From Candidatus Iainarchaeum sp. (GTDB taxonomy: Archaea; Iainarchaeota; Iainarchaeia; JAGGVJ01), in contig JAGGVJ010000040.1 of the NCBI GenBank assembly GCA_021158055.1, forward strand, positions 1 through 64,000: 64,000 bases of DNA, written 5' to 3'. A program made the position numbers and the translations under genes. Position 1 is the stretch's first letter. Each line of letters opens with the position of its first letter. Shown here one piece after another: positions 1 through 64,000 of the stretch. Below the pieces are notes generated by a model. The model was not told the DNA's origin and did not search any database. It saw only the letters and a program-made list of their open reading frames with translations.

Positions 1-85
1 ATAATCTACTCAAATTAATAATCTACTCAAATTAATAATCTACTCAAATTAATAATCTACTCAAATTAATAATCTACTCAAACAA
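1..85. repeat. 17-bp tandem repeat, five copies
   Basis: Five consecutive copies of a 17-bp AT-rich unit (ATAATCTACTCAAATTA) starting at 1, 18, 35, 52 and 69; the last copy degrades after base 83. The array is cut by the window edge, so the true copy number is unknown. It lies just beyond the 3' end of the minus-strand tRNA-Ser gene. There are no spacers, so it is not a CRISPR array. It resembles in style the other short intergenic tandem arrays of this window (21-bp and 31-bp units). Confidence 0.9.
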
Positions 86-93
86 ACAAAAAA

Positions 94-224
94 TGGCGCC
101 GAGGGAGAGATTCGAACTCCCGTGTCCCAAGGGACACTGGCTTTCTAACGGCCAGAAAGACCGGCTCAAGGCTTACGCCCCTATATCATAGAGTCAGCGC
201 AATACCGGGCTATGCGACCTCGGC
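94..224 (-). tRNA. tRNA-Ser(UGA) with two introns
   Basis: Type II tRNA on the minus strand with encoded CCA (94-96), discriminator G and acceptor GCCGAGG/CCTCGGC. The long variable arm is GTGTCCC-TT-GGGACAC, typical of serine. A normal anticodon arm forms only if two segments are removed: intron 1 at 173-194 (22 nt, between tRNA positions 29 and 30) and intron 2 at 143-164 (22 nt, canonical 37/38). The spliced arm is CTGGC-CTTGAGA-GCCAG, giving anticodon UGA, which agrees with G73 and the long variable arm. Splice boundaries were placed by base pairing and may slide by a base. Archaeal splicing endonuclease would have to cut both sites. Confidence 0.88.
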
Positions 225-244
225 ACATCAATTGCTATTGCATA

Positions 245-490
245 TCTAATATGTACACTGCGGGTGTCAACTACCACCCATTAAAATAGATGGCTTGCAG
301 TTCCAGTTTTCGTTAAAGGGTTGGCTCCCAGTAAGACGCCCACGCGGGAACGGACTACAATCGGCTGGTTGACAGTGAGATGGTAAACCCACTCCATAGT
401 GTTGAAAACAGCCTACTCAGAGCAGAAAGGCATATACCCAGTGTATCCTTAGTCAATTGCTTGACTCATGCCACTAAGAGCATAGTATAT
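245..490. other. Structured intergenic segment, possible non-coding RNA
   Basis: About 400 bases between tRNA-Ser and the Nudix gene hold no convincing protein gene, yet the composition is less AT-rich than other spacers and several hairpins can be drawn. ACTGC (257-261) and GGGTG (262-266) pair with GCAGT (297-301) and CACCC (275-279). ATATAC/GTGTAT pair around 430-445, and AGTCAA/TTGACT around 451-470. On the plus strand a GGTAAACCC string (about 384-392) precedes GCAGAAAGGC (about 423), which faintly recalls RNase P RNA conserved regions, but the diagnostic GAGGAAAGTC is not seen, so I do not name it. Strand is undecided. Confidence 0.35.
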
Positions 491-632
491 ACGAAAAAAG
501 AACATTAAAAACATTCTGAGTCAGGATTCAAAAACTAAAGGTTTCTAAATTTTCATCCAACCATTAAAATAGCTGGTCTTCTTGACTCACGACAGATAAA
601 TAATTTAGTTTACCCAAAAAGCTTTAGTCAGT

Positions 633-1196
633 TTAGCCAATTGTTATCTCTTTTCTTTCAATTTTTTCTTTCAGCAAAAGGATTGCAAGCGATGAACCCA
701 TCGCAGGGATTTTGTTTTCCAAGGCCATGTTCACTGCTTTTTCGAAATCAACGAGTTCTACTTTTATGTCCTCAAATCCTCTTTTCCCTTTGTCAAGGTC
801 TTGTTTTGATTTTGTTATATTGCCGGCGAAAAACATGTGAATCTGCCTGTTCAGCTGACCGTATGTTTCATAAAATTAACCCAGTTTGACTAATGAATTG
901 CATTTGAATCCGCTTTCTTCCTCAAATTCCCTTCTGGCCCCGTCTTCAATGCTTTCATTGTCATGAATTCCCCCGGAAGGAAACTCGATGACTTCACTGT
1001 CAACCATGTACCTGTATTGCCTGATCATAACCAGTTTTTTGCTGCCAGTCAATCCAAGAACCATTGCCAAATCCCCGCTGTCCCAGTAAATCCATTCCTT
1101 GGTTTCTTTTGTGGGAAGTTCAACTATGTCTTTTCTGACTTTAAAGAATTTTGTGTCAAGGATTAATTTTGATTCCCTGCATTTCCACTTTTCCAT
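633..1196 (-). pseudogene. Nudix hydrolase (ADP-ribose pyrophosphatase-like) with one in-frame stop
   Basis: Reading from the ATG at 1196, the first 106 residues carry a complete Nudix box (GGIHDNESIEDGARREFEEE, fitting GX5EX7REUXEEXGU), the magnesium-binding helix that cleaves nucleoside diphosphate-linked substrates. The frame then meets TAA at 876-878, and the same frame continues without shift through FYETYG and MFFAGN to a stop at 633, giving a C-terminal half typical of ADP-sugar pyrophosphatases. Joined length would be about 187 residues, normal for the family. The codon replaced by TAA falls in the loop after KLG where relatives have a sense codon. It could be a nonsense mutation, a sequencing error or readthrough; two separate proteins are unlikely because each half lacks part of the fold. 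Confidence 0.75.
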
Positions 1197-1388
1197 AATA
1201 CCATAAAGAAATATTTGTTATTAAAAGTTATCAAGTTAAAAGTCATCAAATTGAAAATTACCAACGGCATTCGTTTATCTGTTTATAAATAGTTTTTTTG
1301 AAGGCAATAACGCACTGCTTACGCTTGATCCTAAAATGAAAAAAAGAATGCAATCTAAAAGACCTGATTCAAACGTACTTCAACGGAA

Positions 1389-1694
1389 TTATTTGAGCAC
1401 TATCTCAACGTGAACTTTGTCAGGAATCGTTATTCTCATGACTTGCCTGAGCGTCCGCTCATCTGCTTCGATATCAACAAGCCTTTTGTGTATGCGCATT
1501 TCCCAGCACTCAAAAGTTCCTGTCCCGTTGCCGCAAGGGCTTTTCCTTACAGGTATCTTTAGTTTTTTCACCGGCAAAGGCACCGGTCCAGAGTACTCTA
1601 CCCCGGTCCTTTTTGAAATCTCTTTTATTTCCTCACACACTTTGTCCAATACTTTGGCGTCCGGCCCAATTAGTTTAATTCTTGCTTTCTGCAT
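1389..1694 (-). CDS. rps10: 30S ribosomal protein S10 (uS10)
   Basis: A 101-residue protein beginning MQKARIKL and ending in VEIVLK, matching archaeal uS10 in length and sequence ([14 protein letters not shown] near the start, [13 protein letters not shown] in the second half). It binds the 3' major domain of 16S rRNA in the small-subunit head. The open frame extends four codons upstream to a GTG, but archaeal uS10 proteins normally begin at this methionine. It is the last gene of the large minus-strand transcription/translation operon, about 77 bp after tuf, the classical archaeal tuf-rps10 arrangement. Confidence 0.95.
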
Positions 1695-1771
1695 TTCCAA
1701 TCCCACTCAAAAAAATAAACGATAAACTTAACTTAAAAAAAAATGAGGGAGTATTGCTCCCCGTTGAGTCA

Positions 1772-3091
1772 TTATTTCTTGTTTGAAGATTTCTTGCTTG
1801 AAGATTTCTTGCTTGAAGAAACAACATCCAAAACAATTCCCGCTGCAACGGTTTGACCCATGTCTCTGATTGCAAACCTTCCAAGCGGTGGGAATTCACT
1901 GAACTTTTCAATAACAACAGGCCTTGTCGGTTTGATCTTGACAACTGCTGCATCCCCGTTTTTAATAAAGGACGGGTTTTCTTCAGTAACTGCACCTGTT
2001 TTCGGATCCATTTTTTTCGTAATCTCTGTGATTGTGCACGCAACCTGCGCAGTATGCAGATGGAATACTGGCGTGTATCCGACTGTGACTGCTGTCGGGT
2101 GGCTCATCACAATTATTTGCGCAGTGAACTCAGTAACAACTGTTGGCGGGTTGTCCACGTGTCCGAGAACATCTCCCCTTCCAATGTCTTTTTTTGAGAT
2201 TCCTCTCAAGTTGAAACCAATGTTGTCACCCGGAGCCGCTTGCTTGAGTTCCTGGTGGTGCTGTTCAATTGACTTGACTTCTCCAATCAGTCCTTCACCT
2301 GTTCTTCCAGGCAGGATAACCACTTTTTCGTTTGGCCGGAGAATTCCTGTCTCAACTCTCCCTACACCAACAGTTCCTGCTCCCGTAATGGAATAAACTC
2401 CCTGTATTGAGAGCCTGAGCGGCAGGTCAACCGGTCTTTCCGGCAGTGGAAGCTTGTCAAGCGATTCTTCGAGAGTCGGTCCTTTGTACCAAGACATGTT
2501 GTCTGATTTTTTTATGACATTGTCTCCGCCGTAAGCAGAAATCGGCACGTATTTTACATTATCCGGCTTGAACCCTATTCCGCTCACGAGTTTGACTACA
2601 TCGTCTTTTACTTCGTTGAATTTTGATTCCTCGAACTTGACAACATCCATTTTGTTGATTGCAACTATGAGGTTGTTGATTCCAAGCACTTTGCTGAGCC
2701 ATGCGTGCTCTTTGGTCTGTGCCATTACCCCGTCATTTGCTGCAACAACAAGAACTGCGGCGTCTGCCTGAGACGTTCCGGTAATCATGTTTTTGACAAA
2801 GTCCCTGTGTCCGGGCGCGTCAATGATTGTGAAGTAGTACTTGTCAGTGTTGAATTCACGGTAGTTTACGTCAATTGTAACTCCTCTTTCCCTTTCTTCC
2901 TTGAGCGTGTCCATAACGAAAGCAAGGTCAAAAGTTCCTTTTCCAAGCTTGTCTGCTTCGTCTTTGAGTTTTCTTCTGACTTGTTCCGGAATATTCCCGG
3001 AGTCAACCAGAATCCTTCCGACTGCGGTTGATTTGCCGTGGTCCACGTGTCCGATAAACACGAGGTTCATGTGTGGTTTTTCAGCTGCCAT
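1772..3091 (-). CDS. tuf: Translation elongation factor EF-1 alpha
   Basis: GTPase that delivers aminoacyl-tRNA to the ribosome. The G1 motif GHVDHGKST lies near residue 14, followed by DAPGH (G3) and NKMD (G4); the two beta-barrel domains end in the conserved [15 protein letters not shown]. The start is the ATG at 3091 ([10 protein letters not shown]), preceded by the Shine-Dalgarno-like AGGAGGAG at the correct spacing; a longer upstream frame is not needed. The C-terminus has an unusual tail of repeated [10 protein letters not shown] encoded by a 15-bp tandem repeat (about 1780-1825), beyond the normal end of the family. The 345-bp upstream gap contains its own TATA box, so tuf-rps10 may be transcribed separately from the rest of the operon. 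Confidence 0.97.
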
Positions 3092-3312
3092 TTTATTTCT
3101 CCTCCTGTATTCAAACAATTTATAGGTTTAATTTTTTAGTTCTATAAAAATAACTTCTCGCTTTTTAGTTATCAGTTAAAAATCAAAAATCGGTGTTATC
3201 TGCCCTGAACTGTTTGCTGATTTTTGTGTTTATCTGTCAAAACACATATTTACATAGTTGTAATTTCACTTGCAACTTTTCACCAGTTGCCATTATAATT
3301 ATCTTTAACCGG

Positions 3313-3322
3313 TTTTATAAAC
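3313..3322 (-). promoter_or_regulatory. Candidate TATA box upstream of tuf
   Basis: On the minus strand GTTTATAAAA stands about 220 bp before the EF-1 alpha start, in a 345-bp non-coding gap that is otherwise AT-rich. Archaeal TATA boxes sit about 26 bp before the transcription start, predicting a start near 3290 and a leader of roughly 200 nt. A second weaker candidate (TTTTTATAG, about 3144-3152) is nearer the gene. Nothing else recognisable lies in 3092-3436. Confidence 0.45.
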
Positions 3323-3436
3323 ATTGTTGTTTTCACGCCACTAAATGGGTATTTTGCATTGAATTGCGTATTGATTGAATTTTCCTGAAAACAAAAATCA
3401 ACAGCCACATGCACTGCAAAACAACACTGCACTGCT

Positions 3437-5647
3437 TTACTCCGCGTCGTCGTCAACAATACTCTCTGCCTGTGGCGGATTCGGGTCAAGCCCTTTTCTT
3501 TCGCGTATTTGCTTTACAACAGGGAGGTAAAGGTCACGCGGCAACGGGGTGTATCCGAAATACTCGATGCTCCAGTTCACTCTTCCTTCTGTTGCACCGC
3601 GAATGTCCCCTGCAAACCCGAACATTTCTGCCACCGGCACTTTTCCGATAAGCGAAATGCTGTCTCCGTCTTGTTCCATGTTGTCAATGAATCCTCGTCT
3701 TCCCTGGATTTCTTTTGTGGCAGCCCCCATGAACTCCTGTGGCACTGTAATCTGGATTTTTTGCTTTGGCTCGAGAATAATCGGTTTTCCGGTTAGTATG
3801 CCTGCGTGTATCGGCCTCCATATTGCGGGTATGACTTGCGCCGGACCCCTGTGGATTGCGTCCTCGTGAAGTACTGCGTCCACAAGAACAACTTTTACAC
3901 CCTGCACTTTTTCTTTCGCAATCGGTCCTGCGTTTACTGCCTGTTCAAAACCCTGTATTATGAGTTCTTTTGTTTCATTGAGGTACTGAACCCCTTTTGA
4001 AGCGTTCACCATGATATTGTTGTTTGAAACAGCCCAAAGCTTTTTTGCTTCATTTCTTGGCATCCCTGCCTTGACAAAAGGTTCAACGTGAGTGGTTCCC
4101 CTTATTTTCCCTTCGGGAATTTCCCCTTCAATCAACAATTCCATCACTTCTTCGGTAATGGGTTCGACGTAAAAATAAAATTTGTTGTGCCTGTTCGGGG
4201 ATTTTCCCTCGATTTCTTTGCTTTTTGCAGTCACTGATTCACGGTATACTACAATCGGCGGCGAGGTGGTAATTTCAAGCCCATGGTCACGTTGTATGAT
4301 GTGTTCTATTCTTTCAAGGTGAAGTTCACCCATTCCCGCAACAAGGTGCTCGCCTGTTTCCTGATCAAGCTCTACTTTTATTGTGGTGTCCTGTTTTTGT
4401 ATTCCGCGCAAAACTTCAATGAGTTTCGGAAGGTCTTTTGTGTTTTTTGCTTCAATTGCTTTCGTGATAACCGGTTCTGAAAAGTGCTTCATTTCTTCAA
4501 ACGGTTTAATTTCAACTTCGCAAATTGTTTCACCTGCAGTTGCTGCCCTTAACCCGACTAAAGCAACAATGTTTCCTGCCGGCACATCTTCCACATTTAT
4601 CCTGTCAGGACCCATATATACTGCGACCTGCTGTATTTTTGCGTCAACATTGCCTGTTATGAGTTTTACTTCAAGGCCTTTGCCGATCTTTCCGCTGAAA
4701 ATCCTCCCTGTTGCAATTTCCCCTGCGTGCGGGTCAATGATAACTTTTGTAATCATCATGACCATTTTTCCGTTCGGGTCGCATGAAATCATGCTTTTTC
4801 CCATTTCTGATTCAAGGTCTCCTTTCCAGATTTTCGGAATCCTGTATTTTTGTGCTTCAATGGGATTCGGGAATTTGTCAAGAGCCATCTCTAATACGAC
4901 CCTGTAAAGCGGGATTTTCTTGGCAAGCTCGTCTTGCTTTTCTTGTTTGCACCCGTCATAAATGTCTTTGAATGACATTCCTGTTTTTTTCATCATGGGA
5001 AGAGATATTGCCCAGTTGTTATATGCGCTTCCGAAAGCGACTGTCCCGTCTTCAACCCTTACCTGCCATTCTTTTTTGAACTCGTCCGGTGCCATTGCAT
5101 CTATGAGGCTGTTTACTTTTGCAATGATTTTTACAAACTGTTCCTGCATTTTTTCAGGGGTAACCTGCAACTCGTTTATGAGCCTGTCCACTTTGTTGAT
5201 GAAAAGAACCGGTTTTACTCTTTCGCGAAGTGCCTGTCTTAGAACTGTTTCGGTTTGAGGCATTATCCCTTCAACCGCGCATACTACAACAAGCGCGCCG
5301 TCCACTGCCCTCATTGATCTTGTAACATCCCCTCCAAAGTCAACGTGCCCGGGGGTGTCAATTAAGTTGATGAGGTATTGGTCTTCTTTGTTTTCTTCCC
5401 TTCCGTAGACCATGGAAATGTTTGCTGCATTGATGGTAATTCCACGCTCTTGTTCTTCCTGATCGAAATCAAGGAACAGTTGTTTTCCTGCAAGTTCAGT
5501 GGAAATCATTCCGACTCCCGCAATCAAGTTATCTGAAAGGGTGGTCTTCCCGTGGTCGATGTGCGCCACTATTCCCATGTTTCTGATCTTTTCCTGATTG
5601 TTCATCAGCTCCTTTACTTTTTCAACCATCTGCTCGCGTCTTCCCAT
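3437..5647 (-). CDS. fusA: Translation elongation factor EF-2
   Basis: Translocase GTPase of 736 residues. It begins [15 protein letters not shown], the usual archaeal EF-2 start, with AGGTG six bases upstream of this ATG; three extra codons upstream are discounted. G motifs [17 protein letters not shown] and NKVD are intact. Domain IV has [12 protein letters not shown], the loop whose histidine (in HRG) is converted to diphthamide in archaea and eukaryotes, so the organism should have or once had Dph enzymes, though none is in this window. It lies between rps7 (120-bp gap) and tuf. Nothing abnormal was seen in the sequence. Confidence 0.97.
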
Positions 5648-5766
5648 CCAATACACCTGTTTTTCCAGTTATTTTCGCGTTTTTTCAAATTCCTTCAAAC
5701 TTTTCAATCTCAAAACTGCCTTTTCAAAAAATGTTTTCATGCGGTTGTCCTGCTGTTTTCAGGCAG

Positions 5767-6753
5767 TTATCTTGCGGACCTTGCCATTCTTTCAAGAGCA
5801 TTTTTTCTTGAAATCGAAAATGATTGCGGGTCGTTTTTGGAAACCCTTATTATTTCGTTTGCCAATGCTTCCGAGGCGGTTGTCTTGCTTTTGAATGATT
5901 CTGAAAATCCTGCCAAAGCAATGTTTTTTATTGCCTCGTCAACTCTTCGGAGCGGCGCAACATCAACGCTTTGCTGCCGGCTTATCCCTCCGAATCTTAC
6001 CACAGTTATGTCTTCCCTCGGTCCTGCGTTTTCGATTGCGTCAACGTAAACCTGTATCGGGTTGATTTTTGTTTTTGCGTAAATCATGTCAAAGGCACTT
6101 TCCACAATAAGTATTGCTTTGAGTTTTTTGCCTGTGTTGTTTCTTCCGCGGATATATTTTCCTTTCAGTTTCCTTTTTCCCTGTCCGCTTCTCATGACTT
6201 TGTTGACAAGCCTTTCGACAATGTTGAGTTTTGCTTTCCGAAATTGCTTGTCGCCTGTGTACCTGCCGTGAGTGTGCGGGATAACAACGCTGTCAAGACC
6301 GACGTAATTTTGAAGGCTTACATCGTGAACATGCACTTCTGAAAAATCGTATTTGTGAAAGAGCCTTGAAGTAAATGCAAATTCAGCTGTTTTTTCGCTC
6401 GGTTGCACGTCGTCATGTGACTCAACTGGTTTTTTTGAAGGTTCTTTTGAAACCTCTGACTTGTCTTTGGTTTCGCCTGCTTTTTTTTCCGCGGCTTTAC
6501 TGGCATCGGGCTTGTTTTTACCAGCTTCTTTCGCTGGTGCTTTGCCGGCGGATTGTTTTACTGTTGATTCGCTGGCTTTTGTCTTGGCTTCCAATTCCTG
6601 TTTCACTTCCGGCTTCTCCTTTACTTCCGGCTTTGAATCTTCCGCCATGCTTTCCCCGGCTTCCGGCTTCTCCTTTACTTCCGGCTTTGGCTTTTCTTCT
6701 TTTGTTTCTTTTGTTTTTTTCTCAGCCTTGTCTTCTTTTAACTGTTCAGCCAT
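5767..6753 (-). CDS. rps7: 30S ribosomal protein S7 (uS7) with long N-terminal extension
   Basis: The C-terminal 205 residues are a normal archaeal uS7 (FTSRLFHKYDFSEV, NIVERLVNKVMRSGQGKRK, AIENAGPREDITVVRFGG, ending ERMARSAR), which nucleates assembly of the small-subunit head and touches the exit-site tRNA. The first 120 or so residues are an unusual low-complexity lysine/glutamate/proline-rich extension with repeated KPEVKEKPE units. The ATG at 6753 has AGGTGA just upstream inside the end of rps12, four bases away, which supports inclusion of the extension rather than an internal start. The tail is predicted to be disordered; its function is unknown. Confidence 0.93.
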   Translation of the reverse strand: MAEQLKEDKAEKKTKETKEEKPKPEVKEKPEAGESMAEDSKPEVKEKPEVKQELEAKTKASESTVKQSAGKAPAKEAGKNKPDASKAAEKKAGETKDKSEVSKEPSKKPVESHDDVQPSEKTAEFAFTSRLFHKYDFSEVHVHDVSLQNYVGLDSVVIPHTHGRYTGDKQFRKAKLNIVERLVNKVMRSGQGKRKLKGKYIRGRNNTGKKLKAILIVESAFDMIYAKTKINPIQVYVDAIENAGPREDITVVRFGGISRQQSVDVAPLRRVDEAIKNIALAGFSESFKSKTTASEALANEIIRVSKNDPQSFSISRKNALERMARSAR

Positions 6754-6757
6754 AATT

Positions 6758-7183
6758 TCACCTTCTTGCCTTCTGCTTCTTACCCTTGAGCACTGCGTCC
6801 AAAGACACGTCGTTTACTTTACAGACACTCCATTTGACTGTCGGGATGTCTCCTTTCGGACCCCCTTGTGCGCCACCGATTCCTTCGAGCGTGACTTCGT
6901 CGTGTTCGTCAATCTGCTGGATTGCCTTGTCTTTCGGCGCAAAAGCAGTTACTTGAATTCCATTTTTTATAAGCTGCACCCTGACGCACTTTCGAAGAGC
7001 GGAGTTCGGTTGTTTTGCTTCAACAACTGTTTTTTCAATAACTATTCCCCGCGCTTGCGGTGCTCCACGGAATGGATCTTTCTTTTCCTTAATCCTCAAC
7101 GCCCTGTTTTTATATTTCGGGGACTTCCATTTCCATTTTTTCCTGTTCAGTTTAAGTTTTTTTGCTGCAAACTCACCCGGCAT
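6758..7183 (-). CDS. rps12: 30S ribosomal protein S12 (uS12)
   Basis: A 141-residue uS12, the decoding-centre protein. It begins [19 protein letters not shown] and contains the conserved loop [19 protein letters not shown] that contacts the codon-anticodon helix. The ATG at 7183 follows CAGGTGAATAATA, a good ribosome-binding site. Length fits archaeal/eukaryotic S12/S23 (about 140-147). It is followed almost immediately by rps7 and preceded by nusA, the usual archaeal order. Confidence 0.97.
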
Positions 7184-7266
7184 TATTATTCACCTGTTAA
7201 ATTTTTTATTCAACCACTGTTGTTTTTTAATATTTATTTTTTTAATGTTTTTTTGATTTTATTATT

Positions 7267-7734
7267 TCATTGCATTATCCAATTATCATGACTTGGTGCT
7301 CTCATTTGTTGCAACCTTATATCGCTTATATTGTGGTGTCTTAAAAGCAGTTCTTTTGCTTTTTTTATCCTGCTCCCGTTTTTTCCAATTGCTTGCGCCC
7401 TTTCTGTTGATTTAAGGAACACATTGGCTACTTTTTCACCGCTTGATTCTTTTACGCTGATTTTAGCCAATTCAGCCGGAGCCAAAAGGTTTTTTATCAT
7501 TTCCTCTGCGTTTGGCGAGTATTCAAAAATCAAAACGTTTGGGTTGTTTAATTTTTCCCTGACTCTTCTTATCTTAACGCCACCCTTCCCTATTACATTG
7601 CCTGCTTCGCCTTTGTTTACCACAAAAACAAGCGCGTCGTCAAACCTAACACAGTCCTTTGGAAAAATACCTGTTATGTCCCTGAAAAGAGAAATCAGCT
7701 TGATTGAATCATTTTCAAGCTTCAATATTTTCAC
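7267..7734 (-). CDS. nusA: NusA-like KH-domain transcription factor
   Basis: A 155-residue archaeal NusA of the short type: two KH RNA-binding domains without the S1 and N-terminal domains of bacterial NusA. The signature GXXG loops are visible as GKGG (first KH, about residue 53) and GKNG (second KH, about residue 118). The start is GTG at 7734, overlapping the end of rpl30e by 20 bp, so translation is probably coupled. It is thought to act in transcription elongation or termination with the RNA polymerase encoded beside it; the exact role in archaea is not established. Confidence 0.93.
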   Translation of the reverse strand: MKILKLENDSIKLISLFRDITGIFPKDCVRFDDALVFVVNKGEAGNVIGKGGVKIRRVREKLNNPNVLIFEYSPNAEEMIKNLLAPAELAKISVKESSGEKVANVFLKSTERAQAIGKNGSRIKKAKELLLRHHNISDIRLQQMRAPSHDNWIMQ

Positions 7735-8044
7735 CTAAAAGATCAAGGACCTGTGAATTTCCTTCACTTATGACGTTCAAAACAGCTACAGAAAACGGTT
7801 TCCCGCAAGCAGAACCTAATTCAACACCTGTGCCGTTAAAAACGTAAACAGAAATGTCACTTAATTTAGAATAATGCTCGATTCTTTCTTTTATATCTTT
7901 CGGGCAGTTTGAGGCAACTATGACCATTTTCAAAGACCCTGTTTTTATTTCCTGCACTGTTTTTTTTGAACCGAAAACAACTTTTCCGGTGTCAACTGCT
8001 CTTCTGATGGCTTTTTTTTCATCAATGACTTTTGTTTCAGCCAT
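7715..8044 (-). CDS. rpl30e: 50S ribosomal protein L30e (eL30)
   Basis: A 109-residue protein of the L7Ae/L30e family (VVFGSKKTVQEIKTGSLKMVIVASNCPKDIKERIEHYSKLS is represented across residues 20-65), located as usual between rpoA2 and nusA in archaea. The start is taken at the ATG at 8044 (MAETKVIDEK), nine bases after GGAGTGA; an upstream GTG in frame is less likely. It is a large-subunit protein with an RNA-binding fold; residues such as GLELGSACGK-like VELGSACGK near the C-terminus are typical. Confidence 0.94.
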   Translation of the reverse strand: MAETKVIDEKKAIRRAVDTGKVVFGSKKTVQEIKTGSLKMVIVASNCPKDIKERIEHYSKLSDISVYVFNGTGVELGSACGKPFSVAVLNVISEGNSQVLDLLGENIEA

Positions 8045-8087
8045 GTTAATCACTCCAAAATACTTTTTATGCTGTTGATTTCATTTA

Positions 8088-12097
<4,010 letters not shown>

Positions 12098-12102
12098 AGT
12101 AA

Positions 12103-13914
12103 TCACGCCTTGTCCACAAGGTCAAGCCTTGAAAGAATTCCCATTGACTTCATTTCATCAAGCAACAGCTTGAATGCATAGCTCATTTCAACAAGGTGAA
12201 CGTCTGAGCCACCGCACATCGGGCACACGTTTTTGCGCCTGATTGTGTCGTTAACCGCTATTATCCCGCATTTTTCACACACAAGTTCTGTTGTCTTATC
12301 AGATTCTTCAACAATCCTCTCCTGCAAAAGCATCGCTGCCCCGTGTCCGACAAGACAGTCTTTTTCCATTTCCCCAAACCGGATTCCTCCTTCGCGGATT
12401 TTTCCTTCGGTCGGCTGCCTTGTAAGAAGCTGGACCGGTCCTCTTGAACGAACCTGAAGCTTTTGTGAAACAAAGTGATGAAGCCTCCGGTAATAAACGA
12501 CGCCGATAAAGATTTCCGCTTCAATCACTTTTCCGGTAATCCCGTCATACATTCTTTCCTTTCCGTCGCTTCTAAACCCGAGTTCATGAAGCTCTTGCCT
12601 GAGCGCGTCTTCCGTCTCCCCTTCAAACGGCGTGCCGTCAACAAACCTCCCGTTGAGAGCACCAACTTTTCCGCCGAGAGTTTCTATCAGATGCGCCACA
12701 GTCATACGGGAAGGTATCCCGTGCGGGTTAAGTAAAAGGTCAGGAATTATGCCGCTTGTGGTGAAAGGCATGTCTTCCTGCGGGATTATTGCACCGACCA
12801 CTCCTTTTTGACCGTGTATCGAAGCAAACTTGTCTCCGACTTCAGGTGTTTTTTCACTCCTGACTTTTATTTTAACAAGCCTGTTTCCTGTTTCAGATTC
12901 AGTCAATATGATGTTATTGACATAACCGCCTTCACCTATTTTCACAGAATCCGAGTTTTCCCTTCTTTTTTCCTCAACTACCCCGAATTCGGAAATTTCT
13001 TCAAGGAACCTTGGAGGCGATGTTTTTGCCGCAATGAGATCTCCGCCTTCAACTTTTGTTTCCGGGAGGATTATCCCGTCTTCGCCAAGGTTTTTGTAGG
13101 CTTCTTCTCCCCTGAACCCGCTTATGTCTTCGCCGGGAATTTCAAACCTGTCTTTCTGGCCTCCCGGGTACCTGAGCTCTTCAGTCTGGTAAGTCCTGTA
13201 AAAAGTGGTTCTTCCAAGCCCCCTGTCAACCGCTGCCTTGTTTAAAACTACCGCGTCTTTTATGTTGTAGCCATAATACGTTGCAATTGCAACAACAAAA
13301 TTTGTTCCGACAGGTCTTTTTGACTGATTTACTTTCTTCATGACCTGGGTCTGGACCATTGAATCTTCAGGGTAGTGCAGGATGTAACTTCGGGTATCGT
13401 TTCTAAGCAGATAGTTTGGCGCGTAAAGCGAAACTGCCTGCTTGCCCATTTTTACTCCGAATGTGTCCCTGTTTGCCATGTTGTGCTGCGCGTAAGGGAT
13501 CATTGTTGCGGTGATTCCAAAAATTGAAAGCGGAGTCACTTCAAGGTGAGTGTGTTTTTCAGTGAGGTATTCTTCTTTGACCGCAATCAAGGCGTTTTCC
13601 TCTTCTTCGGCGTCAAGGTATTCTATTTTTCCAAGCGCAATCAGTTCGTCCCATAAAAGTTCCTTTTTTTCAATTTTTTCAAGGTCTTCCTCGGTTATAA
13701 GCGACCTGCCCTCCTCAACAATGATTACCGGACGCATTAATCTTCCTTCGTCAGTGTTTATGTACACTTCAAAACTGTCTTGCGATATTGCAATCGACAC
13801 GTGGCTTGATATCTTTCCGTTTCTTCGGTCTTTTCTTAGTTCACGGACCAGATCCGCTGAATCGTCGTGGAAACCCACAAGCTTGCCGTTTACATAAATG
13901 CTTGCTTCTTTCAT
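12103..13914 (-). CDS. rpoB1: DNA-directed RNA polymerase subunit B' (split B, C-terminal part)
   Basis: C-terminal 603 residues of the second-largest subunit. It contains the KVGDKFASIHGQKGVVG-type active-site region (here PEVGDKFASIHGQKGVVG), the PDLLLNPHGIPSRMTV motif, and a C-terminal zinc site CEKCGII...CPMCGG. It starts at ATG 13914 with GGTGAGGAAG upstream, overlapping the rpoB2 stop by four bases. Splitting of the B subunit into B' and B'' is known in several euryarchaeal groups and in some DPANN; it is intact in most TACK archaea. Confidence 0.96.
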   Translation of the reverse strand: MKEASIYVNGKLVGFHDDSADLVRELRKDRRNGKISSHVSIAISQDSFEVYINTDEGRLMRPVIIVEEGRSLITEEDLEKIEKKELLWDELIALGKIEYLDAEEEENALIAVKEEYLTEKHTHLEVTPLSIFGITATMIPYAQHNMANRDTFGVKMGKQAVSLYAPNYLLRNDTRSYILHYPEDSMVQTQVMKKVNQSKRPVGTNFVVAIATYYGYNIKDAVVLNKAAVDRGLGRTTFYRTYQTEELRYPGGQKDRFEIPGEDISGFRGEEAYKNLGEDGIILPETKVEGGDLIAAKTSPPRFLEEISEFGVVEEKRRENSDSVKIGEGGYVNNIILTESETGNRLVKIKVRSEKTPEVGDKFASIHGQKGVVGAIIPQEDMPFTTSGIIPDLLLNPHGIPSRMTVAHLIETLGGKVGALNGRFVDGTPFEGETEDALRQELHELGFRSDGKERMYDGITGKVIEAEIFIGVVYYRRLHHFVSQKLQVRSRGPVQLLTRQPTEGKIREGGIRFGEMEKDCLVGHGAAMLLQERIVEESDKTTELVCEKCGIIAVNDTIRRKNVCPMCGGSDVHLVEMSYAFKLLLDEMKSMGILSRLDLVDKA

Positions 13915-15395
13915 TCTTCCTCACCCTGCCGCAAGTCAAATTTTACATTTTTTTCCATTAGAATTTTTTCCACATTTTCTGAATTTTCCTCTGTAGAAAT
14001 TTCCACAGTCAGACCAAGGCTTTTTACAAGACCGCAGTTCGGCCCTTCAGGCGTCTCCACGCAGCAGATTCTTCCCCAGTAAGTTGCGTGAAGGTCTCTT
14101 GCCTCGTAGTTGGGGCGGTTTTTTGAAAGCGGTGATGTAACACGCCTTAAATGTGATATTGTCGCAAAATTGTTTGAGCGCTCAAGAATTTGCGAAACCC
14201 CGTTTCGCTTGTTTGTCCACTGCCCTGTGCTCATTGCAATCCTGATTCGCTCTGTCAGCGCGTCGGGACGCACAAGGGTTTTTATGTTCTTGAGTTGTCT
14301 GCTTCTTGCAGACGCTCTTTCAACCTGAAACTTGACGTCTTTTTTGAACGTGTTGAAAGCTGTTCTGAAAAGGTCATCCATGAGTTCCCCTGCCATCTTA
14401 AGCCTCTTATTTGCATAGTGGTCCTTGTCATCTTCTTTTCTTTTGCCGCAGTCAAGGTCTATTGCTTTTTCTATCATGCGGACAATGAAAAACGCTTTTT
14501 TTATCCTGTCTGATTTTTCACCGCCGATGTGGGGGAGCAAGTACTTGTCAATTAAATCCTGTGCCCTTTGCATCCTGTAATCCTGCGGCTGCCCCGGTGC
14601 CGCCCATTTTCCGATGTGGTCGATTGCCTCATCAACTGTCTGGGGGATAACCCCCTCAAGATTCAAGAGCACGTCGTTGACGTAAACTTTGTCGTTTTTG
14701 AACGCGTTGAGAATATCCTGGTCGGATTCTATTCCAAGCGCTCTTATGAGTACAAACGGATTGAGGTTTTTGGGGCTGAGCGGGAAAGAAATCCTGAATG
14801 TTCCTGTTTTCCTTTTTTCAATGTAAATTTTTGTGCGGTAACCCTGCCTGACAGAAATCGCTTTTGCAGTGATTACTCCGCTTGCCTGCCTGTCGACCAT
14901 TACCCTGTTCGGGGCGAGTTCTTCCTGCATGACAAGAACTTTTTCGTTTCCGTTGATAATAAAATATCCGCCTGAATCGTCCGGGTCTTCTTTTGCATCT
15001 ATGATTTCTTCGCGTGTTTTTCCGTGGAGGTGGCACAAATTTGATTTGATCATGACCGGGAGTTCTCCGATGTATACTTTTACCGGTTCAATTTCTTCTC
15101 CTTCCTGAACAGGGGTCATTTCAAGAAATACGGGTGCGGTATATGACCTGCTCCTTATCCTTGCCTCCATGGGAGTTATGTCTCTTTTTGAACCGTCTGC
15201 TTCAAAAGTCCTTGGTTTTTCCAGGCTGATCCTGCCCATTTTAACCACGTAGTTGTCAATGTTCGGTTCAATCAGGTTTGACTCGTCAACAACTCTTTGC
15301 AGTTTTTTGCTGATGAACTGGTTGTATGAATCCAGATGAAACTGGACAATTTCTCTTGCGTCAAAAAATGACTCAAGCAATGGTTTAGTGTTCAT
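13911..15395 (-). CDS. rpoB2: DNA-directed RNA polymerase subunit B'' (split B, N-terminal part)
   Basis: N-terminal part of the second-largest subunit, 494 residues. It has the lobe and protrusion regions with GGYFIINGNEKVLV-type motif near residue 145 and RDLHATYWGRICCVETPEGPNCGLVKSL near the end, just before the break point, which is the usual position of the natural B split. The start is ATG 15395 (MNTKPLLESFFDAREIV) with GGTGGGG upstream; a GTG three codons earlier is an alternative. It directly follows rpoH. Confidence 0.96.
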   Translation of the reverse strand: MNTKPLLESFFDAREIVQFHLDSYNQFISKKLQRVVDESNLIEPNIDNYVVKMGRISLEKPRTFEADGSKRDITPMEARIRSRSYTAPVFLEMTPVQEGEEIEPVKVYIGELPVMIKSNLCHLHGKTREEIIDAKEDPDDSGGYFIINGNEKVLVMQEELAPNRVMVDRQASGVITAKAISVRQGYRTKIYIEKRKTGTFRISFPLSPKNLNPFVLIRALGIESDQDILNAFKNDKVYVNDVLLNLEGVIPQTVDEAIDHIGKWAAPGQPQDYRMQRAQDLIDKYLLPHIGGEKSDRIKKAFFIVRMIEKAIDLDCGKRKEDDKDHYANKRLKMAGELMDDLFRTAFNTFKKDVKFQVERASARSRQLKNIKTLVRPDALTERIRIAMSTGQWTNKRNGVSQILERSNNFATISHLRRVTSPLSKNRPNYEARDLHATYWGRICCVETPEGPNCGLVKSLGLTVEISTEENSENVEKILMEKNVKFDLRQGEEE

Positions 15396-15422
15396 TAACC
15401 CCACCCTCTAGTGTAATTTATC

Positions 15423-15662
15423 TTATCTGGCAACTCGCCTATAATAAACAGACTCGCCGGCTGTAATGCTTTTGCGAGTTATCCTGAGAACCTGTCCTTC
15501 TTCAGTATCCAATGCCACAACTACCGGGTCATTGAGTTTTATCAACGGAAACTGTTCTTTTTTTATCCCGAATTCTTTCAAAAGAGATTCGACTTCTTCT
15601 TCACTTAAAATTTCGTGTTTCGGTACTAAAACATGGTTTAAAAGGTCTTCTGCAGTTTCCAC
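15423..15662 (-). CDS. rpoH: DNA-directed RNA polymerase subunit H
   Basis: A 79-residue homologue of eukaryotic Rpb5's C-terminal domain. It contains NHVLVPKHEILSEEE and ends SVYYRRVAR, both characteristic of archaeal RpoH, which binds the jaw of RNA polymerase near downstream DNA. The start codon is GTG at 15662, chosen because GGAGG stands at ideal spacing just upstream. It is the promoter-proximal gene of the 14-kb minus-strand operon. A T/A-rich stretch with TTTTTTTAAAA near 15738-15748 could be the TATA box. Confidence 0.95.
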   Translation of the reverse strand: METAEDLLNHVLVPKHEILSEEEVESLLKEFGIKKEQFPLIKLNDPVVVALDTEEGQVLRITRKSITAGESVYYRRVAR

Positions 15663-15939
15663 GGAATTTCCTCCAAAAAAAGACTAACATTGCAAATGCA
15701 TGTCACAAAACTGCGCACTGTATACTCCGGCACGCGTTTTTAAAAAAATGGTTCAACAAATTAAGAACGTACTAACAATACATTTATTATAATATTTATT
15801 CATTTCGGTAAATGACTAAACCATCTCTACAAACACTCGGATAATACACCGGAAAACTTTTTTGAACAAGTTTACAGTTTTTAGCCTGCATTTTCACATC
15901 TGTCTGCCTTTATGCTGTATTGCAACTCTTTCTGGTTGC

Positions 15940-16023
15940 CTTGTAATTCTTTTAGTTTGTCTTGTAATTCTTTTAGTTTGTCTTGTAATTCTTTTAGTTT
16001 GTCTTGTAATTCTTTTGGATTGC
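15940..16023. repeat. 21-bp tandem repeat, four copies
   Basis: Four head-to-tail copies of a 21-bp unit beginning CTTGTAATTCTTTTAG at 15940, 15961, 15982 and 16003, the last with three changes. A degenerate fifth copy may precede it from about 15919. The 400-bp spacer between rpoH and tRNA-Asp holds only this array and the presumed promoter of the rpoH operon. An open frame across it on the plus strand reads LVILLVC repeats and is not considered a gene. Confidence 0.9.
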
Positions 16024-16061
16024 CTTGAACAAATTGCCATTTCGGAACTTTGCTAAAATAC

Positions 16062-16175
16062 TGGCGCCCCGGTCGGGATTTGAACCCGAGTCACAAGCTT
16101 ACTGCCTGTAATTGAGCCGACAGGCGTATGCAACCAAAATGGTTTTTGCATCCTGGGCCACTAGACTACCGGGGC
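16062..16175 (-). tRNA. tRNA-Asp(GUC) with two introns
   Basis: Minus-strand tRNA with encoded CCA (16062-16064), discriminator G and acceptor GCCCCGG/CCGGGGC. The anticodon arm can be built only by removing two segments: intron 1 at 16126-16145 (20 nt, position 29/30) and intron 2 at 16100-16117 (18 nt, position 37/38). The spliced arm CAAGC-CTGTCGA-GCTTG gives anticodon GUC, which fits G73 of tRNA-Asp. Segment lengths then give a normal 76-nt molecule, which supports the interpretation. Splice points rest on base pairing only. Confidence 0.88.
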
Positions 16176-16469
16176 ATTTAAAACAACAAAATTTCAATAT
16201 CAAAAAACCTTAAAAAACTAATTGCAAGCTCAAATTAAAAGTTGAACATTCCAGTTATCCTAAAATTAATTTGTTCAAATCTAATTCGTTCAAATCAAAT
16301 GTTATTAAATTGTTAAAAAAATTTAATTACATTTACTACCCTTAATTCAATGTCGTTAAATTTATTTAAACCTATTCTTGAAAAATTCACCCGCAAGTTA
16401 ATTCGAGCTCTTTACCCGCAAGTTAGTTTGATTAACTTAATTACTCTTGTTTAGATGATGTTTGAATAA

Positions 16470-16892
16470 TCACTTTCTTTTGTTTAAAAATTCTTTTATG
16501 TCAACAACAACTTTTTTTACCCTTAAAACCATATCAAGCACGTTTTTTTTGTTTTTTTCAAAGTCCCTGCAAAGCTTTTCTTTCTCTTCTTTTGGAAAAG
16601 CTGTTTTTTTGCCTGAAAGCACTTGCGCGTTTATGATGACTTTTGCCTGGGCAAAATTAAAGCAAAACTCGTCAAGATTTATTTTTTGAGTGTCGCAGTC
16701 AAAGTTGAGTTCAAAAAGATACTTGTTTATTTCAAGTGAAACGTGCGAACCCATCTCTTCATGATAACCTTCAACAATCTCCGTTGCACTTGCAAGAAGT
16801 TCTTTCAACTCATTTCCTGCGTTGTGGCCAAAGCCAAACTCTTCAAAAACTGCTTTTTCAACCTTTTCACTTATGTTCAGTTTATCGCTCAT
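16470..16892 (-). CDS. Hypothetical protein, 140 residues
   Basis: A soluble, predominantly helical and charged protein (MSDKLNISEKVEKAVFEEFG at the start, lysine-rich C-terminus ending EFLNKRK) that I do not recognise. There is no signal peptide or membrane segment. The start is placed at the ATG at 16892; the frame opens seven codons earlier at a GTG, but GGGAGAAGG lies just before this ATG. It stands alone between tRNA-Asp and tRNA-Gln, all on the minus strand. The 290-bp spacer downstream (16176-16469) is AT-rich with a direct repeat of ACCCGCAAGTTA and nothing else recognisable. Confidence 0.7.
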   Translation of the reverse strand: MSDKLNISEKVEKAVFEEFGFGHNAGNELKELLASATEIVEGYHEEMGSHVSLEINKYLFELNFDCDTQKINLDEFCFNFAQAKVIINAQVLSGKKTAFPKEEKEKLCRDFEKNKKNVLDMVLRVKKVVVDIKEFLNKRK

Positions 16893-16949
16893 GAAACCCT
16901 TCTCCCAAAACACAGTTTATCAAAACAAAACATTGCATATCAAAAAACA

Positions 16950-17053
16950 TGGTAGCCCCGGAGAGATTCGAACTCCCGCCACCAGCTCCAAAGGCTGGCA
17001 TACTTTTGTGGGTCAATGCAGATGCATTTGGCTGGCCACTATACTACGGGGCT
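16950..17053 (-). tRNA. tRNA-Gln(UUG) with an intron in the D loop
   Basis: Minus-strand tRNA with encoded CCA (16950-16952), acceptor AGCCCCG/CGGGGCT and discriminator A. The anticodon arm CCAGC-CTTTGGA-GCTGG is uninterrupted and gives UUG. The D arm instead contains an extra 28 nt (about 17005-17032) holding the perfect hairpin AATGCA-TC-TGCATT. Removing it leaves a 76-nt tRNA with D stem GTA/TAT. D-loop introns are rare, non-canonical positions known from a few archaea. The exact boundaries may slide by a base or two. Confidence 0.9.
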
Positions 17054-17201
17054 TTAAAAATTGTGTCCTTATATCTGAAATCTCTTATATATTATACAAT
17101 TAAAGTAATTAATAACATATCTATTACAACAACCCAAATTAACCAAACCAACCACCCCCAAACCAGGCCAACGCAAAATCAACACACTTAAAATATCTCA
17201 A

Positions 17202-18521
17202 ATGAATATATCTAACATGGTCAATCAACCCGAAGTCAACCTGCCTGAAAAAGAGCAGCTTAAAGAACTTGTGAAAAAATACGGTTCGCCTCTTTTTGTT
17301 GTAAGCGAAGCAAAAATCATTTCCCAGTATTCAAAATTAAAGCGCGAGTTTTGCGCCCTTTACCCGAACACAAAAATCGCGTACGCTTACAAGGCAAATT
17401 ACCTTCCTGCAATATGCGACCTGATAAACCGCGAAGGCGGCCTGGCCGAAGTCATCTGCGGGTTTGAATACCAGATAGCAAAAATAGTGGGGGTCAAGGG
17501 AAGCGACACTGTCATAAACGGACCATACAAACCAACAGAAGAACTGGAAGACGCCATAGAGTGCAACTGCATGATTAACGTTGACAATTTTGACGAGCTG
17601 AAACGAATCAACGAAATCGGCCTCAAAAAAAACAAGCAAGTCAACATCGGGATAAGAATCAACACAAAAATCTGGCACCTTCTCTGGAACCAGTTCGGGT
17701 TCAACATCGAATCAGGCGAAGCGTTTAAAGTCGCCGAAACCATTCAGGATGACTTTTCAAACCTGAACTTAACAGGAATACACATTCACATCGGCACAAG
17801 TTTAACAGACGCCGGACTATATGAAAAATCTGTTCTGGCAGTTATTTCCTTTATAAAAAAACTTGAAGGCGAACTGAAAATTGAAATAGAATACATTGAT
17901 TTGGGCGGGGGGTTCTCTTCAAAGGGAACCTGCCCCGCAGACAAATCCCTTGAAGAATGGAGCGTTCCAAAAACAGAAGACTATGCAAAAAAAATATGCG
18001 GCCCGTTAAACAAATTTCCCGGGGATAAAAAACCGTTGTTGATACTTGAACCCGGGCAGTACATGGTTGACGAAGCAGTGGTCCTGATTTCATCAGTTGT
18101 CGCGGTAAAAAACATTTTCGGGATCAGGTCACTGTTCTTGGATGCGGGAATAAACATTTTGCCTTCTGCGCTTTACAGAAAACACCTGGTAAAACCGTTA
18201 ACAGCAAGCCAAAGCAGCGAAGAGCAAGAAAAAGAAATCACTGACATTTACGGCCCTCTTTGCATGAGCATCGACCTGCTGGAAACAGGAGTGATGCTGC
18301 CAAAACTGCAGGCGGGGGACTTGCTGGTGATTCACAACGCCGGGGCTTACGAGATGTCAAGGTCGACCCAGTTCACAAGACCACGGCCGGCAGTCGTCAG
18401 TGTGGACAAAAACGGAAAAATACGGCTGGTTAAAAAACGAGAGACCATAAAAGAAATCCTTGCATTGGACAATCTGAAACCAAATGACCCGGGGAAAAAT
18501 ACTTTTTGTGATGAACAATGA
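17202..18521 (+). CDS. PLP-dependent decarboxylase, fold type III (diaminopimelate decarboxylase-like)
   Basis: A 439-residue enzyme of the Orn/DAP/Arg decarboxylase 2 family: alpha/beta barrel then beta domain. The PLP lysine is in YAYKANY (K64); HIHIGTS (about residue 193), DLGGGFS, EPGQ (about 284) and GPLCMSID (about 350) are the usual active-site blocks. In diaminopimelate decarboxylase EPGQ is normally EPGR and GPLCMSID is normally a CESxD block, so lysine synthesis is not certain. Its stop overlaps the ATP-grasp gene by four bases, so the two work together. Related decarboxylase/ATP-grasp pairs act on carrier-bound amino acids in some antibiotic pathways, but no carrier protein is visible here. 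ATG 17217 is an alternative start, about 26 bp after TTAAAATA (leaderless). Confidence 0.85.
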   Translation: MNISNMVNQPEVNLPEKEQLKELVKKYGSPLFVVSEAKIISQYSKLKREFCALYPNTKIAYAYKANYLPAICDLINREGGLAEVICGFEYQIAKIVGVKGSDTVINGPYKPTEELEDAIECNCMINVDNFDELKRINEIGLKKNKQVNIGIRINTKIWHLLWNQFGFNIESGEAFKVAETIQDDFSNLNLTGIHIHIGTSLTDAGLYEKSVLAVISFIKKLEGELKIEIEYIDLGGGFSSKGTCPADKSLEEWSVPKTEDYAKKICGPLNKFPGDKKPLLILEPGQYMVDEAVVLISSVVAVKNIFGIRSLFLDAGINILPSALYRKHLVKPLTASQSSEEQEKEITDIYGPLCMSIDLLETGVMLPKLQAGDLLVIHNAGAYEMSRSTQFTRPRPAVVSVDKNGKIRLVKKRETIKEILALDNLKPNDPGKNTFCDEQ

Positions 18522-19567
18522 CAAGCCAGATCTGCGTCGGAGTCACCGGAATCAAAGTGACAACAAGCCCTCAAACCGGTTTCGGTGTGGCAAGAAGCCT
18601 CAAGGAATCCGGGCACGGTGTTGTTGGAATTTGCGAAACAGCTTTGACTTCCGCCATCTGCGCACCGTATTTTGACAGCGTTTACGCGCTTGATTCAATT
18701 TATTCAGAAGACATTGACGGTTTCATAAAAAAAATAACAAAAATACAAAAAGAAACAAACCTGAAAGTTTTTATTCCGTGTTCCGACAGCGAAATTTATT
18801 TTTTTGAAAAATACAAAAAAAGGCTGCTTGAAAACAACATCAAGACATTGCTCCCGTCACTTGAAAGCTTAAAAAAAACATCAAAACTGTTCCTGCACAA
18901 ATTGTCAAAACACGGTTTAAACGTGCCGAAAACAATAATTGCGTCTTCAGAAGATGACTTGGAAAAAGTAACAAACGAACTTGATTTTCCGGTTGTCTGC
19001 AAGGGAATTTTAAAAGACAGCTATATCGCAAGAGACAAAATTGACCTTCTTATTTATTTCAGGAAAATCAATGACATGCTTCACGGGGGAAAAGGAAGAA
19101 TCATTTTCCAGGAGCATATCAAAGGCGATTTTTACTGTTCAACAGGCGTTGCCAACCGCAACAGCGAGCTTGTCAGGTGCCTGAACATGAAAAAGCTCGG
19201 GATTGACATCAACGGTTCAACCTGGGCTGGAATGACTATCAAAAAAGACACTTTAACTAAAATATCGGAAAAAATGGTTAAAGCAGTCAACTGGGTCGGC
19301 CCATTTGAACTGGAGTTCATAAAAGACAATGACGGCAAGTACTGGTTATTTGAAATAAACCCGCGCCTGCCGGCGTACATTTACCTTGCGACTGTTTCCG
19401 GGCAAAACCTGCCCAAAGCAATTGTTGATCTTGCGCTTGAAAAAAACGTGAAGCAAGATTTCTCTTTCAAAAAAGACCTGGTTTTTACCAGATTGAGTGA
19501 AGAAGTCGTTTATCCAAAAGAATATCTTGACAGTTTGGATAACGGCAAGCTTCCGCAGTTCCAATGA
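18518..19567 (+). CDS. ATP-grasp ligase (carbamoyl-phosphate-synthase-like)
   Basis: A 349-residue ATP-grasp protein. An N-terminal Rossmann-like domain (CVGVTGIKVTTSPQTGFGVA) is followed by the ATP-grasp core with FPVVCKGI (nucleotide-binding lysine), FQEHIKGDFYC and the metal-binding EINPRLPAYIYLA near residue 285. The family joins a carboxylate to an amine or thiol through an acyl phosphate. It overlaps the upstream PLP decarboxylase by four bases (ATGA), suggesting one pathway, possibly production of a decarboxylated amino acid attached to another molecule. The substrate cannot be told from sequence. It is convergent with a possible 45-residue reading frame downstream. Confidence 0.88.
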   Translation: MTSQICVGVTGIKVTTSPQTGFGVARSLKESGHGVVGICETALTSAICAPYFDSVYALDSIYSEDIDGFIKKITKIQKETNLKVFIPCSDSEIYFFEKYKKRLLENNIKTLLPSLESLKKTSKLFLHKLSKHGLNVPKTIIASSEDDLEKVTNELDFPVVCKGILKDSYIARDKIDLLIYFRKINDMLHGGKGRIIFQEHIKGDFYCSTGVANRNSELVRCLNMKKLGIDINGSTWAGMTIKKDTLTKISEKMVKAVNWVGPFELEFIKDNDGKYWLFEINPRLPAYIYLATVSGQNLPKAIVDLALEKNVKQDFSFKKDLVFTRLSEEVVYPKEYLDSLDNGKLPQFQ

Positions 19568-19582
19568 AACAAAACAAAAAAA

Positions 19583-19720
19583 CTATTCAGAAGTTTCAAA
19601 AAGCAATTCTTCTGCAACTGTTTTTTTGCACTCGCTTTGCGTGTTTTTAATATAACTCGGCAATTTTCTGATTATGCTTTTTCCAATTGCAATTTCCATT
19701 AATATTTCATCACTTTTCAT
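19583..19720 (-). CDS. Possible small protein, 45 residues
   Basis: A 45-codon open frame (starts MKSDEILMEIAIGKS, ends LLFETSE) in the 377-bp gap between the ATP-grasp gene and tRNA-Tyr, preceded by GGTGG five bases before the ATG. It is acidic and helical, with no known motif. Coding is uncertain: support is only the ribosome-binding site and sensible codon use. It is not recognisably a carrier protein (no Ser in a DSL motif). The rest of the gap (19721-19944) shows nothing else. Confidence 0.35.
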   Translation of the reverse strand: MKSDEILMEIAIGKSIIRKLPSYIKNTQSECKKTVAEELLFETSE

Positions 19721-19944
19721 ATCAACCACCACACTTCAGTGAACAATTGTTCACCTGCAGCCGCCGGTCCGCAAAAGAAACAACAACCGCAAACCCAAGC
19801 ATAACAATTATTGCATAATTGTCATTAATAAATGTAACTTCCGCAGTGTTTGTTTAAGGTGCATGACATTGGTGTTGTTTAACACGCATGACATTAATTA
19901 TCACCAAATCAGACAGGGAAAATCCAAACTGTTCAAAAAAGAGG

Positions 19945-20049
19945 TCGGAAGGGAGGGAGTCGAACCCTCAACCGCTCGGTTTTTGTTTTATGCGCGTTTG
20001 TTCGCGCGTCGATCTACAGCCGAGTGCTCTTCCATTGAGCTACCTTCCG
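19945..20049 (-). tRNA. tRNA-Tyr(GUA) with canonical intron, no encoded CCA
   Basis: Minus strand, acceptor CGGAAGG/CCTTCCG. The C1-G72 pair and A73 are archaeal tyrosine identity elements. Anticodon loop CTGTAG-A gives GUA with a 33-nt intron at 37/38 (19981-20013) that contains a GCGCG/CGCGC hairpin. After the discriminator the sequence is CCTC, so the CCA end must be added post-transcriptionally, unlike the other seven tRNAs in the window. Confidence 0.95.
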
Positions 20050-20084
20050 AAAAACAAAATTAAGTGTTTTTAAAGTCCTTTTTC

Positions 20085-20196
20085 TGGTGGGGCCACGGAG
20101 ATTTGAACTCCGGTTACGGGCTGTTTTGCTTAAACGAACCTTTTGATTCGTTTTGTCCCAAAGCCCGAGTGATAGACCAAACTACACTATGGCCCC
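20085..20196 (-). tRNA. tRNA-Pro(UGG) with canonical intron
   Basis: Minus strand, CCA encoded at 20085-20087, acceptor GGGGCCA/TGGCCCC, discriminator A. Anticodon stem CGGGC/GCCCG with loop TTTGGG-A gives UGG. A 34-nt intron at 37/38 (20123-20156) carries an AACGAA/TTCGTT hairpin. It lies 35 bp upstream, in transcription terms, of tRNA-Tyr, so the two may be cotranscribed. Confidence 0.95.
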
Positions 20197-20289
20197 TTTA
20201 AAAATCATTTCCAGAAAAATCCACTGCTTGCTGTTATTAATACTGCAAAACTGCCTAAAAGAGTTTACTGTAACTTTTATTATTGACCA

Positions 20290-20415
20290 TTTGAAGTTTA
20301 AAATTATTCCTTTGCAGTTTAAAATTATTCCTTTGCAGTTTAAAATTATTCCTTTGCAGTTTAAAATTATTCCTTTGCAGTTTAAAATTATTCCTTTGCA
20401 GTTTAAAATTATCCT
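20290..20415. repeat. 21-bp tandem repeat, six copies
   Basis: Six perfect or near-perfect copies of a 21-bp unit (TTTGCAGTTTAAAATTATTCC) from 20290 to 20415; the first has one change (GAAG for GCAG) and the last ends ATCCT. It lies directly downstream of the minus-strand hypothetical gene ending at 20443 and upstream of tRNA-Pro. There are no spacers. Function is unknown. Confidence 0.92.
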
Positions 20416-20442
20416 CTTCAATCCCGCTCACTTTTTAACTGC

Positions 20443-20934
20443 TCACTTCTTTTTTCTTGACCCGTACCTGCCTGATTTTTTGACAAGAACTTCAAGCTTG
20501 TTGTAATCAATCCTGACTTTTGTTTTTTCAAGCGCCCGCCTGACCGCGTATGTCTTGCAGACTTCTTTGAGCGTGTTAATGTCTTTTTTTTCCATTTCAA
20601 GCCCAAAAGTAAGCTCGTTTATGACTTTTCCCACTTTCGGGCCCTGCGCTGAAGAAAGCGCTTTCGCAATTTCCTCTGAAGTGAACCTTCCTTTGTCTTC
20701 CGGAATCATTTCATTGATTTCCGCGTCAATTTTTGAGGTGTCAACAAGTTTTGCAATGGATTCGCTTGTTTTTCTGTCAAAGCTGTCTGAAACGCTTGCG
20801 AAAAACCTTATGATATCGAGCGGTTCCGTATTTTCATCACAAGTTATTTTCTTTACCGCAACCCAGTCACCGTATTTTGCAAGAAACTGGATGCTGTCCT
20901 TTTGTTCTTTTTGTTTCAAGTCACTGTCTGGCAA
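20443..20934 (-). CDS. Hypothetical protein, 163 residues (TTG start)
   Basis: An unrecognised soluble protein. The central part (IRFFASVSDSFDRKTSESIAK) is helical, and the C-terminal third (KKDINTLKEVCKTYAVRRAL, then RIDYNKLEVLVKKSGRYG) is basic and ends in RKKK, which suggests nucleic-acid or ribosome contact, though this is only inference. The start is TTG at 20934, with GGAGGG upstream at good spacing; the next in-frame methionine is about 70 codons in, too late to be plausible. It ends beside the 21-bp repeat array. Confidence 0.75.
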   Translation of the reverse strand: MPDSDLKQKEQKDSIQFLAKYGDWVAVKKITCDENTEPLDIIRFFASVSDSFDRKTSESIAKLVDTSKIDAEINEMIPEDKGRFTSEEIAKALSSAQGPKVGKVINELTFGLEMEKKDINTLKEVCKTYAVRRALEKTKVRIDYNKLEVLVKKSGRYGSRKKK

Positions 20935-21093
20935 AAATATCCCTCCAAAACCAATGGCAAAATTAACACTAAAAAATGCATTGCACTAAAAATATGTCAC
21001 AAAACTGCACTAAAAAAATATATTACAAAACTAAGTTGCTCCACATTAAAAAGACATACTCAAAAAACACTTAATGCCTTGAAAAAAACCATT

Positions 21094-21196
21094 TGGAGCC
21101 CCCTGCGAGATTTGAACTCGCGACCTACTGATTACAAGTTACGACCAAAAGCAGTTGGCTTTTGTCAGTCGCTCTGGCCAGCTGAGCTAAGGGGGC
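21094..21196 (-). tRNA. tRNA-Thr(UGU) with a non-canonical anticodon-loop intron
   Basis: Minus strand, CCA encoded, acceptor GCCCCCT/AGGGGGC, discriminator T as in archaeal threonine tRNAs. The anticodon stem ACTGA/TCAGT encloses loop CTTGTAA (anticodon UGU) only after removal of 26 nt (about 21138-21163) that lie before the anticodon, at position 31/32 or 32/33 instead of 37/38. The intron contains the AAAAGC/GCTTTT hairpin. The acceptor and T arms are identical to those of the tRNA-Thr(GGU) at 32.6 kb. Confidence 0.92.
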
Positions 21197-21368
21197 AAAC
21201 AAAACAGACAATGCAGTATTCGCTGAAAAAATCAATAAACAACTTCAGTAAATAAATAATTACAAAATAAAAATGTAATCATTAAATGGATTTTATTGTT
21301 TAAAATCATTGCTGATTACCTGCAAAGCTAAACTTTTTTATTTAAAACATGCATTATTATTGCTGTTG

Positions 21369-21376
21369 CTTTAAAC
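21369..21376 (+). promoter_or_regulatory. Candidate TATA box of tRNA-Met
   Basis: CTTTAAAC centred about 28 bp before the first base of tRNA-Met, the expected archaeal TATA distance for a transcript beginning at or near the mature 5' end. A T-rich TTTTTTATTTAAAA is present about 45 bp farther upstream as an alternative. Confidence 0.4.
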
Positions 21377-21400
21377 GTGCCAAAAAAACACTTTATTGAA

Positions 21401-21565
21401 GCCGGGGTAGCTCAGTTGGTTAGAGTGCTAGACTCATAAGTTTCATTCTTATGAGTGATGACCTTCAACACACGCTCGCTTGATTGCGGGTGTCTTGCGG
21501 GAATGACAAAAAAGATGCACTGGGAAATCTAGATGTCGAGGGTTCAAGCCCCTCCCCCGGCACCA
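21401..21565 (+). tRNA. tRNA-Met(CAU), elongator type, with an 88-nt intron
   Basis: Plus strand, acceptor GCCGGGG/CCCCGGC, discriminator A, CCA at 21563-21565. Anticodon stem CTAGA/TCTAG with loop CTCATA-A gives CAU. G1-C72 argues against an initiator; an isoleucine CAU tRNA that needs agmatidine cannot be excluded. The intron (about 21439-21526, position 37/38) is the longest here. Its start, CTTATGAG (21448-21455), is perfectly complementary to CTCATAAG covering the anticodon loop (21433-21440), so the unspliced RNA forms an 8-bp hairpin. A second hairpin (ACACGC...GCGGGTGT) follows. The 21610 gene begins 45 bp downstream and may be cotranscribed. Confidence 0.94.
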
Positions 21566-21609
21566 GCAATGCTGGTAATACAAATGCCTGTAAAGCACAG
21601 GGGTTAAAA

Positions 21610-22176
21610 ATGAAAAACGGCATCAACATCACTTATTTTGTGCACGGGACAACTTCAGACAACGAGCAGAACATTGCTACCGGCTGGTCTCCCGGCGAAT
21701 TATCAGAACTTGGCAAAGAACAGTCAGTCAAACTGAAAAAGCTCATAAAAAACAAAAAATTCGACGTCGTGTTCTGTTCCGACTTAAAAAGAGCAGTTGA
21801 TTCAGCAAACCTGACTTTCAAAAACACTGTGCAGATCGTTCAGGACAAAAGACTGCGGGAATGCAATTACGGAAACCTTACCGGAAGCAGCTCCAAAAAA
21901 GTGGAATTATTGACTCTGCAGCATATTGAAAACCCTTTTCCTGACGGTGAAAGCTACAGGGACGTTGAAAAAAGAATAAATTCCTTTTTAAATGAACTGG
22001 CAAAAAAATACGCAGGGAAAAACATCGCAATCGTTGCGCACGGGGCTCCTCAGTTAGCCCTGGATGTTTTGCTTAAGAAAAAAACATGGCAACAGGCAAT
22101 TAAAGATGACTGGCGCCTGAAAGAACCGAAAGAATGGAAACCCGGGTGGCGTTATTTACTCAAAAACAACAGTTAA
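21610..22176 (+). CDS. Histidine-phosphatase-family protein lacking the RHG arginine
   Basis: A 188-residue phosphoglycerate-mutase-like protein. The family's N-terminal catalytic block, normally RHG followed by T and N, reads FVHGTTSDN here: the phosphorylated histidine (H12) is kept but the preceding phosphate-binding arginine is valine (V11). Other blocks are present: FCSDLKRAVDSANL, LRECNYGNLTG and VAHGAPQLALD with the second catalytic histidine. Substrate is unknown; the family dephosphorylates sugars, nucleotides and cobalamin precursors. The ATG at 21610 was chosen because the longer frame begins inside the tRNA-Met intron. It is convergent with the rpiA-like gene 14 bp away. Confidence 0.8.
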   Translation: MKNGINITYFVHGTTSDNEQNIATGWSPGELSELGKEQSVKLKKLIKNKKFDVVFCSDLKRAVDSANLTFKNTVQIVQDKRLRECNYGNLTGSSSKKVELLTLQHIENPFPDGESYRDVEKRINSFLNELAKKYAGKNIAIVAHGAPQLALDVLLKKKTWQQAIKDDWRLKEPKEWKPGWRYLLKNNS

Positions 22177-22190
22177 AACCAAAACAGCAC

Positions 22191-22856
22191 TCAAACCCTG
22201 AGAAACTGGTCGTTTTTCTTTTGCACGTGAACGTCATCATAAGTTAAAATAATTGCAACGTCTGCCATTCCCTCAAAATAATTGGAGTCAATCACACCCG
22301 GCACTTCAAATGCCTCGTGGACTAAGTCGCCGTGGTCAAACCTTTTATCAAACTCGACTTCAACAAACTTGTTTCCTGACTCGCTTTCCGAATCACTGAC
22401 CTGTGAAACTTTTCCCATCAAACCGACTTGTTCCGAGAGTCTTTTTATCGCAAACGGGTGCACTTCAAAAACTATTTTTCTGGTCAAATTTTGCTTCCAG
22501 CTAATCTTATCCAAAAGCACCACGCATTTTTTTGCCGAAAAACAAAGAAGATTGTCTTTCAAAAGAGAATCGGACTTTCCCTTCAGAAAATCATAGTTTG
22601 TATCAAGCTCCATTGCCTGTTCAAACATTATGTCCGGGTCGCAGTCAAGCATATTTTTTATGGGAATGTGAAATTGCTCCAGCAAAACCGCGCTTTTTAC
22701 ATTGGACGGGATTCCTGTAATGTTAAGTTCTCCGCAACTTACCCTTACTCCAAGCGCCTTTATGGTTTCGTAAACAAATTCACCACCGCCAAAACCAACA
22801 ACCATGCCGTCTTTGACAAGCATTGCAGCGGTTTGGCCGACAACCTTGATGTTCAT
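22191..22856 (-). CDS. Divergent ribose-5-phosphate isomerase A-like protein
   Basis: A 221-residue protein with the length and layout of RpiA, which interconverts ribose 5-phosphate and ribulose 5-phosphate. VVGFGGGEFVYETI (about residues 19-32) occupies the phosphate-binding VGLGTGST site, and the order GIPSNVKS, DPDIMFEQ, DFLKGK, LLDKIS, EVHPFA matches the family. The catalytic block DGADE of the family is replaced (EQAME here, residues 79-83), and the glutamate general base after KGGG is not obvious; one lysine of KG is kept. It may be a diverged active enzyme or a non-catalytic homologue. The ATG at 22856 is chosen by family length; the frame opens 22 codons earlier. Divergent from the HD gene. 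Confidence 0.65.
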   Translation of the reverse strand: MNIKVVGQTAAMLVKDGMVVGFGGGEFVYETIKALGVRVSCGELNITGIPSNVKSAVLLEQFHIPIKNMLDCDPDIMFEQAMELDTNYDFLKGKSDSLLKDNLLCFSAKKCVVLLDKISWKQNLTRKIVFEVHPFAIKRLSEQVGLMGKVSQVSDSESESGNKFVEVEFDKRFDHGDLVHEAFEVPGVIDSNYFEGMADVAIILTYDDVHVQKKNDQFLRV

Positions 22857-23022
22857 TTCATAAACCCCCAAAAAATAACTCAACTCACAATGCTGTTTTA
22901 CTGAATCAGCAACCAATAACACTTAATTGATTCTGACTAAAAAGCCTTTGTTTTTTAGGAAATCTTTTGTTTCGGGTCCGAATTTCACAACATATTTAAT
23001 CTTTTATATAACATAGTTAATC

Positions 23023-24189
23023 ATGGAATACATTCGCGACAGCGTGCACGACGAAATAGCACTCAACAGGATAGAGTGCGAATGCGTTGATGCCCATGAA
23101 ATGCAGCGGTTGAGGGGGATAAAACAGCTCGGCATGTCTTTTTTGGTCTATCCCAGTGCAAACCATTCAAGGTTTGAGCACAGCCTCGGAACCATGCACA
23201 TAGCAAAAGTCATGGCAAAGTCACTGAAACTTGAAAAGCGTGACGTGCAAAAACTTTCGCTGGCAGGATTGCTTCACGACCTTGGACACGGTCCCTTTTC
23301 ACACGTTTCAGAGATAGTGATAAAACAAAAAACAGGCAAATCTCACGAAAAAATAACAAGAAAACGAATCACTGAATCAAGAATCGGAAAAATACTTGAA
23401 AAATACGATTTTGACGCGGCTGAAATAGCATGTCTTGCAACAGGCAGGGGAGAATTCGGCAAGATAATTTCCGGTGATATTGACGCTGACAGGATGGATT
23501 ACCTGATGAGGGACGCTTACCACACAGGTGTTGTTTACGGGTTGTTTGACATAAAAAGGCTTATCAGGACAATGCGGCTTTTTCGAGGAGACATCGTGCT
23601 TTCAAGAAAAGGAATTGACGCTGCTGAAAGGCTTCTTCTTGCAAGGCACTTCATGCATCTTTCAGTGTACCGGCACCACACAGTGAGAATAATCGGAGAA
23701 ATGATGGTAAGGGCCATTAATTACGGGTTTGAAGAAGACTTGTTTTCACTGGATGAATTCATTTCAATGGACGACGTTGATTTGCTGAGCAGGCTTCGCT
23801 CAAGTTCCGGAAACGCAAAAGAGTTCATTTCAAGGATTGAGTCAAGAAACCTTTTCAAGGAAGCTTCAAGAATCACTGAGCACTCCACAAACAAGCAGCT
23901 TGATAAAAAAAGCCCTGAAAAAATAGCAAAAATCGAGGAAAAAATAGCTGCAGAAGCAGGTCTGGACGCGCTGAACGTTATTCTGGACGTGCAGGGCCCT
24001 GTGAAATCCCCTGAATACAACACCAAAGTAGTAATTGAGCGTTCTCTTTTTCCGCTCGACGAAGTTTCGTTTTTCGCAAAAAATCTGGAAAAAGCAGAAA
24101 ACAGTTTTCGTTACACTGGGGTTTACACTTTGCCTTCCTACAAAAACGAAGTAAAAAAAATAGTGGAAAACATGTTTCCCGCAAACTAA
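23023..24189 (+). CDS. HD-domain phosphohydrolase (dNTPase-like)
   Basis: A 388-residue HD-superfamily protein like bacterial YdhJ and SAMHD1-type dNTP triphosphohydrolases. Metal ligands are visible: H53 in SRFEHSLG, HD in LLHDLGHGPFSH (residues 85-86) and the distal aspartate in GDIDADRMDYLMRD near residue 157. The last is a strong signature of this subgroup. The C-terminal half (helical) follows the family. The ATG at 23023 has no Shine-Dalgarno but follows TTTAAT and TTTATATA by about 15-30 bp, consistent with a leaderless transcript. Likely substrate is dNTP or another nucleotide; the exact one is not established. Confidence 0.9.
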   Translation: MEYIRDSVHDEIALNRIECECVDAHEMQRLRGIKQLGMSFLVYPSANHSRFEHSLGTMHIAKVMAKSLKLEKRDVQKLSLAGLLHDLGHGPFSHVSEIVIKQKTGKSHEKITRKRITESRIGKILEKYDFDAAEIACLATGRGEFGKIISGDIDADRMDYLMRDAYHTGVVYGLFDIKRLIRTMRLFRGDIVLSRKGIDAAERLLLARHFMHLSVYRHHTVRIIGEMMVRAINYGFEEDLFSLDEFISMDDVDLLSRLRSSSGNAKEFISRIESRNLFKEASRITEHSTNKQLDKKSPEKIAKIEEKIAAEAGLDALNVILDVQGPVKSPEYNTKVVIERSLFPLDEVSFFAKNLEKAENSFRYTGVYTLPSYKNEVKKIVENMFPAN

Positions 24190-24213
24190 CCGCCCAGCCA
24201 GGACTTATCCTGT

Positions 24214-25302
24214 CTAGCTGATTATCTCATCAAGTTTGTTTGATTTTACGGCCAATCTTATCTCTTCTGCAATCCGTCTGCCTGTTGAAAGATCCGGTTC
24301 TATGAAGTCAGAGTAAGGCGAGCCGCTCGGAAACAAATTCGTGCCGGCAACAATTCTTGCAGATATTTCAAACACTTTGAATTCAAGGTTATCAGTGCAG
24401 ATGGTCTCAAGGCAAAACGGCCCCGTAAGGCCTCCGAAAATATTTACGGACTCTTCCACGACTTTTTCCCCGAGTTCAAACACTTTTGGAAGAAGCGATT
24501 CTCTTGCGATAATCGGCGCGTTTCCGGTGACAACAAAACTTGGCTGAATTGAATTTTTTGAATGGCCCAAACTTCCTTCGCGCAAAATGCGCATCCTGAA
24601 AAGCTCATCTATGTTTGTTTCTATTCTCCTGTCCATTCCCAAAAGCTCAAGGCTTCCTTTTTTCAGTTGATAGCCCGTGCTTTTCACCGGTGAGTAAAAA
24701 AAATGAAGGTAATACCTTGCTCCAAGAATAAACTCCTGTATTGTGCAGTTTTTGTGTTCCTTGATTTTTTGGTAGAATTCTTCAGCGGTTTCGGTCACAA
24801 AAAAACCCTTGCCTCCTTTTGCCCCGTCAAATTTCACGATTACAGGACCGTCAATTTCCTCCGGAGTGTCATATATCCGCGGAATCGGCACTCCCGCTCC
24901 TTCAAGCCATTTTCGCTCTTTTTTGCGGTCTGATTCAAAAGTCAAAGAGTGCTTGTTTCCAAAAGAAGGCACCTTAAACGACAAAAAGTTTTCTGCTCCG
25001 AGGTATTCAACAAAAGAACCGTGCGGCACAACAATTGCGTTTTTTTCCAGAAGCTTTTTGACAACACCTTCTGAAACAATGTCTTTATATGATTCAACAA
25101 TCAAAAACTCATCCGGGCAGGCCGCCGGAAACGCGTCGTAAAACCTGGGTTTTTCGCCGACTGCAATCCCGATTGTGTGAAATCCCTCTTTTTTTGCCCC
25201 GTGAAATATCTGCAGGCTTGAATGGGAACAGACCGTTGCTATGCTGATGTTTTCCAGGTCATAAGAGCTGATTGTTTCCTTCAATCTTGCATCATTATTC
25301 AT
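24214..25302 (-). CDS. purP: 5-formaminoimidazole-4-carboxamide ribonucleotide synthetase (PurP), copy 1
   Basis: A 362-residue ATP-grasp enzyme of the PurP family, which in archaea makes FAICAR from AICAR, formate and ATP in the ninth step of purine synthesis. The N-terminal CSHSSLQIFHGAKKEGFHT, VKFDGAKGGKGFFV (ATP lysine region), GLTGPFCLETI and FEISARIVAGTNLF (metal-binding C-terminal block) are characteristic. The ATG at 25302 follows AGGTG by six bases. A paralogue ends about 100 bp upstream in the same orientation, so the two are likely cotranscribed. Whether both have the same activity cannot be told; archaea often carry several PurP copies. Confidence 0.9.
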   Translation of the reverse strand: MNNDARLKETISSYDLENISIATVCSHSSLQIFHGAKKEGFHTIGIAVGEKPRFYDAFPAACPDEFLIVESYKDIVSEGVVKKLLEKNAIVVPHGSFVEYLGAENFLSFKVPSFGNKHSLTFESDRKKERKWLEGAGVPIPRIYDTPEEIDGPVIVKFDGAKGGKGFFVTETAEEFYQKIKEHKNCTIQEFILGARYYLHFFYSPVKSTGYQLKKGSLELLGMDRRIETNIDELFRMRILREGSLGHSKNSIQPSFVVTGNAPIIARESLLPKVFELGEKVVEESVNIFGGLTGPFCLETICTDNLEFKVFEISARIVAGTNLFPSGSPYSDFIEPDLSTGRRIAEEIRLAVKSNKLDEIIS

Positions 25303-25403
25303 TTAAACACCTGTGGATTGTTCATTTAGACACCTGACAGCGCACCGGCAAACCGGTAAAACACCGGCTTTGCACAAGCAAACACCGGCTTTCAATCTTT
25401 CAA

Positions 25404-26591
25404 TCATGTTATTATCTTTTCAAGTTCATTCATTTCAAGCGCTCTTCTTATCTCAAGCGCGGTTCTCCTTCCCGTGCTCATGCTGGTTCTCCAGACAGAG
25501 TTTGCGTAAGGGTGGCCCACTGCCATGTGCACGTTTGTCCCGCCCCCGACTCTGGGCGCAACGTCGTAAATGTGATAGTTGAGGTCTTTGTCAACGCAGG
25601 TCTGCAGGCAAAAAGCGCCGATTATTCCCGGCGAGTAATGCTTTTTCGCCGCATCCACGTATTTTTCCCCGAGCTCAAATGCTTTTTCAAGAAGCGACTC
25701 GCGAAGCGTGGCGGAATTGTGACCGCACACAGTGTACTCCGGGGTTTTCTGCGACTCATTTAAGGCAAGCTGCTGGTCTGCCGGAAGCCGGACGTGACCG
25801 TCAAGGCTTGATTCAAACCTCCAGTCCACTCCAAGCAGCTCCAGCCCGCCTTCTGAAAGGGGAGAGTAAAAGAAATCAAGGTTAAAAACAGGCCCTATCA
25901 CATAGCGCTCCATCCTCGCGGATTCAAGGGCCTCGCGGGCAATGACTCCTTGAGATATGAGCGATTCTGATTTTTCAGTGTATTCCTCAAAAGAAGACGC
26001 GGTAAAAAACCCTCTTTCAAGCTTTTTTACTGCGTGAGGCAGCTTTATGATAGACAATTCGTTTATGTCTTTCGGATCAGTGATCTTTTCAGGAAACGGC
26101 AACCCCGCGCGTTCAAGAATCCAGTAGTAGTCCTGTTGTTCGCCGCGTTCCTCGCTTCTGAGCATGTTTCTGCTTCCGACCATGGGAACGGCAAAATCAC
26201 GTTCTATTGCGTCCATGCTGCAATAAGAAGAAAACGACCTGTTCGGGACAAATAAAGTGTTTTTTTCAATGAGCTGTTTTTGGATTCGCGGAGACAGAAT
26301 CTCTGAAAACCTGTCCAAAACCATTACTTCGTCAACAAATCCTTTTTCAACCACTCCCGTGTTTGGATTCCGCCTTGACTTGAAATAAACAGAATAAGTT
26401 TTCTCGCGTCCTTTTTGGCACACTGCAAGGGTCTTGAACCCTTCGTCTATTGCGCCGTCGCAGACGTCGAGCGCGGAGTGAGAACCCACGACACCGATAG
26501 CCAGGTTTTCTGTGTCGTAACTTTCAAGAACTCTCAAAAGATCGTCTTTGTCAACAAATCTGCCCTTAATTGAATCTTCTTCACTTTCCAT
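25404..26591 (-). CDS. PurP paralogue, copy 2
   Basis: A 395-residue relative of the neighbouring PurP, with VVGSHSALDVCDGAIDEGFKT near residue 35, IIKLPHAVKKLERGFF in the ATP-binding region, IGAFCLQTC and VAPRVGGGTNVH near the C-terminus. It differs from copy 1 in ATP-site details (LPHAVKKLERG versus FDGAKGGKG), so its reaction may be different; PurP paralogues in archaea include members without demonstrated FAICAR synthetase activity. Start ATG 26591 lies about 26 bp after TTTTTATT (26612-26620), indicating a leaderless transcript and the promoter of the two-gene unit. Confidence 0.85.
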   Translation of the reverse strand: MESEEDSIKGRFVDKDDLLRVLESYDTENLAIGVVGSHSALDVCDGAIDEGFKTLAVCQKGREKTYSVYFKSRRNPNTGVVEKGFVDEVMVLDRFSEILSPRIQKQLIEKNTLFVPNRSFSSYCSMDAIERDFAVPMVGSRNMLRSEERGEQQDYYWILERAGLPFPEKITDPKDINELSIIKLPHAVKKLERGFFTASSFEEYTEKSESLISQGVIAREALESARMERYVIGPVFNLDFFYSPLSEGGLELLGVDWRFESSLDGHVRLPADQQLALNESQKTPEYTVCGHNSATLRESLLEKAFELGEKYVDAAKKHYSPGIIGAFCLQTCVDKDLNYHIYDVAPRVGGGTNVHMAVGHPYANSVWRTSMSTGRRTALEIRRALEMNELEKIIT

Positions 26592-26675
26592 AATACACTT
26601 TGTGAACGCAAAAATAAAAAGGTTTCAATTTACTTTCACATAACCGCAATTCAAGAAAATTACAGACAACCAGAA

Positions 26676-29600
26676 TCAGGCAAGTTCCACGTTGTATTTC
26701 CAGCTGCACTTTCCGTTTGCAGGAATGCACGCCTGAATATTGTAAATTCCCGGCGGGACAACAACAAACACCTGACCGCCTGCCCCCGTGAACGGGCCGA
26801 ACTCTTCAGAATCACTCACCCTCACTGCCTCGGCAGTTACCTCGCCTGAGTAAAGAGCCGAGCAATCTGTTACAGTAATCTTGAACCGAGAATAATAGCT
26901 CACATCCCACGAGTCAAGGCTCGGGGTGCTTCCGGAAGTGAAATTTGCCTTCAGTTTAATCGGGACGCTCCCGACCGTTGCTGAAATGTTCTGCCCGTTT
27001 TGAACATTTGAAATCAAAACATTGTCATCTGACGCTTTCAAAACATCAACTGTAAGGATAGAGTTTCCCGGCGTGGTCTTTGAAAAAGTTATTACTCCCC
27101 ACTTGCTGAAATTCACGGGGTCAATCGCAGGCGTGGTGAAACTCCCGCTTGACTGCGTGCCTGAAAGAACCACGCTCTCACCAGACAACTCCGTGTCTGA
27201 ATAAGCTCCGTCAGACAAACTCAAACTTACAGTTGCAAGACCTGAATCATTCACAAACACAACTTCAGTAAACTCACCGCCCCAATAAGTGCCATCGCTT
27301 GCCTTTGCTTTGATCTGCCACAAACCAGGCTCCCCAACAGCAGTGAAAGAATAACTGCCTGAACTTTGAACTGCAGGGTTCAATATCTCATTTCCCAAAC
27401 CATCCAAAACCCTAAAGTCATACTGAACAATCGGGTCGCCGTTCGGATCAATCGCGGTGGCAGCCGCCTCAACTGCGTCCCCAAGTTCAAACAAAGCCAA
27501 GTTAAGCGAAACGTCTGTTATCACAGGCGCCCCAAACTGCTCCTGCGCACCCAAACCGACTGCCGGTTCAGAAGAAGCGTATTTTCGGATAAGGATGTCA
27601 TCCCAGTAATGCTGACCGGTACTCGGATCATAACCTATGCTCATCCTTACCTTGTCTATTGAAGATGCTGCTGATGTGGGGAGGTCATTGCCCTTTACCT
27701 GACCGCTTATTTTAATAAACGGATATCTGTCATTCACGGTATCAAAAGCCAATTCAATTTCATACCATACATTTGCAGACCATAATGTATCAACGGGCAA
27801 ATTTACACGTCCAGTGTCTGCCTGATATTTAAAATGACCGTCCTGATGCATTGTTATGCCTAAATAATTATTGCCTGCATCAGATTCCCCGACAAAAGTT
27901 CTTGAACCCCCTGATGTTCTCCTCATACGAACTTTTAAGATGCCGGTATCAAAATCCACTGCTTTATTAACGCCGCTTTCAGGATAACCATCATGGCTCG
28001 CTGCTCTCAAGCCCCCGTAAACAACACTGCTTTGCACGTCAATATCATTCTGACCAACCCACCCTCCTTGACCGTTCAAATCCCCTGCATTGTAGTTTTC
28101 AAAATCATCAAAAAAATCAAATGTTTCCATGCCGTTGCTCACACCCCCCGCAACCGGATTACCGTAATACATGTAAATATCTGTGGAACCGTTCGCAGGA
28201 ATGCTTGGGACCTTTACCCAAACCTTCGTGTCCGCAGTGTTGCACCCGGACTCAATCCAGTAACTCAGCTCATGTGTCCCGGAAACATCAGTAAACCTCA
28301 AATCACTGCAATCACTGCACATTGCACCTGCAGAAACCAACGACTCGGAATCAAACTCAACCAACACCTGAAAATCAGTCAGATCAGAACCGCTCAACTC
28401 AGCCATGGTAATCGGTTTCCTGTACAGCCAATCAGAACCCCACCAGCCGCTGACAATAACGCTCTCACTGAAAACACTACTTTCGTGACCGTCAACATCA
28501 ACCACTGTCACTTCAACAGCCCATGTTCCCGCGACATCGGGAGTGAAAGAATACTCACTGCCTGCCGGGGTTACGGGACCTGCGAATATACTTCCACCAG
28601 GGCTTTTTACAGTGAAAGAATAACTCTCAATCGTTCCAACTCCTTGCGGGTCATCTGCAGTGGCGGTTGCTGTCACACTTTGACCTATTTCCAAAGAAGC
28701 GGGGTTGAACAAAACACCTGTGACAAAAGGACCGTCTTCCTGTTCTTGATCGCCCAGAATTACTGTCGGTTCCTGAACAATGTTAAGAGCCGAATAATTC
28801 CTGACAAACACATTGGCTCCCTGATGGGCATTCTTATAATCTATATGTGGGCTGCCGGCGTAATACTCACCGTAAACAATCACCCCGACGTGGTTACCTA
28901 CAGAAATCCATGGGTCCTCCGAATTCGCGCTCCTGAAATACCAGCGGTACTGCGTGGGCGACGCTGACTGGGATGATTTTTTCACGTTCTTCAAGGCATT
29001 TGAATAACAGCAGACAATTTCCGACGGGTAAGTTATCAGCCAGTGGGAATAATCCCCTGTTGAAAGCAAAACCTCATCATAAGAAATACCACTGAAATTC
29101 ATGTAAAAATCAGATGACGCAGTAATATCCGGGACATAAGTTCCGGAAGAGTGATTCGGCTGCAAGTTATAATTCCACGAAGCCCAACCCCCTACGTCGT
29201 CGTTCCTGATTACAAAAGTCCAGCCGCCGCCGTCCAACGACATGTCACAATAAACCTGAAAAGGAACACCATCCGGATCAATCCAGTAAACACCATCCAT
29301 TGAAGAACCATTGCTGCGGACTTCCGTGCAGGACTTCCCAGCGGGAGAGACATCTGAACCGAAAACAACGGATTCCAGACTTGCGCTATCTGCAAGGGCA
29401 TTTCCGTAATACATGTAAACAACTGAAGAAGAATCCCCTGATATAACAGGTATCTCAACCCTCACTTTCGTGTCTGGAGTATTGCAGCCGGACTCAATCC
29501 AGTAACTTAATTCCTGAATACCGGACATATCCGCAAATCTTAAGTCGCCGCAATCATCTTTCATAGCTCCTGAAGAAATCAGGGACTGGGAATCGAATTC

Positions 29601-32477
29601 AACTAAAACACCATAATCAGTCAGATCAGAACCTGAATTTTCATTTATTGTGATTGGTTGCCTGTACCTCCAATTAGAGTTCCACCAACCAACCACCTGC
29701 ACCTGCTCAGAATAAACATTGCTTGTGTGTCCATCACCATCTGTTGCAGTAACGCCCACAGACCAATACCCCCCCTCATCAGGAACAAACGAGTAAGTGT
29801 TGCCTGCCTGAGTCACCGGACCCTCAAACACGCTTGAATCAGGCTTTTTCACAATAAAAGTGTAACTTGAAATGTCTTCCGGGCCCTGCGGGTCACTCGC
29901 AGAAACAGCCACAGTCACTGACTGCCTTGACTCTGGAGAAATCGGGTCAAAAGAAACGCCGGTAACACACGGCCTACCGCTCTGCTCCTCGCCGCCAACA
30001 CTTAAAACCGGCTCGGCGGAAGCGCATTTGGCGACAAAGAATTCGTCAGCATATCGCGGCCCGTAATCCCAAGCCGCAAGACCCACCTGACCGGCACCCG
30101 TTATCTTTGAACCAAGATCAACTGTTGTTTTATAATTCCCATTAAGCCACACTTTTGCCGAATTACCTGATACACATGTCTCAACTATATTCCAGTCAGA
30201 TGTGACATCGCCACTTGCAAAATGCCCTAAAACACTGTTACTACTGCCATTCCAGTAAAGCATATCCATTTCACTTCTTGGAGAATCTCTTACAGAAAGC
30301 CAATACAATTCTCCCGTTCCAGATTGCCTCCTGAAAGCCAAAGCTACATAGTCAGAACCCCCTGTTACTTTAAGCTTTGCCCGCAGCCTCAAATCCGCGT
30401 AAGAAGACCCAGTGACATAAGTAGTGGCAGTCATATCCTCATGCGTAGCCGGACCGTTATACACCCCATCTGAAACCGCCCATTTACTATTTATATCAGT
30501 CCACGCATCCTCGTTCTCAAAATCATCAAAAAATTCAAAAACAGCGTCACCATCGCTTGCGCTCTCCGCTTCATCGTTTCCATAGTAAGCATAAATTGTC
30601 TTTGTGTCATCTGCGGGAATTTCAGGAACCTTCACCCAAAAAGTTCCGTCTTTTTCCTGCCAGTAAGGAAAAGACGCAGCCCATTCAGATTCTTCAAAAC
30701 TGGCTGAATCAGTAAACCTGATATCATCATAGTTTGGCTTTGCATTTGCGTCGTAGTGGGCTTTGATTTCATCGGGGGAAAGAGCGCGGTTGTAAATGCG
30801 GACTTCGTCGATGAATCCGTTGAAAGCAGTTCTGATATTATTATCCCCTTCATCATACCACGCGCCAATATACTCTGAATAATTCCCTGCAGGAAATCCA
30901 AATGTTCCACCGCCCACAGCATCTTCGACACCGTCTATATACAATTTTGTGGAAGAAATATCCCAGGCCACTGCAACGTGCGTCCAGACACCATCAGCCA
31001 ACGGCTGTGCAGAATACAAACTTGTAACGGAACCGTAATTATCAGTGATCTTAACTTTGTTTATATCCGCACCACTCTCCTCCACAGCAAGACCAACGCT
31101 GTAGTTCATTGCTCTTTGTTTCATGAAGAGACCCGGATCATAACCCGTTGTCTGAACACCATCACGCTTTACCCACATTGATATAGTCCCCGTGATTGTC
31201 GGCAGAGCCTGATAAGGCACGCTCACTCTGGAAGCCGAAGTACTAGTCGCACCATCAAAATACCCGCAATAGCCATGTTTACCACCTGAATCCCGGGAAA
31301 AATTACCTGCTGCTGTTCCACTATGCTGGTTTCCACTTGCATCTGCAACGCTTGTTCCGGATGTTCCGTCCATATGCCAGCTTGCGACCAAACCGGTCTC
31401 GTCATAAACCGGGTTCTCCACCTTTACCTGATAATCAGTCAAAGCAGAACCACCGGTGTTGTCGATTGTGATTGCTTTCCTGAAAGAATAAGTCCTGTCC
31501 GACTGCTCAGAACTGATGGTAGTTGCCGGCTCGGGGGAGGTATATTTGCGGACATAAATCCAATCCACATATCCAGTGCTGCTTGGTCTCTGATGCAAAA
31601 AAATGTGTCCTGTTGTGTATATAGGCGTTCCCGTCAATTCACCAAGTTGCGTACTATCATCATCTGCATAAGCTTTTACTGTAGCTGACCCAGACGAGGG
31701 AATCCATAACTTCCCACGATACCATGTATCTGAAACTGGGTCAGTTGCTGATTTCGTAGCCCCCCCGCCAACATAAAGAGCGAAATTATCGTCAATTCTT
31801 GTCGAAAGTTTTTCTTTCGATGTTCCTTGTGCTTTTGACCCTTCCGAGCCTAAATATAGTTCGCATGGCTCTGTTCCAACTACCTTAAGTCTTGCTTCGA
31901 TTGCATATCCATTACTGAAGTTTTGCTGAGAATTTAAACAATCTGAAAATGTAAAGCCTCCATCCGAAAGTGCAAGAAGACCACCTGAAACACTATATAA
32001 TCCGTGATTATTGCTTACCCATTTATTTGTCCAATCTAAAGAACTACTAAAATCATCAAAAAACTCAAAAGTACCCGGTCCGCTACTCGCACTCACAGCA
32101 ACCGGATTGCCGTAATACATATGGATATCAGTTGAACTGCTTGCCGGAATGCTTGGAACCTTCACCCACGCTTTTGTATTTGCAGTATTGCACCCGGAGT
32201 CAAGCCAATAACTCAACCCTTGCGCTCCGGAAACGTCACTGAACCTCAAATCACTGCAATCAAGATTCATCTTCCCGGCAGAAACCAAAGATTGAGAATC
32301 AAACTCGACCAAAACCTGAAAATCAGTCAAATCAGAACCTGAAGAATCAGTAACAGTGATTGCTTTCCTGTACTCCCAGTTTGAGTCCCACCAGATTCCC
32401 GCTGAAAAAACAGGGGACAAAAAAAGAACAACAGTTAAAAAAACAAATGATTTAGTCAACGCATTCAAAAGCAACAC
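26676..32477 (-). CDS. Exported multi-domain adhesin-like protein (DUF2341, LamG, fibrinogen-like)
   Basis: A 1,933-residue protein with an N-terminal signal peptide (hydrophobic run to FSAG near residue 26) and no other membrane segment. DUF2341 modules beginning with WYRK-type motifs occur near residues 28, 329, 929 and 1344 (NWEYRKAITV, YSFRKAITI, NWRYRQPITI, DWLYRKPITM). A LamG/concanavalin-like segment spans about 360-580 (ASWHMDGTSG). A fibrinogen-C-like region, about 1050-1220, has the signature CDMSLDGGGWTF. Ig-like domains precede modules three and four (GVSFDP, GVLFNP). The C-terminus ends YNVELA without a sorting signal. Likely secreted or surface-bound, possibly binding carbohydrate. 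Start is uncertain: GTG at 32477 or TTG at 32468 after AAGGTG. Confidence 0.85.
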   Translation of the reverse strand: MLLLNALTKSFVFLTVVLFLSPVFSAGIWWDSNWEYRKAITVTDSSGSDLTDFQVLVEFDSQSLVSAGKMNLDCSDLRFSDVSGAQGLSYWLDSGCNTANTKAWVKVPSIPASSSTDIHMYYGNPVAVSASSGPGTFEFFDDFSSSLDWTNKWVSNNHGLYSVSGGLLALSDGGFTFSDCLNSQQNFSNGYAIEARLKVVGTEPCELYLGSEGSKAQGTSKEKLSTRIDDNFALYVGGGATKSATDPVSDTWYRGKLWIPSSGSATVKAYADDDSTQLGELTGTPIYTTGHIFLHQRPSSTGYVDWIYVRKYTSPEPATTISSEQSDRTYSFRKAITIDNTGGSALTDYQVKVENPVYDETGLVASWHMDGTSGTSVADASGNQHSGTAAGNFSRDSGGKHGYCGYFDGATSTSASRVSVPYQALPTITGTISMWVKRDGVQTTGYDPGLFMKQRAMNYSVGLAVEESGADINKVKITDNYGSVTSLYSAQPLADGVWTHVAVAWDISSTKLYIDGVEDAVGGGTFGFPAGNYSEYIGAWYDEGDNNIRTAFNGFIDEVRIYNRALSPDEIKAHYDANAKPNYDDIRFTDSASFEESEWAASFPYWQEKDGTFWVKVPEIPADDTKTIYAYYGNDEAESASDGDAVFEFFDDFENEDAWTDINSKWAVSDGVYNGPATHEDMTATTYVTGSSYADLRLRAKLKVTGGSDYVALAFRRQSGTGELYWLSVRDSPRSEMDMLYWNGSSNSVLGHFASGDVTSDWNIVETCVSGNSAKVWLNGNYKTTVDLGSKITGAGQVGLAAWDYGPRYADEFFVAKCASAEPVLSVGGEEQSGRPCVTGVSFDPISPESRQSVTVAVSASDPQGPEDISSYTFIVKKPDSSVFEGPVTQAGNTYSFVPDEGGYWSVGVTATDGDGHTSNVYSEQVQVVGWWNSNWRYRQPITINENSGSDLTDYGVLVEFDSQSLISSGAMKDDCGDLRFADMSGIQELSYWIESGCNTPDTKVRVEIPVISGDSSSVVYMYYGNALADSASLESVVFGSDVSPAGKSCTEVRSNGSSMDGVYWIDPDGVPFQVYCDMSLDGGGWTFVIRNDDVGGWASWNYNLQPNHSSGTYVPDITASSDFYMNFSGISYDEVLLSTGDYSHWLITYPSEIVCCYSNALKNVKKSSQSASPTQYRWYFRSANSEDPWISVGNHVGVIVYGEYYAGSPHIDYKNAHQGANVFVRNYSALNIVQEPTVILGDQEQEDGPFVTGVLFNPASLEIGQSVTATATADDPQGVGTIESYSFTVKSPGGSIFAGPVTPAGSEYSFTPDVAGTWAVEVTVVDVDGHESSVFSESVIVSGWWGSDWLYRKPITMAELSGSDLTDFQVLVEFDSESLVSAGAMCSDCSDLRFTDVSGTHELSYWIESGCNTADTKVWVKVPSIPANGSTDIYMYYGNPVAGGVSNGMETFDFFDDFENYNAGDLNGQGGWVGQNDIDVQSSVVYGGLRAASHDGYPESGVNKAVDFDTGILKVRMRRTSGGSRTFVGESDAGNNYLGITMHQDGHFKYQADTGRVNLPVDTLWSANVWYEIELAFDTVNDRYPFIKISGQVKGNDLPTSAASSIDKVRMSIGYDPSTGQHYWDDILIRKYASSEPAVGLGAQEQFGAPVITDVSLNLALFELGDAVEAAATAIDPNGDPIVQYDFRVLDGLGNEILNPAVQSSGSYSFTAVGEPGLWQIKAKASDGTYWGGEFTEVVFVNDSGLATVSLSLSDGAYSDTELSGESVVLSGTQSSGSFTTPAIDPVNFSKWGVITFSKTTPGNSILTVDVLKASDDNVLISNVQNGQNISATVGSVPIKLKANFTSGSTPSLDSWDVSYYSRFKITVTDCSALYSGEVTAEAVRVSDSEEFGPFTGAGGQVFVVVPPGIYNIQACIPANGKCSWKYNVELA

Positions 32478-32601
32478 CTTGCCTGTGGTTTTTCCCCTTC
32501 AACCAAAAAACCCAGTGAATCTGTACAGTAAAACACAAATAAAGTAATTAAAAAGGCATACTAAAAAGTATCGCTGAAAATGGTAAAAATCAGCTGTTGT
32601 C

Positions 32602-32694
32602 TGGAGCCCCCTGCGAGATTTGAACTCGCGGCCTCTACCTGTTTGGTTTGAAAAAATTACCAAGGTAGCGCTCCACCGACTGAGCTAAGGGGGC
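32602..32694 (-). tRNA. tRNA-Thr(GGU) with canonical intron
   Basis: Minus strand, CCA encoded, acceptor GCCCCCT/AGGGGGC, discriminator T. Anticodon stem CTACC/GGTAG with loop TTGGTA-A gives GGU after removal of a 17-nt intron at 37/38 (32641-32657). Its T arm and acceptor are identical to tRNA-Thr(UGU) at 21.1 kb; the D arm and anticodon arm differ. Confidence 0.95.
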
Positions 32695-32838
32695 ATGACC
32701 TGTTAATGCAATTAATACACCAACATAGCAATGCAACACCAAAACATTGCCTGTTGAAATGCAACTATATCCATAGCAACTTGATTGAATTTAATTTTAT
32801 CGTCTTCAACTTTCTTTATTTCTTTATTTCTTTATTCC

Positions 32839-32908
32839 AATTGTTTCTCTCTTTCTATCTCATTACTATAATTGTTTCTCTCTTTCTATCTCATTACTAT
32901 AATTGTTT
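32839..32908. repeat. 31-bp tandem repeat, 2.3 copies
   Basis: Two complete copies of a 31-bp pyrimidine-rich unit (beginning AATTGTTTCTCTCTTTCTAT) at 32839-32869 and 32870-32900, plus eight bases of a third. Its edge overlaps the stop codon of the membrane-protein gene at 32897, so one copy is the gene's 3' end and the other its 3' untranslated region. Confidence 0.88.
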
Positions 32909-33868
32909 CAGCCAGTTAAAAATTTTGACCAGGTATTTGACCGCTAAAAGGTAGGTGGTTGCAATAAACCCAAATATCATTGCAAATACTGACACAACAA
33001 TCATCACTGAAAAAGCTATTGCAAGCAGAAAAAAATCGTAAAAAAACCTGAGCGGGGTGTCTTGTTTTATCTTTTCCATGAACTGCGGCGACGACATCGC
33101 TTCAATCATTTTTGACTGGGTAAGCGACGAATACGCAAGCGTTGACTGGATAGTGCATTCTTCAAGAGTTTTTTTCAATTGCGGGTCGTCTATCGAAGAC
33201 ATCTGGCTCTGGAAAGACTTTTGTTTTTCAAGCTCGCTTAAAACATCTTGTCTTGAAACCGGTTCTTTCAGCGAATCTTCAACTGTCAGCTTCAAAAAAT
33301 CCACAAAGTTTTCGTTTGCAACCTGCTTGAGCTCTTCCTGATAAGGCATGAACGCGGCAAGAGACGCAAACACTGAAAGGAACGTGAAAAAAAACAAGCC
33401 GTCCCTGACGGTGTTGGAAGCAAAAGAAAACATTTTGTTGTTTTCGGAATTTCGTGCCGATATCTTTTCAGAGGTTCTTGCGGTTTGAAAAAGGCCGAAT
33501 GCGTTTGCAACGCCCATGAAGAAAAAAAACAGGGAAAACCCAAAATGCGGAAGCATCACAACCACTGCCACAAAATTTCCTAAAATGACTATTTGCGAGA
33601 CCTGTTTTTTAAAAACCCTTGGAAAAATAAAAGCAAGCGAATAAGAAGCAGAAAAAAACAACACAAAAAGAACAAAAGGCAAAGACAAAAGCTTTTCAGA
33701 AACCTGCTCTGCGTGAGAAAACTTGAGCATGTCAGACGCTTCAAGACCGGTTTGTGAAAGCGAAAACATCCATAAAAAAGAAACAAGCAAAGTGACAGAA
33801 AAAATTATTATGTTTGCTTTTGTGCCAGCGCTTATTAACCGGTTTTTGTGTTTTTTTGATTTTTTCAT
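32897..33868 (-). CDS. Hypothetical polytopic membrane protein
   Basis: A 323-residue protein with a basic start (MKKSKKHKNR) and about six hydrophobic segments: around residues 18-38, 62-82, 92-118, 155-172, and two near the C-terminus (about 270-312). The middle, about 175-265, is polar and helical (EELKQVANENFVDFLKLTVE) and presumably faces outside or forms a soluble domain. I do not recognise a family. It stands between the DUF2341 protein with a tRNA-Thr and the map gene, all on the minus strand, so operon membership with map is possible (48-bp gap). Confidence 0.75.
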   Translation of the reverse strand: MKKSKKHKNRLISAGTKANIIIFSVTLLVSFLWMFSLSQTGLEASDMLKFSHAEQVSEKLLSLPFVLFVLFFSASYSLAFIFPRVFKKQVSQIVILGNFVAVVVMLPHFGFSLFFFFMGVANAFGLFQTARTSEKISARNSENNKMFSFASNTVRDGLFFFTFLSVFASLAAFMPYQEELKQVANENFVDFLKLTVEDSLKEPVSRQDVLSELEKQKSFQSQMSSIDDPQLKKTLEECTIQSTLAYSSLTQSKMIEAMSSPQFMEKIKQDTPLRFFYDFFLLAIAFSVMIVVSVFAMIFGFIATTYLLAVKYLVKIFNWLKQL

Positions 33869-33916
33869 TGAAATACCAAAGTTTTTCTTATTTTATATCT
33901 TTTCCCATATTTTTTC

Positions 33917-34831
33917 TTATCTTATATTTGTCCTGTCAGTGAGTTTTTCCGCTCCCTTTGAAGTCACAACAACAGTGTCTTCTGCCTGCGCGACTATTTT
34001 TCCTTTTTCCTCTGCAAGCACCGGGTACGGCCTGATCACTTTTTTCATCATGAGCTCGCGAAACGCCATCTTCAGCTTGAGCCTGCTGTAATCTTTGGCG
34101 ACCCATCGCTCTGCAAACGGCAGCGTGTTGTAGTTGCTGACCAGGTTCGGGAAAATAATCCTTGCTTCTTTGTTTCTTAACGGCGCTGCGCCCGAAACTG
34201 AAAATATCTCGCATTTCGCGCTTTCCCGGACATGCCCTTTGCCGTCTGTCGCAAACGGTTCAAGCGCCAGAACCGAACCTTCCTCAAACTCAGCAGGGCT
34301 TTTGACAACAGTGTTTGGAATGGAATTGCCTGCATGAACAAGGTACTCTCCAAGAGTGTGGCCTGAAAGGTTTTCGACCACGTGAAGGTCAAACGACTCA
34401 ATGGTCTCCTGCACTGTTTTCCCGAATTCCTGCAAAAGAACACCAGGTGCAATCACTTTTATTCCCTGCGCAAGCCCTGTTTCCGCAGCTTCAACAAAAC
34501 GGCCGTATTTCCCGCTTAAATCTTTTGTTATGGCAGAGTCTGCAATAAACCCGTCAACGTGCACCCCGATGTCAATCTTCAGCACATCGTTTTCACCAAG
34601 CTTTGTCTCGTCGTCAATTGAGGGAGTATAATGGGCTGCAACTTCGTTGAGAGACAAATTTATGGGGAAAGCGATCCCCGCGTTTTTTTCAAGCATTATC
34701 GCTTCGGCGTCGTTTGCAAGGTCAATGAGCTTTGCCCCGACAACCGCGTTCTCAAACACTGTTTCCATCACTTCGACAAGTATTTTTCCTGCCTGCCTAT
34801 TTTTTTCAATGTCGTTTTTTTCAACTGCCAT
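33917..34831 (-). CDS. map: Methionine aminopeptidase, type 2
   Basis: A 304-residue type 2 enzyme that removes initiator methionine. The five metal ligands are visible: two aspartates in KIDIGVHVDGFIADSA, histidine in GHTLGEYLVHAG, glutamate in LALEPFAT and glutamate in AQAEDTVVV. HYTPSIDDE carries the substrate histidine. The type 2 insertion (RIIFPNLVSNYNTLPFAERW) is present. The start is ATG 34831 (MAVEKNDIEK); the frame opens four codons earlier at a TTG. Located about 100 bp downstream of polB in transcription order. Confidence 0.95.
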   Translation of the reverse strand: MAVEKNDIEKNRQAGKILVEVMETVFENAVVGAKLIDLANDAEAIMLEKNAGIAFPINLSLNEVAAHYTPSIDDETKLGENDVLKIDIGVHVDGFIADSAITKDLSGKYGRFVEAAETGLAQGIKVIAPGVLLQEFGKTVQETIESFDLHVVENLSGHTLGEYLVHAGNSIPNTVVKSPAEFEEGSVLALEPFATDGKGHVRESAKCEIFSVSGAAPLRNKEARIIFPNLVSNYNTLPFAERWVAKDYSRLKLKMAFRELMMKKVIRPYPVLAEEKGKIVAQAEDTVVVTSKGAEKLTDRTNIR

Positions 34832-34930
34832 AAAATCACACAAATTCCTCTTTTAAACTACATAAATTTCTCTTTCAACTGCCAACAACAAAAGCAATCC
34901 AAACCCGCCAATAACAACAGCAACCCGGAC

Positions 34931-37462
34931 TTAAAACCATTTCTTCATTGACGACTGTTTTCCTTCTGTTGTCATGTCCGAGTCTTTGAAGCCAAGCTCG
35001 CCGATTATCCTCATTGTTGCCGGAAGCACCTGGTTATTGACATAGTATTCCGCGTCAAAATCCCCTTCCCTTGCAAAACTCATTACTTCTGCTTTGGCTG
35101 AAATTGTTTTGCCGTGCTTTGTCACAATGTACCCGACAAGCGCGCCGTCTGCAACTTCTTCCCCGCGTGCGCGCGCCTTTTCAACTGCCGCAACGTGTGG
35201 TCCTATTGACTCGTATTCGGAGACCTTTTTCTTTAAGCGGGTGTAAATCACAAGTTCTTTTTTTGATACCTCACCTTTCCTCAGCCTTTCAACCACCGAT
35301 TTCACGTAATCGGCCGCTTCCTTGGGTTTTCCTTCAAGCACAAGCCCGATCACTTTTTGCTGGGTGTTTTTCGCGATTTCAGCCCAGTCCCTGCGCACGA
35401 ACTCAAACCCCTTTATTTCAACTTTTCCGTCTTCACCCAAAAGAGCATACCTTTTTTTTGCTGCTTCTTTTCCTTCCCTTTTCGTCACAAAAAGGCCTCT
35501 CTTGTAAAACCCCTGAAAGTCAAGCTCCATCTTTTCAGGCAGGACATTTTCGTTGATGTGGCGCATGAACTCCATTCCTTTTTTCCTGACATCGCCTTTG
35601 CCATAGGTTACAAAAACAGAGTCAGTGTCCGCGTAAAGCACATCCAGCCCGAATTTTTCCGCTTCAGCAATGGTTTTTTGGATGTACTGCCTGCCCCACG
35701 CCGCAGTAGACTCCGCGCATTCAAGGCTGTACCATCTGAATCTGGGGTAACCCATCACGCCGTAGGCAGAGTTTGCGATTATCTTGAGAGCGTGTTGTTT
35801 TGCGTCAAGTATTTTTCTTTGCGTTGAATCACGCGCCTGTTTTTTCATTTCCTGTTTTGCCTGCTTGCGGCGCAAAAGTATTTCTTCAAGTATTTCCGGA
35901 ATAAAACCCTTTTTTTTAGCGCAGAACTTGTGGCCGCCCGGAGAAACAAACGATTCGTCGTCACTGCAGCAGTCGCAGTCAAGGGTTGAAGAATCAATGT
36001 TGTGGGAAATTATTATCGAAGGGTAAAGAGAGCGGAAATCAAACACCATTATGCTTTCGTGAAGCCCTGCTGTCGGCTGTTTTACCATCCCCCCTTTGTA
36101 CGTGGAACGCGCTCTTCCCATGACCTGCCTGAAACTCGGTTTTCTCGGAATAAGCTCTCCTCTTTTTTTTGCCTCGCGCACAAGGAACTGTTCAACCATC
36201 TGGCCGGAGGTAAGGTTTGTGACCTCCTGAAGCGAAACAGACAAAAGCCGCGCAAGCTCTTCAAACTGCGGGGAAAAATTGTCAAACAATTCAAAAACCG
36301 CTTTTGAGTCCTCAAGGCAATACTGCGCAAGCTTGTTCACTGCGTCTTTTCCCCCGCTCCACCACATGTCAATGTTTCTTGTGTCTATTTTTTCTTTTTT
36401 TTCATTGAATACAGCTTCAAACACGTCTTCAAGGCGGTACCTCATAAGGTCAAGCGACCCTGTTCTTGCAAGAAACTGCACCATACGATAAACATCTATC
36501 ACTTGCCTGCCTGTCAAAAGCGCCTGCGACGAATCTTTTCGGCTGACAAACCTTACTTCCGAGTTGTCCCGCCCGATAAGAAGCTTGTTCTTAAGCGCCC
36601 TTGACCTTTCCCGAAGGTACGGAAAATCAAAATTGTCTGTGTTGTACCCGATAATTATGTCCGGGTCGATTTTTTTCACTGTATCTGAAAAACCTTCAAG
36701 CATTTTTTCCTCGTTCCCGAAATTTTCGACAAAATCAGTTCCTTCAAGGTCTTTTGAGTACGACAATACTTTTTTTTCATTGTTCCAGACCGAAACCATG
36801 ACAATTTCATCTTTTGAAGGTCTTGGCACGCCAAAAGGGTTTTTCACTTCCAGGTCAAACGCCATTTTTTTAAGAATGACCTTGATTTGTCCTGCCTGAT
36901 CTTTCAATGGCCTGATGGACTTCAACCGGTCTTTCTCAAACTCGACTTCAACGCTTTGAAGCGGCGAGACCCCTTTGTCTATGAGGTATTTCAAAGTCCA
37001 TTTTATCATGTGTTCGCGGGTATCAGCAACCCCGTCCATTTTTTTGACTATGTCACGCACCGGCTTCAGGTTTGAGGTGTGCCCCACGTTTATTTTTATG
37101 CATTCTGTTTCCTTTCCATTGATTTTTTTTATCTCCAAAACCACTGGCTTTGCCTGTGCTGCGGATTTTGCTTGTACTGCGGGCTTTGGCGGCACTGTGG
37201 ATTTTTGGGTGTAACCCCTGTTTGAGTGGTTTTCTCTCTCTTTGTGGTCTTTCCTCTTTTTTACTTCAACGCATACTTTTTCAATTTCAGAAACAAGTTT
37301 TTTTGCATCGCAGTCAGGCTCTGCAAGCACGTAAAAATAATCTGAAAAACTCTCATCAAAAAGCATCAGGTAACCGTCTTTTGTCTTCAGGCTAAGCCTG
37401 ATTGAATTGCCTGCGTTTCCTTTCGCATAGTCGACATCCAGTAAAACCGCTTTTGCTTTCAT
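34931..37462 (-). CDS. polB: DNA polymerase, family B
   Basis: An 843-residue replicative polymerase. The 3'-5' exonuclease motifs are FDLEV, YNTDNFDFPYL and YCLEDS; polymerase motifs A, B and C are DFRSLYPSII, KIIANSAYGVMGY and YADTDSVF. All catalytic aspartates are present. The C-terminal QSSMKKWF is a PCNA-interacting PIP-box-like end. The N-terminal domain holds an unusual low-complexity insertion around residues 75-115 (repeated KPAVQAKSAAQAKP). No intein. The start is placed at ATG 37462 after GGGTAAC; a GTG four codons earlier is an alternative. A 293-bp AT-rich intergenic region upstream holds its promoter. Confidence 0.97.
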   Translation of the reverse strand: MKAKAVLLDVDYAKGNAGNSIRLSLKTKDGYLMLFDESFSDYFYVLAEPDCDAKKLVSEIEKVCVEVKKRKDHKERENHSNRGYTQKSTVPPKPAVQAKSAAQAKPVVLEIKKINGKETECIKINVGHTSNLKPVRDIVKKMDGVADTREHMIKWTLKYLIDKGVSPLQSVEVEFEKDRLKSIRPLKDQAGQIKVILKKMAFDLEVKNPFGVPRPSKDEIVMVSVWNNEKKVLSYSKDLEGTDFVENFGNEEKMLEGFSDTVKKIDPDIIIGYNTDNFDFPYLRERSRALKNKLLIGRDNSEVRFVSRKDSSQALLTGRQVIDVYRMVQFLARTGSLDLMRYRLEDVFEAVFNEKKEKIDTRNIDMWWSGGKDAVNKLAQYCLEDSKAVFELFDNFSPQFEELARLLSVSLQEVTNLTSGQMVEQFLVREAKKRGELIPRKPSFRQVMGRARSTYKGGMVKQPTAGLHESIMVFDFRSLYPSIIISHNIDSSTLDCDCCSDDESFVSPGGHKFCAKKKGFIPEILEEILLRRKQAKQEMKKQARDSTQRKILDAKQHALKIIANSAYGVMGYPRFRWYSLECAESTAAWGRQYIQKTIAEAEKFGLDVLYADTDSVFVTYGKGDVRKKGMEFMRHINENVLPEKMELDFQGFYKRGLFVTKREGKEAAKKRYALLGEDGKVEIKGFEFVRRDWAEIAKNTQQKVIGLVLEGKPKEAADYVKSVVERLRKGEVSKKELVIYTRLKKKVSEYESIGPHVAAVEKARARGEEVADGALVGYIVTKHGKTISAKAEVMSFAREGDFDAEYYVNNQVLPATMRIIGELGFKDSDMTTEGKQSSMKKWF

Positions 37463-37755
37463 GTTACCCTGCACTTTTTGCGTTTTGTTTTTTATTACCT
37501 GTTTTGACAGCTGATTTTATTACTGCTTTGACAGCCGGTTATTTAGTTGTGTTTTGTTACACATTTATACAGATATAATAAGAACCACAATTGAATAAAT
37601 ATACTCAGTATTTCTTTGTAAATACAAAGGATATATATTATTTTATACAATATTATTAGTGCAATATATACAAGGTTGCTCAATACAAAATTAGCGAAAA
37701 ATATTAGTACAAAACAGCGAAAATAAAAACTTTCAGTTAAAATCAGTGATATACA

Positions 37756-38259
37756 ATGGCAAGACAAAACGTGGATCTTGATATAGTGCTGAGCCAGCTA
37801 AACAATGACATGCGTGCGCTTGACACAAAAATAGCGATAATTGTGCAGAGAATCAAATACGTTGAAAAACACGAGAAAATCCTTGCCCAAAACCTCATCA
37901 GCTTAAACAACAAGGTAAAAGAACTGGAGTCCGGTGCCGGCAAAACCACCCAGGACAAAAATGAATCAGGGTTTGGAAAAGAACCCGCAAAAGCTGTTTC
38001 AAAAGTGGCGGTCAAGGAACTTGAAAGCGTAAAAAAGGAACTTGAAAACCTGAAAAAAATCGAGGGGCTGGTAAAAGAAAATTCCTCGAAAAGCAAGGAA
38101 ATTTTGATTGAACTCAAAAAAATGAAAGACGATTCTGTAAATATTCAGGACTTCAACCAGTTGCGTTACGTGATAGACACTGTCAACCCGCTTCAGTTCA
38201 TTACTTTTGACCAGGTAGAAGAACTGATTGAAAAAAAATTCAGGGAAAAAAAACTTTAA
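37756..38259 (+). CDS. Coiled-coil protein, 167 residues
   Basis: A small soluble protein. Residues 8-62 and 85-130 are predicted coiled coil with many heptad leucines, lysines and glutamates; residues 64-85 are a flexible linker; the C-terminal 35 residues (RYVIDTVNPLQFITFDQVEELIE) form a short helical domain. I do not recognise a family. GTGAT lies six bases before the ATG. It faces a HerA-like protein gene that ends 75 bp away on the other strand, and is divergent from polB. Confidence 0.75.
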   Translation: MARQNVDLDIVLSQLNNDMRALDTKIAIIVQRIKYVEKHEKILAQNLISLNNKVKELESGAGKTTQDKNESGFGKEPAKAVSKVAVKELESVKKELENLKKIEGLVKENSSKSKEILIELKKMKDDSVNIQDFNQLRYVIDTVNPLQFITFDQVEELIEKKFREKKL

Positions 38260-38333
38260 ACACAAAACTTCGCTTTATTCCAGCCAAATATCCCAATCAA
38301 AACCTTTCCCGTTCAACAAGACAAGCAAACTGC

Positions 38334-39848
38334 CTATTTTTCAAACCTGCTTAAAGTGGGCCTGACCTTAACGCGGTAAGGCCGTCCTGCAACTTCTTTT
38401 ACCGCGACCTCTCTTTCCGCGATCACTTCAATGTCCAGTGTGGAGGACTCAACCATCGAACGGTCAAGATGATGCCTTGTTTCGGCAAGGTAACAGCACC
38501 CAAGCCCGTAGTTTTGGCATTCGCCGCTCAGTTTTATGAATTCCGACTGCATTACTGTCGGGTTTTCACCAAACATCAATTCAGAGTGGGGTATGACCAC
38601 GACTCCCCCAATGCTTTTGCTGTGGTTTTCTTTTTTGAACTTTTGAAGCACAATTTCAAGAACAGAATAAACCATAAGCACGCCGACTTCTGTGGAGTAA
38701 TCTGAAAGGTCTACGTGGGACACCCTGCCCATCGAGCCCCTCCATCCGCCAATGATGTCATCAACCTGGTTTTTCCCTCCAAAGGCATTTTCGTTTGACT
38801 TCTCAATCACTTTCAAAAACCTTACCGCGCGGTTTATCTGGAACCTGTTCCCTTGTTTTCTTTGAAGCTTGTCAAAAATTTCCTTGACTGAAGTAATTGA
38901 CCCTTTTGACTCAAAAATTGTTTCCTCGATGAGATTGGCTGCCTCGTTGTCCCCGAGGTTGAACGCCTGTGAAAAAACCCCTTTCGGCAGCAAATTTAAA
39001 TCCACGTGAATGTCTTTTCCCGCAACAAATTTTTTTGTCGGAAACCCGATCGGCTCAAGGTCTATTTTTGACTCCGCAAACTTTGAAGTGTCGTTGGAAG
39101 GCAAAGATATACCCTTGAACTCCGCGTCCATGTCAAAAATCAGTGCAGGAACATTGTTCAGCAAAGATCCTTCTGCAATCACTTGTGTCACTGCGGCGCG
39201 GTTGCTCTTAAGGGAACCTGAAATAACGGCTTTCAAAAGCGACTGCACAGAAATTTTTGCAATTGTGCTGTCGGAAGTAAGGCCAAAAACAAACTCTCCC
39301 GCAATTATTTTTGATTTCGTGCCTTTGATTGACGCCGGATACGCGCCTGTATCCGTCGCGGATCTTACGGCTGCAGATGCGACAATCATCAAGGGTTCTG
39401 AATAAAACTGCATTTCAGCAGCTTTTCCCGCTTCCTTCAGTGAAGTGAATTCAATATTGTATGCTTTTCCTATTTCTTTTATGGAAACTGAAATTGATTC
39501 AAGGTCTTTGTTCATTTCCTGCACGGCGTTTGACAGCTCTTCTGACTCAAGCCCGACGTATTTCGGGTAAGCGGGAATCACCGCAAACTTGAATGACTTG
39601 TCTTGCGTGTGCTTTTCAACAATGATTATGTCGCGTTTTATGGCGGATGCAAAGTGCTGCACGTCACCCACGACAGTGTATATCTTGTTGAACATTACAA
39701 CCATTCCCTTAAGGCTCTTGCCTTTCCCGTCAAACACAATAGTTAAAGTGTCCTTGTCCGGGTTTTGATACACCATAAGAGAATTTTTTTGAAATTCCCC
39801 TGAAAAAAGTTGTACCCAGGGGCCAAAAGGCAGTTTTAGTATGTTCAT
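38334..39848 (-). CDS. HerA/VirB4-like protein with degenerate nucleotide-binding motifs
   Basis: A 504-residue protein whose layout follows HerA/VirB4-type pumping ATPases: beta-rich N-terminal domain, then a RecA-like core. At the Walker A position the sequence is FGLTSDSTIAK (residues 188-198), without the GKS/T lysine. Walker B appears as PALIFDMDAEF (about 234-243), and the late DEAH-like block as GGVVVIPHSELMF (about 414-426), without acidic residues. The following NYGLGCCYLAETRHHLD matches the arginine/sensor region of HerA. So it is probably a non-hydrolysing homologue, kept intact and full length. ATG 39848 was chosen because GTGAT is just upstream; an earlier ATG at 39878 is an alternative. 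It is divergent from the 40,060 gene. Confidence 0.6.
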   Translation of the reverse strand: MNILKLPFGPWVQLFSGEFQKNSLMVYQNPDKDTLTIVFDGKGKSLKGMVVMFNKIYTVVGDVQHFASAIKRDIIIVEKHTQDKSFKFAVIPAYPKYVGLESEELSNAVQEMNKDLESISVSIKEIGKAYNIEFTSLKEAGKAAEMQFYSEPLMIVASAAVRSATDTGAYPASIKGTKSKIIAGEFVFGLTSDSTIAKISVQSLLKAVISGSLKSNRAAVTQVIAEGSLLNNVPALIFDMDAEFKGISLPSNDTSKFAESKIDLEPIGFPTKKFVAGKDIHVDLNLLPKGVFSQAFNLGDNEAANLIEETIFESKGSITSVKEIFDKLQRKQGNRFQINRAVRFLKVIEKSNENAFGGKNQVDDIIGGWRGSMGRVSHVDLSDYSTEVGVLMVYSVLEIVLQKFKKENHSKSIGGVVVIPHSELMFGENPTVMQSEFIKLSGECQNYGLGCCYLAETRHHLDRSMVESSTLDIEVIAEREVAVKEVAGRPYRVKVRPTLSRFEK

Positions 39849-40059
39849 TTTATCACTTGAGTCATATCCTTGCGTCATTCAGCAGACAAATCAATGCCAA
39901 CATAATATAATGCCGGCAAATACACTTGTTTTTTATAATTATTGTAATTTATATATAGTTATATGTTTAAAATTTTTCATGGTTTATTCAACAAACCTGT
40001 TAATAAAATGTTTATTAATCTTTTAAATATGTCTGATGTATATATCTTATGTGGTTAAC

Positions 40060-40992
40060 GTGAGCAACATTGAATCCATCATAAAAACGATGATTAAATC
40101 AGGTTCTTCCCCTGAAAGCGTGCGAAACACTCTTTTGGAAATGGGTGTTTCAAAAGAGGCAATCGAAAACTCCTTTAAAAATGAAAACACAGCTGCTGCA
40201 CAATCACCTCAAGCAACTGATCAAGCTTCACAGCCTGCGCCGGACCAGCAACCTTCGTCATCAATTGACCTTTCAAACTTTGAGCCTGCAAAAGAAACCA
40301 TTGCGCAAACAAGCGACAATGCTGCGCAAACAAGTGAAAGTGCTGCACAGCCAAAGGATAACATTGCCGGATCATCTCAGCCGCAGCCGGTTCAGCCGCC
40401 TTCGCTTCAAAAAAAACAGGAAATGTTTCCAGCAACCAGCGAACCGCAACCAACGAACAACGAACCGCAATCACCCGTAGGCCTGTCTGAAGCCACCAAA
40501 CCTGTAGAAACAGCAGGCGGTTCTGCTGACACTCAAAAATCCCTTGACATAACTGACATGGACAAAAAACTTGCAGAGCTAAAACAACAGGTTGAGTCCA
40601 TACCGGTTGACAACATAACTTCAAGCATGGAACTGCTTAGCCAGGAAAGAAGCGAGGGTTTGTCAGAACACAGCAAGATCATTTCTGAGCTCAGTGAAAA
40701 GGTCTCGCAGGTCCAGGACAAGATTGATTCAAGTTCACCTGACAACATTAAAGAGCTTACTTTGGCTGTGGACGACTTGAGAAAAATGCTGAATGAAATG
40801 AAGCCCATGGTATTTGCCCTTCACGAGATCGACAAAAAGATACTTGACACAAACAGGGAGGTCCTTTTTGAGCTTGCTGAAAAAATCCACGCCCAAAAAC
40901 AGGAAAACCCGGTAAAAAGCAATACTGCTTCAACACCAAAGCCTTCGGTTGCAGAAAAGGAAAAAACCAAAAAATCCGTTAAAAAAAACTGA
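40060..40992 (+). CDS. Low-complexity/coiled-coil protein, about 310 residues
   Basis: The N-terminal 40 residues form a small helical domain (IESIIKTMIKSGSSPESVRNT) resembling a UBA-type or helix-turn-helix fold. Residues 45-165 are Gln/Pro/Ser/Thr-rich and probably disordered; 165-260 are coiled coil (KLAELKQQVESIP, VQDKIDSSSPD); the C-terminus is lysine-rich. No known family. The start is uncertain: GTG at 40060 is preferred because the TATA-like TTTTAAATAT (40020-40030) lies 26 bp before about 40052, leaving ATG 40036 upstream of the predicted transcript. It is divergent from the pseudo-ATPase gene. Rich in glutamine compared with its neighbours. Confidence 0.65.
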   Translation: MSNIESIIKTMIKSGSSPESVRNTLLEMGVSKEAIENSFKNENTAAAQSPQATDQASQPAPDQQPSSSIDLSNFEPAKETIAQTSDNAAQTSESAAQPKDNIAGSSQPQPVQPPSLQKKQEMFPATSEPQPTNNEPQSPVGLSEATKPVETAGGSADTQKSLDITDMDKKLAELKQQVESIPVDNITSSMELLSQERSEGLSEHSKIISELSEKVSQVQDKIDSSSPDNIKELTLAVDDLRKMLNEMKPMVFALHEIDKKILDTNREVLFELAEKIHAQKQENPVKSNTASTPKPSVAEKEKTKKSVKKN

Positions 40993-41081
40993 AGACAAAA
41001 AGAAACCAGATTGTGCTGAATACATTGACCGGCCCAAAGCAAAATAACTGTTTTTAGAACTTTCTTCTTTAATTGGACCTG

Positions 41082-41414
41082 TCATCTTCCTCTTTGAGGG
41101 GGTTCGTCATCTTCCGGGGGTTCTTCCTTGTTTGAATCCAGTATTTTATTGGTTGTTTTACGGGCTCTTTTCCATGCCTTAACAGTTGTCGGAACAGGCT
41201 TGAAAGTTGATCTCGGGTACGGCTTTGAACCGGAATGCTCTTCTTCGTCTTCTTCAGCGTCGTCTGAATAGCTTTTCGGAGCTGATTTGATTTCGGACAA
41301 CACCACCAAAAACGCAATCAATGCAAGGACAAACCCGATTGCCTGGCCTGTTCTTTTGTCAAGGACAAAAAATATAACTGCAAGAAACAATAACAAAACC
41401 GGCAAGTACTTCAT
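41082..41414 (-). CDS. Small membrane protein, 110 residues
   Basis: Two hydrophobic segments near residues 4-20 and 26-42 (YLPVLLLFLAVIFFVL, IGFVLALIAFLVVL) followed by an acidic then proline/lysine-rich tail (EEDEEEHSG, PPEDDEPPQ). No recognised family. GGTGAAAAA precedes the ATG. It is the last gene of the minus-strand surface operon, 71 bp after the next membrane-protein gene, so it may be an accessory of that system. Confidence 0.7.
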   Translation of the reverse strand: MKYLPVLLLFLAVIFFVLDKRTGQAIGFVLALIAFLVVLSEIKSAPKSYSDDAEEDEEEHSGSKPYPRSTFKPVPTTVKAWKRARKTTNKILDSNKEEPPEDDEPPQRGR

Positions 41415-41485
41415 TTTTTCACCATTTGACCTTTAAATCCTGATTTCACCCTGACTTTTGAACATTACCTAGATTTGAATTTGGT

Positions 41486-41782
41486 TCAGTCGCCGCCAAG
41501 GCCAACCGCGTTCCTTATGCCTTCACCGAATATCGACAGGAAAATTATTGCCGCGACAAGCCACACAAGCGTCGGGTGCGTCCAGATGGTCAGGTAAACA
41601 AGCGCAAACCCGACTATCCAACCGACAAACCCAGGCAAGTGAGAACGGCCCCAGTTGATTATCCAGACTGAAAATATTATCAACAAAGCATACCAAATCT
41701 GTATGTCGCCGAAAATGTTGGTGTTGAACAACTGTGACATCGTGAAAAGCACAGGGCTTGTTGAAACATTCAAAAAATCCAT
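41486..41782 (-). CDS. Small membrane protein, 98 residues
   Basis: Three hydrophobic stretches (residues about 28-45, 49-67 and 70-90: IWYALLIIFSVWIINW, GFVGWIVGFALVYLTIW, LVWLVAAIIFLSIFG). No family recognised. ATG 41782 was chosen for AAGGT six bases upstream; a TTG seven codons earlier is possible. It lies in the surface operon between the lipoprotein and the 110-residue membrane protein. Confidence 0.72.
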   Translation of the reverse strand: MDFLNVSTSPVLFTMSQLFNTNIFGDIQIWYALLIIFSVWIINWGRSHLPGFVGWIVGFALVYLTIWTHPTLVWLVAAIIFLSIFGEGIRNAVGLGGD

Positions 41783-41846
41783 GTAAATACCTTCATTATC
41801 CAACTTATTATTACTTATGTTTCAAACCATTTATCTAATTTTAAAT

Positions 41847-42485
41847 TTATCGACAATAGCACATCCTGTCTCCAGTGTAATCGCAAGCAAACCTTGCCTG
41901 GTCTTCATTGAACACCTTTTTCTCTTGAGAGTCTTTAATCTCATCAAGTCTAGAGCCAAGTCTGGAGCCCGAGCCTGAAACTAAACAATAACCATTCCTT
42001 TTAATAATACCATGATCAAGGGAAACGCATGCGTCATCGCAACACCCAATCTTGTCATCCATACAGCTTGCAGGCAAATCGCGGATGTTTTTGTTGGTGC
42101 TTAAATCATTATTCCACTCATCGTCACAATAACTTACCAGGTTTTCAACAGTTATACTGCTTAATTCTTCAACAATATCACTATTATATATTATGGTGCA
42201 GGACTTAAAGCTTCCAAACTGCTCCAGTTTACTGGTATCTGTTTGTTTTTCCGGGGTGGCAATGATATCAAAAGAGCATTTTGGGGTACTATACGCTTCT
42301 ATATTTGTCAAACTGACATAATCAACAGCCAGCCTGACTTTTCCACACGAAACACTATCAATCAGTTCAGACTCAAATTCCAAGCCGGGGCACTCGTTCT
42401 TAAAATTGTCTTTTGTGCACCCGGAAAGAAGCACAATCCCAAACAAAAAAATTACCACAATCAAGTTTTTACATGCAACGCCCAT
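41847..42485 (-). CDS. Cysteine-rich lipoprotein, 212 residues
   Basis: The N-terminus has a hydrophobic signal ending in LLSGC, a lipobox whose cysteine (about residue 23) would be lipidated. The mature part is acidic and contains about a dozen further cysteines (for example CCDDACVSLDHG and DRMCYCR at the end), suggesting several disulfides. No recognised family. It starts 16 bp after the stop of the giant surface protein and is probably cotranscribed with it, so it may anchor or assist that protein. Confidence 0.78.
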   Translation of the reverse strand: MGVACKNLIVVIFLFGIVLLSGCTKDNFKNECPGLEFESELIDSVSCGKVRLAVDYVSLTNIEAYSTPKCSFDIIATPEKQTDTSKLEQFGSFKSCTIIYNSDIVEELSSITVENLVSYCDDEWNNDLSTNKNIRDLPASCMDDKIGCCDDACVSLDHGIIKRNGYCLVSGSGSRLGSRLDEIKDSQEKKVFNEDQARFACDYTGDRMCYCR

Positions 42486-42501
42486 ACAAAACCCTTACCA
42501 A

Positions 42502-45500
42502 TCATTTAGCAAATCCTCTTATGAACTCAACAATTATTTCATCCAATTCATCTTCACAGGCATCCAATTCCAGACCCTGCCCACTGTTTATAAAACATAT
42601 CTCCGGCGGTCTTTCATCACCATAATCCTTATCTTCGCACACCGGTCTTTCGTCTGAACCCATACTGAATATCAACCCCGTGATTATCAACTCACTGGTT
42701 GGACTCAAACTGTCATCTTTGTTTCTCCTGACTACTTTTACCGGCGTTACTGTATTTGTCTTTCCGATGTCTGACATTTGCTTCCCGTCAATACTAACGT
42801 CTCCTTCAAGTATTTTAAGATACTTTCTCTGAATGTTTTCTACAACTTCCTCTGAACTGCCTTTTACAACCACTGAAACTTTCTGGCCTGTTCCCGCGGG
42901 AGCAGAAGGATTCCAACTCATGATTGCAAAAATTCCGTCGTATTTATTGATAAGATTCACTACTCTTAAACACGCGCTTTTATAGGCATCATCTTCCTTT
43001 TCACAACGGTTTTCATCAAGATTTTCCCCTACATACCTTGCAAACAGATTAAATTGACTGTTACCGGAGGCACGCGACGGTGAAAGATTTCCTGCCAATC
43101 CCTCAATGCCCTCAATCCCAGCTGTGTTGGAGTATTCAACATCAAACATCTCCTCAAAAGGCAAGCTGTATGTTCCTTTCTGCACGCCGGAACCGTCACT
43201 AAGCGGCGCAAAAAACAACGGGAAATACTTCGGCAGGTTTATCACGCCGAAATTGCAGTTGTAAGTGGACTTGCTGTCAGCTTCCTTTCTGTCAACTTTT
43301 ACGATATAGCTGTTTTCACCATCCCTCGTGTAAATCCTTTTCCAGACACCGCAGGACATCTTTTTCGGACTAACCTCAAATTTGATTGACGTCGGGCCTG
43401 GACTGCTTATGTCACTTCCAACAACAAAAATTTCCTTGTCCCAGCTTAAAAGTTTAAGGCGCGCAGGAGAAATTCCCCCGAGTTTAAACGGGGATTCCCC
43501 CCGATCATCTCTGAACACACCCAATGCAAGAGACATAATCCCATTGTATTCCTCATCTGTAAAAGCAAATTTAAATTCATTCTCGTGAATATTAGCTCTT
43601 TTCAAATTTCCGCCATCCAACGGAGAACTGAAAAGGAAAAGATACAATTCGTTCAAAAGCTTGAAAGTTGTCTGGTCGCAGTAATGCGTGTTGCATTCCC
43701 TGAACAGTTTGGAAATGTCTTGCGCTGAAAACCCTGAAACTTCACTGCCGTCGTCGTCAACAATTATTTTGTTTCCGTTGAACATCGCAGCAACTTCGCT
43801 AAACCCCCTGCTGTCTTCTTTCACCTTGAAATTGCCGCCCGAGGTTTTCTCAACCGGCTGGTCTTCCAGTGCTTCTTCCCCGAAAATCGTGGCGAAAAGA
43901 GAGTCGTATTCAATAGTGCACTCTGTTCCGATTACGTTCACCCTGAAATCTGCAATCTTATTTTCAGGTTCGCTGAATCCTTCAAGAAGCTTTGTTTCAC
44001 CCCGACCGACAAAAGTTTCAGAAAGGTCATAACCGTAATTGGTTGTGCCGGAAGTCGTCGAACTCTCAAGGAAACGAACTCCCTGCTTTCCTTTGTTCTG
44101 CGCCTTCAGCCCTTCTTCGGAGTTGATGAAAATAAGTGTCGAGTTCAGGTCAGAGCAATTCAGATATTTCTTTTTAAAAACATGGCTGCACTCTGTAGCC
44201 GCTTCACTTTCTTCTTCTCTTTTCATGCTGTATTCTATGCTGAACTCTTCTTCACTTTCACCGAAACTGACAAAAAGAAGATCAGATTTCCCGGATTCAA
44301 TAATCACATCCTTGTCAGTCCCTGCGAAATTCGGATTTTTCGTTATTGTGACTTCTGCATCTGACTTGTTGTCAATAAACAGGCCGCCCAGCGAGTCGCT
44401 CAACTCAAACGATACCTTGTCGCACAGCTCGCTTCCGTAGACACAACCGTCGTCACGGTTAACGTTCACGGTTACTTTTTGTTTCGGGGCAGTTTCTTTT
44501 GATTCGCCGATGTAGATTGCAAGCACCCACTTGCCGTTGTCGTCAGTCAAATCGTCACTCACTTCCGCTTCCAGTTCAAACGTCTTTGCCTCGTCAATCA
44601 ACAGTTTGTGTTCCTCGCTGAACTCTTCAAGAACTCCTTCTTTTTCAGCTTCTTCGTCATCGCCGGTAACTATCTCAAGAATCGTTGCAGTGGCCAAACC
44701 CTTGTCTGATCCTTCCTCGTCTTCACCCGGCAAAAGCTTGAAATACAGGTCAATGGCGTCTTCTGAAATGTTTTTCAAATCAAACTTGATTGACTCTGTT
44801 TTTTTGTCCTGCATGCACATGTTGTCAAAAGAAATGCTTTCAATGGAGGTTTCAGTGTTTTGCTTGAGCACTTTCACGTAACTTTGCCCGCTTTGCGGTG
44901 AAATGCTCACTGAAACAGGCAAAGTGGCTTCAACAGGTTCGCCTGAACAGTCAACTGTAAGAACATACTGCCCTGAAACAGCCAGATTGCCTGTTATTGC
45001 CTTTTCTTTGTCTATTTCCGCCACAAGTTCAATGTCTGTAAGCGCGCTGCTTTTGTCAGTCCATTTTGAAAACGCTGTTTCAATGTCCCCTCCGGAGCTT
45101 TTGCTTCTAAGCAACACGTTCAGCTCAAAATCACCCGCGACAGTGTCGCCGCTTAAAACAATGAATTCCTGGCCTGAAAACGAACTGATGTTGCAGGAAC
45201 AAACAGTTTCTATTTTTATCCCCTGCAGTATTTTTGACCTGTTGCCGGAATCAAGCAAAAATTCTGCTTCCTGATCGCCTGAACCGTAAGATATCCTGAA
45301 GCAGTCGGAAGAACCGTGCGCAGTCACTTTGAACGGCAGGGTTGTAATATGCAGCTTGTTGTCGCTGTCTGATTTGCCTGCAACGAAAACATATCCTTCA
45401 AAGCTTGGATCACTTGCGGTTTCAACGCTCACCCACGCTTTCATCTTGAAATCAAGAGTGGAGCCGTTTTCAATTTCCCTTCCCAGAATAATGTTTTTGA

Positions 45501-48500
45501 AGTCAAGGTGAAAGTCGTCTGACTCGTTTCTTGAGACAATGTCAGCGACAGTAATCGTGATATTATTTGAGCCATTGTTTTTCAGTTTCAGGGTTTCTTC
45601 AATGGTTTCTGTTTTTTCAACAACGCCGAACTCAACAATTGAATCGCTTCCCTCTGAATCAGTTAACTTGAGGTCTGAGTCAAACTCTTCTGAAACATTT
45701 ATGTCAACGCCTGCCGGCCTGAACCTACCTGCGCTTACCCTGGCGTTGACTGTTCCTTCTTCAAGTGAAAAGAACTCTCCCTGTTCAGGGAAAATGTATT
45801 CACCGTCTTTTCCAGAGCCCTCTTCGTCGTCAAACCCTGTTTTTGAATAAGTCACGTCTTCCCCGAGAGGCACACCGGTTTTGTTTGAAAGAAGAACGGA
45901 TGCGCCAGTCACCGGAGTATCGCTTCCTGCTTCAGTTACAATCAGTTTTATCTGGTTTCTTCCTTCAAGAATCATTGTCGAAGGGCTCACGTCAACGTCA
46001 AGCAGTTTGTCCCCCGTGGAATCAAAGTAAACTGTAAACACGCCCCCCTCATCTTCTGCACCGTCTTTTGAAAACTCAAACTCTATTCCCACCCCGTCGC
46101 TGACAACTCTTGAAAACGCCTTTATTTCCCCTGCCAGCAAATCTGACTGGTAATCCTCAAGAAGCGTTGAAATCAAATCGCTTTCATCTTCAAAAGCAAT
46201 CCCCCCGATGTCATATGACTTGAACCTAACGCTTCCTGCCATGTCAGGCGAAACTTTTACTTTGTATCCGTCAAGATAACTCCCATTCTTTGAATAAGCG
46301 GAAAACTCAACCACAAAATCAGTTGAGGTGACTGTTGAAAACAATCCGCTCGGGAAATATTCTTCACTGTCCTCTTCCCTGAAAAGCGCTGAAAAACACA
46401 CATTTTCCCCACACAGTTCTTCCTGCGCAACCACAAGGAATTCTTCCTCGCGCAATGCAATGTCTTTTTCGTCAATGTTTCCCCTGAAACCAAAAACTGC
46501 CTTGTCTTCTTCTTCCGCATCGCTTTTTACGGCAAGCCACACCTCAATCTGGTAAACCATTGGCCCGCCTGAAGAACTCTCCGCCTTTGAAAGGGAGATC
46601 CATTTCCAGCCCCCTGAAGACAGCATTGAAGTAGTTTCAAACTCCTGTCCGCCCAAAACTTCAAGGTCAATTTTTGAAGAATAGCCGCTTACAACCCAGT
46701 TTGAATCTTCAAGGCCGAGCCCTTCACCGACCGAAAGCATAAACACAGAGTCGCCTTCCGCGTTCTTTGGAATAATAACATTGAAAACCGCGCGGTACGT
46801 TTCATCTACTGCAACCGCGTATTTTTGGTTTCCGCTTTGGTCAAATAGTCCTTCAAAATCTATTGATTCATCTGAACTTTCAGCATGCATTTTTGCGTTC
46901 ACGGTCGCCCCGCCCGAAACAACAAGAACGGGCCTTGACACAAAGTCAAGGTAATTGTCTTCTTCGACCATCACATAAACAACCATGCCCTGCGGAGCCA
47001 GCAACTCATACGCCCCTTCTTTGCCGCTTGTGTCTTTTGTTATTTCACTGTTTGTTTCCACGTCAAACAACGAAACTTCGGCGCTGTTCAATGCAGAGCC
47101 GTTTTTTGCTTTTTCAACATTTACAATGATTTTTTCAAGTTTTGAACTCAACAAAATATCAACATTTGTTGTTTTTCCTGCTTCAACTTCAACTCCGGAA
47201 ACCTGTCCGGATGAAGCCAGCGACTCTGCTTTTGCAGTTATTGCCGAACCTGCCGGGACATCCGGGAAAGAAACACAACCGTCTGTTTCGGTTTTTTTCA
47301 GGGGCATGCCAAGGAAATCTGTTCCGGTCCACAAGGTGACTGACGCCCCGTGAACAGCAGCAAAGTTTTTCTTCACGCAGACATTCAGGTTTGCCGAGTT
47401 TTGTGTAGTGGACTCTTCAAGTTCAATTGATACCGTTGAACCGGAAGAAACGCCTTTTTTGAGCTTTGGAAGATACCCGCTCTTGTAAGCTGAAACATTG
47501 TATGTCCCTGCTTTCTCAAGCAGGACAACTCTTCCGCTTGAAGCAGTTGTTTCAGACAAAAGGATTTCTGAACCAGTAAGCAAAGTGACAGCTGCTCCGG
47601 AAATGCCTCCAAAGTATTCTGTTTTCACTTCCACGATTATCTGGTTTTCGTCACCTGCTTTTTCCATGGTGATTTCTTTTCTTTCAACTGTTTGTCCTGA
47701 TTCGATTTCAAAATAATTTGTTCTTTCTGTGGAGTAAATTCCCTCCGGATCTGTTGCAACAACCTGTATTTCAACGTTTGCGGGTATTTCGCGAAGGCTT
47801 ACCGTTCCTCCCGCGTAAGTCGTGCCCTCTGAAATTTTCGTTGAGTCATACCTTTTGGCAGTTACGGTTATTCCGGCAAGCAAATCACCGGATTCGTTTT
47901 TAACTGTGACTGGAAGGGTAACTATTGAACTTTTCGGATCAGGCGCGCTTAGATTTTTTGCAAGGGTAACTGTAAACTGCTTGTTTTCTGATTCAGAGTC
48001 AACACTCACTTCTTCGCTGTAGTGGTTGTCTGAAGAAAACTCAAGAACATATCTTTTGCCTCTTTCAAACCCGCTGAAAGAAAACGCGCCGTCTGTGTAA
48101 AAAGTAGTTTTTATGTTCAGCTTGGCACCAGTATCTTCAACACCCAAAATCGTGACCTCGCCGTCCAGCACTTCATTGTCATCGTTTTTTATCAAAAATG
48201 ACGCTTCAAAACTCACTGTTTCTTTGGCAAGTGAAATCTCTGCAAGGGTTCCTGCTTCGTATGTGTTTTGCCCGATTTCAAATCCGTCTGTGTTGATAAC
48301 CAATTTGACTGATTTTTGCTCATACCCCTCTTTTTCAAGGTTTATCCTGAGCGGTTCTCCAAGCCGCGGGGACGCAATGTAAAACACCCCGTCCTCCTGC
48401 GTCTGCCCAAGGTCTTTCAAGCCGGTTTCAGGAAAATTGGCTGACACAAAAACCCCTTGGACAGGGTCAAGCGTTATTGAGTCAATGACTGTTACTTTGA

Positions 48501-48726
48501 ACACTAAAGGCGACATTGCCCCTGCTGCAAGGAAAGCGACTGTTCCGAGAAGCACAGTCAAAAGAATAAGGACAACCGGAAACGAGGGGACGTTTTTTGA
48601 CTCCATTGCATCAACAACAGAGTACACAGGAACTCCCTTGCCGTCCAGAAAATCAAGCACAGAATAGTACTTGTCCTCCATGGATGCATAGAAATCTGAA
48701 AGCGATTCCTTTAAGTTACTTGCCAC
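42502..48726 (-). CDS. Giant surface protein 1, about 2,075 residues
   Basis: An N-terminally anchored extracellular protein. About 50 cytoplasmic residues (SDFYASMEDKYYSVLDFLDG, VPVYSVVDAMESKNVPSFP) precede one transmembrane helix (residues about 52-75). Then follow many beta-sandwich modules of the carboxypeptidase-regulatory/SpaA type up to about residue 640 (VTVIDSITLDPVQGV, GYEQKSVKLVIN), and further Ig-like and unassigned modules. No C-terminal membrane segment or sorting signal (end FIRGFAK). Its N-terminal tail closely resembles giant protein 2. Start uncertain: GTG 48726 or an upstream TTG. Expected to project from the cell; function (adhesion, sheath or enzyme) not known. Confidence 0.8.
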   Translation of the reverse strand: MASNLKESLSDFYASMEDKYYSVLDFLDGKGVPVYSVVDAMESKNVPSFPVVLILLTVLLGTVAFLAAGAMSPLVFKVTVIDSITLDPVQGVFVSANFPETGLKDLGQTQEDGVFYIASPRLGEPLRINLEKEGYEQKSVKLVINTDGFEIGQNTYEAGTLAEISLAKETVSFEASFLIKNDDNEVLDGEVTILGVEDTGAKLNIKTTFYTDGAFSFSGFERGKRYVLEFSSDNHYSEEVSVDSESENKQFTVTLAKNLSAPDPKSSIVTLPVTVKNESGDLLAGITVTAKRYDSTKISEGTTYAGGTVSLREIPANVEIQVVATDPEGIYSTERTNYFEIESGQTVERKEITMEKAGDENQIIVEVKTEYFGGISGAAVTLLTGSEILLSETTASSGRVVLLEKAGTYNVSAYKSGYLPKLKKGVSSGSTVSIELEESTTQNSANLNVCVKKNFAAVHGASVTLWTGTDFLGMPLKKTETDGCVSFPDVPAGSAITAKAESLASSGQVSGVEVEAGKTTNVDILLSSKLEKIIVNVEKAKNGSALNSAEVSLFDVETNSEITKDTSGKEGAYELLAPQGMVVYVMVEEDNYLDFVSRPVLVVSGGATVNAKMHAESSDESIDFEGLFDQSGNQKYAVAVDETYRAVFNVIIPKNAEGDSVFMLSVGEGLGLEDSNWVVSGYSSKIDLEVLGGQEFETTSMLSSGGWKWISLSKAESSSGGPMVYQIEVWLAVKSDAEEEDKAVFGFRGNIDEKDIALREEEFLVVAQEELCGENVCFSALFREEDSEEYFPSGLFSTVTSTDFVVEFSAYSKNGSYLDGYKVKVSPDMAGSVRFKSYDIGGIAFEDESDLISTLLEDYQSDLLAGEIKAFSRVVSDGVGIEFEFSKDGAEDEGGVFTVYFDSTGDKLLDVDVSPSTMILEGRNQIKLIVTEAGSDTPVTGASVLLSNKTGVPLGEDVTYSKTGFDDEEGSGKDGEYIFPEQGEFFSLEEGTVNARVSAGRFRPAGVDINVSEEFDSDLKLTDSEGSDSIVEFGVVEKTETIEETLKLKNNGSNNITITVADIVSRNESDDFHLDFKNIILGREIENGSTLDFKMKAWVSVETASDPSFEGYVFVAGKSDSDNKLHITTLPFKVTAHGSSDCFRISYGSGDQEAEFLLDSGNRSKILQGIKIETVCSCNISSFSGQEFIVLSGDTVAGDFELNVLLRSKSSGGDIETAFSKWTDKSSALTDIELVAEIDKEKAITGNLAVSGQYVLTVDCSGEPVEATLPVSVSISPQSGQSYVKVLKQNTETSIESISFDNMCMQDKKTESIKFDLKNISEDAIDLYFKLLPGEDEEGSDKGLATATILEIVTGDDEEAEKEGVLEEFSEEHKLLIDEAKTFELEAEVSDDLTDDNGKWVLAIYIGESKETAPKQKVTVNVNRDDGCVYGSELCDKVSFELSDSLGGLFIDNKSDAEVTITKNPNFAGTDKDVIIESGKSDLLFVSFGESEEEFSIEYSMKREEESEAATECSHVFKKKYLNCSDLNSTLIFINSEEGLKAQNKGKQGVRFLESSTTSGTTNYGYDLSETFVGRGETKLLEGFSEPENKIADFRVNVIGTECTIEYDSLFATIFGEEALEDQPVEKTSGGNFKVKEDSRGFSEVAAMFNGNKIIVDDDGSEVSGFSAQDISKLFRECNTHYCDQTTFKLLNELYLFLFSSPLDGGNLKRANIHENEFKFAFTDEEYNGIMSLALGVFRDDRGESPFKLGGISPARLKLLSWDKEIFVVGSDISSPGPTSIKFEVSPKKMSCGVWKRIYTRDGENSYIVKVDRKEADSKSTYNCNFGVINLPKYFPLFFAPLSDGSGVQKGTYSLPFEEMFDVEYSNTAGIEGIEGLAGNLSPSRASGNSQFNLFARYVGENLDENRCEKEDDAYKSACLRVVNLINKYDGIFAIMSWNPSAPAGTGQKVSVVVKGSSEEVVENIQRKYLKILEGDVSIDGKQMSDIGKTNTVTPVKVVRRNKDDSLSPTSELIITGLIFSMGSDERPVCEDKDYGDERPPEICFINSGQGLELDACEDELDEIIVEFIRGFAK

Positions 48727-48876
48727 ACTCAAATAAACCAATCCTGATTTTTAATTTAATTCCACTGTCTCCAATCAACAACCGGTTCAAACAACCACCA
48801 GTCATGATAAACATTGCGGTTAAACCTTTAAAATAATTACCTTATTAAAAACATTTAGCAAAAGCGGTAAAAAAAA

Positions 48877-49308
48877 TCAAAGAAAAAACGGGACTGCCGC
48901 TGCAAGCGCTGACACCGCAAGCAAAGCAAACGCTATTTTGACCGGCTTGTTCGTGTTTGACTTTCCCCGCAGGTCTGCGTGGAGTTCAAGTCCGAGGTAC
49001 GCGCCTGCAAAAAGCGCGATGAAAACCGGAAAAAACGTTTGGGCTGCTGCCTGTGGGTTTTCCTGCATAAGTTTGCCGACTGCCTGTCCGAAAAAAAAAC
49101 TCGGCACAAAAGAAAAATAGCCGAAAAAAAGCATCGCTGACACAAAAGGCGCAACAGTTCCAAGCAAAACTGCGACAAGCAACTGGTCTGAAGTGATATT
49201 CAGGGGCACTTCAAAAAGCACCCCTTGTTCAAGCGCAAACCCAGCCAGAAGCCCGGCTGCAAAAAACGCAAGGGCAACCACCAAAAAAACCTGTTTCGGT
49301 TTCATCAT
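48877..49308 (-). CDS. Polytopic membrane protein, 143 residues
   Basis: Four hydrophobic segments (about 8-26, 43-66, 90-108, 124-142; for example VFLVVALAFFAAGLLAGF and AFALLAVSALAAAVPFF). No family recognised with confidence; SpoIIM-like small membrane proteins were considered but the sequence is not close enough. It is located between the two giant surface-protein genes with gaps of 64 and about 150 bp, which suggests a role in their export or anchoring. Confidence 0.7.
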   Translation of the reverse strand: MMKPKQVFLVVALAFFAAGLLAGFALEQGVLFEVPLNITSDQLLVAVLLGTVAPFVSAMLFFGYFSFVPSFFFGQAVGKLMQENPQAAAQTFFPVFIALFAGAYLGLELHADLRGKSNTNKPVKIAFALLAVSALAAAVPFFL

Positions 49309-49372
49309 TCAGACACTGTTCCTTTATTCAATTGCTTATCACATCTCTCAGATTTCTCAAATTTCTCAAGCA

Positions 49373-52300
49373 TTACACTTCTTCAAAAGTCACTATGCAG
49401 TTGTCGTGCTGTGCAATATACACGTCGAGTGCCCAGCATGCGCCTGCAATTGCTGCGCTTCCCAACGGGTTGATTCTCTTTACTTTTTTTAATGACTCAA
49501 GTTTTTTCTCGGTTTCTTCAACACCTTTTGTCATTTCATTGCTTTTAGCCACAAACTCACTGTGTTTTTCCGTGTTTTTCAAAAGCGCGTCTGTTACGTC
49601 ATCCCCTTCGTCGCTAAAGTTAACACCTTCGTCTGCAAGAGAACGTAAGTCAGTTTCCAGTTGCCCTTTACGGGCGGTCAACTCGTTTTGCGTTTCAAGC
49701 AGTTTTTCTTTACCCAGCGCTCCTCCCTCTATCTTTCCCTGCAACTTCCAAACATTTTCAAACTGCTCGTTTACTTTTTTAAGATTTTCAACTCTTTCCG
49801 CTTCAAATTCACTGAACATTTTCTGGGTGTCTTTCACTTCTTTCAAAAGTTCCCTGCGCACAGTCAATTCTTTATTTGACGCATCCATCGTTTTCACTAT
49901 GTCACCGGACAGCTTGTTTAACTCGCCGGTTTCCTTTACAAGATTTGTTTTGCCCTGCTCTAACGTCTGAATGCCTTTTTTAAGATTACTGGTATCTATT
50001 TCAATTTTCTTGAAATCACTTAAAGATGTCAAAACATTATCAAGAGCAGAATCATAACCCATTGTCAGGTTAGAGAACGCGCTATTTCCCTTGATTTCAC
50101 TTACTGCATCTGCCAGTTTGGCCGGGTCGTCCCCCTTATTCACCATGTCCCTGAAGTCTGTGATAAATTTTCGATCCATATCATCTAATGTGTCCCCCGG
50201 AGCAGTCATAAATTCATCAATACCTTCCAAAAGCACTTGTTTATTCTGTTTAAAAAGATGGCCTGCATCGTCAAGACGGGGACTGAGATCATTTAACGCA
50301 GCCCTGTTTTGAGTTATGGTTTCCTCAATGCCTTTCACTTGCTCCATGTTCAGATTCATGGTGTCATTTGCATTCTTGAAAGCCGATTCCAACCCCTTGA
50401 CATCAAGTTCTGCCGGTTTTGTTTTGCTGAGATTATCCAACACATCCTTTAATGCCTTTTTTGAATCATCAATTTCTTTATTGACGGTGTCCAGTGCATC
50501 CAAATGCGCTTTATAAACAAGATCATCACCCATCCCGGCCGTATCTATCTTCATGCCTGCCAGTATGGCGTCTCTTTCTTTAGTCAAACCAGCTACTTTG
50601 CCGTCTAATTTACTTATATCATCTTCTAACCTGGCTATTTCATCCAGAGTATCTGCATATTTACTCCATTTGCCTGCCGCGTTCTTGTATGATTCGGCTA
50701 TTTCTTTCTTGATATTATAGTTGTCAAGATAATTCTTATTGCCCAAAACCAGCAACTTAAGCTGTTTTCCAGACGAGTCAAGTGCATCCGGTTCAAGAAC
50801 CTGTGAAGCTACTGCTCTTTGTATCTTGAACTGCCTGATTGCCGGATACAAACGTCTAAACGGCTGCGCAAGAGCCCCTTTTACTTTTTTTAACTTGCCG
50901 CTGCTTTCAACGACTTCTTCCCCGAGCTTCTTGTAAGAACAAATAGCTCCCGCAGCTGTGGGGCCGGCAGTAATCCCTGCGGCTATCATCGGGGTGTAAT
51001 AAGGTGAACGCGTCAAAGTGCTGATGTCAGTGAAGCCCTCCCCTGCTTCTTTGAACTTATTCTTATAGGCCATGTGGTCAAAGCCAACCTTCAGTATTTC
51101 GTCAACAACCAAAAAGTCAACCAACTGGTCAGCTACGAAAAGCCCGGCACTGGCTCCCGCGCCTGCCGGGTTCCAGGACATCAATGCTGCCCCGCCCCTG
51201 GCCACTGCAACCCCTGTCACAATCGTGCAGGCTGAATTCATTGCAGGGCAAGTGTTGATTGTCGGGCTTTCCTTGATTTCAATGTTCATCCTCAGTTTGA
51301 CACCGTCATCACCCTTCATAACCTTTTCATTTCCATCCTCAGTCGTCATCAATCCGCTCCACCTTATTTCCGGCCTGCAGCTGTGGCAGTCATCTGTCAA
51401 CATACTCTCGCCCCAAAAGTCAGATGAAAACGTGCTTCCCCAAAATTTTTCATCAACATCTGCAACGCACGTGGCCCAAGCGGGCTCGTTTTCCTTGTCC
51501 CTCAGGTTATGTATTTTATCTCTGAAAACATCTTTTGTGAAATCTTCTCCCGTGTACTTGATTTTGTACCCGCCGTAGATTCCTGTGCCGGTGTCAAAAG
51601 AAATCAGCGCCGCAGTGCATTCACAGGCAATAAGACTTGCCAGCGCTTCAGCATCTTTCACAATCAAAGTCCGCCCGTCCTTGTCAACTTCCACCCTGCC
51701 CTCAAACTCAGGCAATATTATTTTCCAATTTCCATTGGCAAACACGCACTCGTTTCTGCCCGCGTCTTTTGCGTTCAAAGGAGCTTCAGTCAAACCCGTA
51801 ATCACAAACGAATCAATCTTTGCCCTGTCGCCTTCACGTTTTGAAGTGGACTGCGACCCGAAATAACAACCGATCGGTTTTGCTCCGGAAGCAATCTCAA
51901 CAAAAGCACTCACTGCTGTTCCAATTGATTTGTTGAGATCTTCTGATGAGTCTCCAAGAGCATTCTTGTCAATCACCAATTCAAAAATATTACTGCCGAA
52001 CTTGGAAACATCGTGGTGAATCACACCGTAAGCTGGGTAGCCGATGTCCTTATTAAGAATATCAACCAATTCGCTTTCTTCTTTAGTCAAATTAGCCGAA
52101 TCCCTAAAGAGCAACTTGACAACGTTTTTTCCGCCGACGACATCAAGAGATGTTTTTACCCTGCCATCTTTTTCAAGCAAATTATAATCCAGTTCAGTTC
52201 CGCTTAAACCCGAAGCGATTTCTTCAACTATTCCCTTAAAACTGTCTTCTTCGTTCTTAGGAATTACAAAAACTGTGTTTTTCATTTCAGCTGCATCTTC

Positions 52301-55300
52301 CGAACTCAGGTTATCCCAAGGCAAAAGAGTGCTCATGTGAAGTGCGTTTCCTTCACAGGCAGCTGTTTCACCGACATAGCTCGTTTCTACAAAGATACTG
52401 AACTGACTGCCTATTTCACCATCACGGGCAAAAAACACCGGCTTGAACTTTACTTTGTACCAACCGCATTTCCTAAGTAACTCTTCCGAGTCATAATCAT
52501 TGTGTGAATCATAATCATTGTGTGAATCATAACCATAGTGTGAATCATAATCATAGTGTGAATCATAATCATAGTGTGAATCATAATCATAGTATATGTC
52601 TCCACCGGTGCTTATTCTACCTGAATTCACCATTTCTCTGTAATCACCGCTCACTATCTGCCCGTTAAAGTAACGTGAAACAACATTGGTTTTTGCCCGT
52701 TTCAACGCTTCTAAAGTCACCCGGTCATCCATCAGGAACAAGTCAACCCCGTTTAATATCCAGTCATCCTGCGGAACAAGACCTGACTGAAGCAACTCTT
52801 CAAAAGTGCAGATGTTTCTTTTAGATGACCCGCACCCGATATCCCTGATTTTCTTGCCTTCAAATGCTGTCAGTATCTTATCCATGAACCGGTCTGCTTT
52901 TTCAATTACATATTCAGCGGCCTGCATCCCATCACAGTACCCGTCACTGCAGTCCCCGCTCAAACCTGCTTTTGTCGGAATCGAGACAGTTTTTGTTATC
53001 CCGATATCCGGGTCGCATGAGTGAACCAGATACTCTGTCGTGAAATCGGATGTCTTCAAATCAGAGCCTATTTCCACGTTTATCATTATAAGCTCGCTTA
53101 AAATTTCTGTATCTGAAGATGTTTCACCTGCAATGAAAACACCTTTCTGGAAGCTGTCACTCACTATAGCTGCTCTTTTGGACACTCTTTTCAACCTAAA
53201 GTCAAACTGCGCGGTTTCACCGTCAAAAAGAGACCTTTTTGAACCTTCTGAAAAGTCAATGTACAACCTGAAATCGTTAAGAGGAATGAAATCGACAAAC
53301 CTGGTTATCCTTTTGCCGCACTCGTTCTTGATAACAACTGAACTTTTTATTTCATCAAAGTAAGCAGTTGTTGAAACAAAATCAATTGACTCCGAACTGA
53401 TTACCTTCAGGCAACCTTCTTCTTCGGGAACTATTTCCACAATCAAGCCCACTTCCCTTGAAACTGAAGTGACTTTTCCCGGCTTGTTCTTATAATAGAC
53501 ATCTGCGTCGATAACAAGAGTCCCGGTCATTCTCCCTGCCTCTCCGCTGTAACCTGAAGCATCAACTTCAATTTCAAAATGAGTTGTGTCTTCCGGTTCA
53601 AGCTCATCTATTGTTGACGATGCTTCAGTCTCGCTCAAATAATTCACATAAATATTCGGGTTGATCTCCCAGTCTTCTGCTTTTTCACTTATCCTAATGT
53701 TTTTGAAAGTAACCGAACCGCGGTTTTTCAAGACAAGTTTTTCTGCATTGCCGTCCAGTATATCAAGCGATTCCCCCGCCTTGAGCTTTAGCTTTACCTT
53801 GTTCTCAACATCAAGGGCTGCTGCCTCGTCAAGGAACACCACTGCATAGTCAAGCTCTCCTGAAACGTCCTGCGAGCCGTTTTCCCCCCTGAAAACAAGG
53901 GTTCCGACAACATCATCATCTTCAGCGTTGTTCTCGCTGTCATCCAAAGTGTCTGCCTGGAAAGTCACAAGGACAGTCGCCTTGTTCTCGCCTGAAAGCG
54001 AATCAGCTGAAAGCAATTCTATAACTGTACTTTCTTCTTCACCTGTCCCTTCAATCACCTGGTTTCCGTTGCAGTCAAGGACAAAAATTCCACCGTCAAG
54101 ATCATTGCTGGAATAAGCGACAATGTTTGACAAATCAATCCCACAATTGTTTTTCAAAACGACTTCCATTGAATTGAACGCAGTGTCAAGGTCTTCTGAG
54201 CCGACCACAAACTCTGTCTGCGACGGGGTCACTTCAAGGCATTCCGCAATTACCTGCGCGTCTATTTTCGGCGCGTACAAGAGTTTTATCCTTCCCTGCG
54301 CTGTCACATACTCGTTGTCTTTCACTGCAAATATCTTGATTGTGGCCTCGGCTGACGCGGAATCCGTCGAGTCAGGGAAATAACCTGAAGTGAACGTGAG
54401 GTAAGTTGTCTCGCCAGGCCCGAGCAATCTTGTGATTGATGCGTCGTCGAGCTCCAAGCTGAAATCATCATCCGGAAAGCCCTCGTCGCGTTCAACTACA
54501 ACCTGCAGGTCAGTGAGTTTTTTGCTTGAGCTATTTTTTATGGCAAGCTGTTTTGTCGCGGTTTTTATATTAAGGGGAATCTCAATCACAAACGGGTCTT
54601 CGTCAATTGCGATCGCCGCTTCTTTTCCGACACGCACAAGAATTGTCTCTTCGGCAAAGTGATCTGCTGAAACATTTACTGCAATGACTCCCGAGGCAGG
54701 CTCAATTGTGGTTGCGTAGACGCCGTTTCTTCCGCGGTTTCTCTTGTCTTTTCCTGTAATTGTTATTGTTTTGTTTCCAAGCGGTTTCCCGATGTTGTTG
54801 ACCAGTTTTATCGTGGCGTCGGTAACTGCTTCAAAATCTCCCGCGCGAAGCACTGTTATCATAAACTGGGTTTTTTCACCTGCAACAGCCATTTCCGGCT
54901 CAACGAAAACACTGAGCCCCAGTCCCGCAACAACTTTAAGGAACAGCTCTTTTTCAATCAGCACTTCACCTGACCTTTTCACAATTATTTTTACTGAAGC
55001 CGAGTTGTTTTCAGCTGTCGGGACAAACACTGCCTCAAGGCCTGTTCCCCTGTTTTTCCCAAGGCTTTCAAGGTTGACTGCAAGCGCGTGCGCTTCGTCA
55101 TCAAGCTGTGTCTGGGTTCCAAGGTAATGGTATGACACAAAGTCAAGCGATGCGTCAGAATTTAAAATTTCCACCTGCAAATCTTCAAGGTCTTGTTTTG
55201 CCTGCACTTCGATTCCAAGCGAGTAGACCGCGCTCAAGTACGCCTCACTTGCAGTCAGGTCCTTGATTTCTTCCCCGGTTATTGCCCTTGAAAAACCGTA

Positions 55301-57670
55301 ATTCATGCAGATTTCCTGCGTGCATTCAACCGTATTTTGCGTCACTGAAAATTCAACGGGTGTGGTGGCTGCGTAAAGCGGCTGTTTTCCTTCAGAGTCA
55401 ATCAAAGTTCCAAGTTCTTCGTCAAACGGGCTTCTTTCCATGCCGCCCAGGTTTATGTAAGTCCAGCCCCTGAAATTGAATTTCACTCTCTCGCCCAAAA
55501 CCACGTTGTCTTTCACCTGAACTGCAAAGTCCACAACATGCGTTCCTTTCCCGACATCTTTTCCAACCACCTGCACCCACTTGTTCATCTGTCCTGAAAG
55601 CGTGGTTCCTGCCATGTCAATATCCTGTCCAAGCGGGGGGTTGTGGGTCGTGCCTGAAGACGGTTCTCCCATCGCCTGCATCACTCCCGTGATTGCAACA
55701 TTGTCTTTTGCTGAAAAGTCGTTTTCTTCAAGGCCTGTCATCAAAAACAACCCTGCCTCGTCTGACGCGGCGGCCGTGTTCAACGCGACTCTTGCGCGGT
55801 ACTGCTTGCTTTCAACAACGCTTTCTACCCTGTTTCCGAACCTGTCGAACAAGCCGATGAAAACCGCGCCCGTGGAATCCGCGGGGCTGAAAAGCTGTAC
55901 ATCTATGCGGTTTTCTTTTGAAGAGTCAATGTTTATGACATGGGAAAAGTATTTTGCGCTGCCAGGCGATTCAACGACTGCGTAAGCCTGTATGCCTTCA
56001 ACAACGTCAAACTCGGCAACCCCATTTGAATCCGTGACAGTCGGCGACGAAAGCTCTTTGCCTAAAACCGTTGCCGCATTGTCAAATAAAATCACGCTTG
56101 CTCCTGAAACCGGGTTTTCTTCTTTTGTCACTTTGACCGTGACTTTTGTCTGCGTTGCGCTTATGTCAATCATTGGTTCCTGCGTGGTCGGAGTTTCCAC
56201 TGGTTTTGCCACTCCGACTTTGGAGCCGACGTATGCCTTTGCAATGACTGTCTTGTTGTTCGGAACGTCGCTGAACTCCGCGCAACCGCTTGAACCGGTC
56301 AATTCTGACGGGATTCCCAGCACTTTTGACGCAGTCTCAAAAAGAACAACCGGCACACCGTTTAACGGTGCCTTGGTGTCTTCTTCGCGGACACACACTC
56401 TAAGGGTTGATGTATTTTCCTTGGTTGACAGCTCCATTGAAGCCAAAACTGATTCCCCTGCCCCGACATCTGTCCTGACAAACGGGACATAGTTGCCTGA
56501 GTAGACAGAAACCATGTATTTTTTTGACTTGTCCACAAGAACTTTTCCTGTCCCGTCGATGTCCTGCGATTTCACGAGAACGCCGTCCAGATAAACGTTT
56601 ACGGCTGCTTCAAGGGGTGTTCCGGTCATGGTTCTTGCAGTGACGTTTATAAAGTCGCTGTTTGCAAAATCAGCTGTTGAAATAATCATTTCAAGTTTGT
56701 TTTCAGCGTTTGAAAGGACCTGAACGGCTTTTTCAGTCTGGCTCAAGTACTCTTCTTTTGACACCGTCACGTTGTAAAGTCCTGGTATCAGCCCTCTTAA
56801 AACTGTTTTTCCGTCAACGTCGGTCTTTTCAGAAGACGCGAGTTCTGCAACGCCTTTTGGGCGGGCTTCAACCTCCGCTCCTTCAACTGCATCGCCGTTT
56901 ATGTCTTCAATGTAAACCAGTAAATCTGCAGGTTCGCTTTCATCGGCTTCAAGGCTTATGGAGAGCTCCTGGTCTGAGTTGAACGTGAATGTTTCGCTTT
57001 TTTCCTGATAGCCCGGGGATGTGAAAACAAGGTCAATGTCTTGTCCCTGCGGAACTATCGCTTCAATTACCCCGTTTTCTTTTATGGTGTATGTTCCAAG
57101 GTCTTCTCCTTCTTTCATTACCTTGACTGTGCCTTCCCTTACAATGCTGTCAAAATCGGTTGTGACTCTCATCACTACTTTCACGTTTGTTTTTTCAAGT
57201 TTTGAAAGCGAAAAATCCTGCTGAAGCGAAGTGAAATAAAAGGATTTGTCAAGGGTTTCGTAGTCATACTTTGTTATCTCTACTGTGCCGTAACTATTGA
57301 GCTTGTCGAAATTTTCTATTGTTGCAATTCCTTTTGAATCGGTTTTTCCGATAAACGAGCTTAAGGTATCCGGGTAGGTTATCCTGACATCAGCCCCTTC
57401 AATGGCTGCTCCTGTTTCCGCATCAACGACTTTTACCTGAAGCGTTCCAGAGGCGGGGGTGCCAAGCATGAAAAACGCGACAAGCCCAATGAAAAAAATC
57501 GTCAAAAATAACGGGAAAACAGGTATGTTCTTGTCTTCAAGCGCGTCTATTACGCGGTAAACAGGGATTCCGTGGTCATCCACAAAATCCATCAAACCAA
57601 AAAACTTGTTTTCCACGCCGTAATAAAAGTCGTTCAAATTGTCTTTAACTGACTTGGATGCCAACTTCAT
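49373..57670 (-). CDS. Giant surface protein 2, 2,765 residues
   Basis: A paralogue of the 2,075-residue protein. It has a short cytoplasmic tail (NDFYYGVENKFFGLMDFVDD, IPVYRVIDALEDKNIPVFP), one transmembrane helix (about 51-71), and numerous extracellular beta modules (GTLQVKVVDAETGAAIEGAD; repeated carboxypeptidase-regulatory-like domains to about 640). At residues about 1690-1728 a tandem DSHYDY repeat is encoded by an 18-bp unit (52488-52595). Hydrophobic stretches near 2140-2190 and 2220-2245 are followed by a long coiled coil (about 2330-2730) and a last hydrophobic segment ending NCIVTFEEV. The coiled coil and late hydrophobic regions are absent from paralogue 1. GGGGGT precedes ATG 57670. 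Confidence 0.82.
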   Translation of the reverse strand: MKLASKSVKDNLNDFYYGVENKFFGLMDFVDDHGIPVYRVIDALEDKNIPVFPLFLTIFFIGLVAFFMLGTPASGTLQVKVVDAETGAAIEGADVRITYPDTLSSFIGKTDSKGIATIENFDKLNSYGTVEITKYDYETLDKSFYFTSLQQDFSLSKLEKTNVKVVMRVTTDFDSIVREGTVKVMKEGEDLGTYTIKENGVIEAIVPQGQDIDLVFTSPGYQEKSETFTFNSDQELSISLEADESEPADLLVYIEDINGDAVEGAEVEARPKGVAELASSEKTDVDGKTVLRGLIPGLYNVTVSKEEYLSQTEKAVQVLSNAENKLEMIISTADFANSDFINVTARTMTGTPLEAAVNVYLDGVLVKSQDIDGTGKVLVDKSKKYMVSVYSGNYVPFVRTDVGAGESVLASMELSTKENTSTLRVCVREEDTKAPLNGVPVVLFETASKVLGIPSELTGSSGCAEFSDVPNNKTVIAKAYVGSKVGVAKPVETPTTQEPMIDISATQTKVTVKVTKEENPVSGASVILFDNAATVLGKELSSPTVTDSNGVAEFDVVEGIQAYAVVESPGSAKYFSHVINIDSSKENRIDVQLFSPADSTGAVFIGLFDRFGNRVESVVESKQYRARVALNTAAASDEAGLFLMTGLEENDFSAKDNVAITGVMQAMGEPSSGTTHNPPLGQDIDMAGTTLSGQMNKWVQVVGKDVGKGTHVVDFAVQVKDNVVLGERVKFNFRGWTYINLGGMERSPFDEELGTLIDSEGKQPLYAATTPVEFSVTQNTVECTQEICMNYGFSRAITGEEIKDLTASEAYLSAVYSLGIEVQAKQDLEDLQVEILNSDASLDFVSYHYLGTQTQLDDEAHALAVNLESLGKNRGTGLEAVFVPTAENNSASVKIIVKRSGEVLIEKELFLKVVAGLGLSVFVEPEMAVAGEKTQFMITVLRAGDFEAVTDATIKLVNNIGKPLGNKTITITGKDKRNRGRNGVYATTIEPASGVIAVNVSADHFAEETILVRVGKEAAIAIDEDPFVIEIPLNIKTATKQLAIKNSSSKKLTDLQVVVERDEGFPDDDFSLELDDASITRLLGPGETTYLTFTSGYFPDSTDSASAEATIKIFAVKDNEYVTAQGRIKLLYAPKIDAQVIAECLEVTPSQTEFVVGSEDLDTAFNSMEVVLKNNCGIDLSNIVAYSSNDLDGGIFVLDCNGNQVIEGTGEEESTVIELLSADSLSGENKATVLVTFQADTLDDSENNAEDDDVVGTLVFRGENGSQDVSGELDYAVVFLDEAAALDVENKVKLKLKAGESLDILDGNAEKLVLKNRGSVTFKNIRISEKAEDWEINPNIYVNYLSETEASSTIDELEPEDTTHFEIEVDASGYSGEAGRMTGTLVIDADVYYKNKPGKVTSVSREVGLIVEIVPEEEGCLKVISSESIDFVSTTAYFDEIKSSVVIKNECGKRITRFVDFIPLNDFRLYIDFSEGSKRSLFDGETAQFDFRLKRVSKRAAIVSDSFQKGVFIAGETSSDTEILSELIMINVEIGSDLKTSDFTTEYLVHSCDPDIGITKTVSIPTKAGLSGDCSDGYCDGMQAAEYVIEKADRFMDKILTAFEGKKIRDIGCGSSKRNICTFEELLQSGLVPQDDWILNGVDLFLMDDRVTLEALKRAKTNVVSRYFNGQIVSGDYREMVNSGRISTGGDIYYDYDSHYDYDSHYDYDSHYGYDSHNDYDSHNDYDSEELLRKCGWYKVKFKPVFFARDGEIGSQFSIFVETSYVGETAACEGNALHMSTLLPWDNLSSEDAAEMKNTVFVIPKNEEDSFKGIVEEIASGLSGTELDYNLLEKDGRVKTSLDVVGGKNVVKLLFRDSANLTKEESELVDILNKDIGYPAYGVIHHDVSKFGSNIFELVIDKNALGDSSEDLNKSIGTAVSAFVEIASGAKPIGCYFGSQSTSKREGDRAKIDSFVITGLTEAPLNAKDAGRNECVFANGNWKIILPEFEGRVEVDKDGRTLIVKDAEALASLIACECTAALISFDTGTGIYGGYKIKYTGEDFTKDVFRDKIHNLRDKENEPAWATCVADVDEKFWGSTFSSDFWGESMLTDDCHSCRPEIRWSGLMTTEDGNEKVMKGDDGVKLRMNIEIKESPTINTCPAMNSACTIVTGVAVARGGAALMSWNPAGAGASAGLFVADQLVDFLVVDEILKVGFDHMAYKNKFKEAGEGFTDISTLTRSPYYTPMIAAGITAGPTAAGAICSYKKLGEEVVESSGKLKKVKGALAQPFRRLYPAIRQFKIQRAVASQVLEPDALDSSGKQLKLLVLGNKNYLDNYNIKKEIAESYKNAAGKWSKYADTLDEIARLEDDISKLDGKVAGLTKERDAILAGMKIDTAGMGDDLVYKAHLDALDTVNKEIDDSKKALKDVLDNLSKTKPAELDVKGLESAFKNANDTMNLNMEQVKGIEETITQNRAALNDLSPRLDDAGHLFKQNKQVLLEGIDEFMTAPGDTLDDMDRKFITDFRDMVNKGDDPAKLADAVSEIKGNSAFSNLTMGYDSALDNVLTSLSDFKKIEIDTSNLKKGIQTLEQGKTNLVKETGELNKLSGDIVKTMDASNKELTVRRELLKEVKDTQKMFSEFEAERVENLKKVNEQFENVWKLQGKIEGGALGKEKLLETQNELTARKGQLETDLRSLADEGVNFSDEGDDVTDALLKNTEKHSEFVAKSNEMTKGVEETEKKLESLKKVKRINPLGSAAIAGACWALDVYIAQHDNCIVTFEEV
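52488..52595. repeat. 18-bp in-frame tandem repeat, six copies
   Basis: Six copies of an 18-bp unit (consensus GAATCATAATCATAGTGT, plus strand) within giant protein 2, encoding the hexapeptide DSHYDY or DSHNDY on the minus strand. Two units differ at one base each, giving N for Y. Histidine/aspartate/tyrosine content suggests metal binding, but that is inference. Confidence 0.9.
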
Positions 57671-57842
57671 ACCCCCGATAACCTAAATAATCACATGCGG
57701 AATTAAACCGCATTAACTTTGTTGCAACAAAAATATAAGTTTTAATAATTGAAACACTTCAGCATATATATTCTTTTTTATATACTGTTATAATACAACA
57801 CATATCCGGACACAAAACCACCATGTCCACCATATACATTGT

Positions 57843-59648
57843 TTAACAACTTTCGCTTGCTGAGCCGGTGCACATGTCACACGACGATACTGACATGAAG
57901 TTGTCAACACACTGGAGATCAAGCCCTTCAACATAAGGCAACGTGCTCCTTGTTGCCCCCTTCCATTCTTCCTTGAGGTCTGCCCTTACACTGTCACTTA
58001 CACTGTTTTCCCTTGCCAGTGAAACGCAGAACACAAACGGGACAGAAATGCCCCCGTCATCGGATGTCGTTGAACTCATCGGGGCTTCCATCGGGTGATA
58101 AATAATCTGGTTTTCTTCCGGTTCAAAATGAGTTGTCCCGTAACCCCCCGGTATTCCAAACCCCTTATCCACAATGGTAAAACAGGCATAAGCAGCTTCC
58201 GGAACCTGCGCGCAAAGCGCCGGCTTCAGGTTTACCTGGTCTCCAAAAGGATTTGAAATAATGCCTGATTCAGGGTACTGCACATAAGAAGTGCTTCTTG
58301 AGCACCCGTCAAAAACACCTGCTCCGTTGTCAACAGTGTACCTGAAGTACTTTGTGGGGAAAACCACTTTTTCAAGGAAACCTAAAGAATGCCTGTTTTT
58401 ACTTGAATTCAGCCCTTCGCGAATAAAAAACTGCGCGCCTGAAAAAACACCATCAATTTTCCCCCTGTACTCAAGAGTGTCAAAATACAACGGCGCAAAT
58501 TCAATGTTGCCGGCACTTGACTTCAGTTCCGAATTATTGCCTGAAAGAACACCCCCTATTTTTTCTGAAACACTGTCCATGTAACTTTCGGCAGTTATCT
58601 CGCCTGAAGCATAAACATCGTCGTATTCTGAATCAAGGCATTTTCTTTCAAAATCCGTTTCAAAATACGGGGGGGTTTTGGGGTCATAGTGCACCCACAC
58701 CGGCAAAGAAACTTCCGAAGAATCCGAAACAGCCACTGAAATTTCTTTTGTGCAGTCAAGCCGTGATTTTTTTCCAAAATACTCTGCTTCACCATAAATT
58801 TTGCAATCCACAGGATAATCCGACCCCCTCGTCATGCAATCGCATCCCTGTGCGCCTGTTGATTCCAGGTCGCACAAGCCCCACGGTTTTATTTTACCAG
58901 GCCCCTCCAGATTCAGAATTTCGTCCTGGATCGCAAAGGCAATGTCTGCTGCTTTCATAAACCTTATCGGAACAGGGACAATCAGGCTTCCCTCCGGGAT
59001 CACAGAACTGACGCTTTCTTCCCCAGTGAGATTGTTTGTCATGACTATCCGCGCAATCTCATCGTTGCTTAAGTCGGCCGGGGGCTTTATTTCCACTGCA
59101 AACGAACCGTCTTTTGAACTGAAACAATCATCTGGAAAAACAAAAATATTATATCTTGTGAGGCTGCCGACCAATCCAATACTATAGTCCCCGATATTTA
59201 CAAGGTGTTCTGAATCAGTATCTTTAAACTCTCCAACCACGTCAAAAACGCTTGAAGTCATATTTGTCAATAAACTTGTCCTGACACCGGATTCAAAAAA
59301 ATCCTTCACGACCGTGCAAAAAGTGCCGCGGTCAGTTGAAACAAAAATGGCTTCTTCAAGGTCGTTGTTAAAATACTTCTTCAAAAACATATTGTGGGTC
59401 TGGGCCTTAAACTGAAAAATCACCGTGTGAATCGCATCCATCCTTGCAAAATCAAGAGTCGCCGACTCCTTCAGAGAAGACTGGTAGTCAACAATGACAC
59501 TGACCCTGTTTTTTTCAGTGTTTATTATGTTTACTATCATTACAAGAGCAATTACAAGAATCACCATCCCGACAAGCGGGGTAAACAATGTAAACCCTTT
59601 TTTCATCTTTTGCGACACTGACATACCAGGCAACCAGGTTTTTTTCAT
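57843..59648 (-). CDS. Pilin-like protein with a large ectodomain, 601 residues
   Basis: The N-terminus is that of a type IV pilin/archaellin precursor: KKGFTLFTPLVGMVILVIAL (about residues 16-35), a basic end, glycine and a 20-residue hydrophobic helix, with cleavage expected after the glycine. Position +5, usually glutamate, is threonine. Residues 40-600 form a large acidic ectodomain with many cysteines (for example GSDYPVDCKIYGE and CDMCTGSASESC at the end), no known family. The start is ATG 59648 with AAAGGTG upstream; the longer frame is an artefact. Flanked by the archaeosortase and giant protein 2 on the same strand. Confidence 0.72.
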   Translation of the reverse strand: MKKTWLPGMSVSQKMKKGFTLFTPLVGMVILVIALVMIVNIINTEKNRVSVIVDYQSSLKESATLDFARMDAIHTVIFQFKAQTHNMFLKKYFNNDLEEAIFVSTDRGTFCTVVKDFFESGVRTSLLTNMTSSVFDVVGEFKDTDSEHLVNIGDYSIGLVGSLTRYNIFVFPDDCFSSKDGSFAVEIKPPADLSNDEIARIVMTNNLTGEESVSSVIPEGSLIVPVPIRFMKAADIAFAIQDEILNLEGPGKIKPWGLCDLESTGAQGCDCMTRGSDYPVDCKIYGEAEYFGKKSRLDCTKEISVAVSDSSEVSLPVWVHYDPKTPPYFETDFERKCLDSEYDDVYASGEITAESYMDSVSEKIGGVLSGNNSELKSSAGNIEFAPLYFDTLEYRGKIDGVFSGAQFFIREGLNSSKNRHSLGFLEKVVFPTKYFRYTVDNGAGVFDGCSRSTSYVQYPESGIISNPFGDQVNLKPALCAQVPEAAYACFTIVDKGFGIPGGYGTTHFEPEENQIIYHPMEAPMSSTTSDDGGISVPFVFCVSLARENSVSDSVRADLKEEWKGATRSTLPYVEGLDLQCVDNFMSVSSCDMCTGSASESC

Positions 59649-59661
59649 TTTAACACCTTTA

Positions 59662-59703
59662 TCTTCAAAAACACTTTGTTTGTCTTCAAAAACACTTTGC
59701 TTG
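59662..59703. repeat. 21-bp tandem repeat, two copies
   Basis: Two copies of TCTTCAAAAACACTTTGTTTG (59662-59682 and 59683-59703, one base different) directly upstream of the pilin-like gene start, in the 73-bp gap to the archaeosortase gene. No other feature is visible there. Confidence 0.85.
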
Positions 59704-59721
59704 CACCTTACATAAATTGCT

Positions 59722-60324
59722 TTACCTGTCCCTTGCTTTCTGCAAAAACTGTTTTGCCGAAAAACCTGCTTTTTCAAGCCAACCGATATACCTTTCAAGC
59801 CACCCAAGGTACCATGCGGCATAAAACACAAACGTAAACACAAAAAGGCTTGCCCTGAAAAGCGTATTGTGGGTGAAATCCGCTGCTTCCCAGCCAAACC
59901 ACACCCCGGTTGCAAGAGTCAATGCAATGCGGACCGGGTTAAACAAAAGAACTGCAAAAAAGCCAAGCCCCGCGCCGACTGCCCTGCTTTTCAGAGTCCT
60001 GTCAGTGCTTGAAAAGACAGCCGCAAAAAGAACAGCTATTTCAAGGTCGCCTGAGCAAATCCTTGAAATCACTGCCGTGAACGGGTAAAACAGGTCAGAA
60101 AAAATCAACGGCGCAGCCCCTGAAAAAATACCGGGCGTCATTTCTGCCCTGATTCCCAAAACCGCAAGCACTGCAACTGCAGAAACCGCGCTGAATGCCT
60201 GCAAAAGAGGGGTGAGCAAAAGGGAAATCAAAAACGAGACCGCTAAAAAAAGAACTGAAAATAATGCCGTGAACTTTGCTGCCCGGATTAACTCAAAACG
60301 AAGAATATTTATTGGAATACGCAC
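59722..60324 (-). CDS. Exosortase/archaeosortase-family transpeptidase
   Basis: A 200-residue polytopic membrane protein with the three catalytic residues of the exosortase/archaeosortase superfamily in order: cysteine in RICSGDLE (C90), arginine in FNPVRIALTL (R132) and histidine in DFTHNTLFRA (H152). These enzymes cleave a C-terminal sorting signal and join the protein to a lipid or glycan. The start is GTG 60324 with AAGGTGA upstream; the longer frame would overlap the divergent gene. Target proteins with a C-terminal membrane segment and PGF-like motif are not recognised in this window. Its place beside pilin-like and giant surface proteins suggests that one of them is the substrate. Confidence 0.78.
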   Translation of the reverse strand: MRIPINILRFELIRAAKFTALFSVLFLAVSFLISLLLTPLLQAFSAVSAVAVLAVLGIRAEMTPGIFSGAAPLIFSDLFYPFTAVISRICSGDLEIAVLFAAVFSSTDRTLKSRAVGAGLGFFAVLLFNPVRIALTLATGVWFGWEAADFTHNTLFRASLFVFTFVFYAAWYLGWLERYIGWLEKAGFSAKQFLQKARDR

Positions 60325-60336
60325 TTTTTTCACCTT

Positions 60337-62631
60337 ATGGGTGAAATGGATAAGGGCAAACATGTAATTAAAAGTGAGGGTGGCAAAAAAACCCTTGTAA
60401 TCGATTACAGGAACTCAAAAACCGGGGCAGACATCGCAGAATACGCCGACTGCATGGAACAAGTGCTCTCTCTTTTGAGAACAAACGACGCTGACTTAGT
60501 GGTTTTGGCTGACCTGTATGAAAGGGTCTACGACGAAAAGCAGACAAAAATGCTCAAAGAAATAGCTGACCTGGCAAATTTGTTTGAAACAGAAAACCTT
60601 TGGGGCTACACATATCTCGGAAACGTAAAAACAGAAAGCGAAGTGACTTTAAGCGAGAGGCACAACCTGGTGGTCAAAATTGCCCACGACCTGCTTTTGC
60701 GCGACCCGATAAAGGCATACCTGACTCTTCTTGACACCCTGAAAAAAGAAAAAATGAGAGCAAACGCAGGAGGAAAAACCTATCCCGTCGTGTTCCTGAA
60801 AACACTGGTGTTTGTCAAAAACAAGCTTGAGGCAACCAATCTTATTTCCGTCACAAAAAACCTGATTTTAAGGCTTCACAAAGTCCCGACGGGACGAGGT
60901 TTTTATCACTCGTTTTTTGACGCGCAGATAAAGCCGTCTTTTGTGGGTTCAAGGCTTCTTTTCAAAACCGACGAAAAAGTTGAACTGGTTGACCAGTACA
61001 ACGTTCTTGACGCGGAAGTGCGGGTCTACAGGCACCCTGAAAAAATCGCTTTAATGTATTACATCAACCCGCCCGAGTACTCGCTTTCGCCTGAAAAATA
61101 CTTCATCTTGACAAAAACAAAAGAAGTCGTTGCAAAATACAGGCCCACAAACACAGAATTTTCAGATGCTTCCCAGTCAAGGAAATACTTCGAGCACATT
61201 TACCAGGCAACCATAAACGACATTGCAAAAGAAAACAGCATTTCCATCTCACCGCGGGAAAAAGAAGCGCTTGCAAAAATAGTGGCGCGCTACACAATCG
61301 GCTACGGCGTGCTTGAACTCCTGTTGTCTGACAGGAAACTGACAGACGTTTACCTTGATGCGCCTCTCGGAACCAAACCTATTTATGTTGTTCACGGCGA
61401 ATACGGGCAGTGCCAGACAAACGTAATCTTCACAAACGAAGAAGCCCGCTCAACAGTATCCCGGCTCAGGGCGCTTTCAGGCAGGCCTTTTGACGAAGCC
61501 CACCCTGTCATGGACTTTAACCTATCCTCGCTCCAGACAAGGGTCGCAGTCATCGGCCAGCCCCTCAGCCCGCACGGCATAGCGTTTGCGTTGAGGCTTC
61601 ACAAGACCACTCCCTGGACTTTGCCCCAGTTCATTGACGCGCACATGATTGACCACCACACAGCAGGCCTTTTGAGCTTTCTCGTGGACTCAAAGGCATC
61701 CATGCTCATAACCGGCTCAAGGGGTTCGGGAAAAAGCTCCATGCTTACCGCGCTCATGCTTGAGATCCTTCAAAACCTGAGAATCATCGTCCAGGAAGAC
61801 ACCCTTGAAATTCCCGCGCCGTACCTCAAAAGCATCGGCTACAACATCCAGCAGCTCAAAACCCAGAGTGCGATTTCCGTGGGAAGAACCGAAAACGAAG
61901 TAAGCCCTGACGAGGCATTGAGAACAGCGCTTCGTCTGGGTGACTCTGTCCTGATCGTGGGTGAAGTGAGATCAAAAGAAGCAAGAGTGCTTTACGAGGC
62001 AATGCGTATCGGCGCGGTGGGAAACGTTGTCATGGGGACCATTCACGGCGAAAGCGCTTATTCCGTGTGGGACAGGATTGTAAACGACCTTGAAGTGCCG
62101 AACACTTCCTTCAAGGCAACCGACATGGTCCTTGTCCAGGCCCCTGTTAGATTCAAGGGCTCGCTCAAACGGCACAGGAGAGTAATCCAGCTGACTGAAG
62201 TGAAAAAGCACTGGCAAAACGACCCTGCCGCAGAAGAGGGGCTTCTTGACCTGCTCTCTTTTGACGCTTCAAAAGACGGGTGGGACCTGTTAAAGGACAA
62301 CTTCAAGGACTCCGAGTACTTCCCGAAACTCAAGCGCACAACCGGCATGAGCATTGAGGAAATATGGAAGGACATAAAACTGCGCGGAGAATCAAAAAAA
62401 TACCTTGTCGACTCAAAAAACAAATTTGAAATCCCTGCTCTTCTGGAAGCCGAAAACACTGTTCCGATGAACAACAAATTACTGCTGATGGCTGAAGAAA
62501 TGCGCAAATCCGGCGGAGGCATGGACTACGACAAGCTTCTTGAATCATGGAAAAAATGGGTTGACAACCGGTATGTGAAAGAAATAATTGCAAAAAAAAG
62601 GCTTGTTTCAACACGTAAAATCAAAAGGTGA
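60337..62631 (+). CDS. Type II/IV secretion-system ATPase (TadA/GspE-like)
   Basis: A 764-residue ATPase of the VirB11/TadA/GspE/FlaI superfamily that powers pilus assembly or secretion. N-terminal 350 residues are a long extra domain typical of archaeal members. The Walker A motif is GSRGSGKSS (about residues 460-468), the Asp box is RIIVQEDTLEIPAP, Walker B is VLIVGEVRS and the His box GTIHGESAYS. The GTG start gene for a membrane platform protein follows five bases after the stop. Starts at ATG 60337 or 60346 (the latter has GGTGA just upstream). It is divergent from the archaeosortase, sharing a 12-bp intergenic space. Confidence 0.92.
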   Translation: MGEMDKGKHVIKSEGGKKTLVIDYRNSKTGADIAEYADCMEQVLSLLRTNDADLVVLADLYERVYDEKQTKMLKEIADLANLFETENLWGYTYLGNVKTESEVTLSERHNLVVKIAHDLLLRDPIKAYLTLLDTLKKEKMRANAGGKTYPVVFLKTLVFVKNKLEATNLISVTKNLILRLHKVPTGRGFYHSFFDAQIKPSFVGSRLLFKTDEKVELVDQYNVLDAEVRVYRHPEKIALMYYINPPEYSLSPEKYFILTKTKEVVAKYRPTNTEFSDASQSRKYFEHIYQATINDIAKENSISISPREKEALAKIVARYTIGYGVLELLLSDRKLTDVYLDAPLGTKPIYVVHGEYGQCQTNVIFTNEEARSTVSRLRALSGRPFDEAHPVMDFNLSSLQTRVAVIGQPLSPHGIAFALRLHKTTPWTLPQFIDAHMIDHHTAGLLSFLVDSKASMLITGSRGSGKSSMLTALMLEILQNLRIIVQEDTLEIPAPYLKSIGYNIQQLKTQSAISVGRTENEVSPDEALRTALRLGDSVLIVGEVRSKEARVLYEAMRIGAVGNVVMGTIHGESAYSVWDRIVNDLEVPNTSFKATDMVLVQAPVRFKGSLKRHRRVIQLTEVKKHWQNDPAAEEGLLDLLSFDASKDGWDLLKDNFKDSEYFPKLKRTTGMSIEEIWKDIKLRGESKKYLVDSKNKFEIPALLEAENTVPMNNKLLLMAEEMRKSGGGMDYDKLLESWKKWVDNRYVKEIIAKKRLVSTRKIKR

Positions 62632-62635
62632 AAAA

Positions 62636-64000
62636 GTGCGCGAAAGAAAAAAACAAAACCAGGCAAACAGAAAAACCCGCGACACCGAAAACATTGATGT
62701 CAAGCTCCCGGGATCACTGATTTACGGGGAGCGCGAAACAGATCCGGTCACAAAAACCGCTGATTCAAAAAAACCAGGAAAAAGCGGTTTTGTGAAATTC
62801 TGCAAGTGGAGCTACAGGCGCATAAAATCAAAAAACTCCAAATTTGACGAAAAATACAGGCAGGCAATTGACTTTCTCGGCTGGAACCTCACTGCAGACG
62901 AGTTTGCTTCAGGACAGAAAATGTCTATGGTCCTTGGTTTTGCATTGTCTGCAGTGATTGGACTGTGCGCATCCTACTTTGGCCTGATTTCATTATCAGG
63001 CGGCATTTCAATGGACAATCTTCCATTCCTTGGCATGCTTGCGGTGATTCCGATGGCCGCTTCGGCGATGGTTGTCAAAATGCCTTTAAACGCTGCCGAA
63101 ACAGAAAAAATGAACTCCATGACTTACGTTCCTGAAATCGTAAATTACCTTGTCATGAGCATGAAGCTGTCGCCAAACCTTGAAAAGGCAATCCAGTTTG
63201 CTGCAGAGCACGGGCGGGGAAAGATCGCCGACGATTTCAAAAAGCTGTTGTGGGACGTTGACATCGGAGTATACAACACTGTTGAGGAAGGCCTTGACGA
63301 CCTCGCGTACAAATGGGGGGACTACAGTTCTGTCCTGAAACACGCCTTGATGCAGATTCGCGCTTCAGTGATTGAGGCAAACGATGCAAGGCGCCTTGCG
63401 TTGCTTGACAAGGCGGTAGCCGATGTCATTGAAGGAATCAAGGCGGAAATGAGCACTTACTCGCGAAAACTGCACGCGCCCGCGATTTACCTTTATTACC
63501 TCGGGGTCCTCCTGCCGCTTATGCTTGTGATCATCCTGCCTATCGGCTCCGTGTTTACCGGGGCAGGCCTTGCTGACAGGAACCTCTTGTTTGTGCTCTA
63601 CAACATAATCATACCGACAGCCACTTTCCTTTTTGCAAGAAACCTCCTCAAAAAAAGACCCCCGACTTACACCCCGCCGGTCATCCCCGATGACTTTCCG
63701 GGAATCCCCCCAAAACACAAGTTGTTTTACGGGAAAAACAAAAAAACATTCCCTGTCCTGGCACTTGCAATAATTGCTGCTTTGGCTGTTCTCCTGTTTT
63801 CATTCATGGCAAACAACACAATTACTCAGCTTAGCTTTTCAGGCACCGACTTTGGCATCGACCCTTTTCACATGGTCACGCTTGAAGAGGCAAAAAACAA
63901 CATCTGGGGAACTTTCAACGACACCGGGTTTGAATGGGGCGGAATAAAATATGTCACTCCGATCTGGATGATCTACGGAGTTCTTTTATCGGTTGTTTCC
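62636..64000 (+). CDS. TadC/FlaJ-type membrane platform protein, 3' end outside the window
   Basis: The gene is open to the last base, so 455 residues are visible. It starts at GTG 62636, five bases after the ATPase stop, with AAAGGTG upstream. Basic N-terminus (residues 1-90), then a T2SSF/TadC core: hydrophobic segments near 105-125 and 130-150, a cytoplasmic helical domain (MTYVPEIVNYLVMSMKLSPN, EKAIQFAAEHGRGK), and more segments near 285-320 and 370-390. It would anchor and transmit force from the neighbouring ATPase during pilus or secretion-fibre assembly. The C-terminal half is not seen, so fusion with another domain cannot be excluded. Confidence 0.9.
   Translation, partial: MRERKKQNQANRKTRDTENIDVKLPGSLIYGERETDPVTKTADSKKPGKSGFVKFCKWSYRRIKSKNSKFDEKYRQAIDFLGWNLTADEFASGQKMSMVLGFALSAVIGLCASYFGLISLSGGISMDNLPFLGMLAVIPMAASAMVVKMPLNAAETEKMNSMTYVPEIVNYLVMSMKLSPNLEKAIQFAAEHGRGKIADDFKKLLWDVDIGVYNTVEEGLDDLAYKWGDYSSVLKHALMQIRASVIEANDARRLALLDKAVADVIEGIKAEMSTYSRKLHAPAIYLYYLGVLLPLMLVIILPIGSVFTGAGLADRNLLFVLYNIIIPTATFLFARNLLKKRPPTYTPPVIPDDFPGIPPKHKLFYGKNKKTFPVLALAIIAALAVLLFSFMANNTITQLSFSGTDFGIDPFHMVTLEEAKNNIWGTFNDTGFEWGGIKYVTPIWMIYGVLLSVVS

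Follow-up and report, generated by a model that had tools for sequence, protein, structure and literature searches.

The window analysed here is a stretch of 64,000 bases, the first part of a 100,473-base contig from the genome of a member of the Diapherotrites (1.15 Mb, about 95% complete by estimate). These archaea are uncultured. As the locus is cut by the window end, the remainder of the contig was also analysed: the TadC gene runs on beyond position 64,000 and is followed by about seven pilin genes and, later, by the gene of a 1,451-residue secreted protein. The whole gene cluster spans about 35 kb and is kept almost throughout the Diapherotrites. Its genes and their immediate neighbours are listed below, with contig positions continuing those of the window.

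41082..42485, minus strand: three co-directional genes for small exported or membrane proteins of 110, 105 and 212 aa, the last a putative lipoprotein
42502..48741, minus strand: giant surface protein 1, 2,079 aa, paralogue of giant 2 (CarboxypepD_reg, 3.8e-22)
48877..49308, minus strand: 143-aa membrane protein with four transmembrane (TM) segments, between the giants
49373..57670, minus strand: giant surface protein 2, 2,765 aa (CarboxypepD_reg, 5e-19; Big_1/SpaA-like matches)
57843..59654, minus strand: large pilin-like protein, about 603 aa, with a prepilin-type signal (KKG/FTLFTPLVG) and a long N-terminal helix
59722..60363 (alternative GTG start 60333), minus strand: archaeosortase, 213 aa (TIGR04178, 33.8 bits against a cut-off of 23)
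60337..62631 (alternative start 60346), plus strand: TadA/CpaF/FlaI-type secretion ATPase, 764 aa (PF00437, T2SSE, 2.5e-19)
62588..64000, on to contig position 64843, plus strand: TadC-like membrane platform, a single chain of 751 aa with two T2SSF-like halves
Contig 64840-68803, beyond the window, plus strand: seven pilin-like genes, mostly with class III signals
Contig 68852-70414, beyond the window, strand opposite to the pilins: zinc-ribbon membrane protein
Contig 70919-75274, beyond the window, at the far end of the locus: secreted protein, 1,451 aa, with an N-terminal signal peptide and a C-terminal tripartite tail
Contig 85490-86233 (L010:5490-6233), beyond the window: prepilin peptidase (Peptidase_A24, 2.6e-10; Arc_PepC_II, 4.1e-16)

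All genes that an earlier, sequence-only reading had described between 41 and 64 kb are present. Its picture of an almost entirely membrane-bound or exported set was borne out, every listed protein from this interval except the ATPase having a predicted membrane segment or export signal. The 12-bp gap that it placed between the archaeosortase and ATPase genes depends on the starts that are chosen. The gap exists with GTG at 60333 and ATG at 60346, whereas the genes overlap by 27 bp with the first ATGs. In relatives, the interval ranges from -15 to 3,639 bp and frequently contains further genes, so the close packing is not general. A promoter and terminator scan gave nothing above shuffled sequences; it models bacterial promoters. 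The ATPase, TadC and pilin genes of the plus strand overlap or stand at most 175 bp apart, as in an operon, with the TadC gene overlapping that of the ATPase by 44 bp.

At 41082-42485, the products of the three small genes match no Pfam family over its cut-off. No homologue was found in the relatives' loci that were examined, and these genes probably lie outside the conserved system. Just beyond the locus, at 38334-39878 of the window, a gene encodes a cytosolic protein of 514 aa whose sole match, to HerA-like DUF87, is weak.

Motor, giants and large pilin

The N-terminal region of the ATPase, of about 290 residues, is family-specific. Its nearest solved structures by profile match (afGspE 2oap, CpaF and FlaI) cover residues ~293-699 only. 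Orthologues across the Diapherotrites are 48-59% identical. The TadC-like protein matches T2SSF weakly (E = 0.025, 15 bits against a cut-off of 25.2); its size, its pattern of nine predicted TM segments and its position beside the ATPase fit a TadC platform, and its orthologues directly follow the ATPase in most relatives. In most of the pilin-like proteins encoded downstream, a hydrophobic stretch comes directly after KGQ or KGF, and these signals are kept gene by gene among relatives. These pilins are several distinct single-copy genes, not one repeated major pilin.

The genome carries seven T2SSE-type ATPases above the family cut-off. Farther along, the contig encodes two more ATPase/TadC sets and the prepilin peptidase. 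The second motor, which adjoins the first in many Diapherotrites families, has an ATPase (contig C36:78585-80399, L009/L010, beyond the window) with an N-terminal 4Fe-4S ferredoxin-like domain (Fer4_6, 4.3e-9); its homologue in genome G010 matches Fer4_11 (2e-11). The pilus ATPase of genome G018 (L059:15312-19172) contains an intein (PF14890, 1e-22; LAGLIDADG_3, 2.7e-17) that splits a QED/TLE motif. Split matches occur at the same point (residues ~467-507) in the pilus ATPases of G023, G046, G055, G082 and G084, and at residue ~546 in that of G049; these positions suggest at least two intein insertion sites among the relatives.

Giants 1 and 2 are 28% identical over residues 6-644 and share an N-terminal motif, a TM segment and beta-sandwich repeats. 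In giant 2, the conserved, cytosolic N-terminal motif precedes a TM helix (residues ~50-67) and a chain of beta-sandwich domains. Paralogues are found in nearly all relatives, with the motif FY..xEDKYYxxLDxLDxxGIPVYxxxDxIExxxIPSFP followed by a membrane helix; the part beyond it opens with CarboxypepD_reg and further beta-sandwich domains. An AF2 model of residues 1-1190 of giant 2 (pLDDT 76.7) consists of helices within residues 5-67 and almost entirely of beta structure thereafter. Foldseek searches returned generic multi-Ig proteins only, with TM-scores of ~0.1. For the C-terminal halves of the giants no homologue was detected, even among relatives, and neither a hydrophobic or TM segment nor a tripartite signal was found at their C-termini. 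Between families, the N-terminal regions are ~20% identical and the giants ~20-28%. This fast change would suit contact with variable partners or surfaces.

Two other identities of the giants were considered. A kinship with thioester alpha-2-macroglobulins, raised by bMG3 and the top Foldseek matches, was rejected, as no giant contains GCxEQ and the TM-scores are ~0.1. The SPEARE proteins were also rejected, as Pfam shows only beta-sandwich families and none of the SPEARE domains. The 143-aa four-TM protein encoded between the giants belongs to no Pfam family; proteins at the same position in genomes G005 and G041 are 35 and 28% identical to it.

The large pilin was taken as a protein of ~603 aa, the 690-aa ORF being an upstream over-extension. 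Its prepilin-type signal is kept in relatives, where the gene lies between or beside those of the giants. The AF2 model has a mean pLDDT of 39.6, with a helix spanning residues 13-94 (pLDDT ~77-92 at residues 21-50), and is unreliable elsewhere.

Conservation across the Diapherotrites

Nearly every named relative with this ATPase bears the label Diapherotrites; the few exceptions look like mis-assigned bins. With paralogues counted, the ATPase family was present in 55/55 genomes of the class. Of the phylum's 87 genomes, 69 have close orthologues (E up to 1e-60); of the 25 with a completeness of 90% or more, 24 do. Single-sequence searches of the 55 class genomes recovered the TadC-like protein in 51, the giants in 50 and the large pilin in 38.

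Gene calling in relatives from 15 further families gave the same arrangement: one or more giants, the large pilin, a giant and the archaeosortase on the minus strand, and the ATPase, TadC and pilins on the plus strand. On contigs that are long enough, the pilins are followed by the zinc-ribbon protein, the homologue of the 1,451-aa protein, a PAC2 protein and the second TadC/ATPase pair. The order also holds in family f2. Among 51 independent named ATPase contigs, an archaeosortase gene was near in 42, divergently upstream in 38 of them (median gap 760 bp) and downstream on the same strand in the other 4. Six of the nine contigs without it have less than 3 kb of upstream sequence.

As almost all families of the phylum share this order, the clustering is real and not due to chance. 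The linkage on which the sequence-only reading relied is thus upheld by the relatives, which have one conserved locus, with family f7 as the sole clear exception. In G009, a one-contig genome of that family, four separate places are occupied by the archaeosortase; the giants with the large pilin; TadC with the pilins and the 1,451-aa protein; and the ATPase. A large locus kept across nearly all families in such small genomes must matter to the Diapherotrites.

The archaeosortase and its probable client

The archaeosortase model TIGR04178 is matched by all 21 relatives' archaeosortases in the alignment, and the catalytic triad (Cys103, Arg145 and His165) is invariant in 30/30. The window enzyme falls in no named subfamily (ArtA-ArtH, Xrt types or pacearchaeosortase), with matches far below the cut-offs: 20.2 of 125 bits for ArtD, 20.1 of 86 for XrtH and 17.2 of 150 for ArtB. 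No solved structural relative was found. In one relative (L111:3-917), the archaeosortase and the large pilin are encoded by a single uninterrupted ORF, a lone case that may reflect gene fusion, loss of a stop codon or an error.

The tail of the 1,451-aa protein comprises [L/I]PxxP, usually LPSLPE, then a helix and a basic end, in 39/39 genomes outside family f2. A profile of this tail retrieved exactly one protein per genome in 12/12 genomes, with best E-values of 3e-13 to 5e-23 and the next best at 0.035. As the profile included the 12 targets or close versions of them, the informative part of this result is that no second client was found. The 1,451-aa protein matched no Pfam family over its cut-off and no solved structure. 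Its gene lies in the archaeosortase locus in G000, G003, G005, G007, G012, G016, G018, G032, G041 and, within family f2, G010; it lies away from it in G026 (~120 kb distant) and G009. The most probable client of the archaeosortase, and the only one predicted, is this 1,451-aa protein, not the giants.

Family f2 departs from this pattern. Its archaeosortase is short (~140 aa) and divergent, is encoded between a giant and the ATPase, and keeps the Cys, Arg and His residues. The client motif has lost its second proline (LPxxP in 0/9) and most of the basic tail. A joint loss of enzyme and motif was considered and rejected, as a profile search found the short divergent enzyme that a single-sequence search had missed. 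Divergence of both enzyme and signal would be consistent with a pair, and is one event in one lineage.

The genome has two more archaeosortase-like genes, on contigs C31 and C38. That on C31 (G000:C31:20566-21288, L178) stands beside SecD/SecF-like genes and a CarS-like gene of archaeal lipid synthesis, as do its counterparts in G003 and G005, and this type of second archaeosortase occurs in most genomes of the class. The setting fits a putative housekeeping role in lipid anchoring. The third, exosortase-like protein (G000:C38:20756-21529, L179; EpsH, 25.6 bits against 25.7) is encoded next to another cluster of pilin, ATPase and TadC genes, and the genome may thus contain a further sortase-pilus pair. 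The shared location makes the locus enzyme the candidate partner of the client, which the C31 or C38 archaeosortase could also process.

Interpretation and relation to known systems

On balance, we lean towards a phylum-wide, type IV pilus-like surface-assembly locus with a built-in archaeosortase, giant partners and one client, serving attachment. The prepilin peptidase would trim the pilins with class III signals, and the ATPase and the two-lobed TadC would assemble them into a filament or a short pseudopilus. The giants would be exported by Sec and stay attached through their own N-terminal helix, with their Ig-like domains reaching outwards as long chains. They may be connected to the filament by the large pilin, a natural candidate for such a linker because of its pilin-type signal and its position between or beside the giants. 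The archaeosortase would cut the C-terminal LPxxP(E) signal of the client, not the giants, and the C-terminal helix would be replaced by a lipid anchor, by analogy with ArtA. The organelle as a whole would probably serve attachment to surfaces or partner cells.

The sequence-only reading proposed that the motor and archaeosortase may build and anchor a fibre made of the giants, and named as refuting it a motor that belongs to an ordinary archaeal pilus with its own pilins elsewhere. This applies in part: the motor has about seven pilins with class III signals encoded immediately downstream, so the giants need not be fibre subunits; the linkage of the locus nonetheless holds. The anchoring of the giants by the archaeosortase is not supported. 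The giants are anchored at their N-terminus and it is the 1,451-aa protein that has the C-terminal tripartite signal. That the enzyme acts on the giants all the same is very unlikely: its gene is the first of their operon and often directly precedes a giant, but each giant has its own anchor, lacks a C-terminal hydrophobic segment or sorting signal, and is passed over by the sorting-signal profile, which matches only the 1,451-aa family. The giants are presumed to associate physically with the filament and to be adhesive. Family f7, in which giants and large pilin form one module and TadC, pilins and client another, counts against the link to the filament. A stronger version, in which the organelle is sortase-dependent and universal in the phylum, the one-client archaeosortase obligatory for its assembly or anchoring, and a pilin-like protein the adaptor to the giants, is possible but doubtful.

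Adhesion is the likeliest role, with envelope building and DNA uptake as serious rivals. In the former, an envelope or S-layer biogenesis that we hold to be rather unlikely, the giants and the client would be building blocks of the wall, and the motor would work as a short pseudopilus of the type II secretion kind instead of a pilus. The near-universal presence of the locus speaks for it, as do the several distinct single-copy pilins without a repeated major one and, from the literature, the anchoring of haloarchaeal S-layers by an archaeosortase. The giants, however, at ~20-28% identity between families against 48-59% for the ATPase, change faster than would be expected for a lattice protein, and archaeal type IV pilus loci with accessory surface proteins are common (PMC4858521). 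A competence pilus is unlikely. Its filament would pull in DNA, with the sortase-processed protein as a surface uptake factor. The type IV-like Epd pilus and ArtE are both essential for natural transformation of Methanococcus maripaludis (PMC10133366). No other functional precedent was found for a link between an archaeosortase and a pilus. The ATPase is of the Tad/CpaF type. Against this role, no DNA-binding, ComEC-like or nuclease gene was identified among the conserved genes of the locus, the window archaeosortase does not match the ArtE model, and giant Ig-like proteins are better suited to adhesion. Highly improbable is an ordinary archaeal pilus locus that has unrelated surface-protein genes and an archaeosortase as chance neighbours. 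The motor's own pilins and the separate blocks in G009 would agree with it; the archaeosortase near the ATPase in 42/51 independent contigs, the giants and large pilin alongside in 15 families with proteins only ~20-30% identical, and the pilin-signal protein between the giants do not.

The surface-attachment system that we favour was compared with described ones. None of the same composition was found in the open-licence literature, where absence is no proof of novelty. Archaeal pili with added S-layer proteins and adhesins have been surveyed (Makarova, Koonin and Albers 2016, PMC4858521), and divergent pilus islands in DPANN genomes have been described, without a sortase (Makarova et al. 2019, PMC6393860). 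The word 'sortase' is absent from the main texts of both papers, and 'DPANN' from that of the former. Like the Diapherotrites locus, with its TadC-like protein, archaeal type IV pili have a secretion ATPase, a TadC platform, class III signal pilins, a prepilin peptidase and accessory surface proteins. The Diapherotrites locus differs from them in its conserved archaeosortase, giant N-anchored Ig-like paralogues and one-client sorting protein, in its TadC-like protein, a single two-lobed chain, and in the long, family-specific N-terminus of its ATPase.

ArtA serves several substrates, the S-layer protein included. In the Diapherotrites, on the other hand, each genome has a single predicted client, with an LPxxP(E) motif; the window protein does not match the ArtA-specific model. 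The haloarchaeal ArtA/PGF-CTERM system (PMC7157517) resembles the locus in its membrane Cys/Arg/His enzyme and in the C-terminal signal of short motif, TM segment and basic tail. Single-target sorting pairs that are encoded together are a known pattern (Haft 2011, PMC3237569). Rhombosortase and GlyGly-CTERM (PMC3237569) are likewise one sorting enzyme and one target encoded nearby, but the enzyme is of another class, and the Diapherotrites pair brackets a pilus operon. The SPEARE giants of the Nanohaloarchaeota (PMC6642349) are also very long, membrane-anchored, adhesion-like DPANN proteins; their domains include those of serine proteases, laminin-G and type III restriction enzymes, and most have a C-terminal TM segment. 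None of these features was found in the giants of the present locus.

The best precedent for tying an archaeosortase to a pilus is ArtE/Epd of M. maripaludis (PMC10133366), in which an archaeosortase and a type IV-like pilus are required for the same process, transformation. The passages on this system report no giant protein, and by its gene number ArtE (MMJJ_17200) is distant from the epd genes; the window archaeosortase leaves the ArtE model unmatched. After ArtE of Methanococcus, the Diapherotrites locus is a second case of an archaeosortase tied to a pilus-like machine, and it provides a simple setting for archaeosortase biology, with one enzyme, one predicted client and a named motif.
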